A DNA stretch of 64,000 nucleotides, taken from positions 34,015 to 98,014 of the forward strand of contig CAIJIT010000355.1 in the NCBI GenBank assembly GCA_903820745.1, given 5' to 3'. The DNA comes from an uncultured Burkholderiales bacterium. GTDB taxonomy: Bacteria; Pseudomonadota; Gammaproteobacteria; Burkholderiales; Burkholderiaceae_C. Each line of letters begins with the position of its first letter. Within the stretch, counting starts at the first letter, position 1. Made by a program: the position numbers and the translations under genes. This document shows, piece after piece, positions 1 to 64,000 of the stretch. The notes beneath the pieces are model-generated. The model saw nothing but the letters and a program-made list of their open reading frames with translations, was not told where the DNA came from and ran no database searches.

Positions 1-1
1 T

Positions 2-808
2 CTGTCTTTCACGCTTGATCATGTGGGCCCGATGGCGCGCACCGTGACTGATGCTGCACTGATGCTGGACGCCCTGGCAGGACCGGGCGCGGGCGACCCC
101 GGCGGCTTGCCAGTCGGTGCGGGCAGCTACTGCGTCGACCTTGAGCGCGGCGCCAAGGGCTTGCGCATCGGCTTTGTTCGGCACTTTCATGAAACCGATC
201 TGGTCGCGAGTCCTGTGGTGGCGAGTGCGCTCAACGACATGGTGCGAGTACTGAGGCTGGAAGGCGCCCAGGTGATCGACATCGAGTTACCCGAACTGAT
301 TCGATTCGCTGCTGCGCAGCGCGTCATTTTTCACAGTGAATCCTGGGCAATCCATGGCAAGTGGCTGCGTGAACGGCCGGCTGACTATTCGAGTATTTCG
401 CGCCGCAAATTGCTGCCAGGGGCGTTTCTGTCGGCGGGTGACTATGTGCACGCGCAGCAATGCCGGTCAGGGTTGATCGATGCAGTCAATGCCGCATTCC
501 ATGATGTGGATGTCCTGCTGACCGTCAGCTCACTTGAACCAGCCTGCCGAATCGATGACGAAGCCGAATTCCTTCGCACCTATGCCAGGCAGGCTCGCAG
601 CCCTTTCAACCTGACCGGCCATCCGGCAATCGCCCTGATGTGCGGACTGTCACCGGGCGGTCTGCCCCTGTCGGCGCAACTGGTCGGCAGACCCCGTGAC
701 GAGGTGACCCTCCTGCGTGCAGCGCGTGCCTACGAGCGCGCCACGGTCTGGCACAACACCAGGCCGCCGCTGAATCTGGGCAGTGTCCACGAAAAGGTTC
801 GCACATGA
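2..808 (+). CDS. Amidase, C-terminal part (5' end outside window)
   Basis: The reading frame is open to the left edge, and the residues before the first in-frame GTG (LSFTLDHVGPMARTV) match the amidase-signature family, where this segment follows the catalytic serine region. The gene therefore starts before the window, and the Ser-Ser-Lys triad is not visible. The remaining ~268 residues end with the family's typical FNLTGHPAIALMCG and LPLSAQLVGR segments. The family hydrolyses carboxylic amides to acid plus ammonia; the substrate cannot be read. Its stop lies just before a substrate-binding-protein gene, so it probably belongs to the same operon as the ABC importer, and may process the imported compound or its product. 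Confidence 0.85.
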   Translation: MSFTLDHVGPMARTVTDAALMLDALAGPGAGDPGGLPVGAGSYCVDLERGAKGLRIGFVRHFHETDLVASPVVASALNDMVRVLRLEGAQVIDIELPELIRFAAAQRVIFHSESWAIHGKWLRERPADYSSISRRKLLPGAFLSAGDYVHAQQCRSGLIDAVNAAFHDVDVLLTVSSLEPACRIDDEAEFLRTYARQARSPFNLTGHPAIALMCGLSPGGLPLSAQLVGRPRDEVTLLRAARAYERATVWHNTRPPLNLGSVHEKVRT

Positions 809-852
809 ATTTCTGCCATTTCCGACCGACTCAATCCAACAAAGGAGCTGCC

Positions 853-1947
853 ATGTCCATCGCCCTCAAGGCGCTTTACCGCCCCATCACGGCTTTCACC
901 ATCGCTGCGGTCATTGTTGTGGTCAGCGGCGGAGCTGCGGCACAACCGAAGAAGCGCGAAATTCGTTTCGGTCTGCCTGTCAACGCCATCAATTCGGGCT
1001 ACTGCATGTTCCCGACTGCGACGCGGCTTGGCTATTTCGAGGCCGAAGGCCTTGACGTCAAGATCAACAATATTGCGGGCAGCACCACAGTCGTACAGAC
1101 CGTTTCGTCAGGCCGCCTTGACATCGGCGCCGCGACACCCGAACCGGTCTTCAAGTCGTATTCACAGGGTGATCCGATCGTGCTGGTTTACAACTACATT
1201 CGAAAGCCCACGGGTAGCGTCGCAGTGCTGGCCGACAGCCCGATCAAGACATTGGCGGATCTGCGTGGTAAGCGGTTGGGGGCCGCCACGCTCGCGAGCG
1301 GCAACATCATGCTCACCAACGGCCTGCTGGCCAAAGTAAATATCGACGGCAAGAAGGAAATCACCTACCTGTCGGTCGGTGTCGGCGCCCAGGCTTTGCA
1401 GGCATTGCGTAGCGGTCATGCCGACGGCTTGGTGTTGTTCGATTCCCTGTATGCCCAGATCGAATCGCTGGGCGCGAAGATGCGCTATATCTACGGCGAA
1501 GGCCAGGACAACCTGTTTTCCACCCAGTTCGTGGTGCGACGCGAGATGGTCGACAAAGAGCCCAACGTCGTCCGTGGTTTCGGCCGTGCCGTAGCAAAGG
1601 CGACCGCCTTTGCAAGAGACAACCCGGAAGCCTGCGTGCGCATGATGTGGCAAGAATTTCCGGCCAGCCGGATCGCCGGCATGCCTGAGGCTGAACAGCT
1701 CAAGAACGACGTGACCGTGCTGGTCAAGCGCATGGAGTTGCTGCTGCCGCCGGACGATGCAGGCAAAGGCTGGGGTTACTACGAGCCGGCGAGCATCGCC
1801 GCCTGGAACGAGTTCGCACTTGAAGGCGGAATTATCGACAAGAAGCTCGACAAGCTCGACGGCATCTACACCAACCAGTTCGTGTCCGACTTCAACCGGT
1901 TCGACCCCAAAGCCGTGGCCGACAAGGCCAGGAACTGGACCAAGTAA
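853..1947 (+). CDS. ABC transporter substrate-binding protein (NMT1/SsuA-like)
   Basis: A periplasmic binding protein of about 364 residues for a nitrate/sulfonate/taurine-type importer. I chose the ATG at 853 because AAAGGAG lies at 841-847 and the product then begins with a classic signal peptide (charged start, hydrophobic AAVIVVVSG core, AAA-Q cleavage area). The in-frame ATG at 805 would add 16 residues without a ribosome site. The mature part has the family's early IRFGLPVN strand, the GYFEAEGLDVKI segment and a RLDIG motif. Partner ATPase and permease genes lie at 5269 and 6070, separated by two enzyme genes, all on the same strand. The ligand is unknown. Confidence 0.85.
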   Translation: MSIALKALYRPITAFTIAAVIVVVSGGAAAQPKKREIRFGLPVNAINSGYCMFPTATRLGYFEAEGLDVKINNIAGSTTVVQTVSSGRLDIGAATPEPVFKSYSQGDPIVLVYNYIRKPTGSVAVLADSPIKTLADLRGKRLGAATLASGNIMLTNGLLAKVNIDGKKEITYLSVGVGAQALQALRSGHADGLVLFDSLYAQIESLGAKMRYIYGEGQDNLFSTQFVVRREMVDKEPNVVRGFGRAVAKATAFARDNPEACVRMMWQEFPASRIAGMPEAEQLKNDVTVLVKRMELLLPPDDAGKGWGYYEPASIAAWNEFALEGGIIDKKLDKLDGIYTNQFVSDFNRFDPKAVADKARNWTK

Positions 1948-1962
1948 GGGAAAGGCACCGAC

Positions 1963-3069
1963 ATGCTGCATACGCCCATCTGTGATCTGCTGGGAATCCA
2001 GTTGCCCATTCTTCAGGCCGGAATGGGTATTTACAAAGGAGTGGTGACAACGCCGGAGTTGGTCGCTGCGGTATCGAACGCGGGCGGCCTTGGCTGCTTG
2101 GGTGCCACCGGACTTGAACCCGACGAACTCTTGCAGGCTATTCGCACGATACGCAGGCTCACTGACAAGCCATTTGGTGTGGACCTGATCATTCCCCAGA
2201 AGCTTTCCATGCGCGAAGGAACCCGCGAGGAGATCCGGGCTGATATTCGCAAGAACTTTCCCGATCATTGGAAATTGGTCCAGGGAATATTCGAATCGCA
2301 GGGCATCAAGCCGTCGGTTATTGACAAGGAATACAGCCTGACCGAGGAGATGACCGATGCTCAGACACAAATCATCTTCGAAGAAAAGGTCCCGGTGTTC
2401 GTGATTGCGTTGGGCGATCCGGCCAAGCTGATGGCTCGTGCCCGCGCCGCAGGCACCCTCGTCGCCGGACTGGCCGGCAGCTTGGGCAATGCGCGACGTC
2501 AGGTGGCTGCGGGCGTTGATTTCCTGATCGCGCAGGGCTCCGAGGCCGGAGGTCATGTGGGCGTGGTTCCGACGTTCCCGCTGTTACCTCAAGTGGTCGA
2601 TGTGTCGGGCGCCATCCCGGTCGTTGCAGCCGGTGGCATCGCAGACGGCCGGGGCATGGCCGCAGCCCTGGCGCTGGGCGCGCAAGCCGTCTGGTGCGGC
2701 ACGGTTTTCCTGTTTGCTGAAGAAGCCAATGTGCATCCGATTCACCGTGAACAGATGGACAAGGGGCGTTCGGAGGATTTCATATCGAGCCGAACCTTCA
2801 CCGGCAAAACGTCTCGCGTCTATCAGACCGAAATCCACAAGGTATGGGAAAGGTCGGGACTCGAGCCGCTGCAGATGCCGCATCAAAAGGTGTTGATGGA
2901 AGATTTCCTGGATGCGGCACGGGCGGCCGGGCGACTCGACGTCGTCAGCAGTCCCTGCGGCCAGGTGGCGGGTATGTTGAACGGCCGACGCCCCGCTGCG
3001 CAGATCGTGCATCAGATGGCAGCCGATGCCGAAACCGTGATTCGCAAGAACTACGCCTGCCTGGTTTGA
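1963..3069 (+). CDS. Nitronate monooxygenase-like FMN enzyme
   Basis: A 368-residue TIM-barrel flavoprotein of the 2-nitropropane dioxygenase/nitronate monooxygenase family. Visible marks are the N-terminal LPILQAGMGIYKG barrel strand, the SNAGGLGCLGA loop and the FMN-phosphate motif QGSEAGGHVG followed by AAGGIADGRG. This family also contains oxidoreductases acting on CoA thioesters (IpdC at 36719 in this window is a distant relative), so the name does not fix the substrate. It starts 15 bp after the binding-protein gene and is followed by the acyl-CoA synthetase gene. In that setting a role in oxidising or desaturating an acyl-CoA intermediate is as plausible as nitroalkane oxidation. Confidence 0.8.
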   Translation: MLHTPICDLLGIQLPILQAGMGIYKGVVTTPELVAAVSNAGGLGCLGATGLEPDELLQAIRTIRRLTDKPFGVDLIIPQKLSMREGTREEIRADIRKNFPDHWKLVQGIFESQGIKPSVIDKEYSLTEEMTDAQTQIIFEEKVPVFVIALGDPAKLMARARAAGTLVAGLAGSLGNARRQVAAGVDFLIAQGSEAGGHVGVVPTFPLLPQVVDVSGAIPVVAAGGIADGRGMAAALALGAQAVWCGTVFLFAEEANVHPIHREQMDKGRSEDFISSRTFTGKTSRVYQTEIHKVWERSGLEPLQMPHQKVLMEDFLDAARAAGRLDVVSSPCGQVAGMLNGRRPAAQIVHQMAADAETVIRKNYACLV

Positions 3070-3110
3070 ACAGGCGGTAAGAACATGGCACAACATACAC
3101 GGGGCGATCG

Positions 3111-5246
3111 ATGAACGAAGCGCAGGTGCTCGAAAAAAGCCGGAACAATCCGGGCGTGTTGTTTGATTTCGAGTCCGTGGTTATCGTGGGCGCGTCTGAC
3201 GACCCGACCCGGATCGGTGGGGTGCCGATTTTTCTTTTAAAGAAATACGGTTACTCCGGTCGGGTCTATGGAATCAACCCCAAGCGCGACCTGGTCCAGG
3301 GCATACCTTGCTTCGCCGAGGTCAAGGACCTGCCGGAGCAGGTTGACGTTGCAATTTTTTGCGTCGCGGCCGAAAAAATTCGCACCCTGCTGCCCGAGTT
3401 AAAGGCCAAGGGGCTGAAGGGCGCCGTTATCTTCAGTGCAGGGTTCACTGAATCGGGCGAACAAGGCCTCGCGCTGCAAAACTGGTTGACCAGTTATGCG
3501 CGGCAGAACAGCATTGCCATCCTGGGCCCCAACTGCGTAGGCCAGATTTCATTTGCAACCGGGCGCTCATTGACATTCGCCAACGCGTTTCTGACCTTCC
3601 CGGTCACCCCTCCAGGGCGCGTCGCGCTGCTGAGCCAGAGTGGTGGCGTGGCCACCAATATCTGGGCCGATGCACTGATAGCGGGCACTCGGTTTTCACA
3701 TCTTGTCACGACCGGCAACGAAGCCGATCTGGGCTTTGCCGATTTTCTCGAATATCTTGCCGACGATGATCGCACCGATGTCGTGATTGGCTACATCGAA
3801 GCATTGCAGGATGGCCCGGGTTTTTGCCGCGCGGCTGCCCGGCTGCGTGCAGTTGGCAAGCCGCTGGTACTGATCAAGGTCGGTACTTCTGCTGCTGGCC
3901 GTGACGCCGTGTCATCGCATACCGGTCAACTCTCATCCGACGACTCGGCCTACCAGGCGGCGTTCGACCGCTATGGCGTGATCCGCGCCAGGACGCTCGA
4001 GGAACTCAACGATTTCGCTCGCGTGTTCTCGCTGGGCCGCATTCGACCCAAGATTACTGCTGCCACGACCTCGGGCGGTGCGGGAGTCTACGTTGCCGAC
4101 CTGTGCGCTGATTTGGGCATCGAGATGAGCAATCTTTCGTTGGCGACCGAAACCAGCCTGTCGACCATCGTGCCGTCTTACGGTCGGGTCCGCAATCCGG
4201 TCGACTTGACAGCCCAGGTGGTCAACGACATCTCCATCCTCAGAGAGAGTCTTGAATTCCTGTTGAATGACCCGGAAACTGGCGTACTGCTGTTCCTGCT
4301 CAGTGGCAAGGGCACGCTGGAACAGTCGACGGAAGTGATTGACGTCATGACCGATGTGCAGCGGCGAACCGACAAGAAGATCGTTTTGTGCTGGCTTGGC
4401 GTCAGCGACGATGTGCGACGGCGCGGCAGCGATGCCGGCTTGACCGTCTACCAGGATCCCGCGCGCTTTCTAAGGCCGCTCAAACGCTATTTGGACGCGA
4501 CGCAAGCTGACTCGCCGCATACAGCAGAGGCCTTTGTAGCCTCGCCGGCGCAGACAGACCAACCTCCACCCGGCGGCCCGAACCTGACAGGCGGCTTGGT
4601 CCTGGGACAGGATGGCCGCTGGGTTCTCCCTGAGCGTCAAAGTATGGAATGGCTGGAGCATTTCAATGTACCCTGCCCGCGCCGTTGGTACGCTCGCTCT
4701 GCCGCTGCCGTGGTCGAAATCGGCGCACAAGTGACATACCCCTGTGTGATGAAATTGGTCGAGCCCGTGGTCGCGCACAAGAGCGATGTGGGCGGCGTGG
4801 TGGTCAATATCGCTTCTGCTCATGAGTTGTTGCAGGCCTGGCTGCTCATGTCCGAGAGCCTGCATGCAACCGAGGTGCTGGTGGCCGAGCAGATCGAGTC
4901 CGGCCTTGAGGTGATCGTCGGCTGCCTGCATGATGAGACTTTTGGTATGCGCCTGACTGTGGGCTCGGGCGGCGTCTGGACCAACTTCGTCAGCGACGCC
5001 ATCACCTTGGTGCCGCCGTTCAGCGACGCCTATATCCGTTCGGAACTGCCACGTCTGGGTCTTTGGGGCCCGCTGAATGGTGCTCGCGGACAGCCGGCCT
5101 ATGCAGTCGACGCACTCGTACGAACCATCGCAGACATTGCCCGCGCAGGCTGGGCAATGCGTGGTGACATCCGCGAATTTGAATGCAACCCCGTCATCGT
5201 GACTTCACACCGCGCGGTGGCGGTTGACGCCATCGGCTTTGTGTAG
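3111..5246 (+). CDS. ADP-forming acyl-CoA synthetase (fused alpha/beta)
   Basis: A 711-residue NDP-forming acyl-CoA synthetase. The order is a CoA-binding Rossmann domain (about residues 15-140, VVIVGASDDPTRIGG), succinyl-CoA-ligase-like domains with LGPNCVG and the phosphohistidine loop SSHTGQLSSDD (His about 270), then a C-terminal ATP-grasp domain from about 500 (VMKLVEP, HKSDVGGVV, EQIESGLEVIVG). It activates a carboxylic acid with CoA and ATP, releasing ADP and phosphate. Acetate, pimelate, feruloyl and other acids are known substrates in the family, so the substrate here is open. Its neighbours suggest it activates the acid taken up or released by the amidase and hands it to the acyl-CoA dehydrogenase at 6900. 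Confidence 0.87.
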   Translation: MNEAQVLEKSRNNPGVLFDFESVVIVGASDDPTRIGGVPIFLLKKYGYSGRVYGINPKRDLVQGIPCFAEVKDLPEQVDVAIFCVAAEKIRTLLPELKAKGLKGAVIFSAGFTESGEQGLALQNWLTSYARQNSIAILGPNCVGQISFATGRSLTFANAFLTFPVTPPGRVALLSQSGGVATNIWADALIAGTRFSHLVTTGNEADLGFADFLEYLADDDRTDVVIGYIEALQDGPGFCRAAARLRAVGKPLVLIKVGTSAAGRDAVSSHTGQLSSDDSAYQAAFDRYGVIRARTLEELNDFARVFSLGRIRPKITAATTSGGAGVYVADLCADLGIEMSNLSLATETSLSTIVPSYGRVRNPVDLTAQVVNDISILRESLEFLLNDPETGVLLFLLSGKGTLEQSTEVIDVMTDVQRRTDKKIVLCWLGVSDDVRRRGSDAGLTVYQDPARFLRPLKRYLDATQADSPHTAEAFVASPAQTDQPPPGGPNLTGGLVLGQDGRWVLPERQSMEWLEHFNVPCPRRWYARSAAAVVEIGAQVTYPCVMKLVEPVVAHKSDVGGVVVNIASAHELLQAWLLMSESLHATEVLVAEQIESGLEVIVGCLHDETFGMRLTVGSGGVWTNFVSDAITLVPPFSDAYIRSELPRLGLWGPLNGARGQPAYAVDALVRTIADIARAGWAMRGDIREFECNPVIVTSHRAVAVDAIGFV

Positions 5247-5268
5247 ATCAAATCAAAAAGGAACGGCT

Positions 5269-6039
5269 TTGATTCCGGACATCATCGACATCCGAAACGC
5301 CTCCAAGCATTACGACACCGACTCCGGCTTCGTGCATGCCCTGGGCGAAACGACCGCGCGAATTGGTGAAGGGGCTTTCGTCTCCATCGTAGGCCCTAGC
5401 GGCTGCGGCAAAACCACGCTGCTCAAGATGATCGGTGGCTTGATTCCTGCGTCAAATGGAGAAATCTTGATCCGCGGCACGCCGGTTACGAGCCCACGTG
5501 CCGATGTGGGTTTCGTCTTTCAGAATTCGGTCCTGCTGCCCTGGAAGACGACCCGGGAGAACGTGTTGCTGCCGATCGTCGTGCGCAAGAAATTGTCAGC
5601 CCAGGACATTGACCGGGCCGACGAGTTGCTCGACCTGGTGGGCCTGGGCAGCTTTGGCGACCGCTATCCGCACGAACTTTCGGGCGGCATGCAACAGCGC
5701 GCGTCGATTTGTCGCGCACTGATCCAAGATCCTGCTTGCCTGCTGATGGACGAACCTTTCGGAGCGCTCGATTCGCTGACGCGTGAAAACATGAACGTGT
5801 TTTTCAACGGCCTGTGGTTGAGCACCGGCAAGACGGTGGTGATGGTGACGCACAGCATTCAGGAGGCCGTCTTCATGTCAACGCGCGTGATCGTCATGAG
5901 CGAGCGGCCCGGGCGCATCGTCGACGACGTAGCCATTCCTTTCGAAGCCCAACGCTCGCCCGACATCATGGGCTCGGCTGCCTTCGGTGCAACTGCGGCG
6001 CGAATTCGTCACTACTTCACCAAAGCCAATCTCGACTGA
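5269..6039 (+). CDS. ABC transporter ATP-binding protein (nitrate/taurine type)
   Basis: ATPase of the importer. Walker A GPSGCGKTT, Q-loop FQNSVLLPW, signature LSGGMQQR, Walker B LLMDEPFGALD and the H-loop MVTHS are all present. I prefer the TTG at 5269, with AAGGA about 6 bases before it, giving 256 residues. The earlier in-frame TTG at 5224 would overlap the end of the synthetase gene and add a non-conserved leader. The LPWKTTRENV and EAVFMSTRVIVMSERPGRI segments are typical of SsuB/TauB/NrtD-like ATPases. It is followed after 30 bp by the permease gene. Confidence 0.88.
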   Translation: MIPDIIDIRNASKHYDTDSGFVHALGETTARIGEGAFVSIVGPSGCGKTTLLKMIGGLIPASNGEILIRGTPVTSPRADVGFVFQNSVLLPWKTTRENVLLPIVVRKKLSAQDIDRADELLDLVGLGSFGDRYPHELSGGMQQRASICRALIQDPACLLMDEPFGALDSLTRENMNVFFNGLWLSTGKTVVMVTHSIQEAVFMSTRVIVMSERPGRIVDDVAIPFEAQRSPDIMGSAAFGATAARIRHYFTKANLD

Positions 6040-6069
6040 CCCAAGAAGGCTGACTTCAAGGAACTTGTG

Positions 6070-6891
6070 ATGAAATTAGCTGGCAAGCCCCTCTCTCCTG
6101 CCGACGTCAACGGCGCGAACCGCCGCATCCGGTTGGAAAACATCTTGGCTCCCTTGGTCATGCTGGTCTTGCTCTTGCTTGCATGGGAATACTTGCCTTT
6201 GCTGCTGGGTATCCGCCCGACGATCCTGCCGCAGTTCTCGAAAGTGGCCGCAGTGTTTGGCGATCCAGCAACCATTGGCCTGTACATGAAGCATGGGCTT
6301 GTGACCTTGCAGGAAGCTGCAACCGGCTTGCTGATCGGCGGGTTGCTTGGTTTCGTCTTTGGCATTGTGCTGACCGAATCGAAGCTGCTGATGCGCAGCC
6401 TCTACCCCTATATCGTGGCCTTGCAATGCATGCCTAAAGTTGCGATCGCACCGCTTTTGGTGATCTGGTTCGGTTTCGGTATCACCTCCAAAGTGATCGT
6501 TGTGGGCTTGCTGTGTTTTTTCCCGGTGCTGGTCAACACTATTTCGGGGATCCGTGGCGTCAGCCGTGAACAACTTGAATTGTTTGCCGCAATTCGCGCA
6601 TCGCGCCTAAAGACCCATCTCCATCTGCTGATTCCGGCCGCTCTGCCGAGCATTTTGACCGGGGTGGAACTGGCCGTCGTGGTCTCACTGCTGGGCGCAA
6701 TCGTCGGTGAGTTTGTCGGCGCGGAAGAGGGCTTGGGCGTGCTGCTGCTGCAGGCGCAGTTTCAGATGAGCATGTCTAGCGTGTTCGCGATTTTGCTGGT
6801 GCTGGCGCTGATGGGTGTGGTTTTCAATCTGGCAATACGCGCGGTGCGAAAGCGTTCGTTGTTCTGGATTGCTGGTGAAACGGGCAAATAG
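6070..6891 (+). CDS. ABC transporter permease (nitrate/taurine type)
   Basis: Inner-membrane permease of about 273 residues. The ATG at 6070 is chosen over the adjacent GTG at 6067 because AAGGA at 6058-6062 is well spaced. Several hydrophobic segments are evident (APLVMLVLLLLAWEYLPLLL, the GLLIGGLLGFVFGIVL stretch, VIVVGLLCFFPVLV and the C-terminal VFAILLVLALMGVVF). The cytoplasmic coupling EAA-loop is seen as EQLELFAAIRAS through HLLIPAALPSILTG. It pairs with the ATPase gene just upstream and the binding protein at 853. The imported compound is unknown. Confidence 0.88.
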   Translation: MKLAGKPLSPADVNGANRRIRLENILAPLVMLVLLLLAWEYLPLLLGIRPTILPQFSKVAAVFGDPATIGLYMKHGLVTLQEAATGLLIGGLLGFVFGIVLTESKLLMRSLYPYIVALQCMPKVAIAPLLVIWFGFGITSKVIVVGLLCFFPVLVNTISGIRGVSREQLELFAAIRASRLKTHLHLLIPAALPSILTGVELAVVVSLLGAIVGEFVGAEEGLGVLLLQAQFQMSMSSVFAILLVLALMGVVFNLAIRAVRKRSLFWIAGETGK

Positions 6892-6899
6892 GAGTTGCA

Positions 6900-8069
6900 A
6901 TGTACGAATTGACTGAAGACCAACGTGACCTGAAGCAAGCTGCCCGCAATTTCGGGCGAAAGGTGCTGGCGCCACGCGCCATGCAAATCGAACAGTCAGG
7001 TGCGGATTTTCCGGCCGATGTTCTGATACAGATGGGGCAACTTGGCTTCCTGGGCTTGGATATTCCCCAAGCTTATGGCGGCCAAGGCTTCGATACGCTG
7101 ACTTCTGCCGTCATCCTCGAGGAAATCTCAGGCGCCTGGTTTTCGGCGGCGAGCTACTGCATGACGCTGGCAACGGGTCCGATTATTGTGGCGGGAACCA
7201 ACGAACAAAAGCAGCGTATCTTGCCGGCCATTTGCCGTGGTGAACTGGTGACGGCATTTGCACTGACCGAGCCTGCCGGTGGCTCCGATGCCGCATCGAT
7301 CCAGACTTTTGCGGCGCGTGACGGCGATGACTATGTCATCAACGGGACCAAATTCTTCATCACCAACGCCCACCGCGCAGACGTGATGGTGGTGTTCGCT
7401 CGTACGGATAAATCCGCCATGCGCGGCGAAGGCATTTCCATTTTTCTGGTCGACAAAGGCACACCGGGCCTGGTCATCGGACAACGATTTCGCACCATGG
7501 GGCATTCAGCCAACCCAATCTGGGAGGTCGTTTTCGACAACTGCCGGATACCTGCGGCCAACCTTCTGGGTGAGGAAGGTGCGGGCTTCAAATATCTTCA
7601 GAACGATTTCGCAAAGATCCGTGCGGTCTATGGCGCTCGCTGTGTCGGCGTGTCGCAGTGGGCGATGGACTATGCCCTGCGCTATGCCCAGGAACGGATC
7701 CAGTTCGGGCAGGCGGTGTCGTCGTTCCAGGGTGTGCGCTTCAAGGTGGCCGACATCATCACGAAGATCGAAGCTGCGCGCCAACTGTCCTACCGTGCGG
7801 CCGTGATCGCCGACCGCGGCGACGCGCAGGCGCCTGCGGCTGCTTCGATGGCCAAGCATTTCGCGTCCGACATATGTCTCGAAGCGACTTCCGAAGCGAT
7901 CCAGATCATGGGTGGCCACGGCTATACCGTCGATCATCCACTCGAACGCATGTTTCGGGAAGTCAAGCTGTTCCAGATCGGCGACGGTACCAGCGAGATG
8001 CTCCGCATCCTGATTTCGCGATTCGCGAATCGGTCGATCGCCGACGGGGGCTCGGCTCAGTTGGCTTGA
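6900..8069 (+). CDS. Acyl-CoA dehydrogenase
   Basis: A single-domain acyl-CoA dehydrogenase of 389 residues. It has an N-terminal helical domain, the FAD-binding ALTEPAGGSDAASIQT and NGTKFFITN segments, and the C-terminal IMGGHGYTVDHPLERMFRE and GDGTSE segments. Where many short-chain enzymes carry the catalytic Glu (YEGTSE-like), this one reads GDGTSE, so the base may sit elsewhere, as it does in isovaleryl-CoA-type enzymes. GGAG overlaps the permease stop, so translation is probably coupled. It should introduce an alpha,beta double bond into the acyl-CoA made by the synthetase of this operon; chain type is unknown. Confidence 0.87.
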   Translation: MYELTEDQRDLKQAARNFGRKVLAPRAMQIEQSGADFPADVLIQMGQLGFLGLDIPQAYGGQGFDTLTSAVILEEISGAWFSAASYCMTLATGPIIVAGTNEQKQRILPAICRGELVTAFALTEPAGGSDAASIQTFAARDGDDYVINGTKFFITNAHRADVMVVFARTDKSAMRGEGISIFLVDKGTPGLVIGQRFRTMGHSANPIWEVVFDNCRIPAANLLGEEGAGFKYLQNDFAKIRAVYGARCVGVSQWAMDYALRYAQERIQFGQAVSSFQGVRFKVADIITKIEAARQLSYRAAVIADRGDAQAPAAASMAKHFASDICLEATSEAIQIMGGHGYTVDHPLERMFREVKLFQIGDGTSEMLRILISRFANRSIADGGSAQLA

Positions 8070-8123
8070 TCCACCCATCCGGTTTTTTCCGGTCACGAAA
8101 CTCTCATTCAAGGAGAAAGAAAG

Positions 8124-9020
8124 ATGTCGAAGTACGGCTACGGTGCCATAGACACGGTGGTGCATGTGTTCACACCCGAATCATTCGAGCGCGGCGAAAT
8201 CACGACCGACGACAACTTCCGGGTGAAGACCCGATTGAACCCTGACGACCTGCGTGGGGTGTCGATTCCAGACTACATCAAAAAGATGGATCGGGCAGGC
8301 ATCGAGCGGTCATTCCTGATCGCCAATCGGAACGGCGATATGCGTGTCCGTTATTCGACCGAAACCCCCTATGAAGTCGTTTACGACATCTGCAATAAGT
8401 ACCCCGACCGCTTCTCGGGTCTGGCTGGCGTGGATCCAACGCGCGGAATGGCAGGACTTCGCGAACTTGAAAAAGCGGTCAAGGAATACGGATTCGTGGG
8501 CGCGCACCTTTATCCACACTGGTTTGGCTTGGCACCCAACCATGCCAAGTACTACCCGTATTACGCCAAATGCTGCGAACTCGATATTTCAATCATGATG
8601 CAGGTGGGCAATTGCCTGGTCTACAACAAGGATCGCCGTCTGCCCACGGTCGGACAACCGATCACGCTTGACCAGGTGGCGATCGACTTTCCCGAACTCA
8701 CCATCATCGGTATTCATGTCGGCTGGCCTTGGCACAACGAAATGATCGCAATGGCCTGGAAACACCCCAACATCTACATCGGCCTTGATGCGTACGCGCC
8801 CAAGCATTGGCCGGCCGAAATCGTTCACTACGCCAACACTTTCGGCCAGGACAAAGTCATTTTCGGGTCAGACTGGCCGGTCATCGACCCCGAGCGCGCG
8901 ATGTCCGAACTGGATATACATAATTTCAAACCTGAGTCACTGAAGAAAATCTTGCGCGACACCACCGTGCGCATCTTCAAACTCGACGAAAGACTCGCGA
9001 AGAAGCGGGTGGCCGACTGA
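8124..9020 (+). CDS. Amidohydrolase-2 family protein (ACMSD-like)
   Basis: A 298-residue metal-dependent TIM-barrel protein of the amidohydrolase-2 group, which includes decarboxylases such as ACMSD and gamma-resorcylate decarboxylase. An AAGGAGAAAG ribosome site precedes ATG 8124. The usual N-terminal DxHxH metal motif is altered: I see IDTVVHVF, with one Asp and one His at a different spacing. The later GAHLYPHW, GIHVGWPW and FGSDWPV motifs supply the expected His, His and Asp. In this operon it could hydrolyse a ring or lactam, or decarboxylate an intermediate. The altered first motif makes a change in metal use possible. Confidence 0.8.
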   Translation: MSKYGYGAIDTVVHVFTPESFERGEITTDDNFRVKTRLNPDDLRGVSIPDYIKKMDRAGIERSFLIANRNGDMRVRYSTETPYEVVYDICNKYPDRFSGLAGVDPTRGMAGLRELEKAVKEYGFVGAHLYPHWFGLAPNHAKYYPYYAKCCELDISIMMQVGNCLVYNKDRRLPTVGQPITLDQVAIDFPELTIIGIHVGWPWHNEMIAMAWKHPNIYIGLDAYAPKHWPAEIVHYANTFGQDKVIFGSDWPVIDPERAMSELDIHNFKPESLKKILRDTTVRIFKLDERLAKKRVAD

Positions 9021-9022
9021 GC

Positions 9023-10210
9023 GTGCCACAGACTTCAGAAATTCAGGAATTGCCGGCGGTGGAGACTTTGCTGTTTTGCCCGTTGTCGCTGCGCGGCCTG
9101 CTGTTGCGCAATCGGGTGGTGGTGTCGCCGATGCTGACTTACCTTGCCTCGGCAGGCTTGCCAAGCGATGAACATCTGGTGCACTACGGCCGGTTCGCGA
9201 CTGGCGGCGCCGGACTGGTGTTTGTCGAGGCGACCAAAGTTGATCCTTGCGGTTGTTCCACCACCAAGGACCTTGGGCTCTGGAGCGATGCGTTTGTCGT
9301 ACCGCTGGCCCGCATTGCACGGGTTATCCAAGCTGGCGGCGCGGCGGCAGGCATACAGATCGCGCATTCGGGTCGCAAGGCACGGCGGTCTTTGCCTTGG
9401 GAAGGCAACCAGCCCTTGGCTACCTGCCTGGGAGTCGAGCAGGATCAGGTTTGGACCCTGATCGGGCCGAGCGCCGTCGCCCATTCTCCGCAATGTGAAG
9501 TGCCTGTCGCTATGAGTGCCGCTGACATCAAGGCGCAAATCGAGGCCTGGGGAGCCGCTGCAGCCAGGGCAGATGCAGCCGGTTTCGATGTCCTTGAGAT
9601 TCAGGCTGCGCATGGTTATCTGATCCACCAATTTCTTTCGCCAGTCGCCAACCAGCGTACTGATGGTTATGGTGGATCGCTCGATAACCGTATGCGCTTC
9701 GCGGTTGACCTAGTCCGCAGGGTGCGCGAGTCGTGGCCCGCGAACAAACCGCTGTTCTTTCGACTGTCAGCAGTCGATGACATGGGCTGGACAATCGAAA
9801 ACAGCGTTGTCCTTGCTGCCTTGCTGAAGACCCATGGCGTCGATGTTTTCGACTGCAGTTCTGGAGGTATTGCTGACCAGGTGACGGGAGCGGCACCAAT
9901 CGCCTACGGCTATCAGGTTCCCTATGCCAAGCGCATCCGTGCGGGCGCCGGCGTCATGACGATGGCAGTCGGGATGATCATCCATGCGCGTCAGGCCGAA
10001 GAGATCCTTGCCGAAGGCTCTGCCGATCTTGTAGCGATCGGGCGAGAAATGCTGCACAACCCCAACTGGGCATTCAATGCAGCCGAGAAACTGGGCATTC
10101 CAGCCCCTTTTTCGCTACTTTCGCAGAACGCCGAGTTCTGGCTGAAAAAGCGCTCACGCGTCAAGGGAATCCAGAGTTCCACATCTCTTGGCGACACTGT
10201 ACCCAGGTAG
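9023..10210 (+). CDS. Old Yellow Enzyme family NADH:flavin oxidoreductase
   Basis: A 395-residue FMN barrel enzyme of the OYE family, starting with GTG two bases after the amidohydrolase stop. Marks are LRNRVVVSPMLTY at the N-terminus, QIAHSGRKA, the HGYLIHQFLSPVANQRTDGYGGS active-site stretch and a C-terminal ADLVAIGREMLHNPNW. The length matches single-domain OYEs (YqjM/xenobiotic reductase), without the Fe-S/FAD half of 2,4-dienoyl-CoA reductase. The active-site pair usually written His-x-x-His or His-x-x-Asn reads QAAH here, so the first His is Gln. It probably reduces an activated C=C bond. It is the last gene of the plus-strand operon. Confidence 0.85.
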   Translation: MPQTSEIQELPAVETLLFCPLSLRGLLLRNRVVVSPMLTYLASAGLPSDEHLVHYGRFATGGAGLVFVEATKVDPCGCSTTKDLGLWSDAFVVPLARIARVIQAGGAAAGIQIAHSGRKARRSLPWEGNQPLATCLGVEQDQVWTLIGPSAVAHSPQCEVPVAMSAADIKAQIEAWGAAAARADAAGFDVLEIQAAHGYLIHQFLSPVANQRTDGYGGSLDNRMRFAVDLVRRVRESWPANKPLFFRLSAVDDMGWTIENSVVLAALLKTHGVDVFDCSSGGIADQVTGAAPIAYGYQVPYAKRIRAGAGVMTMAVGMIIHARQAEEILAEGSADLVAIGREMLHNPNWAFNAAEKLGIPAPFSLLSQNAEFWLKKRSRVKGIQSSTSLGDTVPR

Positions 10211-10564
10211 GAAGGCACCAATCCTGCATGGGTAGAGCTCAGTTCCCTGTCCTGTGCCATGCCGTTTGATGCGGTGGCTAGTCTGCAGAGCAAGCGGCGA
10301 GCGACTTCGCTCATGTCCGCTGAGCCGGTCTGCGCCCGGCTCTCCCCCTTTACTTCGCTGCGCCGCTCACCGCTTGCTCTGTGCGGATCGATCGGGTTTG
10401 CCCCGAAACACGGCCGTCATCACGGTCATCGCTGCAACTGGCAGGATGGGTGTTCTGCGGAGTGAAGTAAAGAAGGAGACGGCGGCCGCAGGCCGGCGGT
10501 GGATGACATGAACGCAGCAGAGCACCCATCTTGCCAACGCCAAGCCGGGTAGTACAAAAATCAA
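10211..10564. repeat. Intergenic stretch with interleaved inverted repeats
   Basis: No credible gene lies here, between two convergent transcription units. Two pairs of inverted arms are visible. Arm A at 10342-10356 pairs with 10464-10478 (13 of 15 positions, CTCCCCCTTTACTTC against GAAGTAAAGAAGGAG). Arm B at 10440-10458 pairs with 10517-10535 (17 of 19, GGCAGGATGGGTGTTCTGC against GCAGAGCACCCATCTTGCC). The arms interleave (A, B, A', B') rather than nest, which is unusual for a simple terminator. A degraded mobile element, a REP-like dispersed repeat or a structured RNA end are possible readings; copy number cannot be judged from one window. Confidence 0.5.
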
Positions 10565-11884
10565 CTAGCGTGGCGTGGCCACCGCCTTGGCATAACTTTT
10601 CAGCGCCCAGGCAAAGGACATCGCAGCCAGGGCGAATGTGAACATCACGGCCATCAGCGACCAGCGCAGGGCTTCGGCACCAAAGCGTGGGGTCAGCGCG
10701 TCGCTCAACATACCGACGGTCAAGGGGCCGAGTCCGCCGCCGATCATCGTCAGGCCGAGGTTGTAGAGCGCCAGCGCGGTGGTGCGACGGTGCGAGGAGA
10801 CCAGTTGCGTCAGTGCGGCAAAGCTTGGTGCGGTCCACCAAACGCCGAAAAACGAGAACAACAGGCTGAACGCCATCGCATGCGGAACATTGAGTGGGCC
10901 GAGTTGCCAGAATTGTCCGGCTGGGTACTGCAGATACATCACGCCGCAAGGCAAGGCGATGCACAGGCCGAGGATGGGCACGCCGAGTTGCCAGCGGGTA
11001 TCGCGCTGTGCCAGACGGTCGCAAAGCCAGCCGCTGAACAGGGCGCCGACGATCGAGGCCAGTCCGCTGAACAGGCCAACCAGGATGCCCGCGTCTTTCA
11101 AGCTCAGGCCATGGCTGCGCACCAGGAATGCGGTGCTCCAGATACCGATGCCATAGCCGGCAAAACCGATCAGCATGCCGGCCAGGGTGATGCGCATGAA
11201 AGCTGGCGAGGCCCAGATTTCCTGCAGCACGGTTTTGAGGCTCTCGCCTTCTCCGGCGCTGGCGGTCGCGGCCTCGCCCTGGCTGTTGAATCGCCCGCGC
11301 AGCGGTTCGATGCCGGCCAGGCGCAACAGCAGCGCGGCAATCAGACCGGGAACGGCCATCCAGAGAAAGGCACTGCGCCAGCCATATTTGTAGGCGATCC
11401 AGGCGCCCAGACCCAGGCCGACCAAAGTGCCGAAATGGGGCCCGAGCATGAACACACTCATGGCGCGGCTGCGCTGTGTCGGCGGGTAATGGTCTGCAAT
11501 CATCGACAGCGAAGGCGCGGTACCGCCCGATTCGCCGACCGCCACGCCGACCCTTGCGGCGGCCAGTTGCCAGTAACTGCCGGCCAGGCCGCACATTGCC
11601 GTCATCACGCTCCAGGCGGCACAACACCAGGCGACCATATTGCGCCGGTTGCCCCGGTCGGCGATGCGGCCCATCGGCACCGCCAGGGTCGAATAAAACA
11701 CGGCAAAAGCCAGGCCGCTGAGCAAGCCCATCGCGGTGTCGGAAACCTGGAATTCCTGCTTCACGGGTTCGATCAAAACCCCCATGATCTGGCGGTCGAT
11801 CAAGCTCATCGCGTAGACGAAGGTCAGCATCAACAAGGTGCAATGAGCGCGCCAACTGGTCGCCTCGATCGGGGTTTGATTCAT
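10565..11884 (-). CDS. MFS transporter (spinster-like)
   Basis: A major facilitator superfamily protein of about 439 residues with around 12 hydrophobic segments. I start it at ATG 11884 (MNQTPIEATSWRAH), which leads straight into the first membrane helix; the longer frame to 11980 adds a non-conserved Pro-rich leader. The loop after helix 2 reads PMGRIADRGNRRN, an MFS signature variant, and the first helix carries YAMSLIDRQIMGVLIEPVK, typical of the spinster-like group found in many steroid and aromatic gene clusters. It sits downstream of two genes of unclear function on the same strand. Uptake or export of a steroid or degradation intermediate is a reasonable guess, not shown. Confidence 0.82.
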   Translation of the reverse strand: MNQTPIEATSWRAHCTLLMLTFVYAMSLIDRQIMGVLIEPVKQEFQVSDTAMGLLSGLAFAVFYSTLAVPMGRIADRGNRRNMVAWCCAAWSVMTAMCGLAGSYWQLAAARVGVAVGESGGTAPSLSMIADHYPPTQRSRAMSVFMLGPHFGTLVGLGLGAWIAYKYGWRSAFLWMAVPGLIAALLLRLAGIEPLRGRFNSQGEAATASAGEGESLKTVLQEIWASPAFMRITLAGMLIGFAGYGIGIWSTAFLVRSHGLSLKDAGILVGLFSGLASIVGALFSGWLCDRLAQRDTRWQLGVPILGLCIALPCGVMYLQYPAGQFWQLGPLNVPHAMAFSLLFSFFGVWWTAPSFAALTQLVSSHRRTTALALYNLGLTMIGGGLGPLTVGMLSDALTPRFGAEALRWSLMAVMFTFALAAMSFAWALKSYAKAVATPR

Positions 11885-11933
11885 GCAAATTCCGGTTGAT
11901 AAGGATGGGTGGGAAACAGGTGAAGCTGGCGGT

Positions 11934-13061
11934 TCATTGACCATGGTTCCAGGTCTGGCAATTGCCCCAACCGGTGGCACCGGTCAGCGGGTCGAAGACC
12001 TTGACCAGGGCATCGCGGAACTGGTTCAGGCGTGCTACGGCAGCGGGGCTCGAGCAGTCGGCGCAATATTCGCCTTCGACCAGCAGCGGCCCGCGCCATT
12101 GACCATGAAAGCGCCCATCAAGCCCATGGTAGAGGCCAGCGCCGAGATGAAAACCGGTATCACCTTGCACCTGCAAATGCAACAAACGTTGGCTGCCATC
12201 CATCATCGTCAGCTCGACCTCGCCGCCCAGCAGGCGCTGGTTGTCGGGGTTGAATTGCAGCCTCGGCAAGATCCGGCGCAGGCCTTCACGGCGCCCGTCC
12301 GGGTATTCGAAACCGCCCTGCACTTTTTCATGCTGCCAGCCCTCGCCCGCATAGAGCAGGTAATACTGGTGGAATCCGTAATGGCTGCCGTCCGGGTTGC
12401 GGAACAGCAAGGGGTTCCAGATCGCCAGAATTCGCGGTGCGACGGCGTCGACCGGGTCAGCTTGCAGATCGGTCAATGGCGCGCCGACCCCAGGCCGCAA
12501 GCCCCAGGAATGGTCGCGCGTCATCACCCAGTCTTCGGGCGTGACCTGGTGGCGCTGGCCCTGCAGTTCGATCCAGCCGCTCGCCACACCGGTCTGGTGA
12601 TAACGAATCTGATTGGCGCTGTGGCGATAGCCGGTCAGCGTGCGCCGGTCCTCCCGGTCCTCGAGCATGCAGGGCAGCAAGCCGTCGAGCAGCAGGTCGA
12701 AGGCAATCGGTTGCTGTTCGGTCGCCTCCAGCCTGACCCGCACCTGCCGCAAGGGCTCGATCACCTCATAGCGCAGCGGGCCGACATCGATGTTGTTGAC
12801 TGCGCTGTCGAGCGCGCGGCTGGCGCGGACCGTCCATTGCTCGACGCCGCGCGACACGCCGCCATAAGCGTCGACGACATTGCGATTGACATATTTGCCG
12901 AAGCCCAAACCAATCGACAGGCTGCCGTCTCGCGCCGCCACCATGCCGCAGACTTTTTCGGCCCAGTTGGGGTCACTTTGCAGCACGCTGGCATGGGTCT
13001 CGACGATCTGGTGATTGAAGAATTCATCCGCATTGACAAGCGGGCCGATGCTTGCAGTCAT
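11934..13061 (-). CDS. Conserved hypothetical protein, lipocalin-like candidate
   Basis: I do not recognise this 375-residue protein with certainty. It lacks a signal peptide and membrane segments and is rich in Trp, Tyr and Gly within alternating strands (SHYGFHQYYLLYAGEGWQHEK, GGFEYPDGRREGLRR, ELTMMDGSQRLLHLQV). The pattern resembles lipocalin-like beta-barrel proteins such as the AttH/CrtC group. A DHSWGLRPGVG motif near the middle is striking, as that HSWG pattern occurs in CrtC-like hydratases. It lies 11 bp downstream of the kinase-like gene and 49 bp upstream of the MFS gene, so the three probably form one unit. A role in binding or hydrating a hydrophobic substrate is speculation. Confidence 0.6.
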   Translation of the reverse strand: MTASIGPLVNADEFFNHQIVETHASVLQSDPNWAEKVCGMVAARDGSLSIGLGFGKYVNRNVVDAYGGVSRGVEQWTVRASRALDSAVNNIDVGPLRYEVIEPLRQVRVRLEATEQQPIAFDLLLDGLLPCMLEDREDRRTLTGYRHSANQIRYHQTGVASGWIELQGQRHQVTPEDWVMTRDHSWGLRPGVGAPLTDLQADPVDAVAPRILAIWNPLLFRNPDGSHYGFHQYYLLYAGEGWQHEKVQGGFEYPDGRREGLRRILPRLQFNPDNQRLLGGEVELTMMDGSQRLLHLQVQGDTGFHLGAGLYHGLDGRFHGQWRGPLLVEGEYCADCSSPAAVARLNQFRDALVKVFDPLTGATGWGNCQTWNHGQ

Positions 13062-13071
13062 GGTCTTGATC

Positions 13072-14145
13072 CTAAAAATTCAGTCGTTCGGCGTGCAACT
13101 CGAGCAGCCGGCTGCCACCATTGCGCTCATCCATCCTTGCGTCTGGCGCGACCCAGCCCCGTTTTGTGAAGATGTCACCGATGCGGCTCATCACGATGGC
13201 AAAGCGCCAGGCAGCCAGCAACTCGTAATAAGGCAGGTCGGTCGCGCTGCAGCCGCTGACCTGTTCCCAGCGGGCAATGGTTTCGGCCTTCTCAGGCAGA
13301 CCCGCCAGCCTGGGCAGTCCATAGCCGGTGCACATCGATTCGTCCAGCATCAACCACCAAGCCAGGTCATCGACCGGATTGGCCAAGGCCGGGCGCTCCC
13401 AGTCGAGCATCCCGACCAGTCGCCCATCGCTATCGAAGACACAGTTGCCGAGCTTGGCATCACCCCAGCTCAGCGCCATCGGCTCATCTTGCGGCTGATG
13501 CAGTTGCAGCCAATCCATGGCCCGCCAAAGCAAGGGATAGCTGCGGCCGGACAGGCTTTCGCTCCAACCCAGCATGCGCTCGTAATAGTCAAGTAGCTGC
13601 ACCAAGGGGCTTTGGCCCTGTTGGGGCAAGAGGAAGGAAAAGCCTAGCGCGCGCCAGTCCAGTTTTGCCAGCGCGGCGAAACCATCGACGCCGGCGAACC
13701 AATGCTGACGCATTGGTTGCGGCGCCAGATCATGGAACCAGCCTTCCAGGTGATAAGGCGGATTCTCGTTGGGCACCCTGCCCTCGATGCGGGCCATGAG
13801 GAAGAATGGCGCGCCGATCACGCTGCTGTCGAGCTCCAGGCCCAGCAGCGCGGGTACAGGCAGGCCGGAGCCCTGCAACAGGGTCAGCGTGCGGTATTGG
13901 GTCTGCACATCGCAGTCCGGAAAGACCGAGGCGCCTTCGGGCTGGATGCGAATGACGATACCCTGGGTACCTTCATCGGTCTGCAGTTCGGCCAGCAAGG
14001 TGATGTTCGAGTAACCGCCCGCACTGCGCTGCAGATTCAGCAGCCTGGCGCTGCTGCGCCAATGTTTGACCAGCCATCGCTGCAGGCACAGCGACAGGGT
14101 CGGCAAATCGTCGCTGAACGACGGGCTGCAGGTCTGGCTGCTCAC
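13072..14145 (-). CDS. APH-family phosphotransferase-like protein
   Basis: A protein of about 357 residues in the aminoglycoside phosphotransferase/choline kinase fold. The nucleotide-binding lobe has a GGYSNITLLAEL glycine loop and VIRIQP. The catalytic loop reads LSWGDAKLGNCVF, with the Brenner-motif Asp and Asn present but Trp where the usual His stands; the metal-binding loop is GMLDWERP. I use GTG 14145, preceded by GAGGG at suitable distance; the longer frame begins with a TTG at 14178. Many family members in catabolic clusters act on small molecules or lipids rather than antibiotics. Its neighbours (MFS, unknown barrel protein, DUF1254 protein) do not identify the substrate. Confidence 0.78.
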   Translation of the reverse strand: MSSQTCSPSFSDDLPTLSLCLQRWLVKHWRSSARLLNLQRSAGGYSNITLLAELQTDEGTQGIVIRIQPEGASVFPDCDVQTQYRTLTLLQGSGLPVPALLGLELDSSVIGAPFFLMARIEGRVPNENPPYHLEGWFHDLAPQPMRQHWFAGVDGFAALAKLDWRALGFSFLLPQQGQSPLVQLLDYYERMLGWSESLSGRSYPLLWRAMDWLQLHQPQDEPMALSWGDAKLGNCVFDSDGRLVGMLDWERPALANPVDDLAWWLMLDESMCTGYGLPRLAGLPEKAETIARWEQVSGCSATDLPYYELLAAWRFAIVMSRIGDIFTKRGWVAPDARMDERNGGSRLLELHAERLNF

Positions 14146-14303
14146 AAGGGCGCCCTCATCGCACTGGACCGGGAACAAAGCTGAGCCCGGAACGCTTGCG
14201 CTAGCAGCCCAGCGGTCTGATGAAGAATGAAATCGTCGTGCGCCGTGATCATCAAGGAGTTCTCAGGTTGCAGCGCAATGTGGCATGGCCGATGTCGAGG
14301 TAA

Positions 14304-14321
14304 ATCTGCCAAACGGACTAG
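14304..14321. promoter_or_regulatory. Candidate regulon operator (7-4-7 dyad)
   Basis: ATCTGCC-AAAC-GGACTAG. The right half matches the RGACKAW half-site seen before hsaC, hsaA and ksi; the left half matches at 5 of 7 positions. It lies about 160 bp upstream of the kinase-like gene in a 269-bp gap after the DUF1254 gene, where a promoter for the kinase/unknown/MFS unit would be expected. Confidence 0.45.
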
Positions 14322-14414
14322 ATTGAAATCAGGCAAGGCCGCGACGCTGGATCGCGGCTCGATCGAGCTTGCACGGCAGCGCAAGCGGCGAACGGACCAG
14401 GCGATCTCCGGTGC

Positions 14415-15818
14415 TCAAGGTCGTTCGCGCAGCGGCGCCAGCTTGTAGCTGCCATCGAACACCGACCGCGCCGGCTCATAGATCCGCAGCACCAGGGAAA
14501 ACGGCTCTGTGCCGACCGGCAGCCAGTTGCTGCGCCCTTCGGGCGGCTCGGTCTGCTGGATGAAGAGATCGAGCGAGCCGTCCTTGTTCCATTGGAGCCC
14601 GGGGCTGCGGTCGCCGATGCTGTAGCGCCGCAGCGGGTTTTCGATCAGGGTAAAGCGCTGCAGGTCATAGGCGCTCAGCGACCAGAATGCGCCTGCAGGT
14701 GGCAGCTCATCCGGCAACAGATGCAGGACATAACGCTTGGCGCCGCTCATCAACTGCCCGGCGTCGTCGACCGTCTTGGCAGCGTAAGTGCTTTCTTCGG
14801 GCCGGTTGGCATAGCCGCCATAGGCGACGCCGGCGCGCATCAGGTAGTCATGACCGTAGTCCGCCAGGCCGAGCGGGAAGATCCAGCCATTGCGGACATC
14901 GGGCAATTTGCGCTGCGAACTGGCGCGCAGCATGGCCTGGCCATCCTTGATCGCCTGCAACAGACCGCGACGGCTCGCCTCGTCGAGGCCCTGCGGGTTG
15001 AAGTCGGGGCCTGCTCCGATACCGATCTGCTTGAACAAACCCAGCAAGGCCGCCTCGTCGGGCCGCGCCGCGTTGCGTTTCAGCCAGCGGTCAAGCAGGC
15101 TGAAGAATTCCAGCCCGCCGATCGGATCGAGCGGCGCGGCCGACTGTTGCGGCGGCATTGCCGAGGGTGGCATGCCGGGACTGAATTGCGACAGCGGCGC
15201 CGCCCAGAAGCCTCGCACCAGTGCCAAGGCAGCGGGAAAGTCGGCAGCACCGCCGACCAGCAGGCGGCCGAGAATCCAGACCTGCTGGGTCGCCATCGGT
15301 ACCGGTTTCACCCCGGCTGGCAAGGTGCCGGAAAACCCGGGGCCGACCAGCGCGAAATACTGTTCGGCGGTGCCGGTGGTGCGGCGGCCCAGATGGGTGA
15401 CCTCGTTGAAGAAATCGGTAATGGCCAGCGTGTAATAGCGCCCGGCAGTATCGGGCGCCCGCACGATGACAGGCTCGTTCGCGAGATCGAACCAGCCACC
15501 GAAATACAAGGTGTCGCTGTTAGGCGCGCGCAGATTGCCGACGGTCTCCGGCGTCATCAGCCCCTCATAGCGGTGGAAATGATTCAACGGCGCATAGGCA
15601 GGCTGGTCGGCCATGACCCGGTGCGTCTCGTTGTGCATCTGGCGCGACATGTCGACGATCGGATAGCCCCAGAGGTAGGCCAGGGTGCCGACATGGTGAG
15701 CCAACTGTTCGCGGATCAGCGCCTCAGACTGCGCGCGGGGGTCGTTTTGCTCTGCCCGAACTGCCGGCAATGCCAGGGCAAGGGCCAGAAGGGCCAGCAG
15801 CCAGCGACGGATTGACAT
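14415..15818 (-). CDS. DUF1254/DUF1214 exported protein
   Basis: A 467-residue secreted protein. I start it at ATG 15818 with AAGGAA upstream, which yields a clear signal peptide (RRW, then a Leu/Ala-rich core, then AVRAEQ). The longer frame runs back through the acyl-CoA dehydrogenase gene and has no support. The N-terminal half shows the DUF1254 pattern (AYLWGYPIVDMSRQMHNETH, NLRAPNSDTLYFGGWFDL, GRYYTLAITDFFNE). The C-terminal part shows DUF1214 (PPAGAFWSLSAYD, NPLRRYSIGDRSPGLQWNKDGSLDLFIQ split by short gaps). Function of these domains is not established. It is the last gene of the minus-strand unit that begins at the thiolase, so it may act on the side chain or on an outer substrate. Confidence 0.8.
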   Translation of the reverse strand: MSIRRWLLALLALALALPAVRAEQNDPRAQSEALIREQLAHHVGTLAYLWGYPIVDMSRQMHNETHRVMADQPAYAPLNHFHRYEGLMTPETVGNLRAPNSDTLYFGGWFDLANEPVIVRAPDTAGRYYTLAITDFFNEVTHLGRRTTGTAEQYFALVGPGFSGTLPAGVKPVPMATQQVWILGRLLVGGAADFPAALALVRGFWAAPLSQFSPGMPPSAMPPQQSAAPLDPIGGLEFFSLLDRWLKRNAARPDEAALLGLFKQIGIGAGPDFNPQGLDEASRRGLLQAIKDGQAMLRASSQRKLPDVRNGWIFPLGLADYGHDYLMRAGVAYGGYANRPEESTYAAKTVDDAGQLMSGAKRYVLHLLPDELPPAGAFWSLSAYDLQRFTLIENPLRRYSIGDRSPGLQWNKDGSLDLFIQQTEPPEGRSNWLPVGTEPFSLVLRIYEPARSVFDGSYKLAPLRERP

Positions 15819-15876
15819 GCCTGAAGATTCCTTGGGATTGCGGCTTCTTGCGGGTGATGATCGGGTTGCCTGCATG

Positions 15877-18276
15877 TCACCTGGACAACTGATTGAACGG
15901 CACGCCCTTGTCGCTGCGCGGCTCGGGCGCCAGGCCCAGCACGCGCTCGCCGATGCTGTTGCGGATGATCTCGTCGGTGCCGCCGGCGATGCGCATGCCG
16001 GCCGCTCCGAACCAGAGCCGCTCGACCAGGGCAAAGCCCTCGCCCAGCTCACTCGCTGCCAGCACACCGCGCTGGCCCTGCAGATCGATGGCGAAGTAAC
16101 TGAATGACTGCAAGGTGGCGGCGGCGACGTTCTTGGCGCCGCTCATTTCCGGACCCGGCTCGCGGCCCTTGCTCAAGGCGGTCAGCGCCCGGCATTGCAA
16201 CAACCACAGTGCCTGGGCGTCGAGGTAGAGATTGGCCATCCGTTCGCGCATGCGGCCGTCTTGCAGCGCGCTGGCGCCGAACAGCCGGGCCTCGCGCAAC
16301 ATCTGCGCCGCATTGCGCCAGAGTTCGGCCGGCATCACACCACCGATCGCTAGGCGCTCGCTCATCAAACCGGTCAGCGTGACCTTCCAACCCGCGCCGA
16401 TGGCGCCAACCCGCTGTCCATCGGGAACGAAGACATCCTCGAAAAATACTTCATTGAATTCCGATTCGCCGCCCGCTTGACGGATTGGCCGCACGCTGAC
16501 GCCTGGGCTTTTCATGTCGATGAAAAAAGTCGTCAGCCCCTCGAACTTCGGCACATCGGGGTTGGTCCGGGTCAGCACCAGACCGAACTCGGCGAACTGG
16601 GCCAGCGAGGTCCAGACCTTTTGTCCATTGATCAGCCAGCCCTCACGCCCATCGCTGCAGCGGACAGCCTTGGTTCGCACCATGCCGAGGTCCGAACCAG
16701 CACCCGGTTCGGACAGCAACTGACACCAGAGGTTCTCGCCGCGCAGCGCCGGCGCGATATGGGTGGCGCAGACCTCGGGACTTGAATGGGCCATCACCGA
16801 AGGAATCACCATGCCCAGGCTGACATTGAAAAAACCGGTCGGCAAGTTGAAACGGCCCTCCTCCTGGCGCCAGATCAGCTCCTGCATCGGCGTGCCGCCG
16901 CGTCCGCCCAGGGCTTGGGGCCAGGTGATGGCACCAAAGCCGGCATCGGCTTTGGTCGCCTGCCATTGCCTGGCCGCTTGCAGTCGCAAGGCGGGGCTCA
17001 AGTTCGGGCCGAAACTGTCATCGGGCCGGGTTTTGAGCAAGGCGTTGGCCGTCAGCCAGCTGCGACATTCGGCGCGGAATTGCGCTTCATCGGCTGAATC
17101 ATCGAAGTCCATCGCCTCCGAGTCAGCTTGGCTGCGTGAGCTCGCTGTTGCTTCGGGCGCGTCGAGCCTGGCCTCCAGTTCGCCGGCCAGTCGTTCCCGC
17201 CAGACATGCTCATTGCCGAGCAAGACCGCTTGCTGGCGCGCGCGGCGATAGAACAAATGGCAGTCGAGTTCCCAGGTGTAGCCCATGCCGCCATGGACAT
17301 GCAGGTTCTCCTGCGCCATCAGTGTCAAGGCCTGGCTGGCCGCCACCCGCGCTGCTGCCGCCGCTGCCGGCAGTTCAGGTGCGCCACCCGGCTGCTCGAC
17401 ATCCGCCGCCAGCGCCCAGGCACCGTAATAGCAATGCGCCCTGGCCATCTGGTTGGCGGTGTAGCGGTCGGCCAACTTGTGCTTGATGCCCTGGTAGGAG
17501 CCGATCGTGCGGCCGAATGCCTTGCGCTCGCGGGCATAGGCTGCGGCCATCTCCAGCGCGGCATCGGCCGCACCGATCTGTTCGAAAGCCAGCAGCACGG
17601 CAGCGCGGTCGCGCACCCGCTGCAACAGTGCCAGCGCGTCATAGCCGCCATCGAGTCGCTCGGCCGGGCAGCCATCCATGGCCCATTGGGCAAATGGTTT
17701 GGCCGGATCCAGGGTCGCCAGCAAGCGCCGCTCAACCCCGCTGGCCAGATCGCTGTGGACGAACAGCAGTTCGCCTTGGGCATCGGTTGCCAGCAGCACC
17801 GCCCATTGTGCGACCATGCCGTCGGCCACCAGCGGCGCCTGGCCGCTCAGGCTGCCGCCGTCAAAGCGCGGCAAGCTGTCATGATCTATTTCCCCGTCGA
17901 GTGGCGCGGCCAGAGTCCCAATCTGCCCCGCAGCAACCGCTGGCAACCAGCGCTGCTGCTGCGCCTGGCTGCTGCCCAGCATCACCGCCTGGGCGGCCAG
18001 ATAAAGCGTCGAGGCCAAGGGCACCGGACTGAGCTGGCGGCCAATTTCCTCGGCCGCAACGCAGAGCTCCATCGCACCCAGGCCTATGCCATCGCAATCG
18101 TCAGGCAGCATCAGCGCAGTCACGCCTTGTTCGGTCAGACCCCGCCAGATGGCTTGGGCATGGCTGCCCTGCTTGTCTATCAATTCGCGTGACAGCCCCA
18201 GCGGCGACTCCTTGCCGAGGTATTTACGCAAGCTGTCGCGCAGCAGGTTCTGGTCTTCGGAAAAATCAAAATTCAT
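15877..18276 (-). CDS. Fused double acyl-CoA dehydrogenase (799 aa)
   Basis: Two complete acyl-CoA dehydrogenase domains in one chain. The first (about residues 1-370) starts MNFDFSEDQNLLRDSLRKYL and carries ARERKAFGRTIGSYQGIKHKLAD and LHVHGGMGYTWELD. After a linker rich in Ala, Ser and Glu (about 370-395), the second (about 395-799) carries LLSEPGAGSDLGMVRT, INGQKVWTS, ESEFNEVFFEDVFVPD and IAGGTDEIIRNSIGERVLGL. Steroid acyl-CoA dehydrogenases usually work as alpha2beta2 complexes of two different chains; here the two types appear joined. It is followed by the DUF1254 gene and preceded by a GMC oxidoreductase gene, in a beta-oxidation operon, suggesting side-chain acyl-CoA dehydrogenation. 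Confidence 0.88.
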   Translation of the reverse strand: MNFDFSEDQNLLRDSLRKYLGKESPLGLSRELIDKQGSHAQAIWRGLTEQGVTALMLPDDCDGIGLGAMELCVAAEEIGRQLSPVPLASTLYLAAQAVMLGSSQAQQQRWLPAVAAGQIGTLAAPLDGEIDHDSLPRFDGGSLSGQAPLVADGMVAQWAVLLATDAQGELLFVHSDLASGVERRLLATLDPAKPFAQWAMDGCPAERLDGGYDALALLQRVRDRAAVLLAFEQIGAADAALEMAAAYARERKAFGRTIGSYQGIKHKLADRYTANQMARAHCYYGAWALAADVEQPGGAPELPAAAAAARVAASQALTLMAQENLHVHGGMGYTWELDCHLFYRRARQQAVLLGNEHVWRERLAGELEARLDAPEATASSRSQADSEAMDFDDSADEAQFRAECRSWLTANALLKTRPDDSFGPNLSPALRLQAARQWQATKADAGFGAITWPQALGGRGGTPMQELIWRQEEGRFNLPTGFFNVSLGMVIPSVMAHSSPEVCATHIAPALRGENLWCQLLSEPGAGSDLGMVRTKAVRCSDGREGWLINGQKVWTSLAQFAEFGLVLTRTNPDVPKFEGLTTFFIDMKSPGVSVRPIRQAGGESEFNEVFFEDVFVPDGQRVGAIGAGWKVTLTGLMSERLAIGGVMPAELWRNAAQMLREARLFGASALQDGRMRERMANLYLDAQALWLLQCRALTALSKGREPGPEMSGAKNVAAATLQSFSYFAIDLQGQRGVLAASELGEGFALVERLWFGAAGMRIAGGTDEIIRNSIGERVLGLAPEPRSDKGVPFNQLSR

Positions 18277-18297
18277 CGAAAAAAATCCTGTCCAAGA

Positions 18298-19938
18298 TCA
18301 GTCGTCGATCGGCGCCAGCGCCGCTCGCCCCAGCACCAGGTCGGCGCCCTTGTCACCGATCGCTACCGCAGTGGCATTGGTGTTGCCGCAGATCAGGTTC
18401 GGCATCACCGAGGCATCGATGACGCGCAAACCCTCGACTTGGCGCAGCTTCAAGTCGGGCGTTACCACCGCCATCGGGTCGTCGGCATGGCCGATCCGGC
18501 AGCTGCCGACCGGGTGATAAGCGGTGGTCAGATGCGGGGCCAGCCAATCGAGCCATTGCTGGTCGGTCTGGACCTGCGGGCCGGGGCGGAACTCTGACTC
18601 GACCTGGTCAACCAGCGCTGCCTGTCCGGCAATCCGTCGCATCAAGCGCAAGGCCCAGAGCAGCGCACGGCGGTCGCGTTCATCCTGCAGATAGTTCATC
18701 CGGATCAGCGGATGCACTGTGGCATCAGGCGCGCGCAACTGGATCGAACCACGCGAAAAGGGACGCACTTGGCAAGGCCCGAGCGTCATGCCTGCAAAAC
18801 CATCGGGCTTGGGTGCCTTGCCTTTATTGAGTGTGGGCTCGCCAGTCACCGGCAGACCGAAGAACTGGATGTCGTTGTAAGCCAGGGCCGGATCGCTGCG
18901 GGCATAGCCGCAGAGCTCGGACGGCGGGCTCGTCATCGGCCCCTGGCGCAGCAAGGCATAGCGCAGCACCGAGCGCAGCAGGCCGAGGCCGCGGAAATCC
19001 TGGTTCATGCTGGCAACACCCGGCCTCAAGCGCCATGACATCGGCACCAGGCAATGGTCCTGCAAATTGGCGCCGACCCCGGGCAAATCGGCCAGCACCG
19101 CAATGCCCTGCTCGCGCAGATGCTCGGCCGGCCCCAGGCCCGACAGCATCAGCAACTGCGGCGACTGGATTGCGCCGGCGCAGAGCAGCACTTCGTTGTG
19201 GGCTCCCGCCTGCTGCAGCGGTCCGTCGCCAATCCGGTAGGTCACGCCGGTCGCGCGGCGGCCCTCGAAATTGATCTTGTGAACCAGCGCCTGGGTGATC
19301 ACCCGCAGATTGCCGCGCTTCATGGCCGGCTCGATCGAGTTGACAGCAATCGATGAGCGTCGGCCATCGCGCACATTGACCTGCAAGGTGCCGATGCCGC
19401 GCGCCGTTCCGTCATTGAAGTCGTCGACCCGTTCAAGCCCGGCCTGTTGTCCGGCCAGGATCATCCGGTGCGTCAGCGGGTGCACCGAAGGCAGATCGGC
19501 GACATGCAAGGGGCCGCCCTGGCCATGGTACTTGTTGCGGATGCGCTGCTGGTCTTCGGTACGGACGAAATAGGGCAACAACTCGTTCCAGCTCCAGCCC
19601 AGCGCACCCGCGGCGACCCAATCGGCATAGTCTTGCCTGTGGCCGCGGATATAAAGCATGCCGTTGATTGAACTCGACCCGCCGAGCATCTTGCCGCGCG
19701 GCATCAGGATGGACCGCCCGCCCGCCCATGGCTCCGGCTCGGTCATATGCCCCCAGGAATGGGTTTTGCTGTAGGTCATCGTGCCCCAACCTGCCGGCAT
19801 CGAGACCATCAAGCGCTTGTGGCTGCCGCCACCTTCGAGCAGCAGCACGCTGTGCTGTCCACCTTCACTCAGCCTTGCGGCCAGCAAGCCGCCGGCCGAA
19901 CCGGCCCCGATGACGATGTAGTCGAATTGCTGGTTCAT
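18298..19938 (-). CDS. GMC-family alcohol oxidoreductase
   Basis: A 546-residue FAD enzyme of the glucose-methanol-choline family. The N-terminal ADP-binding fold is YIVIGAGSAGGLLAARLSE, followed by GMC signature 1 near GKMLGGSSSINGMLYIRG and signature 2 near GAIQSPQLLMLSGLGP. The C-terminal active-site His and Asn are seen in TTAYHPVGSCRIG and GNTNATAVAIGD. The family oxidises primary and secondary alcohols to aldehydes or ketones. It lies two bases after the FadB-like gene and 21 bp before the fused dehydrogenase, so it is probably co-transcribed with beta-oxidation genes and could oxidise a terminal side-chain alcohol. Cytoplasmic, as no signal peptide is seen. Confidence 0.87.
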   Translation of the reverse strand: MNQQFDYIVIGAGSAGGLLAARLSEGGQHSVLLLEGGGSHKRLMVSMPAGWGTMTYSKTHSWGHMTEPEPWAGGRSILMPRGKMLGGSSSINGMLYIRGHRQDYADWVAAGALGWSWNELLPYFVRTEDQQRIRNKYHGQGGPLHVADLPSVHPLTHRMILAGQQAGLERVDDFNDGTARGIGTLQVNVRDGRRSSIAVNSIEPAMKRGNLRVITQALVHKINFEGRRATGVTYRIGDGPLQQAGAHNEVLLCAGAIQSPQLLMLSGLGPAEHLREQGIAVLADLPGVGANLQDHCLVPMSWRLRPGVASMNQDFRGLGLLRSVLRYALLRQGPMTSPPSELCGYARSDPALAYNDIQFFGLPVTGEPTLNKGKAPKPDGFAGMTLGPCQVRPFSRGSIQLRAPDATVHPLIRMNYLQDERDRRALLWALRLMRRIAGQAALVDQVESEFRPGPQVQTDQQWLDWLAPHLTTAYHPVGSCRIGHADDPMAVVTPDLKLRQVEGLRVIDASVMPNLICGNTNATAVAIGDKGADLVLGRAALAPIDD

Positions 19939-19940
19939 TG

Positions 19941-22127
19941 CTAAGGCACCGGTACAGGACCGGCCTTGGGGCCATAGAAGGTCTGACCGCTTGCCGCCAT
20001 CTCACGCAGCAATTCGTTCGGCCGCAGGTGCTCGCCGAACAGGTCGGCCAGGCGGTCGGCCTCGTTCACAAAAGCCGTCAGGCCAATGCCGTCGATATAG
20101 CAAAAAGGCCCGCCGGTATAGGCCGGAAAACCGACGCCCAGGATGGCGCCCAAATCCCCATCGGCCGGCGCCAGCAACACGCCTTCGGCAAAAGCCCTGG
20201 CCGCTTCGATCGCCTGGACATAGAGGATGCGTTGCTTTAGGTCATGCGGCGCTGGCTGAGCCTCGCGCGGTGGGAAAAGCAAGGCCAAGCCGGGCCAGAC
20301 GCGCTTGCCGCTGTCGGTGTAATCGTAAAAGCCCTGGCCGACCTTCTTGCCCATGCGTCCCAGCGCATAGAGCTTTTGCAGCACCGGCACCGAGCGGCCC
20401 GGCCGGTAATCGGCGCCGAATTCCTTGGCCTGGCTTTGTCCGGCATGGACCGACAACTCGATCGACAATTCGTCGGTGATGGCCAGCGGCCCGACCGGCA
20501 TGCCGGCCTGACGGGCGCAGTTGTCGATCAAGGGCGGGCTGATGCCTTCGGCCACCATGCTGATCGCGTCATCGATGAAAGCCCCGATAAAGCGGCTGGT
20601 GAAAAAGCCACGGGCATCGTTGACGACGATCGGTGTCTTCTTCAATTGCGCCACGAAGTCGAGCGCGCGCGCCAGGGTCTGGTCGCTGGTCTGCTGGCCG
20701 CGTATCACCTCGACCAAGGGCATGCGATCTGCCGGCGAGAAGAAATGCAGACCGATGAAGCGCTCGGGCCGGATGCTGGCCTGGGCCAGCAAGGAGATCG
20801 GCAAGGTCGAGGTATTGGTCGCCAGCACGCAGTCAGGCGACAGCACAGCGTCAAGCCGGCGTGTGACTTCGGCCTTTACCGCGCGGTCCTCGAACACCGC
20901 TTCGACCACCAGTTCGGCATCGCGCAGCAACAAGTAGTCGGTCGTCGGCGTGATCCGCTTCAGGATCGCATCCATCTTGTCCTGAGCCAGACGGCCGCGT
21001 TGCACCTGCTTGGCCAGCGCCTTCTCGGCATAACCGTAGCCGCGCATTGCAGCTTCCTGGTCGCGGTCGATCAACACCACGTCGATACCTCGTTGCGCTG
21101 CATTCAGGGCAATCCCGCCGCCCATCATGCCGGCGCCGACCATGCCGAGCTTGCTGCATTTGAACGCGGCAATTGCGGCCGGGCGGTGCAGACCCTTCTC
21201 GGCCCGGCTCTTGTTGATGAACAGGGTCCGGATCATGCTGCGCGAGACCGGACTCAAGGTAGCTACCGCCAGCAGGTATTTGCTCTCGATGCGCAAGCCC
21301 TTGTCGATCGGCAGCAGGCAGCCCTCGTAGACGCAGCTCTGGATTGCCAAAGGGGCTGGCAGATTGCCCTGAGTCGCCGCAACAATCATCGTGTTGCCGA
21401 CCACAAAACCGGGCGCCACCCTGGGGTCGAGCGGATTGCCACCGGGTATCTTGAAGCCCTTCTGATCCCAGGCCTGGGTGGAATGAGGTTGGTCGAGCAG
21501 CCATTGCCGGGCAGTGGCAAGGAGCCGCTCTGGCGCCGCGACTGCGTTGACCAGACCCGCCTCAAGCGCCTTGGCCGCAGTTGCCGTTTTGCCTTCGAGC
21601 AACCAGGGCAATGCTGCCAGCACGCCGAGCATACGGGGCAAGCGCTGGGTGCCTCCGGCGCCCGGCAGCAGGCCGACCTGGACCTCGGGCAAACCGACAA
21701 CCACGCCGCTGGCATCCGACATCACGCGGTGATGGCAGGCCAGGCAGAGCTCGAAGCCGCCGCCCATCGCCACCCCATTGATGGCGGCGACGATCGGCTT
21801 GCCGCAGGTTTCCAGCCGGCGATAAACGGCTGAAAGACTGGCATATTTCTCGAAAGCAATCGCCACGCTGTCGTCGGCACCGGCGTCAAGATTGGCTTCC
21901 ATCGTCAACAGGTCGGCGCCGGCGACAAAGGCGTCCTTGGCCGAGGTGATGATGGCGCCGATGACCTGGGCGTCAGCCACTGCACGGCGGATGCAATCAT
22001 TGAGGCCGTCGATGAATGCCTGGTCGATCACGTTCATCGACTTGCCGGGATAGTCGATCGTGAAGGTGGCGATACCTTCAGCGTCGACCTTGTATTGAAA
22101 AACCTGTTGCATCACATTCTTTTCCAT
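19941..22127 (-). CDS. FadB-type enoyl-CoA hydratase/3-hydroxyacyl-CoA dehydrogenase
   Basis: A 728-residue bifunctional beta-oxidation enzyme. The N-terminal hydratase/isomerase domain (about 1-190) contains AAINGVAMGGGFELCLACH and GLPEVQVGLLPGAGGTQRLPRM split in two motifs. The dehydrogenase part (about 315-725) contains the NAD fold GMVGAGMMGGGIA, FSPADRMPLVEVI and GFFTSRF. It hydrates an enoyl-CoA and oxidises the resulting 3-hydroxyacyl-CoA. ATG 22127 is used; ATG 22112 is an alternative with GGAAAAG in front. The gene follows the thiolase after 7 bp, giving the classic thiolase plus multifunctional enzyme pair, here in reverse order of fadBA. Confidence 0.9.
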   Translation of the reverse strand: MEKNVMQQVFQYKVDAEGIATFTIDYPGKSMNVIDQAFIDGLNDCIRRAVADAQVIGAIITSAKDAFVAGADLLTMEANLDAGADDSVAIAFEKYASLSAVYRRLETCGKPIVAAINGVAMGGGFELCLACHHRVMSDASGVVVGLPEVQVGLLPGAGGTQRLPRMLGVLAALPWLLEGKTATAAKALEAGLVNAVAAPERLLATARQWLLDQPHSTQAWDQKGFKIPGGNPLDPRVAPGFVVGNTMIVAATQGNLPAPLAIQSCVYEGCLLPIDKGLRIESKYLLAVATLSPVSRSMIRTLFINKSRAEKGLHRPAAIAAFKCSKLGMVGAGMMGGGIALNAAQRGIDVVLIDRDQEAAMRGYGYAEKALAKQVQRGRLAQDKMDAILKRITPTTDYLLLRDAELVVEAVFEDRAVKAEVTRRLDAVLSPDCVLATNTSTLPISLLAQASIRPERFIGLHFFSPADRMPLVEVIRGQQTSDQTLARALDFVAQLKKTPIVVNDARGFFTSRFIGAFIDDAISMVAEGISPPLIDNCARQAGMPVGPLAITDELSIELSVHAGQSQAKEFGADYRPGRSVPVLQKLYALGRMGKKVGQGFYDYTDSGKRVWPGLALLFPPREAQPAPHDLKQRILYVQAIEAARAFAEGVLLAPADGDLGAILGVGFPAYTGGPFCYIDGIGLTAFVNEADRLADLFGEHLRPNELLREMAASGQTFYGPKAGPVPVP

Positions 22128-22134
22128 ACCGCGC

Positions 22135-23340
22135 TCAAATCCGTTCGATCACCATTGCCGACCCCATGCCGGCGGCCACGCACAAACTGACCAAGGCCGT
22201 CTGCTTGCCGCTGCGTTCCAACTCGTCCAGGGCCGTGCCCAGGATCATTGCGCCCGAGGCCCCCAGCGGATGGCCCATGGCGATGGCGCCGCCGCAGACA
22301 TTGATGCGCTGATGGGGAATGTCCAGCGCCTCCATGAAGCAGAGCACGACGGCCGAGAAGGCTTCGTTCAATTCCCACAAGTCGATGTCAGTCGCCTTCA
22401 TGCCGGCGCGGCCGAGCGCACGAATCGCCGAGGCTGCCGGCCCATCGAGCATCAAAGTCGGCTCGGAGCCGATCGCCGCGAACGAGCGGATGCGCGCGCG
22501 CGGCTTCAGGCCCAGACGCCGGCCCGCGTCGGCATTGCCGATCAGCACTGCAGCTGCGCCGTCGACGATGCCCGAACTATTGCCGGCATGGTGTTGGTGA
22601 TCGATCCGCTCCAGCTGCGGATAGCGCTGCAGCGCCACCGCGTCATAGCCATATTTTTGCCCCATCTCGGTGAAGGCGGGCTTCAAGGCTGACAGCGTCC
22701 CGGTGGTGGTCTCGGGCCGGATCGTCTCGTCCTTGGCCAGCAAGGTCAGGCCGATGAAATCTTGCACCGGGATCACCGATCGATCGAAGCGGCCTTCGGC
22801 CCAGCTTTGTGCCGCGCGCTGATGGCTCTCGGCTGCATAGGCATCGAGATCATTACGGCTGAAACCATGCAAGCTGGCCAGCAAATCGGCCGATATGCCC
22901 TGCATGATGAAACCGGTCTTGGCGGAGATCTGCGGATCCTGCGCCCAGGGGCCACCGGCCGCACCCATCGCCACCCGCGACATCATCTCGATGCCGCCTC
23001 CAATCGTCAGGTCGGCCTGGCCGGCCATCACCTTGGCCGCGGCATAGGCGACCGCTTCCAGGCCGGAGCCGCAAGCCCGTTCGAGTTGCAGCGCCGGCAC
23101 CGTCTGGTCGTAGTCAGCGTTCAGCACCGCCATGCGGGCGATGTTGCCGCCCTGCTCGCCGACCGGGCCAACGCAGCCCATCAGGACGTCGTGCACTTCG
23201 CGGCTGTCGAGGTGGTTGCGTTCGCGCAGCGCGACGAGCGGCCGGCTCGCCAGCCAGACCGGCGTGACCTCATGCAGGCTGCCATCAGGCCTGCCCTTGC
23301 CGCGCGGGGTGCGCACATGATCGAAGATAAATGCATCCAT
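22135..23340 (-). CDS. Acetyl-CoA acyltransferase (thiolase)
   Basis: A 401-residue thiolase. The nucleophile Cys is in LERACGSGLEAVAY, the His in GGAIAMGHPLGASGA and the second Cys in SLCVAAGMGS. I start at ATG 23340 (MDAFIFDHVRTPRG), where family homology begins; the 59-residue extension to 23517 runs through non-coding and remnant sequence. The stretch SAWEGRFDR-like (QSWAEGRFDRSVIPVQD) recalls the steroid side-chain thiolase FadA5, though the match is partial. It heads a minus-strand unit with FadB, GMC, double dehydrogenase and DUF1254 genes. A candidate operator lies 66 bp upstream (23406-23423). Confidence 0.88.
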   Translation of the reverse strand: MDAFIFDHVRTPRGKGRPDGSLHEVTPVWLASRPLVALRERNHLDSREVHDVLMGCVGPVGEQGGNIARMAVLNADYDQTVPALQLERACGSGLEAVAYAAAKVMAGQADLTIGGGIEMMSRVAMGAAGGPWAQDPQISAKTGFIMQGISADLLASLHGFSRNDLDAYAAESHQRAAQSWAEGRFDRSVIPVQDFIGLTLLAKDETIRPETTTGTLSALKPAFTEMGQKYGYDAVALQRYPQLERIDHQHHAGNSSGIVDGAAAVLIGNADAGRRLGLKPRARIRSFAAIGSEPTLMLDGPAASAIRALGRAGMKATDIDLWELNEAFSAVVLCFMEALDIPHQRINVCGGAIAMGHPLGASGAMILGTALDELERSGKQTALVSLCVAAGMGSAMVIERI

Positions 23341-23405
23341 GAAATATTCTTGTTGCCTGTGTGAGTGGCCGATGACCGAGGGTGGCAGAAAACGACTGAC
23401 TCGAC

Positions 23406-23423
23406 CTACCCGATCCGGACTAT
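23406..23423. promoter_or_regulatory. Degenerate regulon operator candidate
   Basis: CTACCCG-ATCC-GGACTAT has the 7-4-7 layout. The right half fits the RGACKAW half-site; the left half is weaker but is shared with the site at 23575 (CTACCC). It is centred about 75 bp upstream of the thiolase start codon. Confidence 0.35.
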
Positions 23424-23441
23424 GGACCGGAAATAGCCGGA

Positions 23442-23504
23442 TCAGGCCGTGATGGCTCCGCCATTGAGCGGCAGCACCTGCCCGGTCATCCCGTCCAGCT
23501 TGAT
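23442..23504 (-). pseudogene. C-terminal remnant of a short-chain dehydrogenase gene
   Basis: On the minus strand, 20 codons ending in TGA read IKLDGMTGQVLPLNGGAITA. This is the standard SDR C-terminus (…GMTGQVLPLNGG…). No SDR sequence continues upstream of about 23504, where the frame goes into unrelated DNA. The remnant sits between the thiolase and the divergent racemase gene, so an SDR gene was apparently removed or replaced by a rearrangement, leaving its tail in the promoter region. No function is expected. Confidence 0.7.
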
Positions 23505-23543
23505 AAGAATCTACCAATGGTCGCGGACTGTCCTGCTGGCGTC

Positions 23544-23561
23544 ATACCGTAAACGGACCAT
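23544..23561. promoter_or_regulatory. Degenerate regulon operator candidate
   Basis: ATACCGT-AAAC-GGACCAT shows the 7-4-7 layout. The right half differs from RGACKAW at one position; the AAAC spacer is the same as in the site at 14304. It lies about 90 bp upstream of the racemase start. Confidence 0.3.
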
Positions 23562-23574
23562 GCCTGCTGCTGAC

Positions 23575-23592
23575 CTACCCAATATGGACGAA
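23575..23592. promoter_or_regulatory. Degenerate regulon operator candidate
   Basis: CTACCCA-ATAT-GGACGAA. The right half fits RGACKAW, and the left half shares CTACCC with the site at 23406. It ends 58 bp before the racemase start, the same distance as the stronger sites before hsaC and ksi. Confidence 0.35.
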
Positions 23593-23650
23593 GCCGGCAC
23601 CTTCAAGTCATGCGAGCATCGAGTCCAATCAAAACTGAACCCACAGCCCC

Positions 23651-24802
23651 ATGAATCCAAGCAAAACAGGTCCCGGCCCGCTGTCCGGACTGCGCGTGAT
23701 CGAGTTCGCCGGCATCGGCCCCGGCCCGATGGCCGGCATGTTGCTGGCCGATATGGGTGCCGAGGTGATCGTCATCGACCGCGCGGCAGATTGCCGGCCC
23801 GGCAATGTCGCGATGGCTGGGCAGCGCGGCAAGCGCTCGATCGCGGTCAACCTGAAGTCAGCCGATGGCCAGGCGCTGGTCTGGCAACTGCTTGAATCGG
23901 CTGACGCCTTGATCGAAGGCTTTCGCCCCGGCGTGATGGAACGCCTGGGATTCGGCCCCGCCGCCGTGGCCGCCCGCAACCCGAAACTGGTTTTCGGCCG
24001 TATCACCGGTTGGGGCCAGACCGGCCCGCTGGCGCAAGCGGCCGGACATGACATCAACTATGTGGCGTTGACCGGCGCGCTCTCGACCGCCTGCCGTCCG
24101 GGTCAATTGCCGGTGCTGCCGCCGACGCTGGTTGGCGATATGGGCGGCGGCGCGATGTTTTTGCTCTTCGGGCTGATGTGCGCAATCCACGAAGCGCGCA
24201 GCTCGGGTCTGGGTCAGGTGGTCGACGCGGCGATGATCGACGGCGTATCGGCCTTGTCGGGGCTGGTGCACCAGATGCGCGGCATCGGCTATTGGAAGGA
24301 CGACCCGGCCAAGAATTTCTTCCTCAACAGCTCGCCCTTCTATGAAGTTTTTGCCTGTGCCGATGGCAAGGCGATCAGCCTGGGCGCGATCGAGCCGCAG
24401 TTCTACGCCGAATTACTTCGGCGACTGGGCCTGGATGAGATCGATCCGCTGCGCCAATACGCGAGCCAGGACTGGCCGGCCTTGAAGGCGCGGGTGGCCG
24501 CAAGAGTGGCGAGCAAGACCCGCGATGAATGGACCGCCCTGCTCGAAGGCACCGATGTCTGTTTTGCACCGGTACTTGATTTCGACGAGGCCGCTGTCCA
24601 CCCGCACAACCTCGAGCGTGGCATGTTCGTCACGGTCGACGGCCAAAGACAGCCAGCGCCGGCGCCGCGACTCTCACGCACAGAAGCCCGGCAACCGACT
24701 TCCGGCATCCGCATCGGTGAGCATAGCGAAGCGATCCTCGCCGAACTCGGACTCAGCGCCGAAGCGATCACGCAGCTGCGCGAAAGTGGCGCGATCGCCT
24801 GA
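23651..24802 (+). CDS. Alpha-methylacyl-CoA racemase (CaiB/BaiF family)
   Basis: A 383-residue class III CoA-transferase-fold protein. The three residues known to be needed by the mycobacterial racemase MCR can be seen: His in AAGHDINYVALTGALS, Asp in LVGDMGGGAMFLL and Glu in LGAIEPQFYAELL. This favours racemase over CoA-transferase. Racemases of this type convert 2R-methylacyl-CoA to the 2S form required by acyl-CoA dehydrogenases, as with the C25 (C26-acid) position of sterol side chains. The gene is alone on the plus strand, divergent from the thiolase unit and convergent with the SDR at 24811 with only 8 bp between stops. Its presence supports degradation of a branched side chain. Confidence 0.85.
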   Translation: MNPSKTGPGPLSGLRVIEFAGIGPGPMAGMLLADMGAEVIVIDRAADCRPGNVAMAGQRGKRSIAVNLKSADGQALVWQLLESADALIEGFRPGVMERLGFGPAAVAARNPKLVFGRITGWGQTGPLAQAAGHDINYVALTGALSTACRPGQLPVLPPTLVGDMGGGAMFLLFGLMCAIHEARSSGLGQVVDAAMIDGVSALSGLVHQMRGIGYWKDDPAKNFFLNSSPFYEVFACADGKAISLGAIEPQFYAELLRRLGLDEIDPLRQYASQDWPALKARVAARVASKTRDEWTALLEGTDVCFAPVLDFDEAAVHPHNLERGMFVTVDGQRQPAPAPRLSRTEARQPTSGIRIGEHSEAILAELGLSAEAITQLRESGAIA

Positions 24803-24810
24803 ACTGGCCG

Positions 24811-25581
24811 CTATTTGGCGGTGTAACCGCCGTCGATCACCAGTTCGGCACCGGTCATATAGCGCGATTCGTCCGAGGCCAGGAACAGCACGCCATTGGC
24901 GATGTCGATCGGATCTCCCCAGTGGCCCATCGGAACTTGCGCCACCAGCTGGGCGATCAAGACATCGCGGTCGGCGGGAGGCAAAAAGCTGAAGGCGTTT
25001 TCGACCATCGGCGTCTTGATTACGCCGGGATGCAAGGAGTTGACGCGGATGCGATAGCCCTTGCTGGCGCAATGCAAGGCGGCTGACTTGGAAAACAGCC
25101 GCACGCCGCCCTTGCTCGCGGTGTAGGCAGCCGCCATCGGCTCGCCGATGATGCCGTCGATCGAAGACATATTGATGATCGAGCCGCCGCGATCCTTCAT
25201 CACCCGAATCGCCTCGCGGGTGCCGACAAAGACCGCATCCAGGTTGATCTGCTGGGTCTGGCGCCAGGCGTCCAGCGTGGTGTCCTCGGCGTTGCCGGTC
25301 AAGGCGATGCCGGCGTTGTTGACCAGGATGTCGAGCTGCCCCAGGCGAGCCACCAGATCGGAAATCAAAGCCTGCCAACGCGCCTCGTCGGTCACATCCT
25401 GCTGCTGCGCTTCGGCCCGGCCGCCTTTGGCCAGGATCGCCGCGACAACGCCCTCGACCGCCGCAGCGTTGATGTCGGCCGCCACCACATAAGCGCCCTC
25501 CGCGGCCAGCCGATGGGCTGTCGCTTCACCCAGTCCCGAACCTGCTCCGGTGATCAAAGCCACCTTGTTTGCCAATCTCAT
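24811..25581 (-). CDS. Short-chain dehydrogenase/reductase
   Basis: A classical SDR of 256 residues. The cofactor motif is TGAGSGLGEA, NNAG is present, and the active site reads Ser in INMSSIDGIIG and Tyr-x-x-x-Lys in YTASKGG. The end is MTGAELVIDGGYTAK. SDRs of this sort oxidise or reduce steroid hydroxyl/keto groups; the STKG-type spacing resembles 3beta/17beta- and 7alpha-HSDs (LHCASKGYRIRVNSLHPGVIKTPM also recalls the HSD at 53496). The position is not assigned. It lies 58 bp downstream of the TeiR-like regulator gene and is the last gene of the long minus-strand run. Confidence 0.85.
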   Translation of the reverse strand: MRLANKVALITGAGSGLGEATAHRLAAEGAYVVAADINAAAVEGVVAAILAKGGRAEAQQQDVTDEARWQALISDLVARLGQLDILVNNAGIALTGNAEDTTLDAWRQTQQINLDAVFVGTREAIRVMKDRGGSIINMSSIDGIIGEPMAAAYTASKGGVRLFSKSAALHCASKGYRIRVNSLHPGVIKTPMVENAFSFLPPADRDVLIAQLVAQVPMGHWGDPIDIANGVLFLASDESRYMTGAELVIDGGYTAK

Positions 25582-25639
25582 TGTGTCTCCTCGTTGAAAA
25601 AATCATTGCGCAGGCAAGCTTGCCAATCCGCCTGGAGGT

Positions 25640-26818
25640 TTATTCGGCCTCGTTCTCGCCGGACCCGAGCAGTACCACCGAATTCAGGAAGATCCGCACC
25701 AACTCGGTCTGGCGCCGCACGCCGGTCTTGGAGAAGATCGAACGCAAATGTGCACGCGCCGTGTTGCGCCGGATATTCAGCGCTTCGGCCGCTTCTTCCA
25801 GCGACAGGCCATTGGCCAACTGGATCGCCAGCGCGGTTTCGGCCGGTGTCAGCTGGAACAACTGCTGTGCCAGCCGCACTGGCGGATAGGCTTTGCCTTC
25901 GGCGTCGCGCACGAAGATCACCACGCTCGGCCGATGTTTGCCTTCGGTCCATTGATCGGGAGAAATCGCCTGGACCACCACGCCCCAGCTGACCTTGCCC
26001 GAGGGGCGGCTCACCGACATCGCTTCGATCAGCGACACCTTGCCCGCCACCTGCTGAATCAGCGCATCGCGCACCAGGCGCTGCAATTTGCGCCCATCGG
26101 TGGCGTAAGTGGCTTCGAGCTGGTTGCCGGCAATCCGCAGACCATCGTTCATCTCGAGGATGCCCTTGGCCATCGCATTGCATTCCTGGATCTTGCCGGT
26201 CTCGTCGAGCACGATCACGCCGACCATCAACTGCGCCATTGCATGGCTGTACAACGAGCTGACGCGGCGGTCATGGTGTACCGCTTCATGCAGATTGAGC
26301 GCGCGCCGCAGATGCGGAATCAGACGTTCGGCGAGCAGCCGTTCGGCAGCGCTGAACGATTCCTTGCTTTCGGGCCGGGTCAGCCGGAAGCCGTAGACGC
26401 TGCCGTCCTTGGTGCTGATGTCGCAGGCCATCACATGGAAGACCCCGCGCGGCTCACACCAATCGCGGTAATAGGTGGTGGCGCGCCAATCGGATTCGGA
26501 CAGGATGTCGCCCATCGTGACCAGACGGTCAACCGGCAGATTGGAAAATGGGCTGATTTCGATCAGCGGATTGTTGTTGCCCGGAATCGGCACACCACCG
26601 CTGGCCGAGACGATCAGCCCGAGGTCGCTGCCGCCGCCGGCGCGGACGATCAATGAAGCGAAATTGGCATCGAACTCGTTGCGGATCGACTCTAGGCAGC
26701 GCGTCCACTGCGAGCTATCCATGGCGGCTTCGTAAATCAAGCCCAGCATCTGGCTGAAGCGGTCAAAGTTGATTTGATCGCTCACGGTCGCTGTTGCTGG
26801 TTTCACGGCCTTGGTCAT
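25640..26818 (-). CDS. LuxR-type regulator, TeiR-like
   Basis: A 392-residue regulator. The C-terminal LuxR helix-turn-helix (about 315-380) reads FQLTPAETALAIQLANGLS through EEAAEALNIRRNTARAHLRSIFSKTG. The N-terminal ~300 residues are PAS/GAF-like without a receiver aspartate motif. The length and architecture match TeiR, the LuxR-type activator of testosterone catabolism in Comamonas testosteroni (family knowledge). The gene is embedded between the thiolase and an SDR in the catabolic run, so it may be induced with it. It is the best candidate in the window for the protein binding the 7-4-7 dyads, but that link is inference; the MarR-like gene at 59584 is the other candidate. Confidence 0.78.
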   Translation of the reverse strand: MTKAVKPATATVSDQINFDRFSQMLGLIYEAAMDSSQWTRCLESIRNEFDANFASLIVRAGGGSDLGLIVSASGGVPIPGNNNPLIEISPFSNLPVDRLVTMGDILSESDWRATTYYRDWCEPRGVFHVMACDISTKDGSVYGFRLTRPESKESFSAAERLLAERLIPHLRRALNLHEAVHHDRRVSSLYSHAMAQLMVGVIVLDETGKIQECNAMAKGILEMNDGLRIAGNQLEATYATDGRKLQRLVRDALIQQVAGKVSLIEAMSVSRPSGKVSWGVVVQAISPDQWTEGKHRPSVVIFVRDAEGKAYPPVRLAQQLFQLTPAETALAIQLANGLSLEEAAEALNIRRNTARAHLRSIFSKTGVRRQTELVRIFLNSVVLLGSGENEAE

Positions 26819-26898
26819 GGCCGGATGATTGCATAGATCGGTGTCAATTTACCCTTTGTCAGGAAGTTGCGGACCGATTCCTGCTAGGCGCTTGGGCA

Positions 26899-28107
26899 TC
26901 AGTTGAGCTCGAACAGCCCGGCCGCACCCATACCACCACCGATGCACATGCTGACCACGGCGTAGCGAACACCGCGCCGGCGGCCTTCGATCAGCGCATG
27001 GCCGACCAGTCTGGCCCCGCTCATGCCGAAGGGATGGCCGATCGAAATCGCCCCACCGTTGACATTGAGCTGATCGTTCGGAATCCCCAACTGGTCGCGG
27101 CAGTAAATCACCTGGCAGGCAAAGGCTTCGTTGATTTCCCACAGGCCGATGTCCTCGACCTTCAAGCCGGCCTGGTGCAAGAGCTTGGGAATCGCAAAGA
27201 CCGGCCCGATGCCCATTTCATCGGCGCCGCAGCCGGCCACCGCCATGCCTCGGTAGCTGCCCAGGGGCTGCAGACCTCGGCTTTGCGCTTCGGCGCGGCT
27301 CATCACGACGCAGGCGCTGGCACCGTCCGACAACTGCGAGGCATTGCCGGCGGTGATGAATTCGCCCTGCGCCACCCATTGGCCGTTTTTCCAGACCGGT
27401 CGCAAGCCGGCCAGGCTTTCCAGCGTCGTCTCGGCCCGATTGCCCTCGTCGCGCAGCAGTCGCACGGCTTCGCTGCCGGTGACATTGCCTTCCTTGTCGA
27501 ACAATTGCTTGACGCTGTCGAGCGGGACGATCTCGGCGTCAAAACGTCCGGCGGCTTGCGCCGCAGCCGTGCGCTGCTGGCTTTGCAAGCTGTATTCGTC
27601 CTGGGCGCTGCGGCTGATGTTGTAGCGGCGCGAAACGATTTCGGCGGTCTCGATCATCTGGATATAGGCGGTGGGAGCCGCCGCCAGCACCGCCGGCGTC
27701 TGCGCCCGATAGCTGTTCTTGTGCTTGTTCTGCACCAGAGAAATCGATTCCAGGCCGCCCGCCACGGCGATCCGGTGTTCGCCCGTCATGATGCTCTTGG
27801 CCGCGCTGGCAATGGACACCAGGCCCGAAGCACACATCCGGTCGATCGTCATGCCGCCGACCGATTCGGGCAGCCCTGCGGTATAGCCGCAGAGCCGCCC
27901 AAGGTTGTAGCCCTGATTGCCTTGCTGGGCGGCGATGCCCAGCACCACATCGTCGACATCGACGCCGGCGACCTGTGCCCGCTCAAGCGCTGCGCGGATC
28001 ACATGACCACCGAGTACCGGCGCATCGGTGTCATTGAAGGCACCGCGGAAAGCCCGCCCGATCGGGGTGCGGGCAGTGGAGACGATGACGGCTTCTTGAA
28101 GATTCAT
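26899..28107 (-). CDS. Acetyl-CoA acetyltransferase (thiolase)
   Basis: A 402-residue thiolase. The nucleophile Cys lies in [13 protein letters not shown], His in [15 protein letters not shown] and the second Cys in [15 protein letters not shown] 28107 is used, since the frame upstream overlaps the MaoC gene and is not conserved. It follows maoC after 10 bp and precedes the regulator gene by 80 bp. It is more like degradative acetyl-CoA acetyltransferases than like FadA6 (32541) or the thiolase at 22135, so the cluster encodes three distinct thiolases. It probably cleaves a beta-ketoacyl-CoA late in ring or side-chain breakdown. Confidence 0.88.
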
Positions 28108-28117
28108 GGGAGAACTC

Positions 28118-28576
28118 TCATTCAAAATACAAACGGCTGATCGTGTCGACCACGCAACCCGGTTTTTCCTGGCCTTCGATCTCGACCGTGATGCGAACAA
28201 TCACCTGCACACCATCACCCTTGACCGGCTCGGCAGAAACGACCAGGCCGCGCCCGCGAATGCGCGCGCCGACCCGCACCGGCGCCGGAAATCTGACCTT
28301 CTCGCAGCCGTAATTGACGCCCATTTTCAGGCGCTGATATTCGATCAGCTCGGGCAGGAATTTATTCGCCAGGCTGAGGGTCAAAAAGCCATGGGCAACG
28401 CAGGCCCCGAATGGGCCGCTGGCGGCACGCTGCGGATCGACGTGAATCCATTGCTGGTCGCCGGTGGCATCGGCAAACTGCTGAATGCGCGACTGGCTGA
28501 TCGTCAGCCAGTCGGTGTGACCGAGGTCCTGGCCGACTACAGCCAGCACGCTGTCGATATTGTTAAAGCGCAGCAT
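28118..28576 (-). CDS. MaoC-like enoyl-CoA hydratase
   Basis: A 152-residue hot-dog protein. The hydratase-2 motif is plain: [18 protein letters not shown], with the Asp and His that act in catalysis, followed by [20 protein letters not shown] 28576 is chosen; a much longer in-frame reading to 29005 is only the antisense-free shadow of the ipdF gene. It starts 2 bp after ipdF. The family hydrates 2-enoyl-CoA to (R)-3-hydroxyacyl-CoA. Next to ipdF and a FadE30-like gene it likely serves ring C/D or side-chain beta-oxidation. Confidence 0.87.
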
Positions 28577-28578
28577 GC

Positions 28579-29364
28579 TCAGGCCTGTTGCGAGCTGACC
28601 GACACCACTTCGCCGGTCATATAGGACGAGTAATCGCTGGCCAGAAAAACCATCACATTGGCAATTTCCCAGGGCTCGGCAGCGCGCCCGAAAGCCTCTT
28701 TGGCCGACAACTGGTCGAGCAACTCCTCGGAAGCGGATTTCTTCAGGAAGGCATGGATCGCGATCGATGGCGACACCGCATTGATGCGCACGCCAAAAGG
28801 TGCTGCTTCCATCGCGGCGCAGCGCGTCAGCGCCATCACGCCGGCCTTGGCGGCGGCGTAATGGGCTTGCTCGACCTGCGCCCGCCAGCCCAGTACCGAG
28901 GCATTGTTGACGATCACGCCGGATCCGCGCGGTTGCATCAGCTTCAAGGCCGCACGCGTCATGCGAAACGTACCGGTCAAGGTCACGTCGATGACCTTGT
29001 GCCATTCTTCATCGGCCATGTCGACGATGTTGCGACTGCCGCCAAGACCGGCATTGTTGATCAGCACATCGATGGCACCGAGCTTGGCTTGGGCCATGCT
29101 CATCAGCGCATCGACCTGGGTTTGCTGGGTCACATCGCAAAGCTGGCCCCAGACTTCCTGCAAGCCGGTCTCGCGCCGGATCGCCTCGACCGCTTCATTC
29201 AAGCGCCTCTCATGCACATCGGAAATCAGCAAGGCACGCGCGCCTTCCTCGGCGCAGCGCTTGGCTGCTGCAAAACCGATGCCGGCGCCTGCGGCTGCGG
29301 TGACCAGGACTGACTTTCCCTTCAGCAGGCCATGGGCGGGAACATAGTGGGGTGCTGGATTCAT
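28579..29364 (-). CDS. ipdF: IpdF-like short-chain dehydrogenase
   Basis: A 261-residue SDR. The N-terminus HGLLKGKSVLVTAAAGAGIG, the NNASVLGWRAQ segment, YAAAKAGVMALTRC, FGRAAEPWEIA and SDYSSYMTGEVVSVS closely match my memory of mycobacterial IpdF (Rv3559c), including the unusual TAAAGxGIG cofactor loop. IpdF works on the ring-C keto/hydroxyl intermediate of HIP-CoA catabolism. The neighbour upstream is a FadE30-like gene, the same neighbour as in Mycobacterium tuberculosis, which strengthens the call. ATG 29364 is used. A candidate operator lies 56 bp upstream (29420-29437), so ipdF may also have its own promoter. Confidence 0.85.
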   Translation of the reverse strand: MNPAPHYVPAHGLLKGKSVLVTAAAGAGIGFAAAKRCAEEGARALLISDVHERRLNEAVEAIRRETGLQEVWGQLCDVTQQTQVDALMSMAQAKLGAIDVLINNAGLGGSRNIVDMADEEWHKVIDVTLTGTFRMTRAALKLMQPRGSGVIVNNASVLGWRAQVEQAHYAAAKAGVMALTRCAAMEAAPFGVRINAVSPSIAIHAFLKKSASEELLDQLSAKEAFGRAAEPWEIANVMVFLASDYSSYMTGEVVSVSSQQA

Positions 29365-29419
29365 GGCTCTGTGTTGGTGCTTGGAAGCGTCAATCATCGA
29401 CCCGGGCATCGGTCGGGGC

Positions 29420-29437
29420 ATCGTCTTGTCGGACGAT
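29420..29437. promoter_or_regulatory. Regulon operator candidate upstream of ipdF
   Basis: ATCGTCT-TGTC-GGACGAT, with both 7-bp halves forming a 6-of-7 inverted repeat. It occupies the 82-bp gap between the fadE30-like and ipdF genes, 56 bp before the ipdF start codon. This is the same position relative to the start as the sites before hsaC and ksi. Confidence 0.55.
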
Positions 29438-29446
29438 AAATCTTAT

Positions 29447-31654
29447 TCAGCGCGGCATGCCAAGCGCGCGTTCGGCAATCAGGTTCAGCTGGATCTCGTT
29501 GCTGCCGGCATAGATGGTATCGGCGCGGCTGTACAGCCAAACCTGGCGCAGTCGCTGCGCGGCCACATCGGCGTCGATCAGATTGGCGCGTGGCCCCAGT
29601 ACATCGGCAGCCAGGCGACCGAAATCGCGATGCCAATTCGACCAGGCATATTTGGCGACAAAGGATTCGGGACTGCCTGCCGCGCCGCTCAGCACCCGCA
29701 GCGCATTCGCGCGCAATGCCTGCAAGCCAAGGGCTGCTGACGCGATGCGCTGTGCCAGCACCGACTGCTGGGTCAAGCCGTCGCGGCGCGCTTGGCTTAA
29801 CAGCAGCTGCAATTCATGCTCGAACTGCGCTTGTTGGCCCAGCGTCGAAACTCCGCGCTCGAAGCCCAGCAAGTCCATCGCGACCTTCCAACCCTGGCCC
29901 AGCTCGCCCAGATGCAGCGAGGCTTCGGTGCGCGCCGAGTCGAAGAACACTTCATTGAATTCAGCGCTGCCGGTCATCTGGCGGATCGGACGGATCGTGA
30001 TGCCGGGCTGACGCAGGGGCACCAGCAACAGGCTCAAGCCGCGATGGCGCTGCGATCCCGCTTCGGTGCGCGCAAGCACGAAGATCCAGTCGGATTCCTG
30101 CGCCCAGGAGGTCCAGACCTTCTGGCCATTGATGATCCATTCGTCGCCTTCGCGCTTGGCACGGGTCTTCACATTGGCCAGATCCGAACCGGCGTCGGGC
30201 TCGGAATAACCCTGGGCCCAGTAACTGGTGCCGGCCCGGATGCCGGGCAAAAAGCGCTGCTGCTGGGCCGGTGTGCCATAGGCCATCAGCGTCGGCGCGA
30301 GCAATTGTTCGCCGATATGCCCGATGCGCCCAGGTCCACCGGCGCGCACATAAGCCTCGTGGAACGCCACCTGCTGGGCCAAGGGTAGATCGCGCCCGCC
30401 ATGGGCTGCAGGCCAGCCCATGCCGACCCAACCGCCCGCAGCCAGGCATTGCTCCCAACGCTTGGCCAGAGCCGGCGCGAAGCTGTCGTCGCCAGGACCC
30501 TGGCAGCCGCGCATGGCGAGGAATTCCCCGCTCAAATGCTGTTCAAGCCAGGCATGGACTTCGGCATTGAAAGCCTCCTCGGGCAATTCATGCGGCAAGG
30601 CCTCCTGCAGCAATTCAGCCGCCACCTGATCCAGCCAGCGTGTCGACATGCCGAACCATTGGCTGTTGCTTTGGGCACGTTTGAAGTACAGATGGGGGTC
30701 GTATTCCCAGCAAAAGCCAACGCCGCCATGCAACTGGATTGCTTCCTGGGCGCAGAACTGGGCCGCTTCGTTCGCCAGGCAGCGGGCGGCTGCGACTGGT
30801 TGCAAATCGCTTGTGGCCGCGGCGGCGTAGAACGCCGAGCGCGCCAACTCGATGCTGACCATCATCTGTGCGCAGCGATGCTTGATGGCCTGGAAGGCCG
30901 CGATCGGCTGGCCGAACTGGACCCTGCCGCTGACATAAGACAGACTCAGATCAAGGCATTGCTGGGCCACCCCGACCTGTTCGGCCGCCAGCACGGTCGC
31001 GGCCGTCAAGCGCAGCCGCGCGAGCTTATCTTCCAGCGGCTTGCCGCGCGCCAGACAATCCGCCAGCAAGATGCCGGTCATCTCGACGCAGGCCGCAGGC
31101 CGGCTTGCATCATGCAATTGCAGAGCTGTGATCGACAGGCCTTGTGCATCGCGCGGCAAGGCAAACAAGAGCAGTTCGCCATCGGCCAGCCTGGCCGTGA
31201 TCAGCAGCAGATCGACCGATCCAGCGGCCTGGAACTGGTCAATCCGGCCATCCAGGCGCCAGCCTCCAGCGACAGGCAAGGCCTGCACGGGATCGGTCGA
31301 AAACGTCGAAATCAAGCTGCCGTCGGCCAAGCCGGGCAGCCATTGCGCTGCATCTGCGCCGAGTTCGCCCAGCAAACTGGTGCCCAGCACAACGCTTTCG
31401 AACCAGGGGACATAAGCGAGCCGGCGGCCGAGTTGCTCGGCGATCAGACATAACTCGAGTGTGCCCATGCCGAGGCCGCCCTGGGCTTCAGAGAGCTGCA
31501 AGGCGCAGCAGCCGAGGTCAGCGATCTGCTGCCAAAGCTTGCGGTCGATGTCGCCCGCAAGCATTGCAGCGCGCAAGGCGGCTGATGACGCCTGGCCGGC
31601 CAACAGGTCGGCCACCGCCACCTGAATGGCTTGCTGCTCAGGATTCAAGGTCAT
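29447..31654 (-). CDS. Fused acyl-CoA dehydrogenase with FadE30-like C-terminal half
   Basis: A 735-residue chain with two acyl-CoA dehydrogenase domains. The first (about 1-345) has FGQPIAAFQAIKHRCAQMM and IQLHGGVGFCWEYDPHLY. The second (about 355-735) has the FadE30 marks WLEQHLSGEFLAMRGCQGPG, WAQGYSEPDAGSDLANVKT, INGQKVWTS, EFNEVFFDSARTEA, FERGVSTLGQQ and YAGSNEIQLNLIAERALGMPR. FadE30 dehydrogenates a CoA thioester early in HIP catabolism and is a separate protein in actinobacteria. Here it is joined to an N-terminal partner domain. The adjacent ipdF gene supports the assignment. The substrate itself is inferred. Confidence 0.85.
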   Translation of the reverse strand: MTLNPEQQAIQVAVADLLAGQASSAALRAAMLAGDIDRKLWQQIADLGCCALQLSEAQGGLGMGTLELCLIAEQLGRRLAYVPWFESVVLGTSLLGELGADAAQWLPGLADGSLISTFSTDPVQALPVAGGWRLDGRIDQFQAAGSVDLLLITARLADGELLLFALPRDAQGLSITALQLHDASRPAACVEMTGILLADCLARGKPLEDKLARLRLTAATVLAAEQVGVAQQCLDLSLSYVSGRVQFGQPIAAFQAIKHRCAQMMVSIELARSAFYAAAATSDLQPVAAARCLANEAAQFCAQEAIQLHGGVGFCWEYDPHLYFKRAQSNSQWFGMSTRWLDQVAAELLQEALPHELPEEAFNAEVHAWLEQHLSGEFLAMRGCQGPGDDSFAPALAKRWEQCLAAGGWVGMGWPAAHGGRDLPLAQQVAFHEAYVRAGGPGRIGHIGEQLLAPTLMAYGTPAQQQRFLPGIRAGTSYWAQGYSEPDAGSDLANVKTRAKREGDEWIINGQKVWTSWAQESDWIFVLARTEAGSQRHRGLSLLLVPLRQPGITIRPIRQMTGSAEFNEVFFDSARTEASLHLGELGQGWKVAMDLLGFERGVSTLGQQAQFEHELQLLLSQARRDGLTQQSVLAQRIASAALGLQALRANALRVLSGAAGSPESFVAKYAWSNWHRDFGRLAADVLGPRANLIDADVAAQRLRQVWLYSRADTIYAGSNEIQLNLIAERALGMPR

Positions 31655-31657
31655 GCT

Positions 31658-32536
31658 TCAGCTGCCATAGACTTTTTGTGGGGGCGGCGCAGCGTCGATG
31701 ATCATCGCCACCACCGGGCCGAGCTCGGCCGGCAACCAGCGCTCGCCCTTGTCGACGATCTGGCCGGTGCGCCATCCATCGGCCAGCGACAACTCGCCAC
31801 CCTTGGCCTCGAAGCAACGCCCGCTGACCGTTGCAGACAGCGTACTGCCGAGCCAGACGACGATCGAAGCGACATTGAGCGGATCCCAGACGTCAAAGCC
31901 CGATTCCGGCTTTTTCACCATCTCGGGCATCGCGCTCTCGGTCATCGTCGTGCGCGCCGCCGGAGCCAGGCAATTGACGGTGATGCCGTAGCGTGCCATT
32001 TCGGCGGCCTGCACCAAGGTCAGTCCAGCGATGCCGGCCTTGGCCGCAGCGTAATTGCTCTGTCCGATCGATCCCTGCAGACCCGCGCCCGAACTGGTGT
32101 TGATGATGCGCGGCTGATCGACCGGCAAGCCGGTCTTGAAGGCATCGCGCCAGCGCCGGCCGAGCAGGTTGGCCAGACAAAAATGCCCCTTCAGATGCAC
32201 CTTCATGACCTGATCCCAGTCGTCTTCACTGAGGCTGAGGAACATCCGGTCGCGCAGGATGCCGGCATTGTTGACCAGCACATGGACTTCACCGAAGGCG
32301 GCTACGGCGGCGTCGATGATTTTCTGGGCGCCAGCCATCGAGGTGATGTCGCCGCTGTCAGCGATCGCGTGGCCGCCAGCCGCAATGACTTCATCAGCCA
32401 CCGCTTGCGCAGCTTCGGCGCGGATGTCGTTGACCACCACATTGGCGCCTTCGGCAGCAAAGGCCAAGGCATAGCTGCGTCCGAGTCCACCGCCTGCGCC
32501 GGTGATCAGGACCGTCCTGTTGTCACAAATTCCCAT
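31658..32536 (-). CDS. SDR 3-hydroxyacyl-CoA dehydrogenase, MFE-2/17beta-HSD4 type
   Basis: A 292-residue SDR. The cofactor loop ITGAGGGLGRSYALAFAAEGANVVVND, NNAGILRD and the YAAAKAGIAGLT active site match the dehydrogenase domain of peroxisomal multifunctional enzyme 2 and the steroid-cluster homologue Hsd4A. The C-terminal FEAKGGELSLADGWRTGQ is also typical. ATG 32536 is used; the frame's first start at 32557 is TTG and lies inside fadA6. The enzyme should oxidise a (3R)-hydroxyacyl-CoA, a partner for the MaoC hydratase at 28118. It starts 4 bp past the fadA6 stop on the same strand. Confidence 0.84.
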   Translation of the reverse strand: MGICDNRTVLITGAGGGLGRSYALAFAAEGANVVVNDIRAEAAQAVADEVIAAGGHAIADSGDITSMAGAQKIIDAAVAAFGEVHVLVNNAGILRDRMFLSLSEDDWDQVMKVHLKGHFCLANLLGRRWRDAFKTGLPVDQPRIINTSSGAGLQGSIGQSNYAAAKAGIAGLTLVQAAEMARYGITVNCLAPAARTTMTESAMPEMVKKPESGFDVWDPLNVASIVVWLGSTLSATVSGRCFEAKGGELSLADGWRTGQIVDKGERWLPAELGPVVAMIIDAAPPPQKVYGS

Positions 32537-32540
32537 CAGT

Positions 32541-33695
32541 TCAACCCAGTCTTTCAAGAATAGTCACATTGGCCTGGCCGCCGCCTTCGCACATCGTCTG
32601 CAGCCCGAAGCGGGCGCTGCGACGCTCCATTTCATACAGCAACGTCGTCATCAGCTTGGTACCCGAAGCGCCAAGCGGATGGCCCAAGGCGATCGCGCCA
32701 CCATTCACATTGGTGCGCTCATGCGGATAGCCGGTCTCCTTCAGCCAAGCCATCACCACCGAGGCAAAGGCCTCGTTGATTTCGACCAGATCGATGTCCT
32801 CGATCTTCATGCCGGCTTTTTTCAAGGCATAGCGGGTGGCCGAAATCGGCGCCGTCAGATGCCAGATCGGGTCGTCAGCGCGCACCGACAGATGGTGGAT
32901 TCTGGCGCGCGGTGTCAGGCCGTAGCGCTTCAAGGCGGCTTCCGACACCACCAGCACCGCCGAGGCGGCGTCACAGGTCGAACTGGACACCGCGGCCGTG
33001 ATCGACGGGTAGGTCGGGTCGACTGGTTTGAGGCTGGCGAGCTTGTCCAGGGTCGAAGCCCGCGCCGTCTCGTCCATGGCGAACTCGCCGTAAGGCAGGA
33101 TTTCGCGGCCGAAACGGCCGTCAGCGATCGCCCGCAAAGCCCGGTCATGGCTTTCCTTGGCAAAGACTTCCATCGCTTCGCGCGTCAGACCCCAATGGTC
33201 GGCAATGCGCTGGGCGGCATAGAACTGATTCACCGGGGCGGCACCGAAGCGGGCCTGCCAGCCCTGGCTCTGGGCAAAGGGCGTGCTAAAGCCGAGTGGC
33301 TGGCCGGCCAGCATGGCCGAGCCGATCGGAATGCTCGACATGGTCTGCACGCCACCCGCCAGCACCACGTCCTGGGTGCCGCTCATCACGGCCTGGGCGG
33401 CGAAATGCACCGCCTGTTGCGAGCTGCCGCATTGCCGGTCGATGGTGGTGCCGGGAACGCACATCGGCATGCCAGCGGCCAGCCAACTGGTACGGGCGAT
33501 GTCACCTGCCAAGGCGCCGATGGTGTCGACGCAACCGAAAATCACATCGTCGTATTCAGCCGGGGGGATTTCATTGCGCTCGACAATGCCCTTGATCACA
33601 TGGGCGCCGAGGTCGGCACCATGGACCTGGGCGAGCGAGCCATTGCGCCGCCCGGTGGGCGAGCGCAAGGCATCAACGATATAGGCTTGGGCCAT
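32541..33695 (-). CDS. fadA6: FadA6-like thiolase
   Basis: A 384-residue thiolase. The diagnostic stretches VDTIGALAGDIARTSWLAAG, IDRQCGSSQQAVHFAAQA, SGTQDVVLAGGVQTMS, PRARIHHLSVRADDP, GGAIALGHPLGASGTK and LQTMCEGGGQANVTILERL match my recollection of FadA6 (Rv3556c) closely. FadA6 performs thiolysis of the ring-opened product of steroid rings C and D. The nucleophile is the Cys in RQCGSS. It follows a pair of acyl-CoA dehydrogenase genes and precedes an SDR gene with a 4-bp gap. Confidence 0.87.
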   Translation of the reverse strand: MAQAYIVDALRSPTGRRNGSLAQVHGADLGAHVIKGIVERNEIPPAEYDDVIFGCVDTIGALAGDIARTSWLAAGMPMCVPGTTIDRQCGSSQQAVHFAAQAVMSGTQDVVLAGGVQTMSSIPIGSAMLAGQPLGFSTPFAQSQGWQARFGAAPVNQFYAAQRIADHWGLTREAMEVFAKESHDRALRAIADGRFGREILPYGEFAMDETARASTLDKLASLKPVDPTYPSITAAVSSSTCDAASAVLVVSEAALKRYGLTPRARIHHLSVRADDPIWHLTAPISATRYALKKAGMKIEDIDLVEINEAFASVVMAWLKETGYPHERTNVNGGAIALGHPLGASGTKLMTTLLYEMERRSARFGLQTMCEGGGQANVTILERLG

Positions 33696-33706
33696 CTCGG
33701 TAGTCC

Positions 33707-34780
33707 TCAGGATTCAGGAAAGGTCGCGGTCGGGCCCAGCGGAGCCGCTTCTTTGAACAGGGTATCAACCAGCCTGGCCTTGTGAAAAGCCCGGTCGCCC
33801 CAGGCCGAATCGAGCACCCAGGCGCGCTTCATGAACATCTGCAGATCGACCTCCCAGGTGTAGCCCATCGCGCCATGCACCTGGATGCCCTTGCGGCCGG
33901 CGGTCCAGGCCGCTTCGGCACAGGCCAGCTTGGCATGCGAGACCAGCGCTGCCCGCTGCCCGCTGCCCTGAGCCAGCGCCAGCACAGCACGGTAAAGCAC
34001 CGGTTTGGCAAACTCGATCAAGGTCACGACATCGGCCAGATGATGTTTGACCGCCTGGAAGCTGCCGATCACCTTGCCGAACTGCTTGCGCTGCGCCACA
34101 TAGTCAACGGAAAGATCCAGCATGCGCTGGGCTAGGCCGATCAACTGCCCGCTGATGCTGAGATTGGCGCGGTCGAGCGCGAGGTCCCAAAGCGCCTGGG
34201 CGGCAGGGCCGTCGAGCAGCAGGCTGGCGGTGCTTGGCGTCCAATGCACGACGGCCAGACGGCGCGAGGCATCGATGCTGTGCTGTGCCTCCAGCCTGAC
34301 CTGATCACGGGTCAGACCATGCAAGGCCAGGCCGGTCGGTGTGGTCTGAGCCAGCAACAGGAGATCGGCCAGATGCGCGTCAGCCACCCAGGGATTGACC
34401 GGATGTCCGACCGCCACGCGTGCCGAACCGTCGGCCACCTTGGGCAGCCATTCCAGACGCAGCGGATGGTCTTCGGGTAAACCGGTCAGCAAACCTGCGG
34501 CCACATAAGCGGTATCAGCGAGTGAATCGGGAATGGCGTAATAGCCGAGCTCCTGGGTCATCAAGGCCCAGTCGACATCGCCCAGGCCAAGTCCGCCTTC
34601 GGCCTCGGGCACTGACAGCGCGGTCAGGCCCTGGGCAGCAATCTTGGCGCGCAACTCGGGCGAGCGCCCGCCATCGGTTTCCCAGACTTCGCGCAGCATT
34701 TCAGGCGCTGCCTCGGTCATCAGGAAGCGACTCATCGAGTCACGGAATGCGATTTGTTCGTCGCTGAAGGTGAAGTTCAT
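33707..34780 (-). CDS. Acyl-CoA dehydrogenase, smaller partner subunit
   Basis: A 357-residue acyl-CoA dehydrogenase of the shorter type found in steroid alpha2beta2 complexes (FadE31-33 group). ATG 34780 with GAGGA six bases before it is a strong start; the extension to 34900 overlaps the preceding gene. Visible are RKQFGKVIGSFQAVKHHLAD and IQVHGAMGYTWEVDLQMFMKRA split in motifs. The mid-domain FAD region is degenerate compared with the larger partner, as usual for this subunit. It starts 11 bp after the larger dehydrogenase gene, so the two probably form one heteromeric enzyme. The same two domain types occur fused elsewhere in this window (15877, 29447). Confidence 0.85.
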   Translation of the reverse strand: MNFTFSDEQIAFRDSMSRFLMTEAAPEMLREVWETDGGRSPELRAKIAAQGLTALSVPEAEGGLGLGDVDWALMTQELGYYAIPDSLADTAYVAAGLLTGLPEDHPLRLEWLPKVADGSARVAVGHPVNPWVADAHLADLLLLAQTTPTGLALHGLTRDQVRLEAQHSIDASRRLAVVHWTPSTASLLLDGPAAQALWDLALDRANLSISGQLIGLAQRMLDLSVDYVAQRKQFGKVIGSFQAVKHHLADVVTLIEFAKPVLYRAVLALAQGSGQRAALVSHAKLACAEAAWTAGRKGIQVHGAMGYTWEVDLQMFMKRAWVLDSAWGDRAFHKARLVDTLFKEAAPLGPTATFPES

Positions 34781-34791
34781 CGTGATCCTCT

Positions 34792-35946
34792 TCAGCTTTT
34801 CGGAAGTCCGAGCACGCGCTCGGCAATGATGTTGCGCTGGATCTCGTTGGTGCCCGCGTAGATTGGTCCGGCCTGCGCAAACAGGAAACCCTCCAGCCAC
34901 TCATGCACTTCGGGATCGTCGATCAACTCGGCCCGGGGACCGAGGATGCGCATCGCTGTTTCATGCATCTGCAGATCGAGTTCGGACCAGAAAATCTTGT
35001 TGGTGCTGGCCTCGGCACCGACCTTGGCGCCCTGAGCCAGCCGGCTGACGGTGTGATAACTCGACAGGTTGTAGGCCTCGGCACCCATCCAGGCGCGCAG
35101 CACCTGGTTGCGGATCTCGGGATCGCGGTCGGCCTGGGCCTGGTGGCGCAGATAGAGCTGTACCAGCTTTTGCGCGGTGCGCTGGAAGCGCGCGGGAGAA
35201 CGCAGCAACAGACCGCGTTCGAAACCGGCAGTTGCCATCGCCACATTCCAGCCCTGACCCTCTTCACCAATGCGGTTGTCGACGCTGACGCGGACATCAT
35301 CGAAAAACACTTCAGCAAAGGATTGTTTGCCGTTCAGCGCCTTGATCGGCCGGATCGTGATGCCCTTGGCATCGAGCGGCACCATCAGATAGCTGAGTCC
35401 ATGGTGGCGGGTTGACCCCGGCTCGCTGCGAAAGAGCCCGAACAGCCAGTTGGCAAACAAGGCCCGGGTCGACCAGGTTTTCTGTCCATTGATCACATAG
35501 TCGTCGCCATCCCTGACCGCCCGGCTGCTGATCGCGGCCATGTCGGAACCGGCATTGGGCTCGCTCCAGCCCTGCGCCCACATGTCATCGCAGCGCGCCA
35601 TCCGCGGCAGGAAACGCGCTTTTTGTTCGGCGCTGCCGAATTCCATCAAGGTCGGCCCGAGCAGCAGGATGCCGTTCTGGTTGATCCGCATCGGCGCATC
35701 AGCGCGGAAATATTCCTCTTCAAAAATCAGCCATTCAAACAAGTCACTGCCGCGCCCGCCCAACTCGGCCGGCCAGGTGACACTGCTGTAGCCGGCTTCG
35801 GCCAGCGTCGCTTCCCATTGGCGATGCTGCTCGAAACCTTCGCGGGTGTCGTAGCTGCCAAACTTTTCCTTCGGCAAATGCCCGGCCAGCCAGGCGCGCA
35901 CTTCACTGCGGAATGCCTGTTGTCGGGGGCTGTAGTTCAAATCCAT
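34792..35946 (-). CDS. Acyl-CoA dehydrogenase, larger partner subunit
   Basis: A 384-residue acyl-CoA dehydrogenase. Marks are SSVTWPAELGGRGSD, MWAQGWSEPNAGSDMAAIS, INGQKTWSTRA, QSFAEVFFDDVRVSVDN, GFERGLL and YAGTNEIQRNIIAERVLGLPKS. It resembles the FadE30/FadE31-type larger subunits of the steroid ring-degradation dehydrogenases. It lies directly downstream of echA20 and is followed by its presumed partner after 11 bp. The substrate is likely a CoA thioester from rings C/D (inference from ipdC, echA20, ipdAB and fadA6 neighbours). Confidence 0.86.
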   Translation of the reverse strand: MDLNYSPRQQAFRSEVRAWLAGHLPKEKFGSYDTREGFEQHRQWEATLAEAGYSSVTWPAELGGRGSDLFEWLIFEEEYFRADAPMRINQNGILLLGPTLMEFGSAEQKARFLPRMARCDDMWAQGWSEPNAGSDMAAISSRAVRDGDDYVINGQKTWSTRALFANWLFGLFRSEPGSTRHHGLSYLMVPLDAKGITIRPIKALNGKQSFAEVFFDDVRVSVDNRIGEEGQGWNVAMATAGFERGLLLRSPARFQRTAQKLVQLYLRHQAQADRDPEIRNQVLRAWMGAEAYNLSSYHTVSRLAQGAKVGAEASTNKIFWSELDLQMHETAMRILGPRAELIDDPEVHEWLEGFLFAQAGPIYAGTNEIQRNIIAERVLGLPKS

Positions 35947-35960
35947 GCCGGCAATCTCCT

Positions 35961-36722
35961 TCAGAACTTGGCGTCGCGTTTTTCGACGAAGGCTTTGCGT
36001 GTTTCGGCCGAGTCAGGGCTCATATAGGCTTGCAGGGTGAAGCCCTGCTCCCAGCGGTATTTGGCTTCGAGGTCGCCGTCTTCGATGCCGGTCAAGGCCT
36101 CTTTGGCCAGGCGGATCATGGCCGGGCTCTTGGCTGCAATCTTGTCAGCGATGGCCAGCGCCTGCTCGCGCAATTGCGCGCGCGGCACCATGCGCTCGAT
36201 TGCGCCGAGTTGCAAGGCCTCAGCGGCGCCGATCATCTCGCCGGTAAAAAACAGGTAACGCGTCTTTTGCACGCCGAACATCCGCTGCATATGGGCCGCA
36301 CCACCCATCGCGCCACGGTCGAGTTCGGGTAGTCCGAAACTGGCGTCCTCGGCCGCGATGACGATGTCGGCTGCGCCGCAGATGCCGATGCCGCCACCCA
36401 GCACAAAGCCATGCACAGCAGCGATGACCGGCACAGGATTGAGGTGTACGGCCTTGAAGGTCGCGTAATTGCCGGCGTTGACCGAAACGATCAACCCCGG
36501 ATCGGCATTCAACTCCTTGATGTCGACACCGGCGCAAAAGCCGCGGCCTTCAGCCCGGATCACGATCACCTGCACCTGTGGGTTGGCCCCGCAGGCAGCG
36601 ATTTCGGCGGCCAGGCCATGCCAGCCGGCCGCATTCAAGGCATTCACCGGGGCCCGGTCGATGACGATCTCGGCCACGCCATTGGCATGCAGGATGGAAT
36701 GGAATTGTTCTTGCAGGCTCAT
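35961..36722 (-). CDS. echA20: EchA20-like ring-D hydrolase (crotonase family)
   Basis: A 253-residue crotonase-family protein. The segments IVIDRAPVNALNA, IRAEGRGFCAGVDIKEL, GFVLGGGIGICGAADIVIA, FGLPELDRGAMGGAAHMQRM and the C-terminal YRWEQGFTLQ match my memory of EchA20 (Rv3550). In mycobacteria this enzyme opens ring D of the indanone acyl-CoA by hydrolysis rather than acting as a simple hydratase. The ATG overlaps the ipdC stop (ATGA, 36719-36722), so translation is coupled. Gene order ipdA, ipdB, a crotonase, ipdC, echA20 keeps the actinobacterial HIP set together. Confidence 0.83.
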   Translation of the reverse strand: MSLQEQFHSILHANGVAEIVIDRAPVNALNAAGWHGLAAEIAACGANPQVQVIVIRAEGRGFCAGVDIKELNADPGLIVSVNAGNYATFKAVHLNPVPVIAAVHGFVLGGGIGICGAADIVIAAEDASFGLPELDRGAMGGAAHMQRMFGVQKTRYLFFTGEMIGAAEALQLGAIERMVPRAQLREQALAIADKIAAKSPAMIRLAKEALTGIEDGDLEAKYRWEQGFTLQAYMSPDSAETRKAFVEKRDAKF

Positions 36723-37819
36723 GTTGGATTGCCCCGCAAATTCCCCAGCACCTCAAGCCGCTCGAGCGCCTGGGCGACGATGCCTTGCAGCACTTGTTCG
36801 CAGCTCTGCAACTCGCCGATCAAAGCCGCGACCTGGCCCGACGACATCACGCCTTCGGCCGGTTTGCCCTCGACCATCGAGCGTTGCAGCAGCACCGGCG
36901 CATTCGCCGCCATCACCGTTTGCGCCAAGGCAGCCGGGTCCTCGCGGAAAGCCTGCCAGAGCACCCGCGCCACATGGCCCATGGTCATGCCGGTCTGGGC
37001 CTTCCACTGCATGGCGCTGCTCAAGGCAATCCGCAAACGCTTGAAGGGCGAGGCTTTTTCCAGCATGGCCAGGTATTCGTTGTCGATCATGCGCTGCGGC
37101 ATGCCGTCGATCAGGTAGGAGATGCGGATCCGGTCGGCCTCCTTGACCTCGACATAGCGCTGCAAAGTCGCCGCTGCCACGCCGCTGTCGCTGGTCATCA
37201 GGAAGCGCGTGCCCATCGCGATGCCCTGGGCTCCGAAGGCCAGCGCCGCGACCAGGCCACGGCCATCGTAAAAACCGCCAGCCGCCACCACCGGCACCTT
37301 GACCGCGTCGACCACCTGGGGCAGCAGCACCGTGGTTGGCACTGAACCCGTGTGGCCACCGCCCTCACCGCCCTGGATGGTGATGATGTTGGCACCCATC
37401 TCGATCGCCTTTTGTGCATGCTTGAGCGCACCGACCGTCGGCATGCAGTGGATGCCGGCATTGCGCAAACGTGCGATCGTCTTCTTGTCCGGGCCGCGGC
37501 CGTAGCTGACTGCGCGCAACTGGTGCTTGATCGCCAGGTCAAGCAGTTGCTGGGCATTGGGCTGGAACATATGGAAGTTCAGGCCGAAAGGCTTGTCGCC
37601 ATTGAGCTGCTTGACCTTCAGGATGTCGGCTTCGATCTGGTCGGCCGCAATCGTCGCGCCGGCCAGAAAGCCAAAGCCGCCGGCATTGCTGGTGGCAGCG
37701 ACCAGTTCAGGGCCGGCCACCCAGCCCATCGCTGTCTGCACGACCGGATAGCGGCAACCGAGCAACTCACACAGCGGTGTCTGCAGCGCCAGGGCATCCC
37801 TCCTTGCGGAATCACTCAT
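36719..37819 (-). CDS. ipdC: IpdC-like flavin oxidoreductase
   Basis: A 366-residue FMN enzyme of the nitronate monooxygenase fold. The features YPVVQTAMGWVAGPELVAA, the FMN loop GGEGGGHTGSVPTTVLLPQVVDAV and AAGGFYDGRG, MGTRFLMTSDS, DGMPQRM and the end SGQVAALIGELQSCEQ match IpdC (Rv3553) as I recall it. IpdC introduces the double bond in ring C needed for ring opening, acting on a CoA thioester. Its ATG lies 8 bp inside the end of the upstream crotonase gene and its stop overlaps echA20, so it is tightly coupled on both sides. Confidence 0.85.
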   Translation of the reverse strand: MSDSARRDALALQTPLCELLGCRYPVVQTAMGWVAGPELVAATSNAGGFGFLAGATIAADQIEADILKVKQLNGDKPFGLNFHMFQPNAQQLLDLAIKHQLRAVSYGRGPDKKTIARLRNAGIHCMPTVGALKHAQKAIEMGANIITIQGGEGGGHTGSVPTTVLLPQVVDAVKVPVVAAGGFYDGRGLVAALAFGAQGIAMGTRFLMTSDSGVAAATLQRYVEVKEADRIRISYLIDGMPQRMIDNEYLAMLEKASPFKRLRIALSSAMQWKAQTGMTMGHVARVLWQAFREDPAALAQTVMAANAPVLLQRSMVEGKPAEGVMSSGQVAALIGELQSCEQVLQGIVAQALERLEVLGNLRGNPT

Positions 37820-38717
37820 CTTCGGCGTTCTTCTTGTTGGCCTTGATCATCGACTTAGCATCATGACCGCCGAGGTGGCCGGCACCGAGCAACTGCCCAT
37901 GGGCATGGGCCAGATGGTGGTAGCCATAAGCCATGTCCATGCCGGCACGCAGGCCTTGCAATTCCTCGATCCGGTTGATCACCTGCTTGGTCAGCGCCAA
38001 TCCCATGCGCGGTTGGCTGGCGATACGCGCGGCCATCGCCATGACTTCGGCTTCCAGGCCGGCCGCAGGCACGACCCGGTTGACCATGCCCATCTGGTAA
38101 GCCCTGGCGGCCGGCATACGCTCGCCCAGAAACAGGAATTCCTTGGCAATGCGCGGATTCAACTCATGCACATGGGCGAAATACTCGACCCCAGGAATGC
38201 CCATGCGGACCACAGGATCCTGGAAAAAAGCGTCCTCGCTGGCGACGATCAGATCGCAGACCCAGGCCAGCATCAGCCCGCCGGCGATACAAGCGCCCTG
38301 CACCATCGCGATCGTCGGCTTGGGCATTTCATGCCAACGCCGGCACATGCCGATGTAGACCTCTTGCTCGCGCGCATAGTTGAACTCGGCACCGGGCTTG
38401 TTGCTGTGGTCCCACCAGAGATGGGCCCGGTCGAATGACTTGTTGACGTCGCGCCCTGGCGTGCCGATGTCATGGCCGGCGCTGAAATGCTTGCCCGCGC
38501 CGCGCAGCACGATGACCTTGACCGCATCGTCATCGATCGCCTGCTTGAACGCCGCATCGAGCGCATAAGTCATCTGCGAGTTCTGCGCGTTGTTGTAGCC
38601 GGGACGATTCATCGTCACCGTGGCAATGCCATCGGCAACGGCATAGAGCACCGGCTCGGCGGTTTCGTAGACAGAAGGATCGTCGCGCTGGACGAAGGAT
38701 TCGTTATTGCTGCTCAT
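37812..38717 (-). CDS. Enoyl-CoA hydratase/isomerase family protein
   Basis: A 301-residue crotonase-family protein, longer than EchA20. Visible are YAVADGIATVTMNRP, LRGAGKHFSAGHDIGTPG, the oxyanion-loop region QGACIAGGLMLAWVCDLIVAS and PVVRMGIPGVEYFAHVHELNP. The insertion between FSAGHD and VQGAC with HLWWDHSNKPGAEFNY is long and aromatic, a feature of a subset of steroid-cluster crotonases. ATG 38717 is used, 4 bp after the ipdB stop. It most likely hydrates or isomerises a ring or side-chain acyl-CoA; I cannot tie it to a named mycobacterial EchA. Confidence 0.83.
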   Translation of the reverse strand: MSSNNESFVQRDDPSVYETAEPVLYAVADGIATVTMNRPGYNNAQNSQMTYALDAAFKQAIDDDAVKVIVLRGAGKHFSAGHDIGTPGRDVNKSFDRAHLWWDHSNKPGAEFNYAREQEVYIGMCRRWHEMPKPTIAMVQGACIAGGLMLAWVCDLIVASEDAFFQDPVVRMGIPGVEYFAHVHELNPRIAKEFLFLGERMPAARAYQMGMVNRVVPAAGLEAEVMAMAARIASQPRMGLALTKQVINRIEELQGLRAGMDMAYGYHHLAHAHGQLLGAGHLGGHDAKSMIKANKKNAEDE

Positions 38718-38721
38718 CGGG

Positions 38722-39516
38722 TCACCCCATTGCCGTGGCACGCAGGCCATGCGGATCAAGTTTTGCTAGCAGCGCGAGTTGCCCGGCTTCTGGCGATGCG
38801 GTCTGCGGCAAGTTGGCGGGCAGCAGCAGGGGGAAGCCGGTGGCGGCTTGCACCTGCTCAGCGCTGACACCGGGGTGTAGGCTGAGCAAACGCGCTTGAT
38901 GGCCGGAGCCGCCGAAATCGAACACGCACAAATTGGTGATGATCATGCGCACATCTATCTCGTCCAGACTCCAACCGCGCGCCAGTCGGGCCGGGTTGTA
39001 GCCGGCCGAAGCCACCATGTCGACTTCGCCCGCAACGAATACCTTGGTGCTGTGGTTGGGGACAAAGAAGCTGTTCGCATGATTGATCGAATTGCCGGGG
39101 AAACCGCGCACGCCGAGCATCATCGACTTCGGCTTGGCATGGTCGCTGCCGATCATCGAGATATTGGCCTGGCCGAAGCGGTCGATCTGGGTCGGTCCGA
39201 CCATCGCATGGCGCTTGCCGCTCCAGACATTGTCAAAAATCCGCGCAAAACCCATCCAGGTCTCGCGTTTGGGCTGGTAGCCGGCCAGGGGCCCGGTACG
39301 CGGGCCGATCGGCACCGGTTCGCTGACCAGCCAGGCCTCGGAATCGGTCATCATCAGATCAGGGTTCGAGCTGCTCATGCATAGCGAAGCCGCCAGACGG
39401 GGCACGATGCCGATGCCGGTAGCGAGGACTTCGCCGTCATGCTGCCAGGCCTGAGCCGCGGCGCAGATGACGAGGTCGACCAGGCTGGTATCGACTTGGG
39501 TGGTTTCTTCAGTCAT
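38722..39516 (-). CDS. ipdB: IpdB, beta subunit of ring-C hydrolase
   Basis: A 264-residue CoA-transferase-fold protein. Segments VDLVICAAAQAWQHDGEVLATGIGIVPRLAA, MMTDSEAWLVSEPVPIG, MVGPTQIDRFGQANISMIG, GVRGFPGNSINHANSF and TNLCVFDFGG match the IpdB group. With IpdA it forms the hydrolase that opens steroid ring C by a retro-Claisen-like reaction (established for the M. tuberculosis pair), although the fold is that of class I CoA-transferases. The gene follows ipdA after 9 bp. Confidence 0.86.
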   Translation of the reverse strand: MTEETTQVDTSLVDLVICAAAQAWQHDGEVLATGIGIVPRLAASLCMSSSNPDLMMTDSEAWLVSEPVPIGPRTGPLAGYQPKRETWMGFARIFDNVWSGKRHAMVGPTQIDRFGQANISMIGSDHAKPKSMMLGVRGFPGNSINHANSFFVPNHSTKVFVAGEVDMVASAGYNPARLARGWSLDEIDVRMIITNLCVFDFGGSGHQARLLSLHPGVSAEQVQAATGFPLLLPANLPQTASPEAGQLALLAKLDPHGLRATAMG

Positions 39517-39525
39517 GTCGATCTT

Positions 39526-40404
39526 TCAAAAGGTCGGCAGCGGCAGGCTGCGCACGGCAGCTTCACCGCCGACGCGGGCCAGATATTCGGCCTCGCTGCA
39601 ATTGACATAGCGCTCGACATAAGCCGCCCAGCCGCCCTCCTGCTTGGCGCTGGCTACATATTCCTTGAAATGCTTGACGTCGAAACCATACAGCGGCGCA
39701 CAACTGCTTGGGTGGGCGCCGCAAGGCAGGTGCACCACACCAGCCGTATGCGCGCGCTCCCAATGCACATAGCGCGACTCTTCGCCAGATTCAAATGTGG
39801 CAGTCGGCACCAACTCGTCGCAGCTGACGAAGGTCTTCTTCGCGGCGCGGGCAAACAAGTCGTCCATATACAGATCGGGGCCCTTGATCTGGCAGACGCC
39901 CCGCGCATCGGCCCGGTCGACATGCAGCAGCGCGGCGTCGAGCGGCAGCGCCGGCATCGCCACCCAATCGCGGTCGTCATAGGGCGAGCTGACCAGCTTC
40001 AGGGATGGGTTGTGGGTCAGGACATCGGTGCCGAGGCCGACCCGCGTCGGGATATAGGGCACGCGCATACCCGCAGCCTTGAGCCCCAGCATGAACATGC
40101 CTTCGTCGATTTCCATCACCTCCAGCGCGCCGCTTTGCCGTGCCAGCCGGAAATAGGGTTCGAGCGGAATGAAGTCGAGCGAGACAAAGGCGAACACCAG
40201 TTTCCTGACCTTGCCCGCAGCGCAGAGCATGCCGACATCGGCACCACCATAGGCGACGATGGTGAGGTCCTTCAAGGGAGAGCGCAAGATCTCGCGTACC
40301 AGCGCCATCGGTTTGCGCCTCGGTCCCCAGCCACCGATGCCGACGGTCATGCCATCGCTCAACTGCGCGACGACTTGCGCCGCGCTCATGATCTTGTTCG
40401 CCAT
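39526..40404 (-). CDS. ipdA: IpdA, alpha subunit of ring-C hydrolase
   Basis: A 292-residue CoA-transferase-like subunit. The GIGGWGPRRKPMALVREILRS, DLTIVAYGGADVGMLCAAGKV, FVSLDFIPLEPYFRLARQSG, EIDEGMFMLGLKAAGMR and AMPALPLDAALLHVDRAD stretches match IpdA. The canonical catalytic Glu segment of true CoA-transferases is not the pattern seen, in line with a hydrolase. It begins 5 bp after the hsaC stop, so ring A cleavage and ring C opening genes share one transcript. It acts with IpdB on a ring-C CoA thioester in the cytoplasm. Confidence 0.87.
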   Translation of the reverse strand: MANKIMSAAQVVAQLSDGMTVGIGGWGPRRKPMALVREILRSPLKDLTIVAYGGADVGMLCAAGKVRKLVFAFVSLDFIPLEPYFRLARQSGALEVMEIDEGMFMLGLKAAGMRVPYIPTRVGLGTDVLTHNPSLKLVSSPYDDRDWVAMPALPLDAALLHVDRADARGVCQIKGPDLYMDDLFARAAKKTFVSCDELVPTATFESGEESRYVHWERAHTAGVVHLPCGAHPSSCAPLYGFDVKHFKEYVASAKQEGGWAAYVERYVNCSEAEYLARVGGEAAVRSLPLPTF

Positions 40405-40409
40405 CCGTC

Positions 40410-41306
40410 TCAGCCCTGTTGGCCCACCGAAAAATCATGGCCCCACAAGCTCACGCGGGTAAACTCATGGACGATATGTTCCTGCCAGTCGCAGACCGCA
40501 CCGCCATAGCCAAACTCGACATCAAAGCCCGAGGGCGACTGCATGTAGAAGGAAGTCATCTTGTCGTTCGTATGCTGGCCCAAGGTCGCTGTCAGCTTGG
40601 CGCCGTCAGCAGCGCGCCGGTCCATCGCCCGGCCGACTTCAGGCATTGATTCGACTTCAACCATCACATGCACGCAGCCGCTTTCGACCGGGAAACCGGC
40701 CAATGCCAGGCTGTGATGCCTGGCATTGCCGCAATGGAAGAAATGGATCGGCAGCACCGGTCCGGCATCGCCACCCGGCTTGAAATTGAACAGATCCGAC
40801 AGGCCAAAGCCCATCACATCCTTGACGAAGGCCACCGTGGCTTCGAAATTCGGTGCGGGCAAAACCGTATGTCCCAGGCCCAGATCGCCGGTGATGAAAC
40901 CCGAAACGCCAGTCGGCGAGGCGAAATGCTGGAAGTCGGACTTGAAGCCCCAGACCAGTTCATGCCGGTTGCCCGAAGGATCGACGATCGCAACCAATTG
41001 CTGCACGCAGCGTTTGGCGCACAAGGCCTGATCGCCCAACTCGTAAGCCACGCCCTTGTCTGACAGATGGCCCAGGGCTGACTGGAAAGCTTCCCGGTCG
41101 AGCAATTCCCAGGCGCTGGCGACATAGCCATTGCGACTGCCTGACTGCACCGAAATGCGGAACTGGCGCTCGTCCATCTTCACATGCAGGCCGCCATCTG
41201 GGCTGTCCGACACCATCATGCCCAGCACGTTGTGGGCATAGTCAGACCAGCGCTTCAGGTCGGTGGTTTCAGCAACGATATAAGCCAGTCCACGAATATT
41301 CAGCAT
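40410..41306 (-). CDS. hsaC: HsaC/TesB extradiol dioxygenase
   Basis: A 298-residue type I extradiol dioxygenase with two vicinal-oxygen-chelate repeats. The Fe(II) ligands are visible as His 146 (LGLGHTVLP), His 213 (CVHVMVEV) and Glu 264 (FDVEFGYGG), with active-site His 197/198 (RHHSLAL). Spacing and length match HsaC and Comamonas TesB, which cleave the catechol formed in ring A of 3,4-DHSA between the hydroxylated carbon and its neighbour. GGAG lies 7-8 bases before ATG 41306. It is the first gene of the ~16.5-kb minus-strand run, and two adjacent dyads (41348-41383) lie just upstream. Confidence 0.88.
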   Translation of the reverse strand: MLNIRGLAYIVAETTDLKRWSDYAHNVLGMMVSDSPDGGLHVKMDERQFRISVQSGSRNGYVASAWELLDREAFQSALGHLSDKGVAYELGDQALCAKRCVQQLVAIVDPSGNRHELVWGFKSDFQHFASPTGVSGFITGDLGLGHTVLPAPNFEATVAFVKDVMGFGLSDLFNFKPGGDAGPVLPIHFFHCGNARHHSLALAGFPVESGCVHVMVEVESMPEVGRAMDRRAADGAKLTATLGQHTNDKMTSFYMQSPSGFDVEFGYGGAVCDWQEHIVHEFTRVSLWGHDFSVGQQG

Positions 41307-41365
41307 GGGAAAACTCCAGTCATTGGGGATATGCCCTGATTATTCGGCTCGTCCCATGAGCAAAC

Positions 41366-41383
41366 ATCGTCCGATGAGACTAA
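41366..41383. promoter_or_regulatory. Regulon operator candidate upstream of hsaC
   Basis: ATCGTCC-GATG-AGACTAA, nearly identical to the site upstream of hsaA (58980; one spacer base differs). It ends 60 bp before the hsaC start codon. A weaker 7-4-7 copy, CTCGTCC-CATG-AGCAAAC at 41348-41365, abuts it exactly, giving a tandem pair. Confidence 0.6.
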
Positions 41384-41444
41384 GAATTGCAGACTGACAA
41401 CTGCTTCCTGCCGAACTGCCGCCCCAGCGCAAGGCAATGCCAAC

Positions 41445-42539
41445 TCAAACCGCTGGATAGTCGCTATAGCCTGCCGGTCCGGCGGTGTAGAGCGTCTTGC
41501 GATCGAAGCGGGTCAAGGGCAGGCCCTGCCGCAAACGCCAGACCAGATCCGGGTTGGCAACGAAATGGCGCGCAAAAGACAAGGCAGCCTGTGGCCAGTC
41601 GAGCAAGGCCTGGCGTGCATTCTCGGGACCGAATCCATCGTTGAGGATCAGGCGCCCCTTGAAATGCTCGGCACCGAGTGCAAAGGCATCGATGTCGGGG
41701 GTTGGGGCTCGCATCAGGTGCAAATAGGCCAGGTCGAGCGAGTTCGCCTGTCTGATCAGCTCGGTATGGCTGGCGGCGGAATCCTCATCAAAACAGTCAT
41801 TGAAGCTGTTGCCAGGATTGAGCCGCAGTCCGACCCGGCCCGGGCCGATTGCCGCAGCCATCACCTGCAGGCATTCCATCGAGAAGCGCACCCGGTTCGC
41901 CAACGAACCCCCATAGAGATCGTCGCGCTGGTTGGTCCCCGAGCTGAGAAAGGCCTTGGGCAAATAGCCGCTGGTGCCATGCAGTTCGACCCCGTCAAAG
42001 CCTGCTGCACGCGCATTCAGCGCGGCCTGGCGATGCTCGTCAATCACTTCCTGGATCTCGTCAAGGCTCAAAGCAACCGGCATGTCAAAAGGTTGCATGC
42101 CGGCAGCATCGGTAAACACCTCGCCGGCCGCCTGCAAGGCGCTGGGTGCTACCGTTCGCACGCCCGGACCCTTGATATGCCGGCTGCCGATGCGGCCACC
42201 ATGCATGATCTGCAGCACGATCAAACCGCCGCGCCCATGGACGGCATCGGTAACGCGTTTCCAGGCGCTGATCTGCGCAGCATTGGCGATGCCGGGTTGG
42301 CGGCAATAGGACTGGCCGGTGGCACTCGGCCAAGTGCCTTCGGCCACGATCAGGCCGGCATCGGCGCGCTGGCTGTAATAGTCGACCATGCAGTCGGTGG
42401 CCAGCCCGGCAGCATCGGCGCGGTTGCGTGTCATCGGCGCCATCACGATGCGGTTGCTCAGGCGCAGTTCACCGAGTTGAAGACGGTCGAACAAGGGGTC
42501 AAACAAGGGCTCAGACAAGGGATCAGACAGGCTCGGCAT
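41445..42539 (-). CDS. Old Yellow Enzyme family reductase
   Basis: A 364-residue FMN barrel protein of the OYE/NemA class. Marks are LSNRIVMAPMTRNRA, LQIMHGGRIG, the ELHGTSGYLPKAFLSSGTNQRDDLYGGS active-site stretch and FARHFVANPDLVWRLR near the end. The usual active-site pair His-x-x-His/Asn is His-Gly-Thr-Ser here. The N-terminus contains a four-residue tandem repeat (DPLS, EPLF, DPLF, DRLQ). The gene begins immediately after the stop of the NTF2-like gene (TGA then ATG). OYEs reduce activated C=C bonds and several bind steroids; a role in steroid enone reduction is plausible but not shown. Confidence 0.82.
   Translation of the reverse strand: MPSLSDPLSEPLFDPLFDRLQLGELRLSNRIVMAPMTRNRADAAGLATDCMVDYYSQRADAGLIVAEGTWPSATGQSYCRQPGIANAAQISAWKRVTDAVHGRGGLIVLQIMHGGRIGSRHIKGPGVRTVAPSALQAAGEVFTDAAGMQPFDMPVALSLDEIQEVIDEHRQAALNARAAGFDGVELHGTSGYLPKAFLSSGTNQRDDLYGGSLANRVRFSMECLQVMAAAIGPGRVGLRLNPGNSFNDCFDEDSAASHTELIRQANSLDLAYLHLMRAPTPDIDAFALGAEHFKGRLILNDGFGPENARQALLDWPQAALSFARHFVANPDLVWRLRQGLPLTRFDRKTLYTAGPAGYSDYPAV
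42487..42534 (-). repeat. Four 12-bp tandem repeats at the OYE gene start
   Basis: Units on the plus strand are TCGAACAAGGGG, TCAAACAAGGGC, TCAGACAAGGGA and TCAGACAGGCTC. They are in frame with the OYE gene and encode the repeated DPLS/EPLF/DPLF/DRLQ motif. Unit number could change without frameshift by slippage. Confidence 0.75.
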
Positions 42540-43175
42540 TCAGCGCACTCGCAGTTTGGGCGTCGGGGTTCCGCGCCGGATGGTTTGCAGGAATTGTTCC
42601 ACGGGCGCGGGTGCTGCGACTTCCGGCAACTGGTCCTTGTCGGGCAGGTCGACCCAGAATTCCTTCCAGCTGGGGAACAGATCGTGGAAAGTCCCCCAGG
42701 CGGGCTCGCGGCCCGGCCAGCGCATTTTCATGTCGCCGATCGGAGGTTTGTTCAGGTCGGTCGCGTACCAGTAGCAAGGCAGGCGACGGCGGAAATACCA
42801 GCAGCCGTCGATGCGTTCGTAGTCATCCCAATAGAGCATCTGCATGATGACCCATTCGGCGCCGCATTCATGTTCGTTCTTCGAATACACGACGCCAGTG
42901 GCATGGTCAGCATCCTTGAACTCGATGATGTGCTGGCCCAGATGATGCGAAGTGCCGGTGAACTGGTCACGCAGCGTCTCGGTCTGCCATTGCTTGAAAT
43001 GGGCGCGACCGACCTTGTCGCGGCCGACGCGGATGTCGGGTGCGAACAGGTTCACATGGGCATCCATATCGCGCATGTCCAGCGAGAGCGAATATTTGCC
43101 CGCCAGTTGCCGGATCGCATCGATCGACTCGAGCCGGTCAATCCTTTGCTCGAGCGATCGGGTCCCATTGCTCAC
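42540..43175 (-). CDS. SnoaL/NTF2-like protein
   Basis: A 211-residue protein with the NTF2-like fold pattern: an N-terminal helix RIDRLESIDAIRQLAGKYSLSLDMRDMDAHVNLFAPDI (shown in parts), GTSHHLGQHIIEF and YERIDGCWYFRRRLPCYWYATDL. The family includes dehydratases, isomerases and ring-hydroxylase beta subunits. The extra ~60 C-terminal residues (WKEFWVDLPDKDQLPEV) go beyond the usual domain. It starts with GTG overlapping the SDR stop at 43172-43175 and ends right before the OYE start. It may dehydrate or isomerise a steroid intermediate produced by the flanking SDRs; unproven. Confidence 0.72.
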   Translation of the reverse strand: MSNGTRSLEQRIDRLESIDAIRQLAGKYSLSLDMRDMDAHVNLFAPDIRVGRDKVGRAHFKQWQTETLRDQFTGTSHHLGQHIIEFKDADHATGVVYSKNEHECGAEWVIMQMLYWDDYERIDGCWYFRRRLPCYWYATDLNKPPIGDMKMRWPGREPAWGTFHDLFPSWKEFWVDLPDKDQLPEVAAPAPVEQFLQTIRRGTPTPKLRVR

Positions 43176-43945
43176 AGCGCCGTCACCAGCACGGCCGAAC
43201 GGCCGCCATCGACCGGCAGGGCCACACCGGTGATGTAGCTGGCCTCGTCGCTGGCCAGGAAGAGGATGGCGCTGGCCAGCTCTTCCGGGCGGCCGACCCG
43301 ACCCATCGGGATCAGCTTCTCGGTGTTCTGGCGACTGGCTGCATCGGCCAGCATGCCGGCGGTGGCCGGCGTATCGACGACGGCCGGCACGACCACATTG
43401 ACCCGGATTCCCGCGGCCGCGCCTTCAGCGGCTGCAGCACGCGAAAAGTTGATGATCGCGGCTTTTGCGGCTGAATAGCCCGCCATCCAGGCCGTGCCGA
43501 CCGTTCCGCAGATCGACGACAGGTTGATGATCGAGCCGCCCCCGCCTTGTGCCTGCATCAGCTTCATCGCGGTGCGTGTGCCCCAGAAGGTGCCGTCGAC
43601 CGAGGTGGTGAAATTCGCATGCCAGTCGGCGGTCGAAGTCTGGGTCAATGCGCCCCAGGTGTAGGCCATGGCGTTATTGACCAGCACATCGAGCCGGCCA
43701 TGCTGGGCTGCCGCAGCTTCGATCGCTGCGACATAGTCGGCTTCAATGCCGACATCGGCCTGCACCGCCCAAGCCTTGCCACCGGCTGCGTGGATCTGCG
43801 CGACGACCTCATCGAGCGGTTCCTTGCGGCGCCCGCAGATCACCACGCTGGCGCCTTCCCGGGCCAGGCGAATCGCGGTGGCCGCGCCGATGCCGCTGCC
43901 ACCACCTGAAATGAAAGCCACCTTGCCCTGCATTGATGTACTCAT
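43172..43945 (-). CDS. Short-chain dehydrogenase/reductase
   Basis: A classical SDR of 257 residues, with SGGGSGIGAATAIRLAREGASVVICGRR as cofactor fold (short form SGGGSGIGA), NNAM in place of the usual NNAG, Ser in INLSSICGTVG and Tyr-Lys in YSAAKAA. The end is YITGVALPVDGGRSA. ATG 43945 has GGAG nine bases upstream. It follows the SDR at 43962 after 16 bp and overlaps the NTF2-like gene. It is probably a hydroxysteroid dehydrogenase, position unknown; NNAM is a minor deviation. Confidence 0.84.
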   Translation of the reverse strand: MSTSMQGKVAFISGGGSGIGAATAIRLAREGASVVICGRRKEPLDEVVAQIHAAGGKAWAVQADVGIEADYVAAIEAAAAQHGRLDVLVNNAMAYTWGALTQTSTADWHANFTTSVDGTFWGTRTAMKLMQAQGGGGSIINLSSICGTVGTAWMAGYSAAKAAIINFSRAAAAEGAAAGIRVNVVVPAVVDTPATAGMLADAASRQNTEKLIPMGRVGRPEELASAILFLASDEASYITGVALPVDGGRSAVLVTAL

Positions 43946-43961
43946 GCTTGCTGCTCCAGAC

Positions 43962-44690
43962 TCAAAGAAAGGCACTGCCGCCGTTGACCGCCAGATTCTG
44001 GCCGGTGACAAAGCCGGCATCGCCACTGGCCAGGAAAAGTGCACCGCGCGCGATGTCTTCAGGCTCGGCCATGCGGCCCATCGGCACGCCCTTGATGATC
44101 GCGTCGGCCCATTCCTGGGGAATGCCAGCCATCATCGGCGTATTCGTCGGCCCCGGCACCAAGGTATTGACGCGGATGCCATGGCCGGCGAGTTCCTTGG
44201 CCATGCTGCGGGTCAAGCCCATCAAGGCGGCCTTGGAGGCGCAGTAATGGGCGGGACCATCGCCGCTGGCCGCCGCAGTGCTCGCCACATTGATGATGCT
44301 GCCCTTGGTGCCAACCTTCTGCATCGCCCGCACAGCCGCCCGGGCGCAATAGAAAGCACCGGTCAGATTGACCCCGATGACGCGCGTCCAGGTTTCGTCG
44401 CTGATGTCGGCAAAAGCGTCGACCGAACCGACGCCGGCATTGTTGACCAGCACATCGACCCGGCCATAACTCGCCAGCAAGGTCTCGAACAGGGCGTTGA
44501 CCTCAGCGCTGTCGCCGATATTCACCTTGTAAGCGGCGCCAGCAAGGCCGGCCATGGTTTCCTCGGCGGCGGCCAGATTGACGTCGACTGCCACCACGGT
44601 GGCGCCTTCGGCAGCGAACATTCTGGCCATGGCCCGGCCCATGCCTTGTCCGGCACCGGTGATGACGGCGATCTTGTCTTTCAGTCTCAT
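43962..44690 (-). CDS. Short-chain dehydrogenase/reductase
   Basis: An SDR of 242 residues. Marks are ITGAGQGMGRAMARMFAAEGATVVAVD, NNAGVGS, Ser in INVASTAAASG and YCASKAALMGLTR, with a GFVTGQNLAVNGGSAFL end. AAGGAG lies eight bases before ATG 44690. It heads a minus-strand unit of four genes (two SDRs, NTF2-like, OYE) and is divergent from ketosteroid isomerase; a shared operator candidate lies between them. Likely a steroid or bile-acid hydroxyl dehydrogenase (inference). Confidence 0.85.
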   Translation of the reverse strand: MRLKDKIAVITGAGQGMGRAMARMFAAEGATVVAVDVNLAAAEETMAGLAGAAYKVNIGDSAEVNALFETLLASYGRVDVLVNNAGVGSVDAFADISDETWTRVIGVNLTGAFYCARAAVRAMQKVGTKGSIINVASTAAASGDGPAHYCASKAALMGLTRSMAKELAGHGIRVNTLVPGPTNTPMMAGIPQEWADAIIKGVPMGRMAEPEDIARGALFLASGDAGFVTGQNLAVNGGSAFL

Positions 44691-44766
44691 GCTTGAGCTC
44701 CTTTGGGGCTGCACCAGGGGGGCGCAGCATTCTGGGCTCAGCTTAGTCAGGGCCGGAATTGCCCTC

Positions 44767-44784
44767 ATCGTCCAAGCGGACGAT
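44767..44784. promoter_or_regulatory. Regulon operator candidate between SDR and ksi
   Basis: ATCGTCC-AAGC-GGACGAT, a perfect 7-bp inverted repeat with a 4-bp spacer. It lies 60 bp before the ksi start and 76 bp before the divergent SDR start, so one site could serve both directions. Confidence 0.65.
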
Positions 44785-44844
44785 GATTACGGCCTGCACG
44801 GCGAGCCCAATCATTTTTGTACCAGCCACCGCAGGGAGACACCG

Positions 44845-45210
44845 ATGAACACCAGCCAGAGCATGAAGGCCACGCTGAACCGCTATGTCGAGTTATTCAA
44901 CCAGGGCGATGCCGAGGCGGTAACTGCCCTGTATGCCGAGGACGCCACGGTCGAAGACCCGGTCGGCAGCCCGCTCAAGCAGGGGCGCGTGCAGATTCAT
45001 GAGTTTTATGTCTACGCGATCAGCACCGGCGCCAAGCTGAGTCTGGATTGTCCGGCGCGGGGCTCGCATGGCGACAGCGCCGCGATCGCCTTCACGGTCA
45101 TGATTGGCAGCATGAAGATCCAGGTCATCGACGTGATGCAGTTCAACCCGCAGGGCTTGATTATCAGCATGAGGGCCTTCTTCGGCCCGGATGACATCGA
45201 AAATCTCTGA
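44845..45210 (+). CDS. ksi: Steroid delta-isomerase (ketosteroid isomerase)
   Basis: A 121-residue protein that aligns along its length with the Comamonas testosteroni delta-5-3-ketosteroid isomerase. The catalytic residues fall at the expected positions: Tyr14 (LNRYVELFN), Asp38 (ATVEDPVGS) and Asp96 (QVIDVMQF, equal to Asp99 in the Comamonas protein, offset by a 3-residue shorter loop). The end ISMRAFFGPDDIENL also matches. It shifts the double bond of delta-5-3-ketosteroids to delta-4, the step after 3beta-hydroxyl oxidation. ATG 44845 with GGGAG before it is used; the longer frame has no support. This gene identifies the cluster as steroid catabolic with high confidence. Confidence 0.92.
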   Translation: MNTSQSMKATLNRYVELFNQGDAEAVTALYAEDATVEDPVGSPLKQGRVQIHEFYVYAISTGAKLSLDCPARGSHGDSAAIAFTVMIGSMKIQVIDVMQFNPQGLIISMRAFFGPDDIENL

Positions 45211-45309
45211 ACAGCCCGCGCATTCAATTGCGCCGCAGCGCTGTTGCGCAGAATTGCTTGAAGTACGATCCCGCCTGAGCGATCAACTTCCAATGTCCGC
45301 GCAATATTC

Positions 45310-46212
45310 ATGCAGACCCTGACCCATCTACAGCGGCTCGAGGCCGAGAGCATTCACATCATGCGCGAGGTTGTCGCTGAATGCGAAAACCCGGTCATGC
45401 TGTATTCGGTCGGCAAGGATTCGGCCACGATGCTGCACCTGGCAAGAAAGGCGTTCTATCCCGCTCCACCGCCCTTCCCGCTGCTGCATGTAGACACCGC
45501 CTGGAAATTTCGTGACATGTACGCCCTGCGCGACCGCATGGCCAGCGAGATGGGCATGGACTTGCTGATCCACCGCAACCCCGAAGCCGAGGCGCTGGGC
45601 ATCAACCCCTTCGAACATGGTTCGCAACTGCATACGGACATGTGGAAGACACAGGGTTTGAAACAGGCGCTGGACAAATATGGCTTTGACGCGGCATTTG
45701 GAGGCGCCCGCCGCGACGAGGAAAAATCACGCGCCAAGGAACGCATCTTTTCTTTCCGCACCGCACAGCATCACTGGGATCCGAAAAACCAGCGGCCCGA
45801 GCTCTGGCGTTTGTACAACGCCCGCAAGAACAAGGGCGAAAGCATCCGCGCATTTCCGATTTCCAACTGGACCGAACTCGACATCTGGCAATATATCCAA
45901 CTGGAAAACATCCCGATCGTGCCGCTCTATTTCGCCGCATTGCGGCCCGTGGTCGACCGGGACGGCATGCTGGTGATGGTCGACGATGAGCGCATGCCGC
46001 TGCGACCTGGCGAAACGCCGATGATGAAACAGGTGCGCTTTCGCACCCTGGGCTGCTACCCGCTGACCGGCGCCGTCTTGTCGAACGCGACCACCTTGCC
46101 GCAGGTCATCCAGGAAATGCTGCTGACGACGACCTCGGAGCGCCAGGGACGAATGATCGATCACGACAGTGCGGCGTCGATGGAGAAGAAGAAGCAAGAG
46201 GGGTATTTCTGA
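45310..46212 (+). CDS. cysD: Sulfate adenylyltransferase subunit 2 (CysD)
   Basis: A 300-residue PAPS-reductase-fold protein. The ATP pyrophosphatase P-loop [49 protein letters not shown] and the conserved end [17 protein letters not shown] are diagnostic. With CysN it adenylates sulfate to APS. It is followed by cysNC after one base. It is divergent from nothing nearby and follows ksi on the same strand by 99 bp, most likely with its own promoter. Role: assimilatory sulfate activation, not a known steroid step. Confidence 0.95.
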
Positions 46213-46213
46213 G

Positions 46214-48130
46214 ATGGCACATGTTTCAGAACTGATCGCAAGCGACATCGATCGCTACTTGCAGCAGCATCAGACCAAGAGCCTGCTTCGTTTCATCACC
46301 TGCGGCTCGGTCGATGACGGCAAGAGCACGCTGATCGGCCGCTTGCTGTTCGAATCGAAAATGCTGTTCGAGGACCAACTCGCAGCGCTGGAAGCTGATT
46401 CGAAAAAGCTCGGCACCCGCGGCGAAGAGATCGACTATGCGCTGCTGATGGACGGCCTGGCTGCCGAGCGCGAACAGGGCATCACGATCGACGTGGCCTA
46501 CCGCTATTTCTCGACAGACCGGCGCAAGTACATCGTTGCCGATACGCCGGGGCATGAACAGTACACCCGCAATATGGTCACCGGCGCATCGACGGCCGAC
46601 CTGGCAATCATCCTGATCGATGCGCGCAAGGGCATGCTGGTGCAAACACGCCGGCATAGTTATCTGGTGTCCTTGATCGGTGTACGCCATCTGGTGCTGG
46701 CGATCAACAAGATGGATCTGGTCGACTACTCACAGCAAGTATTCGAACGCATCCGCAGCGAATACCTCGAATTCGCCAGCAAGATCGGCATAGAAAAGAT
46801 CACCGTGATGCCGATTTCCGGGGTCAAGGGAGACAACATCGTCGACCAGAGCATCAACACGCCTTGGTACAGCGGACCGACCTTGATGCAGCACCTGGAA
46901 ACGGTGGAAATCGACGAGCAGCGGCTGCAAGGCCTGGCTTTTCGCATGCCGGTGCAATGGGTGAATCGCCCCGATCTTGATTTTCGTGGCTTTGCCGGCA
47001 CGATTGCCTCCGGATCGATCAAGCCGGGTGAGCGCATTCGAGTCTCGCCCTCAGGCCGGGAATCGACCGTCGCACGCATCGTCAGCGCCGACGGCGACCT
47101 CGAGCAGGCCGTTGCCAACCAGTCGGTGACGTTGACGCTGACCGATGAAGTCGACATCTCGCGTGGTGATGTGATTTCGCGCATCGAGGCGCCTGCTCCA
47201 TCGGCCGACCAGTTCGAGGCAACGATCGTCTGGATGAGCGATCAGCCAATGCTGCCCGGCCGCAACTATCTGATGAAGATCGGCACCAAGACGGTCACCG
47301 CCACGGTGATGCCGCTGAAGTACAAGGTCAACGTCAACACGCTCGAACATATGGCGGGCACGAAGTTGGAACTCAACGAGATCGGTGTCGTCGGACTCGA
47401 ACTTGACCGTGCGATCGCCTTCGATGCTTACCAGGAGAACCGCGATACCGGCGGTTTCATCCTGATCGACCGACGTTCGAACAGCACCATCGCAGCCGGC
47501 ATGCTGCACTTCGCTTTGCGCCGCGCTGACAACATCCACTGGCAAGCGCTCGAAGTCGACAAGACTGCGCGCAGGGCGATGAACAGCCATGGCAGCGCCG
47601 TGATCTGGTTCACCGGGCTCTCGGGTGCGGGCAAATCCACCGTGGCCAATCTGCTCGAAAAGCGGCTGCATGCGGCCGGCAAGCGGACCTATCTGCTCGA
47701 CGGCGACAACCTCAGGCATGGACTCAACAAGGACCTCGGCTTCACCGCGACCGACCGTGTGGAGAACATCCGCCGCGTCGCCGAAGTCGCCAAATTGATG
47801 GTCGATGCCGGCATCATCGTGCTGACGGCCTTCATCTCGCCTTTCCGGGCCGAGCGCCAGATGGCGCGGGACCTGATGGCCCAAGGCGAGTTCATCGAGG
47901 TCTTTGTCGACCTGCCGCTGGCGGTGGCCGAGAGCCGGGACCCGAAAGGTCTCTACAAGAAAGCCCGCAGCGGCCTGCTGAAGAACTTCACCGGCATTGA
48001 TTCACCCTACGAAAAACCCGAAAACCCCGAGATCCATCTCAACACCGATGCCTGCACGATCGAGGCAGCAGCCGAACGGATCTACCAGCATCTGCTGGAA
48101 AGCGGTTTGCTGGATGGGCCGGCCGTTTGA
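46214..48130 (+). CDS. cysNC: Bifunctional sulfate adenylyltransferase subunit 1/APS kinase (CysNC)
   Basis: A 638-residue fusion. The N-terminal GTPase CysN part has G1 [10 protein letters not shown]3 DTPGHEQYT and G4 NKMDLVDY, followed by beta-barrel domains. From about residue 450 an APS kinase domain has its own P-loop [26 protein letters not shown] and [13 protein letters not shown]. It makes APS and then PAPS. The ATG at 46214 follows the cysD stop by one base. The fused form is common in proteobacteria. It converges with the DHH gene, with 18 bp between stops. Confidence 0.95.
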
Positions 48131-48148
48131 GTCCGCAACATGGCTCGC

Positions 48149-49108
48149 TCAGCCGCGTGCGAATGCAGCCAGGAAACGCTCTGCCAACAAATCGACATCG
48201 GCGCTGGGCAGCAGGTTGATGCCCGCAGCGCCGCGCCGACCGCCACCGCTGGCAAACCGGCGGCAGAACTCATCCGCACCGGTGGCGGCATGCTTGGGAA
48301 CTCTGACGCTGACCAGATAGCCATTGGTGCGCGGCGACAGGATCGCCACAGCGCTTTCCGGCAAGCGATGCATCAGCTCATTGGCCAGCACACCGATCAC
48401 CCGCCTGGCCCAAGCTGCATCGGGCAAGATCATCAGCATGGCACCGTCATGCTGGCGATAAGGCGGCAAGCTGCGGGCAAGCGCCATGTCGGACTGATAG
48501 CCGTCCCACAGCCTTGCGAAATCGGGCGACGCAGCCACGAAGTCGAACGGGCTCTGAAAGGGCAACATCCGCGCGGCCAGTTCTGCAGGGTCAAAGTACA
48601 GATCGGCGACCGACTCGCCATAGGCGTTGTAGTTCAGCGTGACACCGAGGCGCTCGAGAATGGCTGACTGTTCGAGCGACAGACCCAGCAATGCCGCCAG
48701 ACGCTGGCCTTGCTTGGGCAGACTATCCCCGAAGGCGGCAACTGCGGCCCAGGCGCGGTAACTGCCGCCCAGCCAGTCATCGACCAACAAGCTGGTGCAG
48801 ACCTCGGGCGAGAGATTGATATGGGCTTCGAGCAGAGCATGCTCAGGAATCTCGCCGGCATGGTGATGATCGAAATAGCGAACCCGGGCCCCGGCTTCGA
48901 GCAAGGCCATCAGACCGGCGCGGTTGCTGTCGAGCGACACATCGAGCACGGTGACGCAATCTCCGGATTTGGCCGGCACGCGTTGCAGCAACTCGATGTC
49001 GCGTTTGATGCCGGTGATCAGTTCAGCCGGCGCAGCATCGGCCAGGCGCAATTGCTGCAAGGCGCAAAGGCCGTCGGCATCACCGTTGAAAGCGTAGAAA
49101 TTAGTCAA
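48149..49108 (-). CDS. DHH-family phosphoesterase-like protein
   Basis: A 319-residue protein. The N-terminus FYAFNGDADGLCALQQLRLA and the YFDHHHAGEIPEH motif identify the DHH phosphoesterase superfamily, though the second motif has an extra His (DHHH). A C-terminal glycine-rich GGGRRGAAGINLLP resembles the DHHA1 substrate-binding end. Members hydrolyse phosphodiesters such as nanoRNA, cyclic dinucleotides or pAp. Next to cysNC the pAp link is attractive, since PAPS use yields pAp, but this is inference from position. It is convergent with cysNC, so not in the same operon. Confidence 0.78.
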   Translation of the reverse strand: MTNFYAFNGDADGLCALQQLRLADAAPAELITGIKRDIELLQRVPAKSGDCVTVLDVSLDSNRAGLMALLEAGARVRYFDHHHAGEIPEHALLEAHINLSPEVCTSLLVDDWLGGSYRAWAAVAAFGDSLPKQGQRLAALLGLSLEQSAILERLGVTLNYNAYGESVADLYFDPAELAARMLPFQSPFDFVAASPDFARLWDGYQSDMALARSLPPYRQHDGAMLMILPDAAWARRVIGVLANELMHRLPESAVAILSPRTNGYLVSVRVPKHAATGADEFCRRFASGGGRRGAAGINLLPSADVDLLAERFLAAFARG

Positions 49109-49180
49109 GTTATTCAGCCTAGGGCAGGCTCCGTTGATCGTGGCAATTCTCCACCAAGGGCAAATTCGGGGCGCTTTTGG

Positions 49181-49999
49181 TCAGCCGAGGCCCTGCGCTT
49201 TGGCCAAACGCTGAGCCTGGACGGTCTGACGCTGGAACTGTGGTGCCAGCTCCGAGGTTGCCAGCCAGAGCAGCACCGCTGCAGGCAATTCGGGCGGGGT
49301 TGCGCCATAGCGGCGCGCCAGTTCGCCATCCTCGCCGATCGACGCCCGCAAGGCCTCGGTGTTGACGATGCCCGGATTGACGGTGTAAGCGAAGATGCCC
49401 TGAGACCCATATTCAGCCGCAATCACACCGGCCAAGCGCGACAAGGCCGCCTTGCCGGCACCATAGGCAAAGCCCCAGCCTCCTTGGCCCGCTGGCAATG
49501 GCGGGTCGCTTTCGCCGGCGCCGCTGCTGACGTTGATGATGCTGCCCTTGCCTGCCGCCAGCATCGCTGGTAGCAGCAAAAGGGTCAGCTGCAAGGGCGC
49601 TTGCAGATAGGCTTGCCAGACCCGCAGCAAGGTGTCCGGCCTCAGATCGGACAGGCTGGCGTTGATGTCGAGGCCCTGGTAGATCGCGTTGTTGATCAGC
49701 ACATCGATACGGCCGAAATGCGCTAGCGCCTGGCCGGCCGCCTGATCAATCGAGGCGCTGTCCAGCAGGTCCATCGGCAGCGCGAGTACCTTGGCGCCCA
49801 AGTGCAACAAAGCGGTTTCGGTATCCGCCAGGCTGCCGGCGAGCGGCTGACCCAAGGCATCGGTGAGTTCACCGTCACGTTTGCGGTTTTCAGCGCGGGC
49901 TGTGATCACCAGATCGAAGCCGCCCTTGGCAAAGGCCATTGCGGTGGCCCGGCCGATGCCTCGACTGGCACCGGTGACCATCGCGACCGGCCTGGTCAT
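49181..49999 (-). CDS. Short-chain dehydrogenase/reductase
   Basis: An SDR of 272 residues. Marks are VTGASRGIGRATAMAFAKGG, NNAIYQG instead of NNAG, Ser in INVSSGAGESD and YGAGKAALSRL. It has a longer insertion after the first Rossmann strand (AENRKRDGELTDALGQPLAG in parts). ATG 49999 overlaps the stop of the 3alpha-HSD-like gene (ATGA), so the two are translated together and it is the last gene of the kstD/hsaA unit. A hydroxysteroid or acyl-CoA oxidoreductase role is likely but unassigned. Confidence 0.83.
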   Translation of the reverse strand: MTRPVAMVTGASRGIGRATAMAFAKGGFDLVITARAENRKRDGELTDALGQPLAGSLADTETALLHLGAKVLALPMDLLDSASIDQAAGQALAHFGRIDVLINNAIYQGLDINASLSDLRPDTLLRVWQAYLQAPLQLTLLLLPAMLAAGKGSIINVSSGAGESDPPLPAGQGGWGFAYGAGKAALSRLAGVIAAEYGSQGIFAYTVNPGIVNTEALRASIGEDGELARRYGATPPELPAAVLLWLATSELAPQFQRQTVQAQRLAKAQGLG

Positions 50000-50844
50000 C
50001 AGGCTGAAGCTTTGCGGGAGAAATAGCGCCCGATGAATTCTTCGCGGCCGATCTGCCAGGCGCAAGGCCAATCGTCGCTGCGCCAGGCCGCTTCGATACC
50101 GCCATCGATCATGATGATCTGGCCGACGATATATCTGGCCTTGGGGCTGAGCAGGAATTCATACAACTCGGCCACCGCTTGCGGCGTGGTGAACTCACCC
50201 AAGGGCTGCGGCAAGGCCCGGATCATCGGGCCCTTTTGCGGATCCAGCAGATCATGGGCCAGCAGCGGTGTCATCACCGGTCCGGGGGCGACGCCGTTCA
50301 AGGTGATGCCGGCACCGGCCCATTCGGCGCTTGCCGCATTGCGCCGGATCCAGCGCGCCAGCGCCATCTTGCTGACCTGGTAACCCAGATTCGGGTTCGA
50401 TGCCAGCGCCATCGTCACCGTGGTCAAAGCGTCCTGGCCGCGAGTCAGCAACTGCTCGACCAGCGCTTCGGGGATGCCGGGAGAGATCGCCACCGAATCC
50501 GACACCGTTGCGGCAGCGCCAGAGCGGCCGGCAAGGGCCAGCGCCGGGCGCAAGCCTTGCAGCAATTCGATCGCGCCGAGATAGTTGAGCTCCAGCATCA
50601 GCGGCAAATTGCCCGGCAGGTCGACACCGGCATTGGCCACCACGCCATTGAGCAGTCCGCCACAAAGTTCGAGCGTCTGCGTCACGGCTGCAGCCCGGCC
50701 GGCCCGGTTCGACAAGTCAGCCTCGACCTCGGCGCCCTTGCCGGGCAGATCGATGCCGATGATGCTGGCGCCCTGGGCGCTCAGATGTTCACGCAATGCC
50801 AGGCCCATGCCTGACTGCGACCCGGTGATGACGATCTTGTTCAT
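49999..50844 (-). CDS. 3alpha-hydroxysteroid dehydrogenase-like SDR
   Basis: A 281-residue SDR with the compact architecture of Comamonas 3alpha-HSD/carbonyl reductase: short cofactor loop ITGSQSGMGLALREHL, early IIGIDLPGKGAEVEADLS, GVVANAG, NYLGAIELLQGLRPAL, Ser in TVSDSVAI, Tyr-Lys in GYQVSKMALARWIRRNA, GITLNGVAPGPVMTPLL and IMIDGGIEA. It would oxidise the 3alpha-hydroxyl of androsterone- or bile-acid-type steroids with NAD. About 25 extra C-terminal residues (WPCAWQIGREEFIGRYF) extend beyond the Comamonas enzyme. It is 16 bp after the CoA-ligase gene. Confidence 0.78.
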   Translation of the reverse strand: MNKIVITGSQSGMGLALREHLSAQGASIIGIDLPGKGAEVEADLSNRAGRAAAVTQTLELCGGLLNGVVANAGVDLPGNLPLMLELNYLGAIELLQGLRPALALAGRSGAAATVSDSVAISPGIPEALVEQLLTRGQDALTTVTMALASNPNLGYQVSKMALARWIRRNAASAEWAGAGITLNGVAPGPVMTPLLAHDLLDPQKGPMIRALPQPLGEFTTPQAVAELYEFLLSPKARYIVGQIIMIDGGIEAAWRSDDWPCAWQIGREEFIGRYFSRKASA

Positions 50845-50860
50845 GTCTTGCTCTTCTTTT

Positions 50861-52450
50861 TCAAACGGGGACGCTGTTCTGCATGAACTGGGCACGCAAT
50901 ATTTTCTTGTCGACCTTGTTGGCTGCATTGACCGGCAAGGCGTCGACGAAGAACACCTTGCGCGGCACCTTGTAATTGGCCATATTCAATCGGCACCAGG
51001 CGATCAATTCGGCCGCATCGAGCTGACTGCCGCTGCGCAGCACCACATAGGCACAACCGACCTCGCCCAGGCGCTCATCGGCAATACCGATCACCGCAGC
51101 CAGCGCAATCGCCGGATGGGGCGCCATCAGGCGTTCGATTTCGGCCGGGTAGCAATTGAAGCCACCGTTGATGAACATATCCTTGAGCCGATCGGTGATG
51201 CGCAGATAACCGCGTTCGTCGAGCACGCCGACATCGCCGGTATGCAGCCAGCCCTCGGCATCAATGGCTTCGCGGGTGCCGGCTTCGTCCTCGAAGTAGC
51301 CCTTCATCACATGGTAGCCACGCAACTGCACCTCACCTGCTTCACCGGTCGGCATGGCATGGCCCTGAGCATCGGCCACCCGCAACTCGGTGCCTGGCAA
51401 GGCATGTCCGCAGGTGTTGGCAACGGTCTCGGCGCTGTCGCTGGGCTCGCACAAAGTCGCGCAACCGCCGCACTCGGTCAGTCCATAGGCGGTGGTGACC
51501 AGCTTGATGCCCAATTCCTCACGCATGCGCTGGATCAGGATCGGCGGCACGCTGGCCGCCCCGGTGACTGCGGCGTTCAGCGAGCTCAGGTCGAAATCCT
51601 GCAACTGCGGATGGGCCAGCATGGTCAGGAACAGGGTTGGCGGGCCGGGCAGAAAACTGATGCGGTCGGTGGCGATCCGCTGCAGCATCTGCCCGGCATC
51701 GAACAACTGCTGCGGAAAGACTGTGGCGCCGCTGAGGAAGGCAGCCACCCAACCGGCCTTGTAACCGAAGGTATGGAAAAACGGGTTGACGATCAAATAG
51801 TGATCACCGGCACCCAGACCGACGCAGGCCGACCAGACGCTGAAGGCCTGGATCGTCGGGCCATGCGCAGCCATCACGCCTTTGGGGCGCCCGGTTGTGC
51901 CCGAGGTGAACATCAAGTCGGCCAGACTGTCGTAGCCTAAAGCGGCCTCCCGCTCATGCACGGCTTGGCTGGGCACCGAATCACCCTGCTGCAGAAATTC
52001 CGCCCAAGGGGTCTCGCCGCTGCGAGGCTGACCTGCACCGAGCACCACCAGATGCTGCAGCGTCGCCGGGCGCTGGCCGTCGAGTTGGGCGGGCATATAT
52101 TGCCCGAGGAAATCACCGACGCAAAACAGCAATGAAGCCTGGCTGCGCGCCAATATATCGGCCGCCTCGGCACCTTTCATTCTTGTATTCAAGGGCACCA
52201 GCACCGCGCCGGCCATATGGATGCCGCAGGCGGCCAGAATCCATTCGAACTGGTTCGGCGCCCAGATCGCAACCCGGTCTCCCGCTTGAACACCCAGGGC
52301 CAGCAAGCCGCGCGCGACCTGTTCAGCCTTGTTGGCCAGATCGGCGTAGCTGATGACGACAGCGCCGTCGACGATCGCCCGGCGCATGGGATGGGTTTGG
52401 GCGGCCAGGCGGATGACCTGCGGCAAGGTCTGTGGAAGGCTTGGATTCAT
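50861..52450 (-). CDS. fadD3: FadD3-like HIP-CoA ligase (AMP-forming)
   Basis: A 529-residue AMP-binding enzyme. The P-loop motif [68 protein letters not shown] (in parts) and [11 protein letters not shown] are clear. The [22 protein letters not shown] and NPFFHxFGYKAG combinations match my memory of FadD3, which activates HIP (the bicyclic acid left after ring A/B removal) with CoA. ATG 52450 overlaps the kshB stop. It feeds the ring C/D pathway encoded at 28-41 kb; FadD3 versus another steroid acyl ligase is not fully settled. Confidence 0.8.
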
Positions 52451-53495
52451 TCGGCGAATTTCAAGGTCAAGCGTTGACTGGTGGGGACTGCCTGACAAGC
52501 CAGGATCCAGCCCCGGCTCAAGTCTTTCTCGTCGAGCACATCGTTGCCCCGCATCTGCACCGTGCCCGATTGGAGTTGGCACATGCAGGCTGCGCACATG
52601 CCGGCCATGCAGGAATAAGGCAGTTCGATTTTCTGGCGCAGCGCTGCGTCAAGCACCGATTCATTGCCACCGCATTCAAGCTGCAGGACCAGGCCCAGGT
52701 AATGGATTTCGACCTGGGCTGAATCGACGACTGCCGGCACCGCTGCGCTTGGCGCCTGGTCTTCCTCATCCGGCAAGGAAGCAAAGCGTTCGACATGAAT
52801 CATGTCGCTGGCCATACCCAGCATCGCCAGCGCGGCTTCGCAAGCCTGCATGAAGGGGCCGGGGCCGCAGATGAAGGCCTGGGCCGAACTCCAACCCTTG
52901 GCGGCCTCGGTCAATTGCGTCAGCGAAGGAATGCCCTGCACCGAATCGAGCCAATGAATAACCTGCAAACGCTGCGGATATTGGCTCAGCAGTTGTTCCA
53001 GTGGCTCGGCAAAGATGACCGAACGCTGATCCCGGTTGGCATAGAACAGCAAGACCCGACCACTGCCGGCTTCCAGCACCGAGCGCAAGATCGAATAGAC
53101 CGGCGTGATGCCGCTGCCACCGGCGAACAGCAGGAAATCGCCAGACAGGGTTCGCGGTGTAAACTGCCCGGCAGGTGGCAGCAATTCGAGGCTGTCGCCC
53201 ACCTTGATCTGGTCGCATAACCAGTTCGATCCGCGCCCGGCATCGACCCGCTTGACCGTAACCCGAGGCGCGGCATCAAGCCCTGGCGCGCTCGACATCG
53301 AATAGCAGCGCGGCAGATGCCGGCCCGCCACCGGCAAGCGCAAGGTCAGAAACTGACCCGGACGGTAGCGGAAAGCCTCGGCCTGATCCTGCGGCACCTC
53401 GAACACGAAAGACTTCGCATCATGGGTTTCCTCGATCACGGCAGTCACGCGCAACCGGCGATAGCGGCTGCCTGTCTCGGCAATCCCTGTCACGC

Positions 53496-53499
<4 letters not shown>
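52447..53499 (-). CDS. kshB: KshB-like 3-ketosteroid 9alpha-hydroxylase reductase
   Basis: A 350-residue flavo-iron-sulfur reductase. An FAD domain (about 1-110, [23 protein letters not shown]), an NAD domain ([29 protein letters not shown]) and a C-terminal plant-type [2Fe-2S] domain with Cys in [14 protein letters not shown] and a fourth Cys in ILACQA are in the KshB order. KshB passes electrons from NADH to the KshA Rieske oxygenase, which hydroxylates C9 and triggers ring B opening. No KshA gene lies in the window. It overlaps its neighbours by ATGA on both sides. Confidence 0.85.
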
Positions 53500-54260
<761 letters not shown>

Positions 54261-54273
54261 ATCCAGATCCGTT

Positions 54274-55938
54274 TCACTCATTGACAGCCGCACGACCGGC
54301 GCGTCGGCCTGAAAAAACACAATCCGCCAGCGACAGGCCGCTGATATAGCTCGAAGAAGGCAGACCGATGGCCGAACGACCGGCAGAAAACAGACCAGGA
54401 ATATCACGGCCCTGCAAGTCGGTGACATGACCGTCGATTTCGTTGACCGTCAGGCCGCCCAGAGTCAGCGTGGCGAGCGGAAAGAGTTTTTCGCCGATCG
54501 AAATATCGATCGCGTAAAAAGGCGCTTTGACCAGCTGCTGGCGCATGTCGGCAGACTTCCCCATCGGGTCTTCAGTTTCACCACGCGCCGCTGCATTGGC
54601 CGCTTCGACGCTGTGTGTCAGCTTTTCCGGGTCGGCACCAATGCGCAAAGCCAGCGCTGCCACTGTTGAAGCCTTTTTAGCCCCCATGAACATCAACGCC
54701 AGTGCAGGCAAAGACTGGAAAGCCCAGAGACGGCCAAACAGACATTCCTTGATGGCTTGCCAGCGCAGCTTGCTGTCGATCAGCAGCCAGGCCTTGCCGC
54801 CCTGCTGCTCGACCATGTGATGGCCGAGCTTGGCGCCGTAGACCTGTTCATTGCAGAAGCGTTCGCCGCTGCGATTGACAACCAGACCCTTGGGCCAGCT
54901 GTAAGGCGGCGTGATGAAACGCCAGCCTGAAATATTGCCCAGCTTGCGCGCCGCAGCGCCGACGCTTTGCCCCAGGCGCAAGCCGCTGCCGTCACAACCG
55001 GCGCCGCCGATCGGCCAGCCTTTGCGGTATTGCGGCGCATGGGTATTGATCAGCTCCGGGTTGTAGATATAGCCGCCGGTCGACAGGATGACCGCGCGGT
55101 TGGCACGCACAAAGCTCGGTGTGGCAATTTGCTGCTCGATCACGGCCTGCTCGGAACGCGCGGCGGCGGCTTTGCCTGGGTGGTAGAGCCGCCAGCCGGC
55201 GATCAGGCCATCGAGTTCGACATGGCGCGCGGTCCGAGGGTCGCCTGCGGGCAACTGCCAGACCTCGACGCCGAGGATTCGCCCTGGCTGGTCATCAACG
55301 CTGCGTTGCCGAACCAGCCTGCGCACGCAAGCCTGGGCCATGATGCGGGCCCCGGCTTTCAGCGTGGCCGCCTGCAGACCGGCGAACAGCGCAGCGCCGG
55401 ACTGGCCTTTGGAGACCGCACGGTGGCCGCGTGGTGCTGGTGCGTGAACGCCGGCGAAGGCTGGCACCACCTCGTTGCCTGAGTAATAGAGGAAGACCCC
55501 GTCAGGTGGATAAGAGGTTTTTTGCTTGGCCAGGCTGGCGCTGAAGCTGACACCCTGGGCTTCGAGCCAATGCAGGTTGGCAACACTCTGGTCGCAGAAG
55601 GATTTGAGCGTGGCGTCGGACACGACACCGTCGACCTCATGCTTGAGATAGTCGAACATCGCTGCTGGCGAATCGCTGCAACCAGCCTGGTTTTGCTGGT
55701 CGGTGCCGCCGCCGGCATAGACCACGCCGCCCGACAAGGCCGTTGCGCCACCACCGCTGAAACGGTCAATCACCAAGGTCGAGGCCCCGTGACTGCGTGC
55801 CTCAATGGCGGCGCTTGCACCCGCCCCGCCCCAGCCGACGACCAGCAAGTCAGCCGAATCGCTCCATGTCAGATCAGCGGCGCTGTCAACTTCGAGCGCG
55901 GGCAGGATCGGTGTGACTGTCGATGCGAGCTTGCTCAT
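54274..55938 (-). CDS. FAD-dependent steroid dehydrogenase-like protein (TesI-like candidate)
   Basis: A 554-residue flavoprotein of the fumarate-reductase/KstD superfamily. The FAD fold is LLVVGWGGAGASAAIEAR, followed by FSGGGATALSGGVVYAGGGT; the C-terminal FAD segment reads LFSAGRSAIGLPSSSYISGLSLADCVFSGRRAG (in parts). It lacks the YPGAG(S/A)TLGPAM motif of the neighbouring KstD. In Comamonas the delta-1-dehydrogenase (TesH) is next to a delta-4(5alpha)-dehydrogenase (TesI), so that role is the leading guess. ATG 55938 overlaps the kstD stop (ATGA). Confidence 0.7.
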   Translation of the reverse strand: MSKLASTVTPILPALEVDSAADLTWSDSADLLVVGWGGAGASAAIEARSHGASTLVIDRFSGGGATALSGGVVYAGGGTDQQNQAGCSDSPAAMFDYLKHEVDGVVSDATLKSFCDQSVANLHWLEAQGVSFSASLAKQKTSYPPDGVFLYYSGNEVVPAFAGVHAPAPRGHRAVSKGQSGAALFAGLQAATLKAGARIMAQACVRRLVRQRSVDDQPGRILGVEVWQLPAGDPRTARHVELDGLIAGWRLYHPGKAAAARSEQAVIEQQIATPSFVRANRAVILSTGGYIYNPELINTHAPQYRKGWPIGGAGCDGSGLRLGQSVGAAARKLGNISGWRFITPPYSWPKGLVVNRSGERFCNEQVYGAKLGHHMVEQQGGKAWLLIDSKLRWQAIKECLFGRLWAFQSLPALALMFMGAKKASTVAALALRIGADPEKLTHSVEAANAAARGETEDPMGKSADMRQQLVKAPFYAIDISIGEKLFPLATLTLGGLTVNEIDGHVTDLQGRDIPGLFSAGRSAIGLPSSSYISGLSLADCVFSGRRAGRAAVNE

Positions 55939-57662
55939 GCCGACAGCAGATCGGTGCGTTCCAGCACAATCGGTTGACCGGTGATTTGAGCAATTGCCCG
56001 GTAGGCGAAGGTCATCGCCGGACCCAGGGTCGAGCCGGCACCCGGATAGGCCGGGCCCATCACCGAGGCGCTGTTGTTGCCGATGCAATACAGGCCTTCG
56101 ATCGGCTGGCCCGCGGCATCGAGCACCCGCGCGTCGCGATCGGTCAGCAAGCCGCCCTTGGTGCCGATGTCGCCAGGGAACAGCTTCATGGCATAAAAAG
56201 GCCCTTTGGCGATCGGACCCAGATTCGGGTTCTTCAAGGTCGGGTCGCCGTAATAGCGGTCGAAGGAATTGCCGCCGCGGTCAAACTCCAGGTCTTTGCC
56301 GGTGCCGGCAAACTCGGTCATGCGCTTTGCGCTGGCGACCAGACCGGCAGCATCGACCCCGATCTCGCCAGCCAGTTCTTCCAGCGTGGCACCCTTCCAG
56401 TAGACCGTCCTCAGCCAGCTCTTGCGCAGCTTGCTGTCGGGCACGGCGCTGCCAGGCATCATCGGGCCCAGCGGATTGTTGGCGCGGAAATCGGCATCAA
56501 AAACGATCCAGGCCGGAATCGCCCCGCCATTCTTCTGGTGCTCGGCAAACATCGCCTGCTGGAATTCAGGATAAGGCCCGGACTCGTTCAGAAAGCGCAA
56601 GCCCTGCCGGTTGACCACCATGCAGCCCGGCAATGAGCGCTCGACGAAGACCGCGCGAAACTTCTCTTCCTTGGGTACTTCCAGCGTCGGCGCGCCCCAG
56701 GTATGGCCCATCAGGTGCAGTTGGGCGCCAATCGCAGCTCCGGCCAGAATCGTGTCGCCGGTATTGCCCAGCGGCGGTGTGGCGGTCCAGTCGGCATTGG
56801 TCGGAGACGGCAGATATTGCTCGCGCAAAGCCTGGTTGCGCTCGAAGCCGCCGGCGCCAAGCACGACTGCATGCTTTGCCAGCAGGCGTTGCGGCTGCCC
56901 ATTGCGCTCCACGATCAGCCCGCTGACCCGACCCGGATTCGCCGGGTCGGTGACCAGCGATTGCATGGGGCAGTTCACCCAGACCGGAATCTTGCGCTCA
57001 CGCAACGCAGCGTAAAGGCCGGCGATCAAAGCCTGCCCGCCAGTCAGACGGCGGTCGCGTTTGCTCTTGAAACGCCAGCGAAGATCCATGGCGTAGCGCA
57101 GCATGATGCCCATCAGCATCCACTTGGCCTGGGGTTCGCGCGCCAGCATCACGCGGGCCTCGAAAGCGTTCATCTGCATCCGGCCAAAAATCAACTGGCC
57201 GGGGTTGGTCGGCCGCACATCCTCAAGCAACTGCGCACCGAGCTTGGCCGCGTTGTAGTCGATCGGATCCATCGTCCGACCGCCAGGCAAGCCGCCAGGC
57301 ACGGTCGGGTAATAGTCCGAGTAATGCGGCATGCAGCGGTAGGGAATGCCGATCTCGCCCAGATAGCGCGCCAGCACCTTGGCCGTCTCGACATAGGCCA
57401 GCACGCGATCGTCGCTCGCCAGGCCCTTGGCGCAGGTTTTTACATACTCAAAAGCCTGCTCGATGTTGTCCTGCAGTCCTGCGCCCGGCATGTCGTCATT
57501 GACGGGGATCCAGATGGCGCCGCCCGAGATCGCCGAGGTTCCGCCGATCAGGCCGGATTTCTCGACCACCAAGGGCTTGAGCCCGGCATCAGCGGCACGG
57601 ATCGCCGCCAGCAAGGCACCGGCTCCGGAACCGACAACGATCACATCAAATTGTTCATCCAA
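55935..57662 (-). CDS. kstD: 3-ketosteroid delta-1-dehydrogenase
   Basis: A 575-residue FAD protein. The N-terminal dinucleotide fold is VIVVGSGAGALLAAIRAADAG with GGTSAISGGAIWIPVNDDM, and the C-terminal NNSASVMGPAYPGAGSTLGPAMTFAYRA holds the Tyr and Gly region known from KstD active sites. It introduces the C1-C2 double bond into ring A, a step needed for ring B opening. I prefer TTG 57662 (with AAGGGG six bases upstream) to the TTG at 57677, both being non-ATG starts. It lies 26 bp downstream of hsaA and overlaps the next dehydrogenase. Confidence 0.87.
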   Translation of the reverse strand: MDEQFDVIVVGSGAGALLAAIRAADAGLKPLVVEKSGLIGGTSAISGGAIWIPVNDDMPGAGLQDNIEQAFEYVKTCAKGLASDDRVLAYVETAKVLARYLGEIGIPYRCMPHYSDYYPTVPGGLPGGRTMDPIDYNAAKLGAQLLEDVRPTNPGQLIFGRMQMNAFEARVMLAREPQAKWMLMGIMLRYAMDLRWRFKSKRDRRLTGGQALIAGLYAALRERKIPVWVNCPMQSLVTDPANPGRVSGLIVERNGQPQRLLAKHAVVLGAGGFERNQALREQYLPSPTNADWTATPPLGNTGDTILAGAAIGAQLHLMGHTWGAPTLEVPKEEKFRAVFVERSLPGCMVVNRQGLRFLNESGPYPEFQQAMFAEHQKNGGAIPAWIVFDADFRANNPLGPMMPGSAVPDSKLRKSWLRTVYWKGATLEELAGEIGVDAAGLVASAKRMTEFAGTGKDLEFDRGGNSFDRYYGDPTLKNPNLGPIAKGPFYAMKLFPGDIGTKGGLLTDRDARVLDAAGQPIEGLYCIGNNSASVMGPAYPGAGSTLGPAMTFAYRAIAQITGQPIVLERTDLLSA

Positions 57663-57688
57663 GGTATTCCCCTTCAAAGGCAGCGGAT

Positions 57689-58876
57689 TCAGACGAAGGG
57701 GTCCATATTCGGCAGACCCAGCATCACCCCACCGTGAGCGCGGGCATAGGTGTCGGTGTTGTTGGCGATATGGCCGCGCGCCACATGCAGGTCGCGGAAG
57801 ATACGCTCGATCGGATTCGACTTGTAAACACCGCCCGCCGCACAGGCGCGCATGATCTCGTTGACCGCTTCAGCGCAGATCTTCGGCACCTGGGACGATT
57901 GGGCGCGCTGCATCAGCCGCTCTTCGACCGGCATCCGCTCGCCGGTCCTGGCGCAATCGACGATGCGCTGGTAATTGCGCATCAGGACCAGTTGCAACTG
58001 GTCAGTGGCCATCATCGCTTCGCTGACAGCCAGCTGCGCGTTGACATCCTCGGCAGTCTTGGAGCCATGTTTGCCGACAAAGCTGGCCGCACGCAGACGG
58101 AAGCTGGCGATCGCACCATTGGTGGCGCCGATGCAGGCGGTCGAGACCGCGCGCTGGAACACCTGGGTGAATGGAATCTTGTAAAGCCACTCCGGATTGG
58201 TCTGGCGCCCGGGGCAACCAGCGTCGCTGTGGTCGTTGGTGCGGTGGGTGCGGTGCTCGGGTACAAAGGCGTTTTCCACCACGATGTCATGGCTGCCCGT
58301 GGCGCGCAGTCCGAGCACATCAAAGTTGTGAACGATCTGGAAATCAGCCTTCGGCAACAGGAAGGTGCAATGCTCGATGCCCGACCCATCCTTCTTCGGC
58401 AACAGGCCGCCGAGCAGGATCCATACGCAATGTTCGACGCCGCTGCTCCAACTCCAGCGGCCATTGAAGGTATAGCCGCCATCAACCTTGTCAGCTTTGC
58501 CGGTCGGCATATAGGTCGAGGCGGTCAGAATTGTCGAATCATTGGCCCAGACATCCTGTTGTGCCTGTTCTGGAAAGAGCGGAAGCTGCCAGTTGTGCAC
58601 ACCGACCACGCCGTAGATCCAGGCCGTCGCCATGCAGCCTTCAGCCAAGGCCATCTGCACACTGTAAAACACCCGCGGATCCATTTCATAGCCGCCCCAG
58701 CGCTTCGGCTGCAGCACCTTGAAAAACCCGGCGGCCTTCATCTCGGCGATTGTTTCCTTCTGCACCAGGCCGGCATCCTCGGCGGCGCGGGCGCGTTCGG
58801 CCAGTCTTGGCGCCATGGCTCTGGCGCGCTCGATCAACTCGAGCGCCAGCGGGGTCAAATAATCGTTTGCTGTCAT
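57689..58876 (-). CDS. hsaA: HsaA-like 3-HSA monooxygenase, oxygenase component
   Basis: A 395-residue protein of the acyl-CoA-dehydrogenase-fold flavin monooxygenases (HsaA/HpaB-like class D), the length of HsaA. Segments RARAAEDAGLVQKETIAEMKAAGFFKVLQPKRWGGYE (parts), YGVVGVHNWQLPLFPEQAQ, WSWSSGVEHCVW and the C-terminal IERIFRDLHVARGHIANN are typical. With FADH2/FMNH2 from HsaB it hydroxylates the phenolic ring A of 3-HSA to the catechol cut by HsaC. ATG 58876 has GGAG eight bases upstream; the longer frame is unsupported. It heads the minus-strand unit, divergent from hsaB. Confidence 0.87.
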   Translation of the reverse strand: MTANDYLTPLALELIERARAMAPRLAERARAAEDAGLVQKETIAEMKAAGFFKVLQPKRWGGYEMDPRVFYSVQMALAEGCMATAWIYGVVGVHNWQLPLFPEQAQQDVWANDSTILTASTYMPTGKADKVDGGYTFNGRWSWSSGVEHCVWILLGGLLPKKDGSGIEHCTFLLPKADFQIVHNFDVLGLRATGSHDIVVENAFVPEHRTHRTNDHSDAGCPGRQTNPEWLYKIPFTQVFQRAVSTACIGATNGAIASFRLRAASFVGKHGSKTAEDVNAQLAVSEAMMATDQLQLVLMRNYQRIVDCARTGERMPVEERLMQRAQSSQVPKICAEAVNEIMRACAAGGVYKSNPIERIFRDLHVARGHIANNTDTYARAHGGVMLGLPNMDPFV

Positions 58877-58979
58877 GCTGAATCTCCGGATGCTGCCGCT
58901 GGAATGCGGTCGATGGTTGTACTTGGGCAAGGCATAACCTTGCGACGATTGGATGCTCTCACCGGGCGCGCCGACCTTC

Positions 58980-58997
58980 ATCGTCCGATCAGACTAA
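58980..58997. promoter_or_regulatory. Regulon operator candidate in the hsaA-hsaB divergent region
   Basis: ATCGTCC-GATC-AGACTAA, one spacer base different from the hsaC site. It is 103 bp before hsaA and 114 bp before hsaB in a 235-bp non-coding gap, so one site could control both directions. Nothing else distinctive is seen in the gap apart from a weaker half-match at 59044-59061. Confidence 0.6.
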
Positions 58998-59111
58998 AGA
59001 TCCGCCCTGCGGGATGGCGCCAAGCTTAGCTTCTGCCGATCTAGTCCGACTGAGGGTTTTCTACAGGATGGCGACCGGGCAAGGTAGAGGTCTGAATTCT
59101 GGAGACCGCCG

Positions 59112-59633
59112 ATGACCCACCCGAACAGCAGCTTCGACCCCAAGGCTTTTCGCCGCGCCCTGGGGCTGTTTGCCACCGGCGTGACGATCGTCACCACCCG
59201 CGCGGCCGACGGCACACCCGTCGGAATCACCGCCAACAGCTTCAATTCGGTCTCGCTGCAGCCGCCGATGGTGTTGTGGAGTCTGGCCAAGAATGCGCGC
59301 AGCCTGGCCTCATTCAGCGAATGCGGTTACTGGAATGTGCATATCCTGTCGAACGAGCAGGAAGCCCTGTCGAACCGATTTGCCCGCGCTGGCGAAGATA
59401 AATTTGCCGGCATGGCCCTCGATCAGTCCGCCAACGGCGTGGCCTTGATCCCCGACTGCACCGCACGTTTTCAATGCCGCAACGCTTTCCAATATGAGGG
59501 GGGCGACCACATCATCTTTGTCGGCGAGGTGATTGAATATGACGCCTCGCAGCGCCCGCCCCTGCTCTATGTCACTGGCGACTATGCGCTGGCGGCGCAA
59601 GGCGGCACCGATCTCGACCGAAACCCAGGCTGA
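59112..59633 (+). CDS. hsaB: HsaB-like flavin reductase
   Basis: A 173-residue FMN/FAD reductase of the HpaC/HsaB group. FRRALGLFATGVTIVTTRA, GITANSFNSVSLQPPMVLWSL, SLASFSECGYWNVHIL and DHIIFVGEVIEYD are characteristic. It supplies reduced flavin to HsaA, whose gene is divergent across a short promoter region. GGAG at 59101-59104 precedes ATG 59112. Usually hsaA and hsaB are in one direction; divergent placement here is a small departure. It overlaps the MarR-like gene. Confidence 0.88.
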   Translation: MTHPNSSFDPKAFRRALGLFATGVTIVTTRAADGTPVGITANSFNSVSLQPPMVLWSLAKNARSLASFSECGYWNVHILSNEQEALSNRFARAGEDKFAGMALDQSANGVALIPDCTARFQCRNAFQYEGGDHIIFVGEVIEYDASQRPPLLYVTGDYALAAQGGTDLDRNPG

Positions 59634-60093
59634 TCCGAGCGCTTCGGTCTATTCCGAAAATCTGCTCGGTTATCTGCTGGGCCGCGCCCATTACCAGTTC
59701 CTCGACAAGTTACGCCGACCTTTGGCCGAACGCGGTCTGACCGAGGCTGATTTCTTTGTGCTGTCCGTTTTGATCGTCAGCCAGCCCTTGACGATCGAAC
59801 AGATTGCTGCCCATGTCGCCTATACCGGCATCGACATCGGTGCAGTGGCGCTGCAACCATTGCTGACTCGGGGGCTACTGGAACCTGATGCGCAGAACCC
59901 GCAGGCTCTGCGCCTGAGCCCGGCGGGCAGCGACGCCATCTTGCATGTGCTGGCGGCGGCCAAGGCGGTTGAAGCCGACCTGATCGACCGCATCGGCGAG
60001 ATGGAGGCGGCTTCGCTGCGCAACCTGCTCAAACAGGCGATCAGCGCCACCGACCCGGGCCTGCCCAAGCTCTGGCAGGCGTCCAAGGAATAG
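59584..60093 (+). CDS. MarR-family regulator-like protein
   Basis: About 169 residues with a winged-helix pattern: LGYLLGRAHYQFLDKLRRPLAERGLTEADFFVLSVLI (in parts), then LTIEQIAAHVAYTGIDIGAVALQPLLTRGLLEPDAQNPQALRLSPAGSD (in parts), which follows the MarR recognition and wing layout. The start is uncertain: ATG 59584 overlaps the last 50 bp of hsaB and has no clear ribosome site, suggesting translational coupling. MarR proteins often repress the neighbouring catabolic genes and respond to an aromatic or acyl-CoA ligand, so hsaB/hsaA control is plausible. It is one candidate for the dyad-binding protein. Confidence 0.72.
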   Translation: MRWRRKAAPISTETQADPSASVYSENLLGYLLGRAHYQFLDKLRRPLAERGLTEADFFVLSVLIVSQPLTIEQIAAHVAYTGIDIGAVALQPLLTRGLLEPDAQNPQALRLSPAGSDAILHVLAAAKAVEADLIDRIGEMEAASLRNLLKQAISATDPGLPKLWQASKE

Positions 60094-60121
60094 CACCACT
60101 GTTCTCGCTCGGGGCGGATTT

Positions 60122-60139
60122 CTAGTCTTTTCAGACGAT
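60122..60139. promoter_or_regulatory. Regulon operator candidate upstream of NTF2-like gene
   Basis: CTAGTCT-TTTC-AGACGAT; on the minus strand it reads ATCGTCT-GAAA-AGACTAG, like the hsaC and hsaA sites. It lies 94 bp before the start at 60234, in the 140-bp gap after the MarR-like gene. Confidence 0.55.
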
Positions 60140-60233
60140 GAATCCGGGCCTTGGCGCGGCCGATGCTCTGCCTGCATCAAACAGGTGCTGCCCCGGCATT
60201 TGCCGGCCGAGCCGACGCCAAGGAGTAGCGCGA

Positions 60234-60704
60234 ATGAATCCGACCCTGCAGAATCTGCTCGAACTCGCACAACTGCGGCACACCGCCGAGCTTTATGCCC
60301 AGGGCGCTGACCGCAAGGACAAGGCCATCTGGTCGCAATTGCTGGCCGAGGATTGCGTGATCGAGGGGCCGGGCTTCACGCTTGAGGGACGCAGCGCCTG
60401 TCTGGCGGCCATCGACGGCCTGGCCCATATGTTTCGCGCCACGGTGCACCGCGTCCACAACCAGGTCGCCACGATTGACGGCGATCTGGCCAGCGGTGAA
60501 ACCTATTGCACGGCCGACCATCTGCTGCTGCAGGCCGATATGGTGTTGGTCTGGACCCTCCGCTACCTCGACCATTGGCGGCGCGATGCAGGCCAATGGC
60601 GGTTCACGCGCCGCAAGATCATTCTTGAATGGCAGGAGACTCGCCCTGTCACCTTGACCGCTGCCCCAGCCAATAGTTCGGCCGAAAAGGAAACCCATCA
60701 ATGA
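60234..60704 (+). CDS. SnoaL/NTF2-like protein
   Basis: A 156-residue protein with the NTF2-like fold pattern: LLELAQLRHTAELYAQGADRKDKAIWSQLLAEDCVIEGPG (parts), MFRATVHRVHNQV, GETYCTADHLL and WTLRYLDHWRRDAGQWRFTRRKIILEW at the end. AAGGAG at 60220-60225 decides ATG 60234. Family members include limonene-epoxide hydrolase-like, dehydratase and isomerase proteins, and steroid clusters often hold several. It is coupled to the epimerase-like gene by an ATGA overlap, and preceded by a regulon-like dyad. Possible isomerase or dehydratase on a steroid intermediate. Confidence 0.75.
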   Translation: MNPTLQNLLELAQLRHTAELYAQGADRKDKAIWSQLLAEDCVIEGPGFTLEGRSACLAAIDGLAHMFRATVHRVHNQVATIDGDLASGETYCTADHLLLQADMVLVWTLRYLDHWRRDAGQWRFTRRKIILEWQETRPVTLTAAPANSSAEKETHQ

Positions 60705-61618
60705 AGATACTCATCGTCGGCGGTACTGGCGCTCTGGGCGGCCATGCTGCCATTTATCTCGCGTCCAAGGGCCATCAAGTGACTGTCGCGGGGCGCAAGC
60801 CGGCGCATCCCGATACACCGATGGCCAGCATGCCCTTTTTGCAAGGCGACTATGTCGCCGGCGATTACACGCCGCAAACGCTGAGAGGTTTTGACTGGGT
60901 GGTATTCGCCGCCGGCAATGATCCGCGCCATGTGCCGCGTGGAGCCGATTTTTCGGCCTATCTGTTCAAGGCGAACCATCAAGCCGTTCCGGCCTTTTTT
61001 GCGGCCTGCCGCGAAGCCGGTGTAAAGCGCGCAATCCAGCTCGGCAGCTTCTACCACCAGGCAGCACCAGACCTGCTCGACGGCAACAGCTATATCCGCT
61101 CACGCAAAGCCGCTTGTGATGGCGCCCGGGCCGAAGCAAGGCCGGGTTTTGATGTCATCAGCGTGAACGCGCCTTTCATGGTGGGCAGCGTCCCGGGTCT
61201 GCCGAGCATGATCTATGACCCCTATGTGAAATGGGCCGAAGGCAAGATTCCCGTTCCCTATTACGGCCCGGCGGGCGGCACCAACTTCATGTCTTACCGC
61301 TCGCTCTCGGAAGCCATCGAGGGCGCGCTATTGCGCGGCGAAAGCGGCAAAGCCTATCTGGTCGGCGATCAGGACCTGAGCTTCACGAACTATTTCCAGA
61401 TGTTCTTTGATGCGGTCGGCAGCAAAGAGAAACTCGATGAACGCGACCAGGAAAATCCGCTGCTGCCCGATGTGGCCATTCCGCAGGGGCGTGGCAACTG
61501 GGTGCGGGTAAATCCCGACCCTGCCGAAGTCGCCCTGCTCGGCTATCGCCGCGATGACGTCGCTCATGCCGTCGCGGATGCGGTGGCTCAGTTCAGGTCG
61601 CCGGCGTCAGCCAGCTGA
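60701..61618 (+). CDS. NAD-dependent epimerase/dehydratase-like protein
   Basis: A 305-residue extended SDR or atypical epimerase. The N-terminal cofactor motif is ILIVGGTGALGGHAAIYLASKGHQVTVAGR, and there is KRAIQLGSFYH with YIRSRKAACDGARAE in place of the Ser/Tyr-x-x-x-Lys core; the Tyr is followed by Ile-Arg-Ser-Arg-Lys, so Tyr and Lys are four apart as usual. Steroid-cluster members (3beta-HSD/isomerase-like) exist, but this could also be a general reductase. It starts inside the last bases of the NTF2-like gene (ATGA). Confidence 0.78.
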   Translation: MKILIVGGTGALGGHAAIYLASKGHQVTVAGRKPAHPDTPMASMPFLQGDYVAGDYTPQTLRGFDWVVFAAGNDPRHVPRGADFSAYLFKANHQAVPAFFAACREAGVKRAIQLGSFYHQAAPDLLDGNSYIRSRKAACDGARAEARPGFDVISVNAPFMVGSVPGLPSMIYDPYVKWAEGKIPVPYYGPAGGTNFMSYRSLSEAIEGALLRGESGKAYLVGDQDLSFTNYFQMFFDAVGSKEKLDERDQENPLLPDVAIPQGRGNWVRVNPDPAEVALLGYRRDDVAHAVADAVAQFRSPASAS

Positions 61619-61688
61619 AAACCCGTAGGCTCGGACGCAAAAGAGCAGCAGAGTCGATTCAATCTTGGGTGCGGCAAAGCAGCGCGGC

Positions 61689-63068
61689 TCAGGCGCCGCG
61701 CAAATGCGCTTCGACCGCCAGCCCGATCGCCAGCACCCGCTGATCGCTCATCGCCGTGCCCGCGATCATCAGCCCGGCCGGCGCATGACCGGTATCGTGG
61801 ATCGGCAGGGTCAGGCCGCAGCCGTCCAGAAAGTTGATGAATTGGCAGTTGCGCAGTACCGTTGAATTTGCCTTGAAGTACTCGCCCAAGGTGGACACAT
61901 CGTCCATGATGGGCTTGAGACGCGGCGCGATCACCGGCACCGTTGGGGCGATCAAGACGTCGAACTGCGCGAAGCGCGTTTCCGAGCGGGCAATCCAGTC
62001 GCGGCGGGCGGCGAGCAATTCGATGTAGTCAGCCGCAGTCTGCTTGGCGCCGGCAAGGACCCTCGCGACGATCCAGGGGTCGATCTCTGCGCTCCGCGCC
62101 TCCAGCAACTGCTGATGCCTGGCGAAACATTCAGCGGCCGAAAAACCGCCCTTGGCATTGATCGAGGCGTAACTGTCGAGTTCACTCCAGTTGAATTCGA
62201 TCAGCTGCGCGCCAGCCGCCGATAGCCGGGAAAGCGCGCGCTCGAACGGCAGCGCGACCTCTGGATCCATGCCTTCCTGCAGGTGGTTGCGTGCCAGGCC
62301 CAGGCGCAGTCCGCGCAAGGAGTGAGCCGGCAGCATTGCCGCACCGTCGCCACCGGCCATCAGCCTATCGAGCAGCACGCAGTCACCCACGCTGTTCGCC
62401 AAGGGTCCGACCGAATCGAGTTGCGAGAGCGGATAGGCGCCCGCTAGCGGCACACGCCGCGCGGTTGGTTTGAAGCCAGCGAGGCCGTTCAGCGCCGCTG
62501 GGATGCGCACCGAACCGCCGGTGTCGGAGCCGATTGCCGCAGCAGCCATGCCATCGGTGACCGAGATCGCACCGCCCGAAGTTGACCCGCCGGGTATCCG
62601 TCCGGCGCCATCGTCGACTGCGCGGTCCCATGCGCAGCGCGGCGTACCGAAATGCCCGTTGGCCCCGACCGCGCCGTAAGCCCATTCGGTCATGTTGGTG
62701 CGTCCGATCAGGATCGCCCCGGCCCGGCGCAAACGCGCGATGGCCGGCGCGTCACTTGCGGCTGGCGGATTGTCAGCCAGCACGGCCGATCCCGCGCCGG
62801 TGACCTCGCCGGCAATGTCGAACAGATCCTTGACCGAGATCGGGATGCCAGCCAGCGGCCCGAGATGTGCAGGTGGCATGCCCGACCTGCGGCAGTTGTC
62901 GAAGGCGACGGCCTGCGCCATCGCTGCGGCGGCATAGGTTTTGCGAAACACCAGCCTGCCTTCGCCCGCAGGATCGTTGCTGTTGATCAGCATCTGCTCC
63001 ACCAGCGCCTGGCTGGTCAGCCCACCGGTATCGAGCGCAAGGCGCAATTCAGCAATCGTTTGTGTCAT
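61689..63068 (-). CDS. Amidase
   Basis: A 459-residue amidase-signature enzyme. The catalytic triad is visible: Lys in GIPISVKDLFD, cis-Ser in GGSTSGGAISVTDG, and nucleophile Ser in GSDTGGSVRIPAALNGLAGFKPT (parts). ATG 63068 is used; the frame extends to 63374 through the promoter region and into the antitoxin gene without conserved sequence. It hydrolyses an amide to acid and ammonia. It is convergent with the epimerase-like gene and divergent from the toxin-antitoxin pair. Whether it belongs to the steroid genes is doubtful; it resembles the amidase at the left edge in class only. Confidence 0.87.
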   Translation of the reverse strand: MTQTIAELRLALDTGGLTSQALVEQMLINSNDPAGEGRLVFRKTYAAAAMAQAVAFDNCRRSGMPPAHLGPLAGIPISVKDLFDIAGEVTGAGSAVLADNPPAASDAPAIARLRRAGAILIGRTNMTEWAYGAVGANGHFGTPRCAWDRAVDDGAGRIPGGSTSGGAISVTDGMAAAAIGSDTGGSVRIPAALNGLAGFKPTARRVPLAGAYPLSQLDSVGPLANSVGDCVLLDRLMAGGDGAAMLPAHSLRGLRLGLARNHLQEGMDPEVALPFERALSRLSAAGAQLIEFNWSELDSYASINAKGGFSAAECFARHQQLLEARSAEIDPWIVARVLAGAKQTAADYIELLAARRDWIARSETRFAQFDVLIAPTVPVIAPRLKPIMDDVSTLGEYFKANSTVLRNCQFINFLDGCGLTLPIHDTGHAPAGLMIAGTAMSDQRVLAIGLAVEAHLRGA

Positions 63069-63240
63069 CGATTCATCCCATCTTGATTGGTTTCGGCCGC
63101 CAGGTCGGTTTTGCTGCCCCCCGCAAAAGCGCAACCGGACAGCGACAGGTTCAGTGTAAGTGGCGTGGCGGGCCGGATCGGAAGCGCTAAAACGCCAAAT
63201 CGCGCGCTCATTCGGGACTGCCAGCCAAGGGCAAAACGCA

Positions 63241-63269
63241 TTGATATCACTGCAATCATCGATTACATT
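63241..63269 (+). promoter_or_regulatory. Candidate promoter/operator of the toxin-antitoxin pair
   Basis: TTGATA (63241-63246), a 17-base spacer and TACATT (63264-63269) fit a sigma70-type promoter, 34 bp before the antitoxin start. The spacer holds an inverted repeat AATC-ATC-GATT (63254-63264), where an autorepressing FitA-like protein could bind. Confidence 0.4.
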
Positions 63270-63302
63270 CTCTCCACCAGCTCGGAGTAGAGAAAACCCA
63301 TC

Positions 63303-63554
63303 ATGGCCAGCATCACGATTCGCAATCTTGACGACGACATCAAGCAGCGCCTGCGCGTTCGCGCGGCCGAACATGGAAGGTCAATGGAGGAGGAAGCGCG
63401 CGAAATTCTGCGGCGGGTCATGGGGGAAAGCGCACCGCCGCGCAACCTCGCCGCTGCGATCCGTTCCCGCTTGGCGGCTTCTGACCGCGCCGATCTCGAA
63501 CTTCCTGCGCGTGAGCCGATGCGCGAGCCGCCCGAGTTTGGCCGCGAAAATTGA
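63303..63554 (+). CDS. FitA/VapB-like antitoxin
   Basis: An 83-residue protein. The N-terminal ITIRNLDDDIKQRLRVRAAEHGRSMEEEAREILRRVM (parts) is a ribbon-helix-helix DNA-binding domain of the Arc/FitA type, followed by an acidic/Pro-rich tail (EPMREPPEFGREN) that would wrap the toxin. It binds its own promoter and neutralises the PIN toxin. It overlaps the toxin gene by one base (stop TGA shares its last A with ATG 63554), as expected for a TA operon. Confidence 0.88.
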   Translation: MASITIRNLDDDIKQRLRVRAAEHGRSMEEEAREILRRVMGESAPPRNLAAAIRSRLAASDRADLELPAREPMREPPEFGREN

Positions 63555-63985
63555 TGATCGTTCTCGACACCAAGGTCGTCTCAGAGCTTTTGCGGCCGGC
63601 GCCCTCCAAACAGGTCGAAACATGGTTGGCATTGCAAGACGGTGCAGCGGTTTATTTCACGGCAGTGGGCGAAGCTGAACTGCGCCGAGGCGTGGCGATA
63701 TTGCCAGCGGGAAAGAGGCGCACCGCGCTTTCCAAAGCTATTGAAAGCATCTTGTCGGAAGATTTCCGCGATCGCATCCTGCCCTTCGACCGCGCGGCTG
63801 CGCTTGCATATGCCGCCATCGCCGGCGAGCGCCGTGCCGCCGGCCGGCCGATCAGCCAATTCGACTGCCAGATTGCCGCCATCGCCCGCGCCCACGAGGC
63901 CGCCGTGGCGACTCGCAATACAGGCGACTTCAGCGGCTGCGGGATCGCCGTGATTGATCCCTGGCTGCTGGCAGGAACCGCCTGA
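63554..63985 (+). CDS. FitB/VapC-like PIN-domain toxin
   Basis: A 143-residue PIN-domain RNase. Acidic residues expected in the active site can be placed: Asp5 (MIVLDTKVVSE), Glu about 42 (GEAELRRG), and Asp residues in SQFDCQIAAIARAH and ATRNTGDFSGCG. The first motif usually reads DTN; here it is DTK, so an Asn normally near the metal is Lys, which may weaken activity. ATG 63554 is used; a TTG at 63551 is the alternative. It should cleave RNA when free of the antitoxin. Confidence 0.87.
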   Translation: MIVLDTKVVSELLRPAPSKQVETWLALQDGAAVYFTAVGEAELRRGVAILPAGKRRTALSKAIESILSEDFRDRILPFDRAAALAYAAIAGERRAAGRPISQFDCQIAAIARAHEAAVATRNTGDFSGCGIAVIDPWLLAGTA

Positions 63986-64000
63986 CCAGCAGATTAAATA

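What the first reader, a model, noticed from the sequence alone, without database searches (positions are those of the whole stretch)
14304..60139. A shared 18-bp dyad marks promoters across the steroid cluster
Six well-separated non-coding positions carry the same 7-4-7 dyad: 14304 (ATCTGCC-AAAC-GGACTAG), 29420 (ATCGTCT-TGTC-GGACGAT), 41366 (ATCGTCC-GATG-AGACTAA), 44767 (ATCGTCC-AAGC-GGACGAT), 58980 (ATCGTCC-GATC-AGACTAA) and 60122 (CTAGTCT-TTTC-AGACGAT). All lie between genes, mostly 56-114 bp before hsaC, ipdF, ksi, hsaA/hsaB and an NTF2-like gene. It differs from the mycobacterial KstR palindrome as I know it. This looks like the operator of one regulator controlling the whole regulon, most simply the TeiR-like LuxR protein at 25640 or the MarR-like protein at 59584.
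Basis: partly seen in the sequence, partly recalled or inferred. Interest (0 to 1): 0.75.

Follow-up and report, generated by a model that had tools for sequence, protein, structure and literature searches.

The report
Shared activator box of steroid genes
Five steroid-gene promoters in this bacterial DNA, and matching promoters in dozens of related bacteria, carry the same 18-base inverted repeat, which is predicted to be the docking site through which the known steroid-response activator TesR/TeiR likely switches the pathway on.

Summary
Real for five of the six sites (29420, 41366, 44767, 58980, 60122); 14304 scores like background. The refined element is an oriented dyad plus one base, TTAGTCY-N4-RGACGATG, strict half facing the gene. 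A matrix trained on other genomes ranks all five above every coding hit in the window. In this genome the strict pattern lies at 19 places, 14 judged non-coding. It is conserved upstream of hsaA in Comamonas, other Burkholderiales and Glaciecola/Aliiglaciecola, and at a divergent CoA-transferase/ligase-hsaC promoter in other Gammaproteobacteria. Aligned on the dyad, promoters show a -10-like box at one spacing (33 of 50; best shuffle 10), putting the dyad centre near -42.5 without a consensus -35: class II activator geometry. The likeliest reader is the LuxR-type protein 25640-26818, positional counterpart of TesR/TeiR: it co-occurs with close HsaA in the same 5 of 399 genomes, and its gene lies behind a dyad. 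The MarR-like protein is absent from one dyad-bearing genome and doubtful in two. Against: TeiR is described in print as a polar membrane kinase; hsdA/KSI are steroid-induced without a dyad found near KSI. Binding is untested. No description of the box was found in the held library; the original TeiR paper is not held.

The parts
29420..29437 (-). Dyad ATCGTCC-GACA-AGACGAT (read on the minus strand), upstream of the SDR gene 28579-29364 and, further on, thiolase and the LuxR-type regulator gene
   Evidence: Matrix 20.5 (+) and 17.8 (-); weaker counterpart (14.1, one core mismatch) before the orthologous SDR gene of C. testosteroni NFYY023
41366..41383 (-). Dyad TTAGTCT-CATC-GGACGAT upstream of hsaC
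   Evidence: Matrix 30.6; counterpart before hsaC of C. testosteroni NFYY023 (28.4)
44767..44784 (-). Symmetric dyad ATCGTCC-N4-GGACGAT upstream of an SDR gene
   Evidence: Matrix 28.4 (-) and 25.2 (+); counterpart before the orthologous SDR gene of C. testosteroni NFYY023 (28.1)
58980..58997 (-). Dyad TTAGTCT-GATC-GGACGAT upstream of hsaA
   Evidence: Matrix 33.9; conserved upstream of hsaA
60122..60139 (+). Dyad CTAGTCT-TTTC-AGACGAT upstream of a SnoaL/NTF2-like gene
   Evidence: Matrix 24.8; the same 18 bases stand before a TonB receptor gene on contig C338
29393..29398 (-). -10-like box GATGAT (predicted)
   Evidence: Fixed spacing
41339..41344 (-). -10-like box AATAAT (predicted)
   Evidence: Fixed spacing
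44740..44745 (-). -10-like box TAAGCT (predicted)
   Evidence: Fixed spacing
58953..58958 (-). -10-like box GAGCAT (predicted)
   Evidence: Fixed spacing
60162..60167 (+). -10-like box GATGCT, one base further from the dyad than in the others (predicted)
25640..26818 (-). LuxR-type regulator, counterpart of TesR/TeiR; predicted reader of the dyads
   Evidence: GerE HTH; 62% identical protein in the same gene order in C. testosteroni NFYY023; co-occurrence
57689..58876 (-). hsaA, predicted target (start inferred)
   Evidence: NF045629 matches at 364.7 bits, below its cut-off of 450
40410..41306 (-). hsaC-like extradiol dioxygenase, predicted target
   Evidence: HsaC model 260.2 bits, below its cut-off of 450
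28579..29364 (-). SDR gene, predicted target (start inferred)
   Evidence: NF005880 above cut-off
43962..44690 (-). SDR gene, predicted target (start inferred)
60234..60704 (+). SnoaL/NTF2-like gene, predicted target (start inferred)
   Evidence: PF13577
59599..60093 (+).
   Evidence: No Pfam match at 1e-5, only TrmB at 0.11; conserved in 32 of 67 loci

Best explanation
The dyads are most likely class II activator boxes of the LuxR-type steroid regulator TesR/TeiR (the protein at 25640-26818), which would bind them as a dimer centred near -42.5 and recruit RNA polymerase to promoters that have a -10-like box but no consensus -35. Shown: a shared oriented element, its conservation across species, its fixed spacing to a -10-like box, its concentration at steroid operons, and its co-occurrence with the LuxR-type gene. 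Inferred: that this protein binds it, that a steroid or steroid metabolite is the signal, and that the -10-like box marks the true start of transcription. Predicted consequence: because the regulator gene lies behind dyad 29420, the regulator would amplify its own production.
For: Matrix trained elsewhere picks the five sites first. Strict pattern at 19 places in the genome, 14 judged non-coding. 35 of 38 tested loci with HsaA at least 60% identical have the pattern at hsaA; 39 of 39 with enough upstream DNA by matrix, partly circular. -10-like box at fixed spacing in 33 of 50, 28 of 43, 25 of 36 and 20 of 29 promoters as look-alikes are removed more strictly, best of 1000 shuffles 10, 10, 9 and 8. 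Close HsaA (E below 1e-120) and the LuxR-type protein (E up to 1e-60) in the same 5 of 399 genomes. C. testosteroni counterpart 62% identical in the same gene order; papers say TesR/TeiR is needed to induce tesB-tesR, tesA1-tesG and tesA2-ORF18 (passages). The LuxR gene itself is testosterone-induced (4.88 log2).
Against: No binding data. Passages call TesR/TeiR a polar membrane protein that acts through kinase activity, which would allow an indirect role with another DNA-binding protein. Other regulators of C. testosteroni steroid genes (PhaR, a LuxR repressor, TetR, BRP, HsdR, RepA/RepB) were not tested as readers. Co-occurrence cannot separate regulators that travel with the pathway, and only the best 4 candidates per genome were scored. 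Proteins with HTH regions only 45-65% identical go with the dyad in Gammaproteobacteria, while HdN1 (30% identical protein) has no dyad in its locus. hsaB is induced though the only dyad in its intergenic region faces hsaA; KSI (and hsdA) are induced with no hit of 9 or more between 2801165 and 2813648 around KSI. Site 60122 has its -10-like box one base off.
Confidence: 0.78

Rival explanations
1. The dyad is the operator of the MarR-like protein (59599-60093) next to hsaB, which would repress the regulon until a metabolite releases it.
For: The protein is conserved beside hsaB in 32 of 67 loci and found in 23 of 25 genomes at E up to 1e-3; 18-bp dyads also suit MarR proteins (recalled).
Against: Absent from G282, which has dyads before hsaA and hsaC; only 8e-7 and 3.3e-4 in G011 and G013, whose loci L113 and L119 carry a dyad. 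Placement at about -42.5 without a -35 consensus suits an activator.
Confidence: 0.1
2. The dyad is read by another steroid-responsive regulator acting downstream of TesR/TeiR, which would itself be a membrane-bound kinase.
For: Passages describe TeiR as a polar membrane kinase setting off phosphorylation.
Against: The protein has a GerE HTH and residues N352, T353, R355, A356, H357, L358 and R359 of its HTH are invariant or nearly so in 25 proteins. No second regulator with this distribution was found, but I tested only the MarR-like one.
Confidence: 0.1
3. The element works in the messenger, as a leader structure or start-codon element.
For: It is oriented towards the gene and contains an ATG that opens a mechanical ORF in four of five cases.
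Against: The commonest form pairs A (position 3) with G (position 16), a mismatch in an RNA stem. A -10-like box lies downstream of it at fixed spacing, so it would not be transcribed. Inferred real starts lie 56-104 bp downstream.
Confidence: 0.02

Closest known systems
TesR/TeiR of Comamonas testosteroni (LuxR-type positive regulator of steroid degradation)
   Same: LuxR-type HTH, 62% identity to the C. testosteroni protein at the end of the cluster that begins at hsaC/tesB; published dependence of the same clusters (passages).
   Different: In print it is described as a polar membrane kinase (passages), and no operator was found in the papers searched; here a direct DNA-binding role and a box are proposed. 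PMC6895838 (passage) cites that tesR-like genes occur only in C. testosteroni strains; searches find relatives in many other genomes.
TraR and its tra boxes (class II LuxR-type promoters)
   Same: 18-bp inverted repeat; placed about -45, partly overlapping -35; one box can serve divergent operons (passages of PMC3907764).
   Different: Different sequence; no autoinducer-binding domain among the Pfam matches up to E = 1.
EdcR (Caenibius tardaugens) and KstR (Actinobacteria) operators
   Same: One palindrome used by several steroid-degradation promoters.
   Different: EdcR palindrome TnnCnnTACnAnTnGTAnnGnnA overlaps the -10 box as a repressor site (passage of PMC8700777); KstR is a TetR-type repressor, its palindrome recalled as TnnAACnnGTTnnA.

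Membership tests
TesR/TeiR orthologue | LuxR-type (GerE) HTH at the C-terminus | tested here: met
   PF00196 at 323-376, above its cut-off
TesR/TeiR orthologue | Gene position at the end of the tesB-tesR cluster | tested here: met
   Same gene order in window and C. testosteroni NFYY023; that NFYY023's gene is tesR is inferred from order and literature
TesR/TeiR orthologue | Needed for induction of steroid genes | not testable with these tools
   Only reported for C. testosteroni (passages)
Class II LuxR-type activator box | 18-bp inverted repeat | tested here: met
Class II LuxR-type activator box | Centre near -42 to -45, overlapping the -35 position | tested here: met
   From the -10-like box at fixed spacing; transcription starts not mapped
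Class II LuxR-type activator box | Bound by a LuxR-type dimer | not testable with these tools
   No binding data
Quorum-sensing LuxR/TraR protein | Autoinducer-binding domain | tested here: not met
   Not among 11 Pfam matches up to E = 1; a weak PAS match instead
MarR operator (rival) | MarR-like gene present wherever the dyad is used | tested here: not met
   Absent from G282, doubtful in G011 and G013
EdcR operator | Palindrome TnnCnnTACnAnTnGTAnnGnnA | tested here: not met
   Compared by eye with the passage

The most novel reading that the evidence does not exclude
This is the general on-switch of aerobic steroid degradation in Beta- and many Gammaproteobacteria: one TesR-read box at -42.5 that stayed recognisable across classes while the operons behind it were rearranged, that travelled with the pathway into Glaciecola/Aliiglaciecola, and that sits before tesR itself, giving a self-amplifying steroid switch for uptake, side-chain and ring degradation.
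Probability: 0.5. Interest if true: 0.7.

Novelty: new member of a known kind. Interest (0 to 1): 0.6.

Why it matters
[quoted passage not shown] A defined box makes the regulon predictable from sequence, flags candidate uptake and side-chain genes, turns TesR action into a simple gel-shift and reporter test, and could serve steroid sensors.

Tried and rejected
Site 14304 as a member: rejected. Start codon or RNA leader: rejected. The count of the strict pattern as proof by itself: rejected, since 312 of 399 genomes of the order have at least one match and the tool's reversed-pattern control is too lenient for coding DNA. An AlphaFold model of the LuxR-type protein (mean pLDDT 72.9, pTM 0.47) gave only weak PDB matches, mainly phytochrome/PAS/GAF proteins, TM-scores up to 0.36 in the 50 rows listed; no ligand claim is made. 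Gene calls in L230 and L236-L238 were partly on the wrong strand and were replaced by tblastn. In one search I labelled several gammaproteobacterial loci as without site; one search showed that six of the eight so labelled (by locus or genome) do carry a dyad elsewhere in the locus. The match at 2797159 of C. testosteroni (18.6, AT-rich DNA beside a transposase gene) was left unassigned. Searches on other regulators as readers were not made.
Full report
What was checked. The six sequences are in the window as written. Five share more than a dyad: read towards the gene they follow TTAGTCY or ATCGTCY, N4, RGACGATG, with the gene-side half and the next G strictest. The sixth, 14304, lacks this and scores 6.9, a background value. 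The ATG inside GACGATG opens a mechanical ORF in four of five cases but is unlikely to be the start: profiles of the SDR and HsaA families begin well inside the ORFs, and my choice of starts (29364, 41306, 44690, 58876, 60234) leaves 56, 60, 77, 104 and 95 bp between dyad and gene.

More than chance. A 20-base matrix trained on 50 sites from other genomes gives seven best hits in the window, all of them the five dyads (two on both strands), 17.8 to 33.9; the best coding hit is 12.7. Markov sequences give 0.03 hits at 16 or more per window, though one of 100 reached 22.7. In the own genome (5.12 Mb, 357 contigs) GTCY-N4-RGACGATG occurs at 19 distinct places. I judge 14 non-coding and five coding; with the longest ORFs taken at face value 9 of 19 lie outside ORFs. 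At an assumed 10-15% non-coding DNA the binomial probabilities are below 2e-8 for 14 and below 1e-3 for 9. Neighbours outside the window: TonB receptor genes on C53 and C338, whose likely signal peptides begin after the dyads; a ChsH2-like and a DUF1214 gene (C338); an SDR/enoyl-CoA hydratase pair (C317); an Oxidored_FMN gene divergent from a DUF1254/DUF1214 gene (C327); and, on the window's own contig, an aldehyde dehydrogenase/AMP-ligase junction and a TauD/beta-lactamase-family divergent pair. The pattern alone is not diagnostic: 312 of 399 genomes of the order have at least one match.

Conservation. One scan with HsaA returned 67 loci from named records, the nearest being Burkholderiales MAGs at 98-99%. 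I gave 58 of the 67 to a pattern check: 35 of 38 with HsaA at least 60% identical have the site at hsaA, and 0 of 20 below 60%. The three misses are L075 (41 bp of upstream DNA), L104 (one mismatch) and L099 (two mismatches). By matrix, 39 of 39 such loci with enough upstream DNA score 16 or more within 300 bp, partly circular because many of them trained the matrix. They include C. testosteroni and, with 78-81% identical HsaA, Glaciecola and Aliiglaciecola, which suggests transfer of pathway and box together. Of the 26 loci below 60%, none has it upstream of hsaA but nine have it elsewhere in the locus; going by record titles all nine are Gammaproteobacteria. In L113 it lies between CoA-transferase genes and an AMP-ligase gene followed by hsaC. 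The other 17 (mostly Alphaproteobacteria, four SAR86, HdN1, an acidobacterium, unclassified; several short) have no score of 16 or more.

Geometry. Aligned on the dyad, 55 non-redundant sites show G40 A41 A42 N A44 T45 and, apart from position 20 beside the dyad, nothing comparable in the flanks. A at 41 with T at 45 occurs in 33 of 50 promoters; with stricter removal of look-alikes 28 of 43, 25 of 36 and 20 of 29; in 1000 shuffles of the downstream flank, best offset each time, the maxima are 10, 10, 9 and 8. Own genome plus C. testosteroni: 15 of 26. In the window it holds for 4 of 5; at 60122 the box is one base further. If these are -11 and -7, the dyad spans -51 to -34, is centred at -42.5, and the -35 position reads ATGANN. 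[quoted passage not shown]

Which protein. The LuxR-type protein 25640-26818 has a GerE HTH and a weak PAS match. C. testosteroni NFYY023 encodes a 62% identical protein with the same neighbours at the end of the cluster that starts at hsaC/tesB, the position of tesR. TesR/TeiR is reported to be needed for induction of tesB-tesR, tesA1-tesG and tesA2-ORF18 (PMC6895838, PMC6678751, passages). Among 399 genomes of the order, HsaA at E below 1e-120 and this protein at E up to 1e-60 occur in the same five (up to 4 candidates per genome scored). In site-bearing Betaproteobacteria other than Pelomonas and G282, and in Glaciecola/Aliiglaciecola, the HTH region is 83-96% identical and the rest 34-63%; Pelomonas is 71/29, G282 65/34, and gammaproteobacterial proteins with 45-65% still go with a dyad. 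The MarR-like protein is conserved too (32 of 67 loci; 23 of 25 genomes) but absent from G282, which has dyads before hsaA and hsaC, and doubtful in G011 and G013. It is also absent from HdN1, which has no dyad in its locus. Against a direct role, passages call TeiR a polar membrane kinase. Other known regulators were not tested.

Link to expression. In 145 kb of C. testosteroni NFYY023 a matrix of 47 sites, made without ten Comamonas/Diaphorobacter loci (two MAGs titled Comamonas sp. lk stayed in) and with the window's sites, finds 13 distinct places at 14 or more. One is inside the enoyl-CoA hydratase gene, one beside a transposase gene. The other 11 lie before hsaA, hsaC, two SDR genes, a thiolase-like gene, a BNR/MMPL pair, DUF1329/DUF1302 genes, and at SDR/enoyl-CoA hydratase, aldehyde dehydrogenase/MFS and MFS/amidohydrolase junctions and an AMP-ligase. 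By gene order and names, counterparts of ten of the 11 in strain JLU460ET are induced 4.2-8.4 log2 after 3 h of testosterone (PMC10637631, section 19 read whole); the thiolase-like gene was not matched. This agrees but discriminates weakly, since only 17 of the table's 93 rows are below 2 or unchanged. The LuxR gene is induced 4.88, with the SDR (5.35) and thiolase (5.07) genes; the site before that SDR gene (14.1) has GAAGAT at the expected spacing. Against: KSI and hsdA (6.67, 7.44) are induced, but around KSI no hit of 9 or more lies between 2801165 and 2813648 (I did not place hsdA by a call), and hsaB is induced (7.77) though the only dyad in its intergenic region faces hsaA.

Literature. 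No held paper contains five core site strings; searches on TeiR, TesR, palindromes and regulons and passages gave no description of such a box. The 2004 TeiR paper is not held, so a prior description there cannot be excluded.

Verdict. A real, conserved promoter element; its reader, TesR/TeiR, is assigned by inference. It is a new member of a known kind (LuxR-type class II activator boxes) and makes control of proteobacterial steroid degradation directly testable.

Noticed in passing
window 45310-48130; L026:9942-12862 and 14343-15536: A PAPS_reduct-domain gene (CysD-like) followed by a GTPase/APS-kinase gene (CysNC-like) occurs twice, once in the steroid window and once on C338 between dyads, there followed by DUF1214 and a sulfotransferase gene: possible sulfation of steroid intermediates.
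   Followed up: no
window 29447-31654 and 15877-18276: Long ORFs that look like two acyl-CoA dehydrogenases fused in one frame; in C. testosteroni NFYY023 the first matches two neighbouring genes.
   Followed up: partly
L032:998-2197 (contig C35), site L032:2314: A second TesR-like protein (37% identity) divergent from an acyl-CoA dehydrogenase gene, with a one-mismatch dyad (matrix 24.7) between them.
   Followed up: partly
L226:14985-18523 (C. testosteroni NFYY023): BNR-repeat gene and MMPL transporter gene with a sterol-sensing-domain match behind a dyad: candidate steroid transport.
   Followed up: no
L083, L084, L089, L090, L092: Glaciecola/Aliiglaciecola HsaA is 78-81% identical to the betaproteobacterial one and carries the same dyad upstream: likely transfer between classes.
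   Followed up: no
window 13072-14178: Phosphotransferase-family (APH, PF01636) protein in the steroid neighbourhood.
   Followed up: no
L239:3978-5588 (C. testosteroni NFYY023): Sulfatase gene beside an ISL3-type transposase in the steroid region.
   Followed up: no
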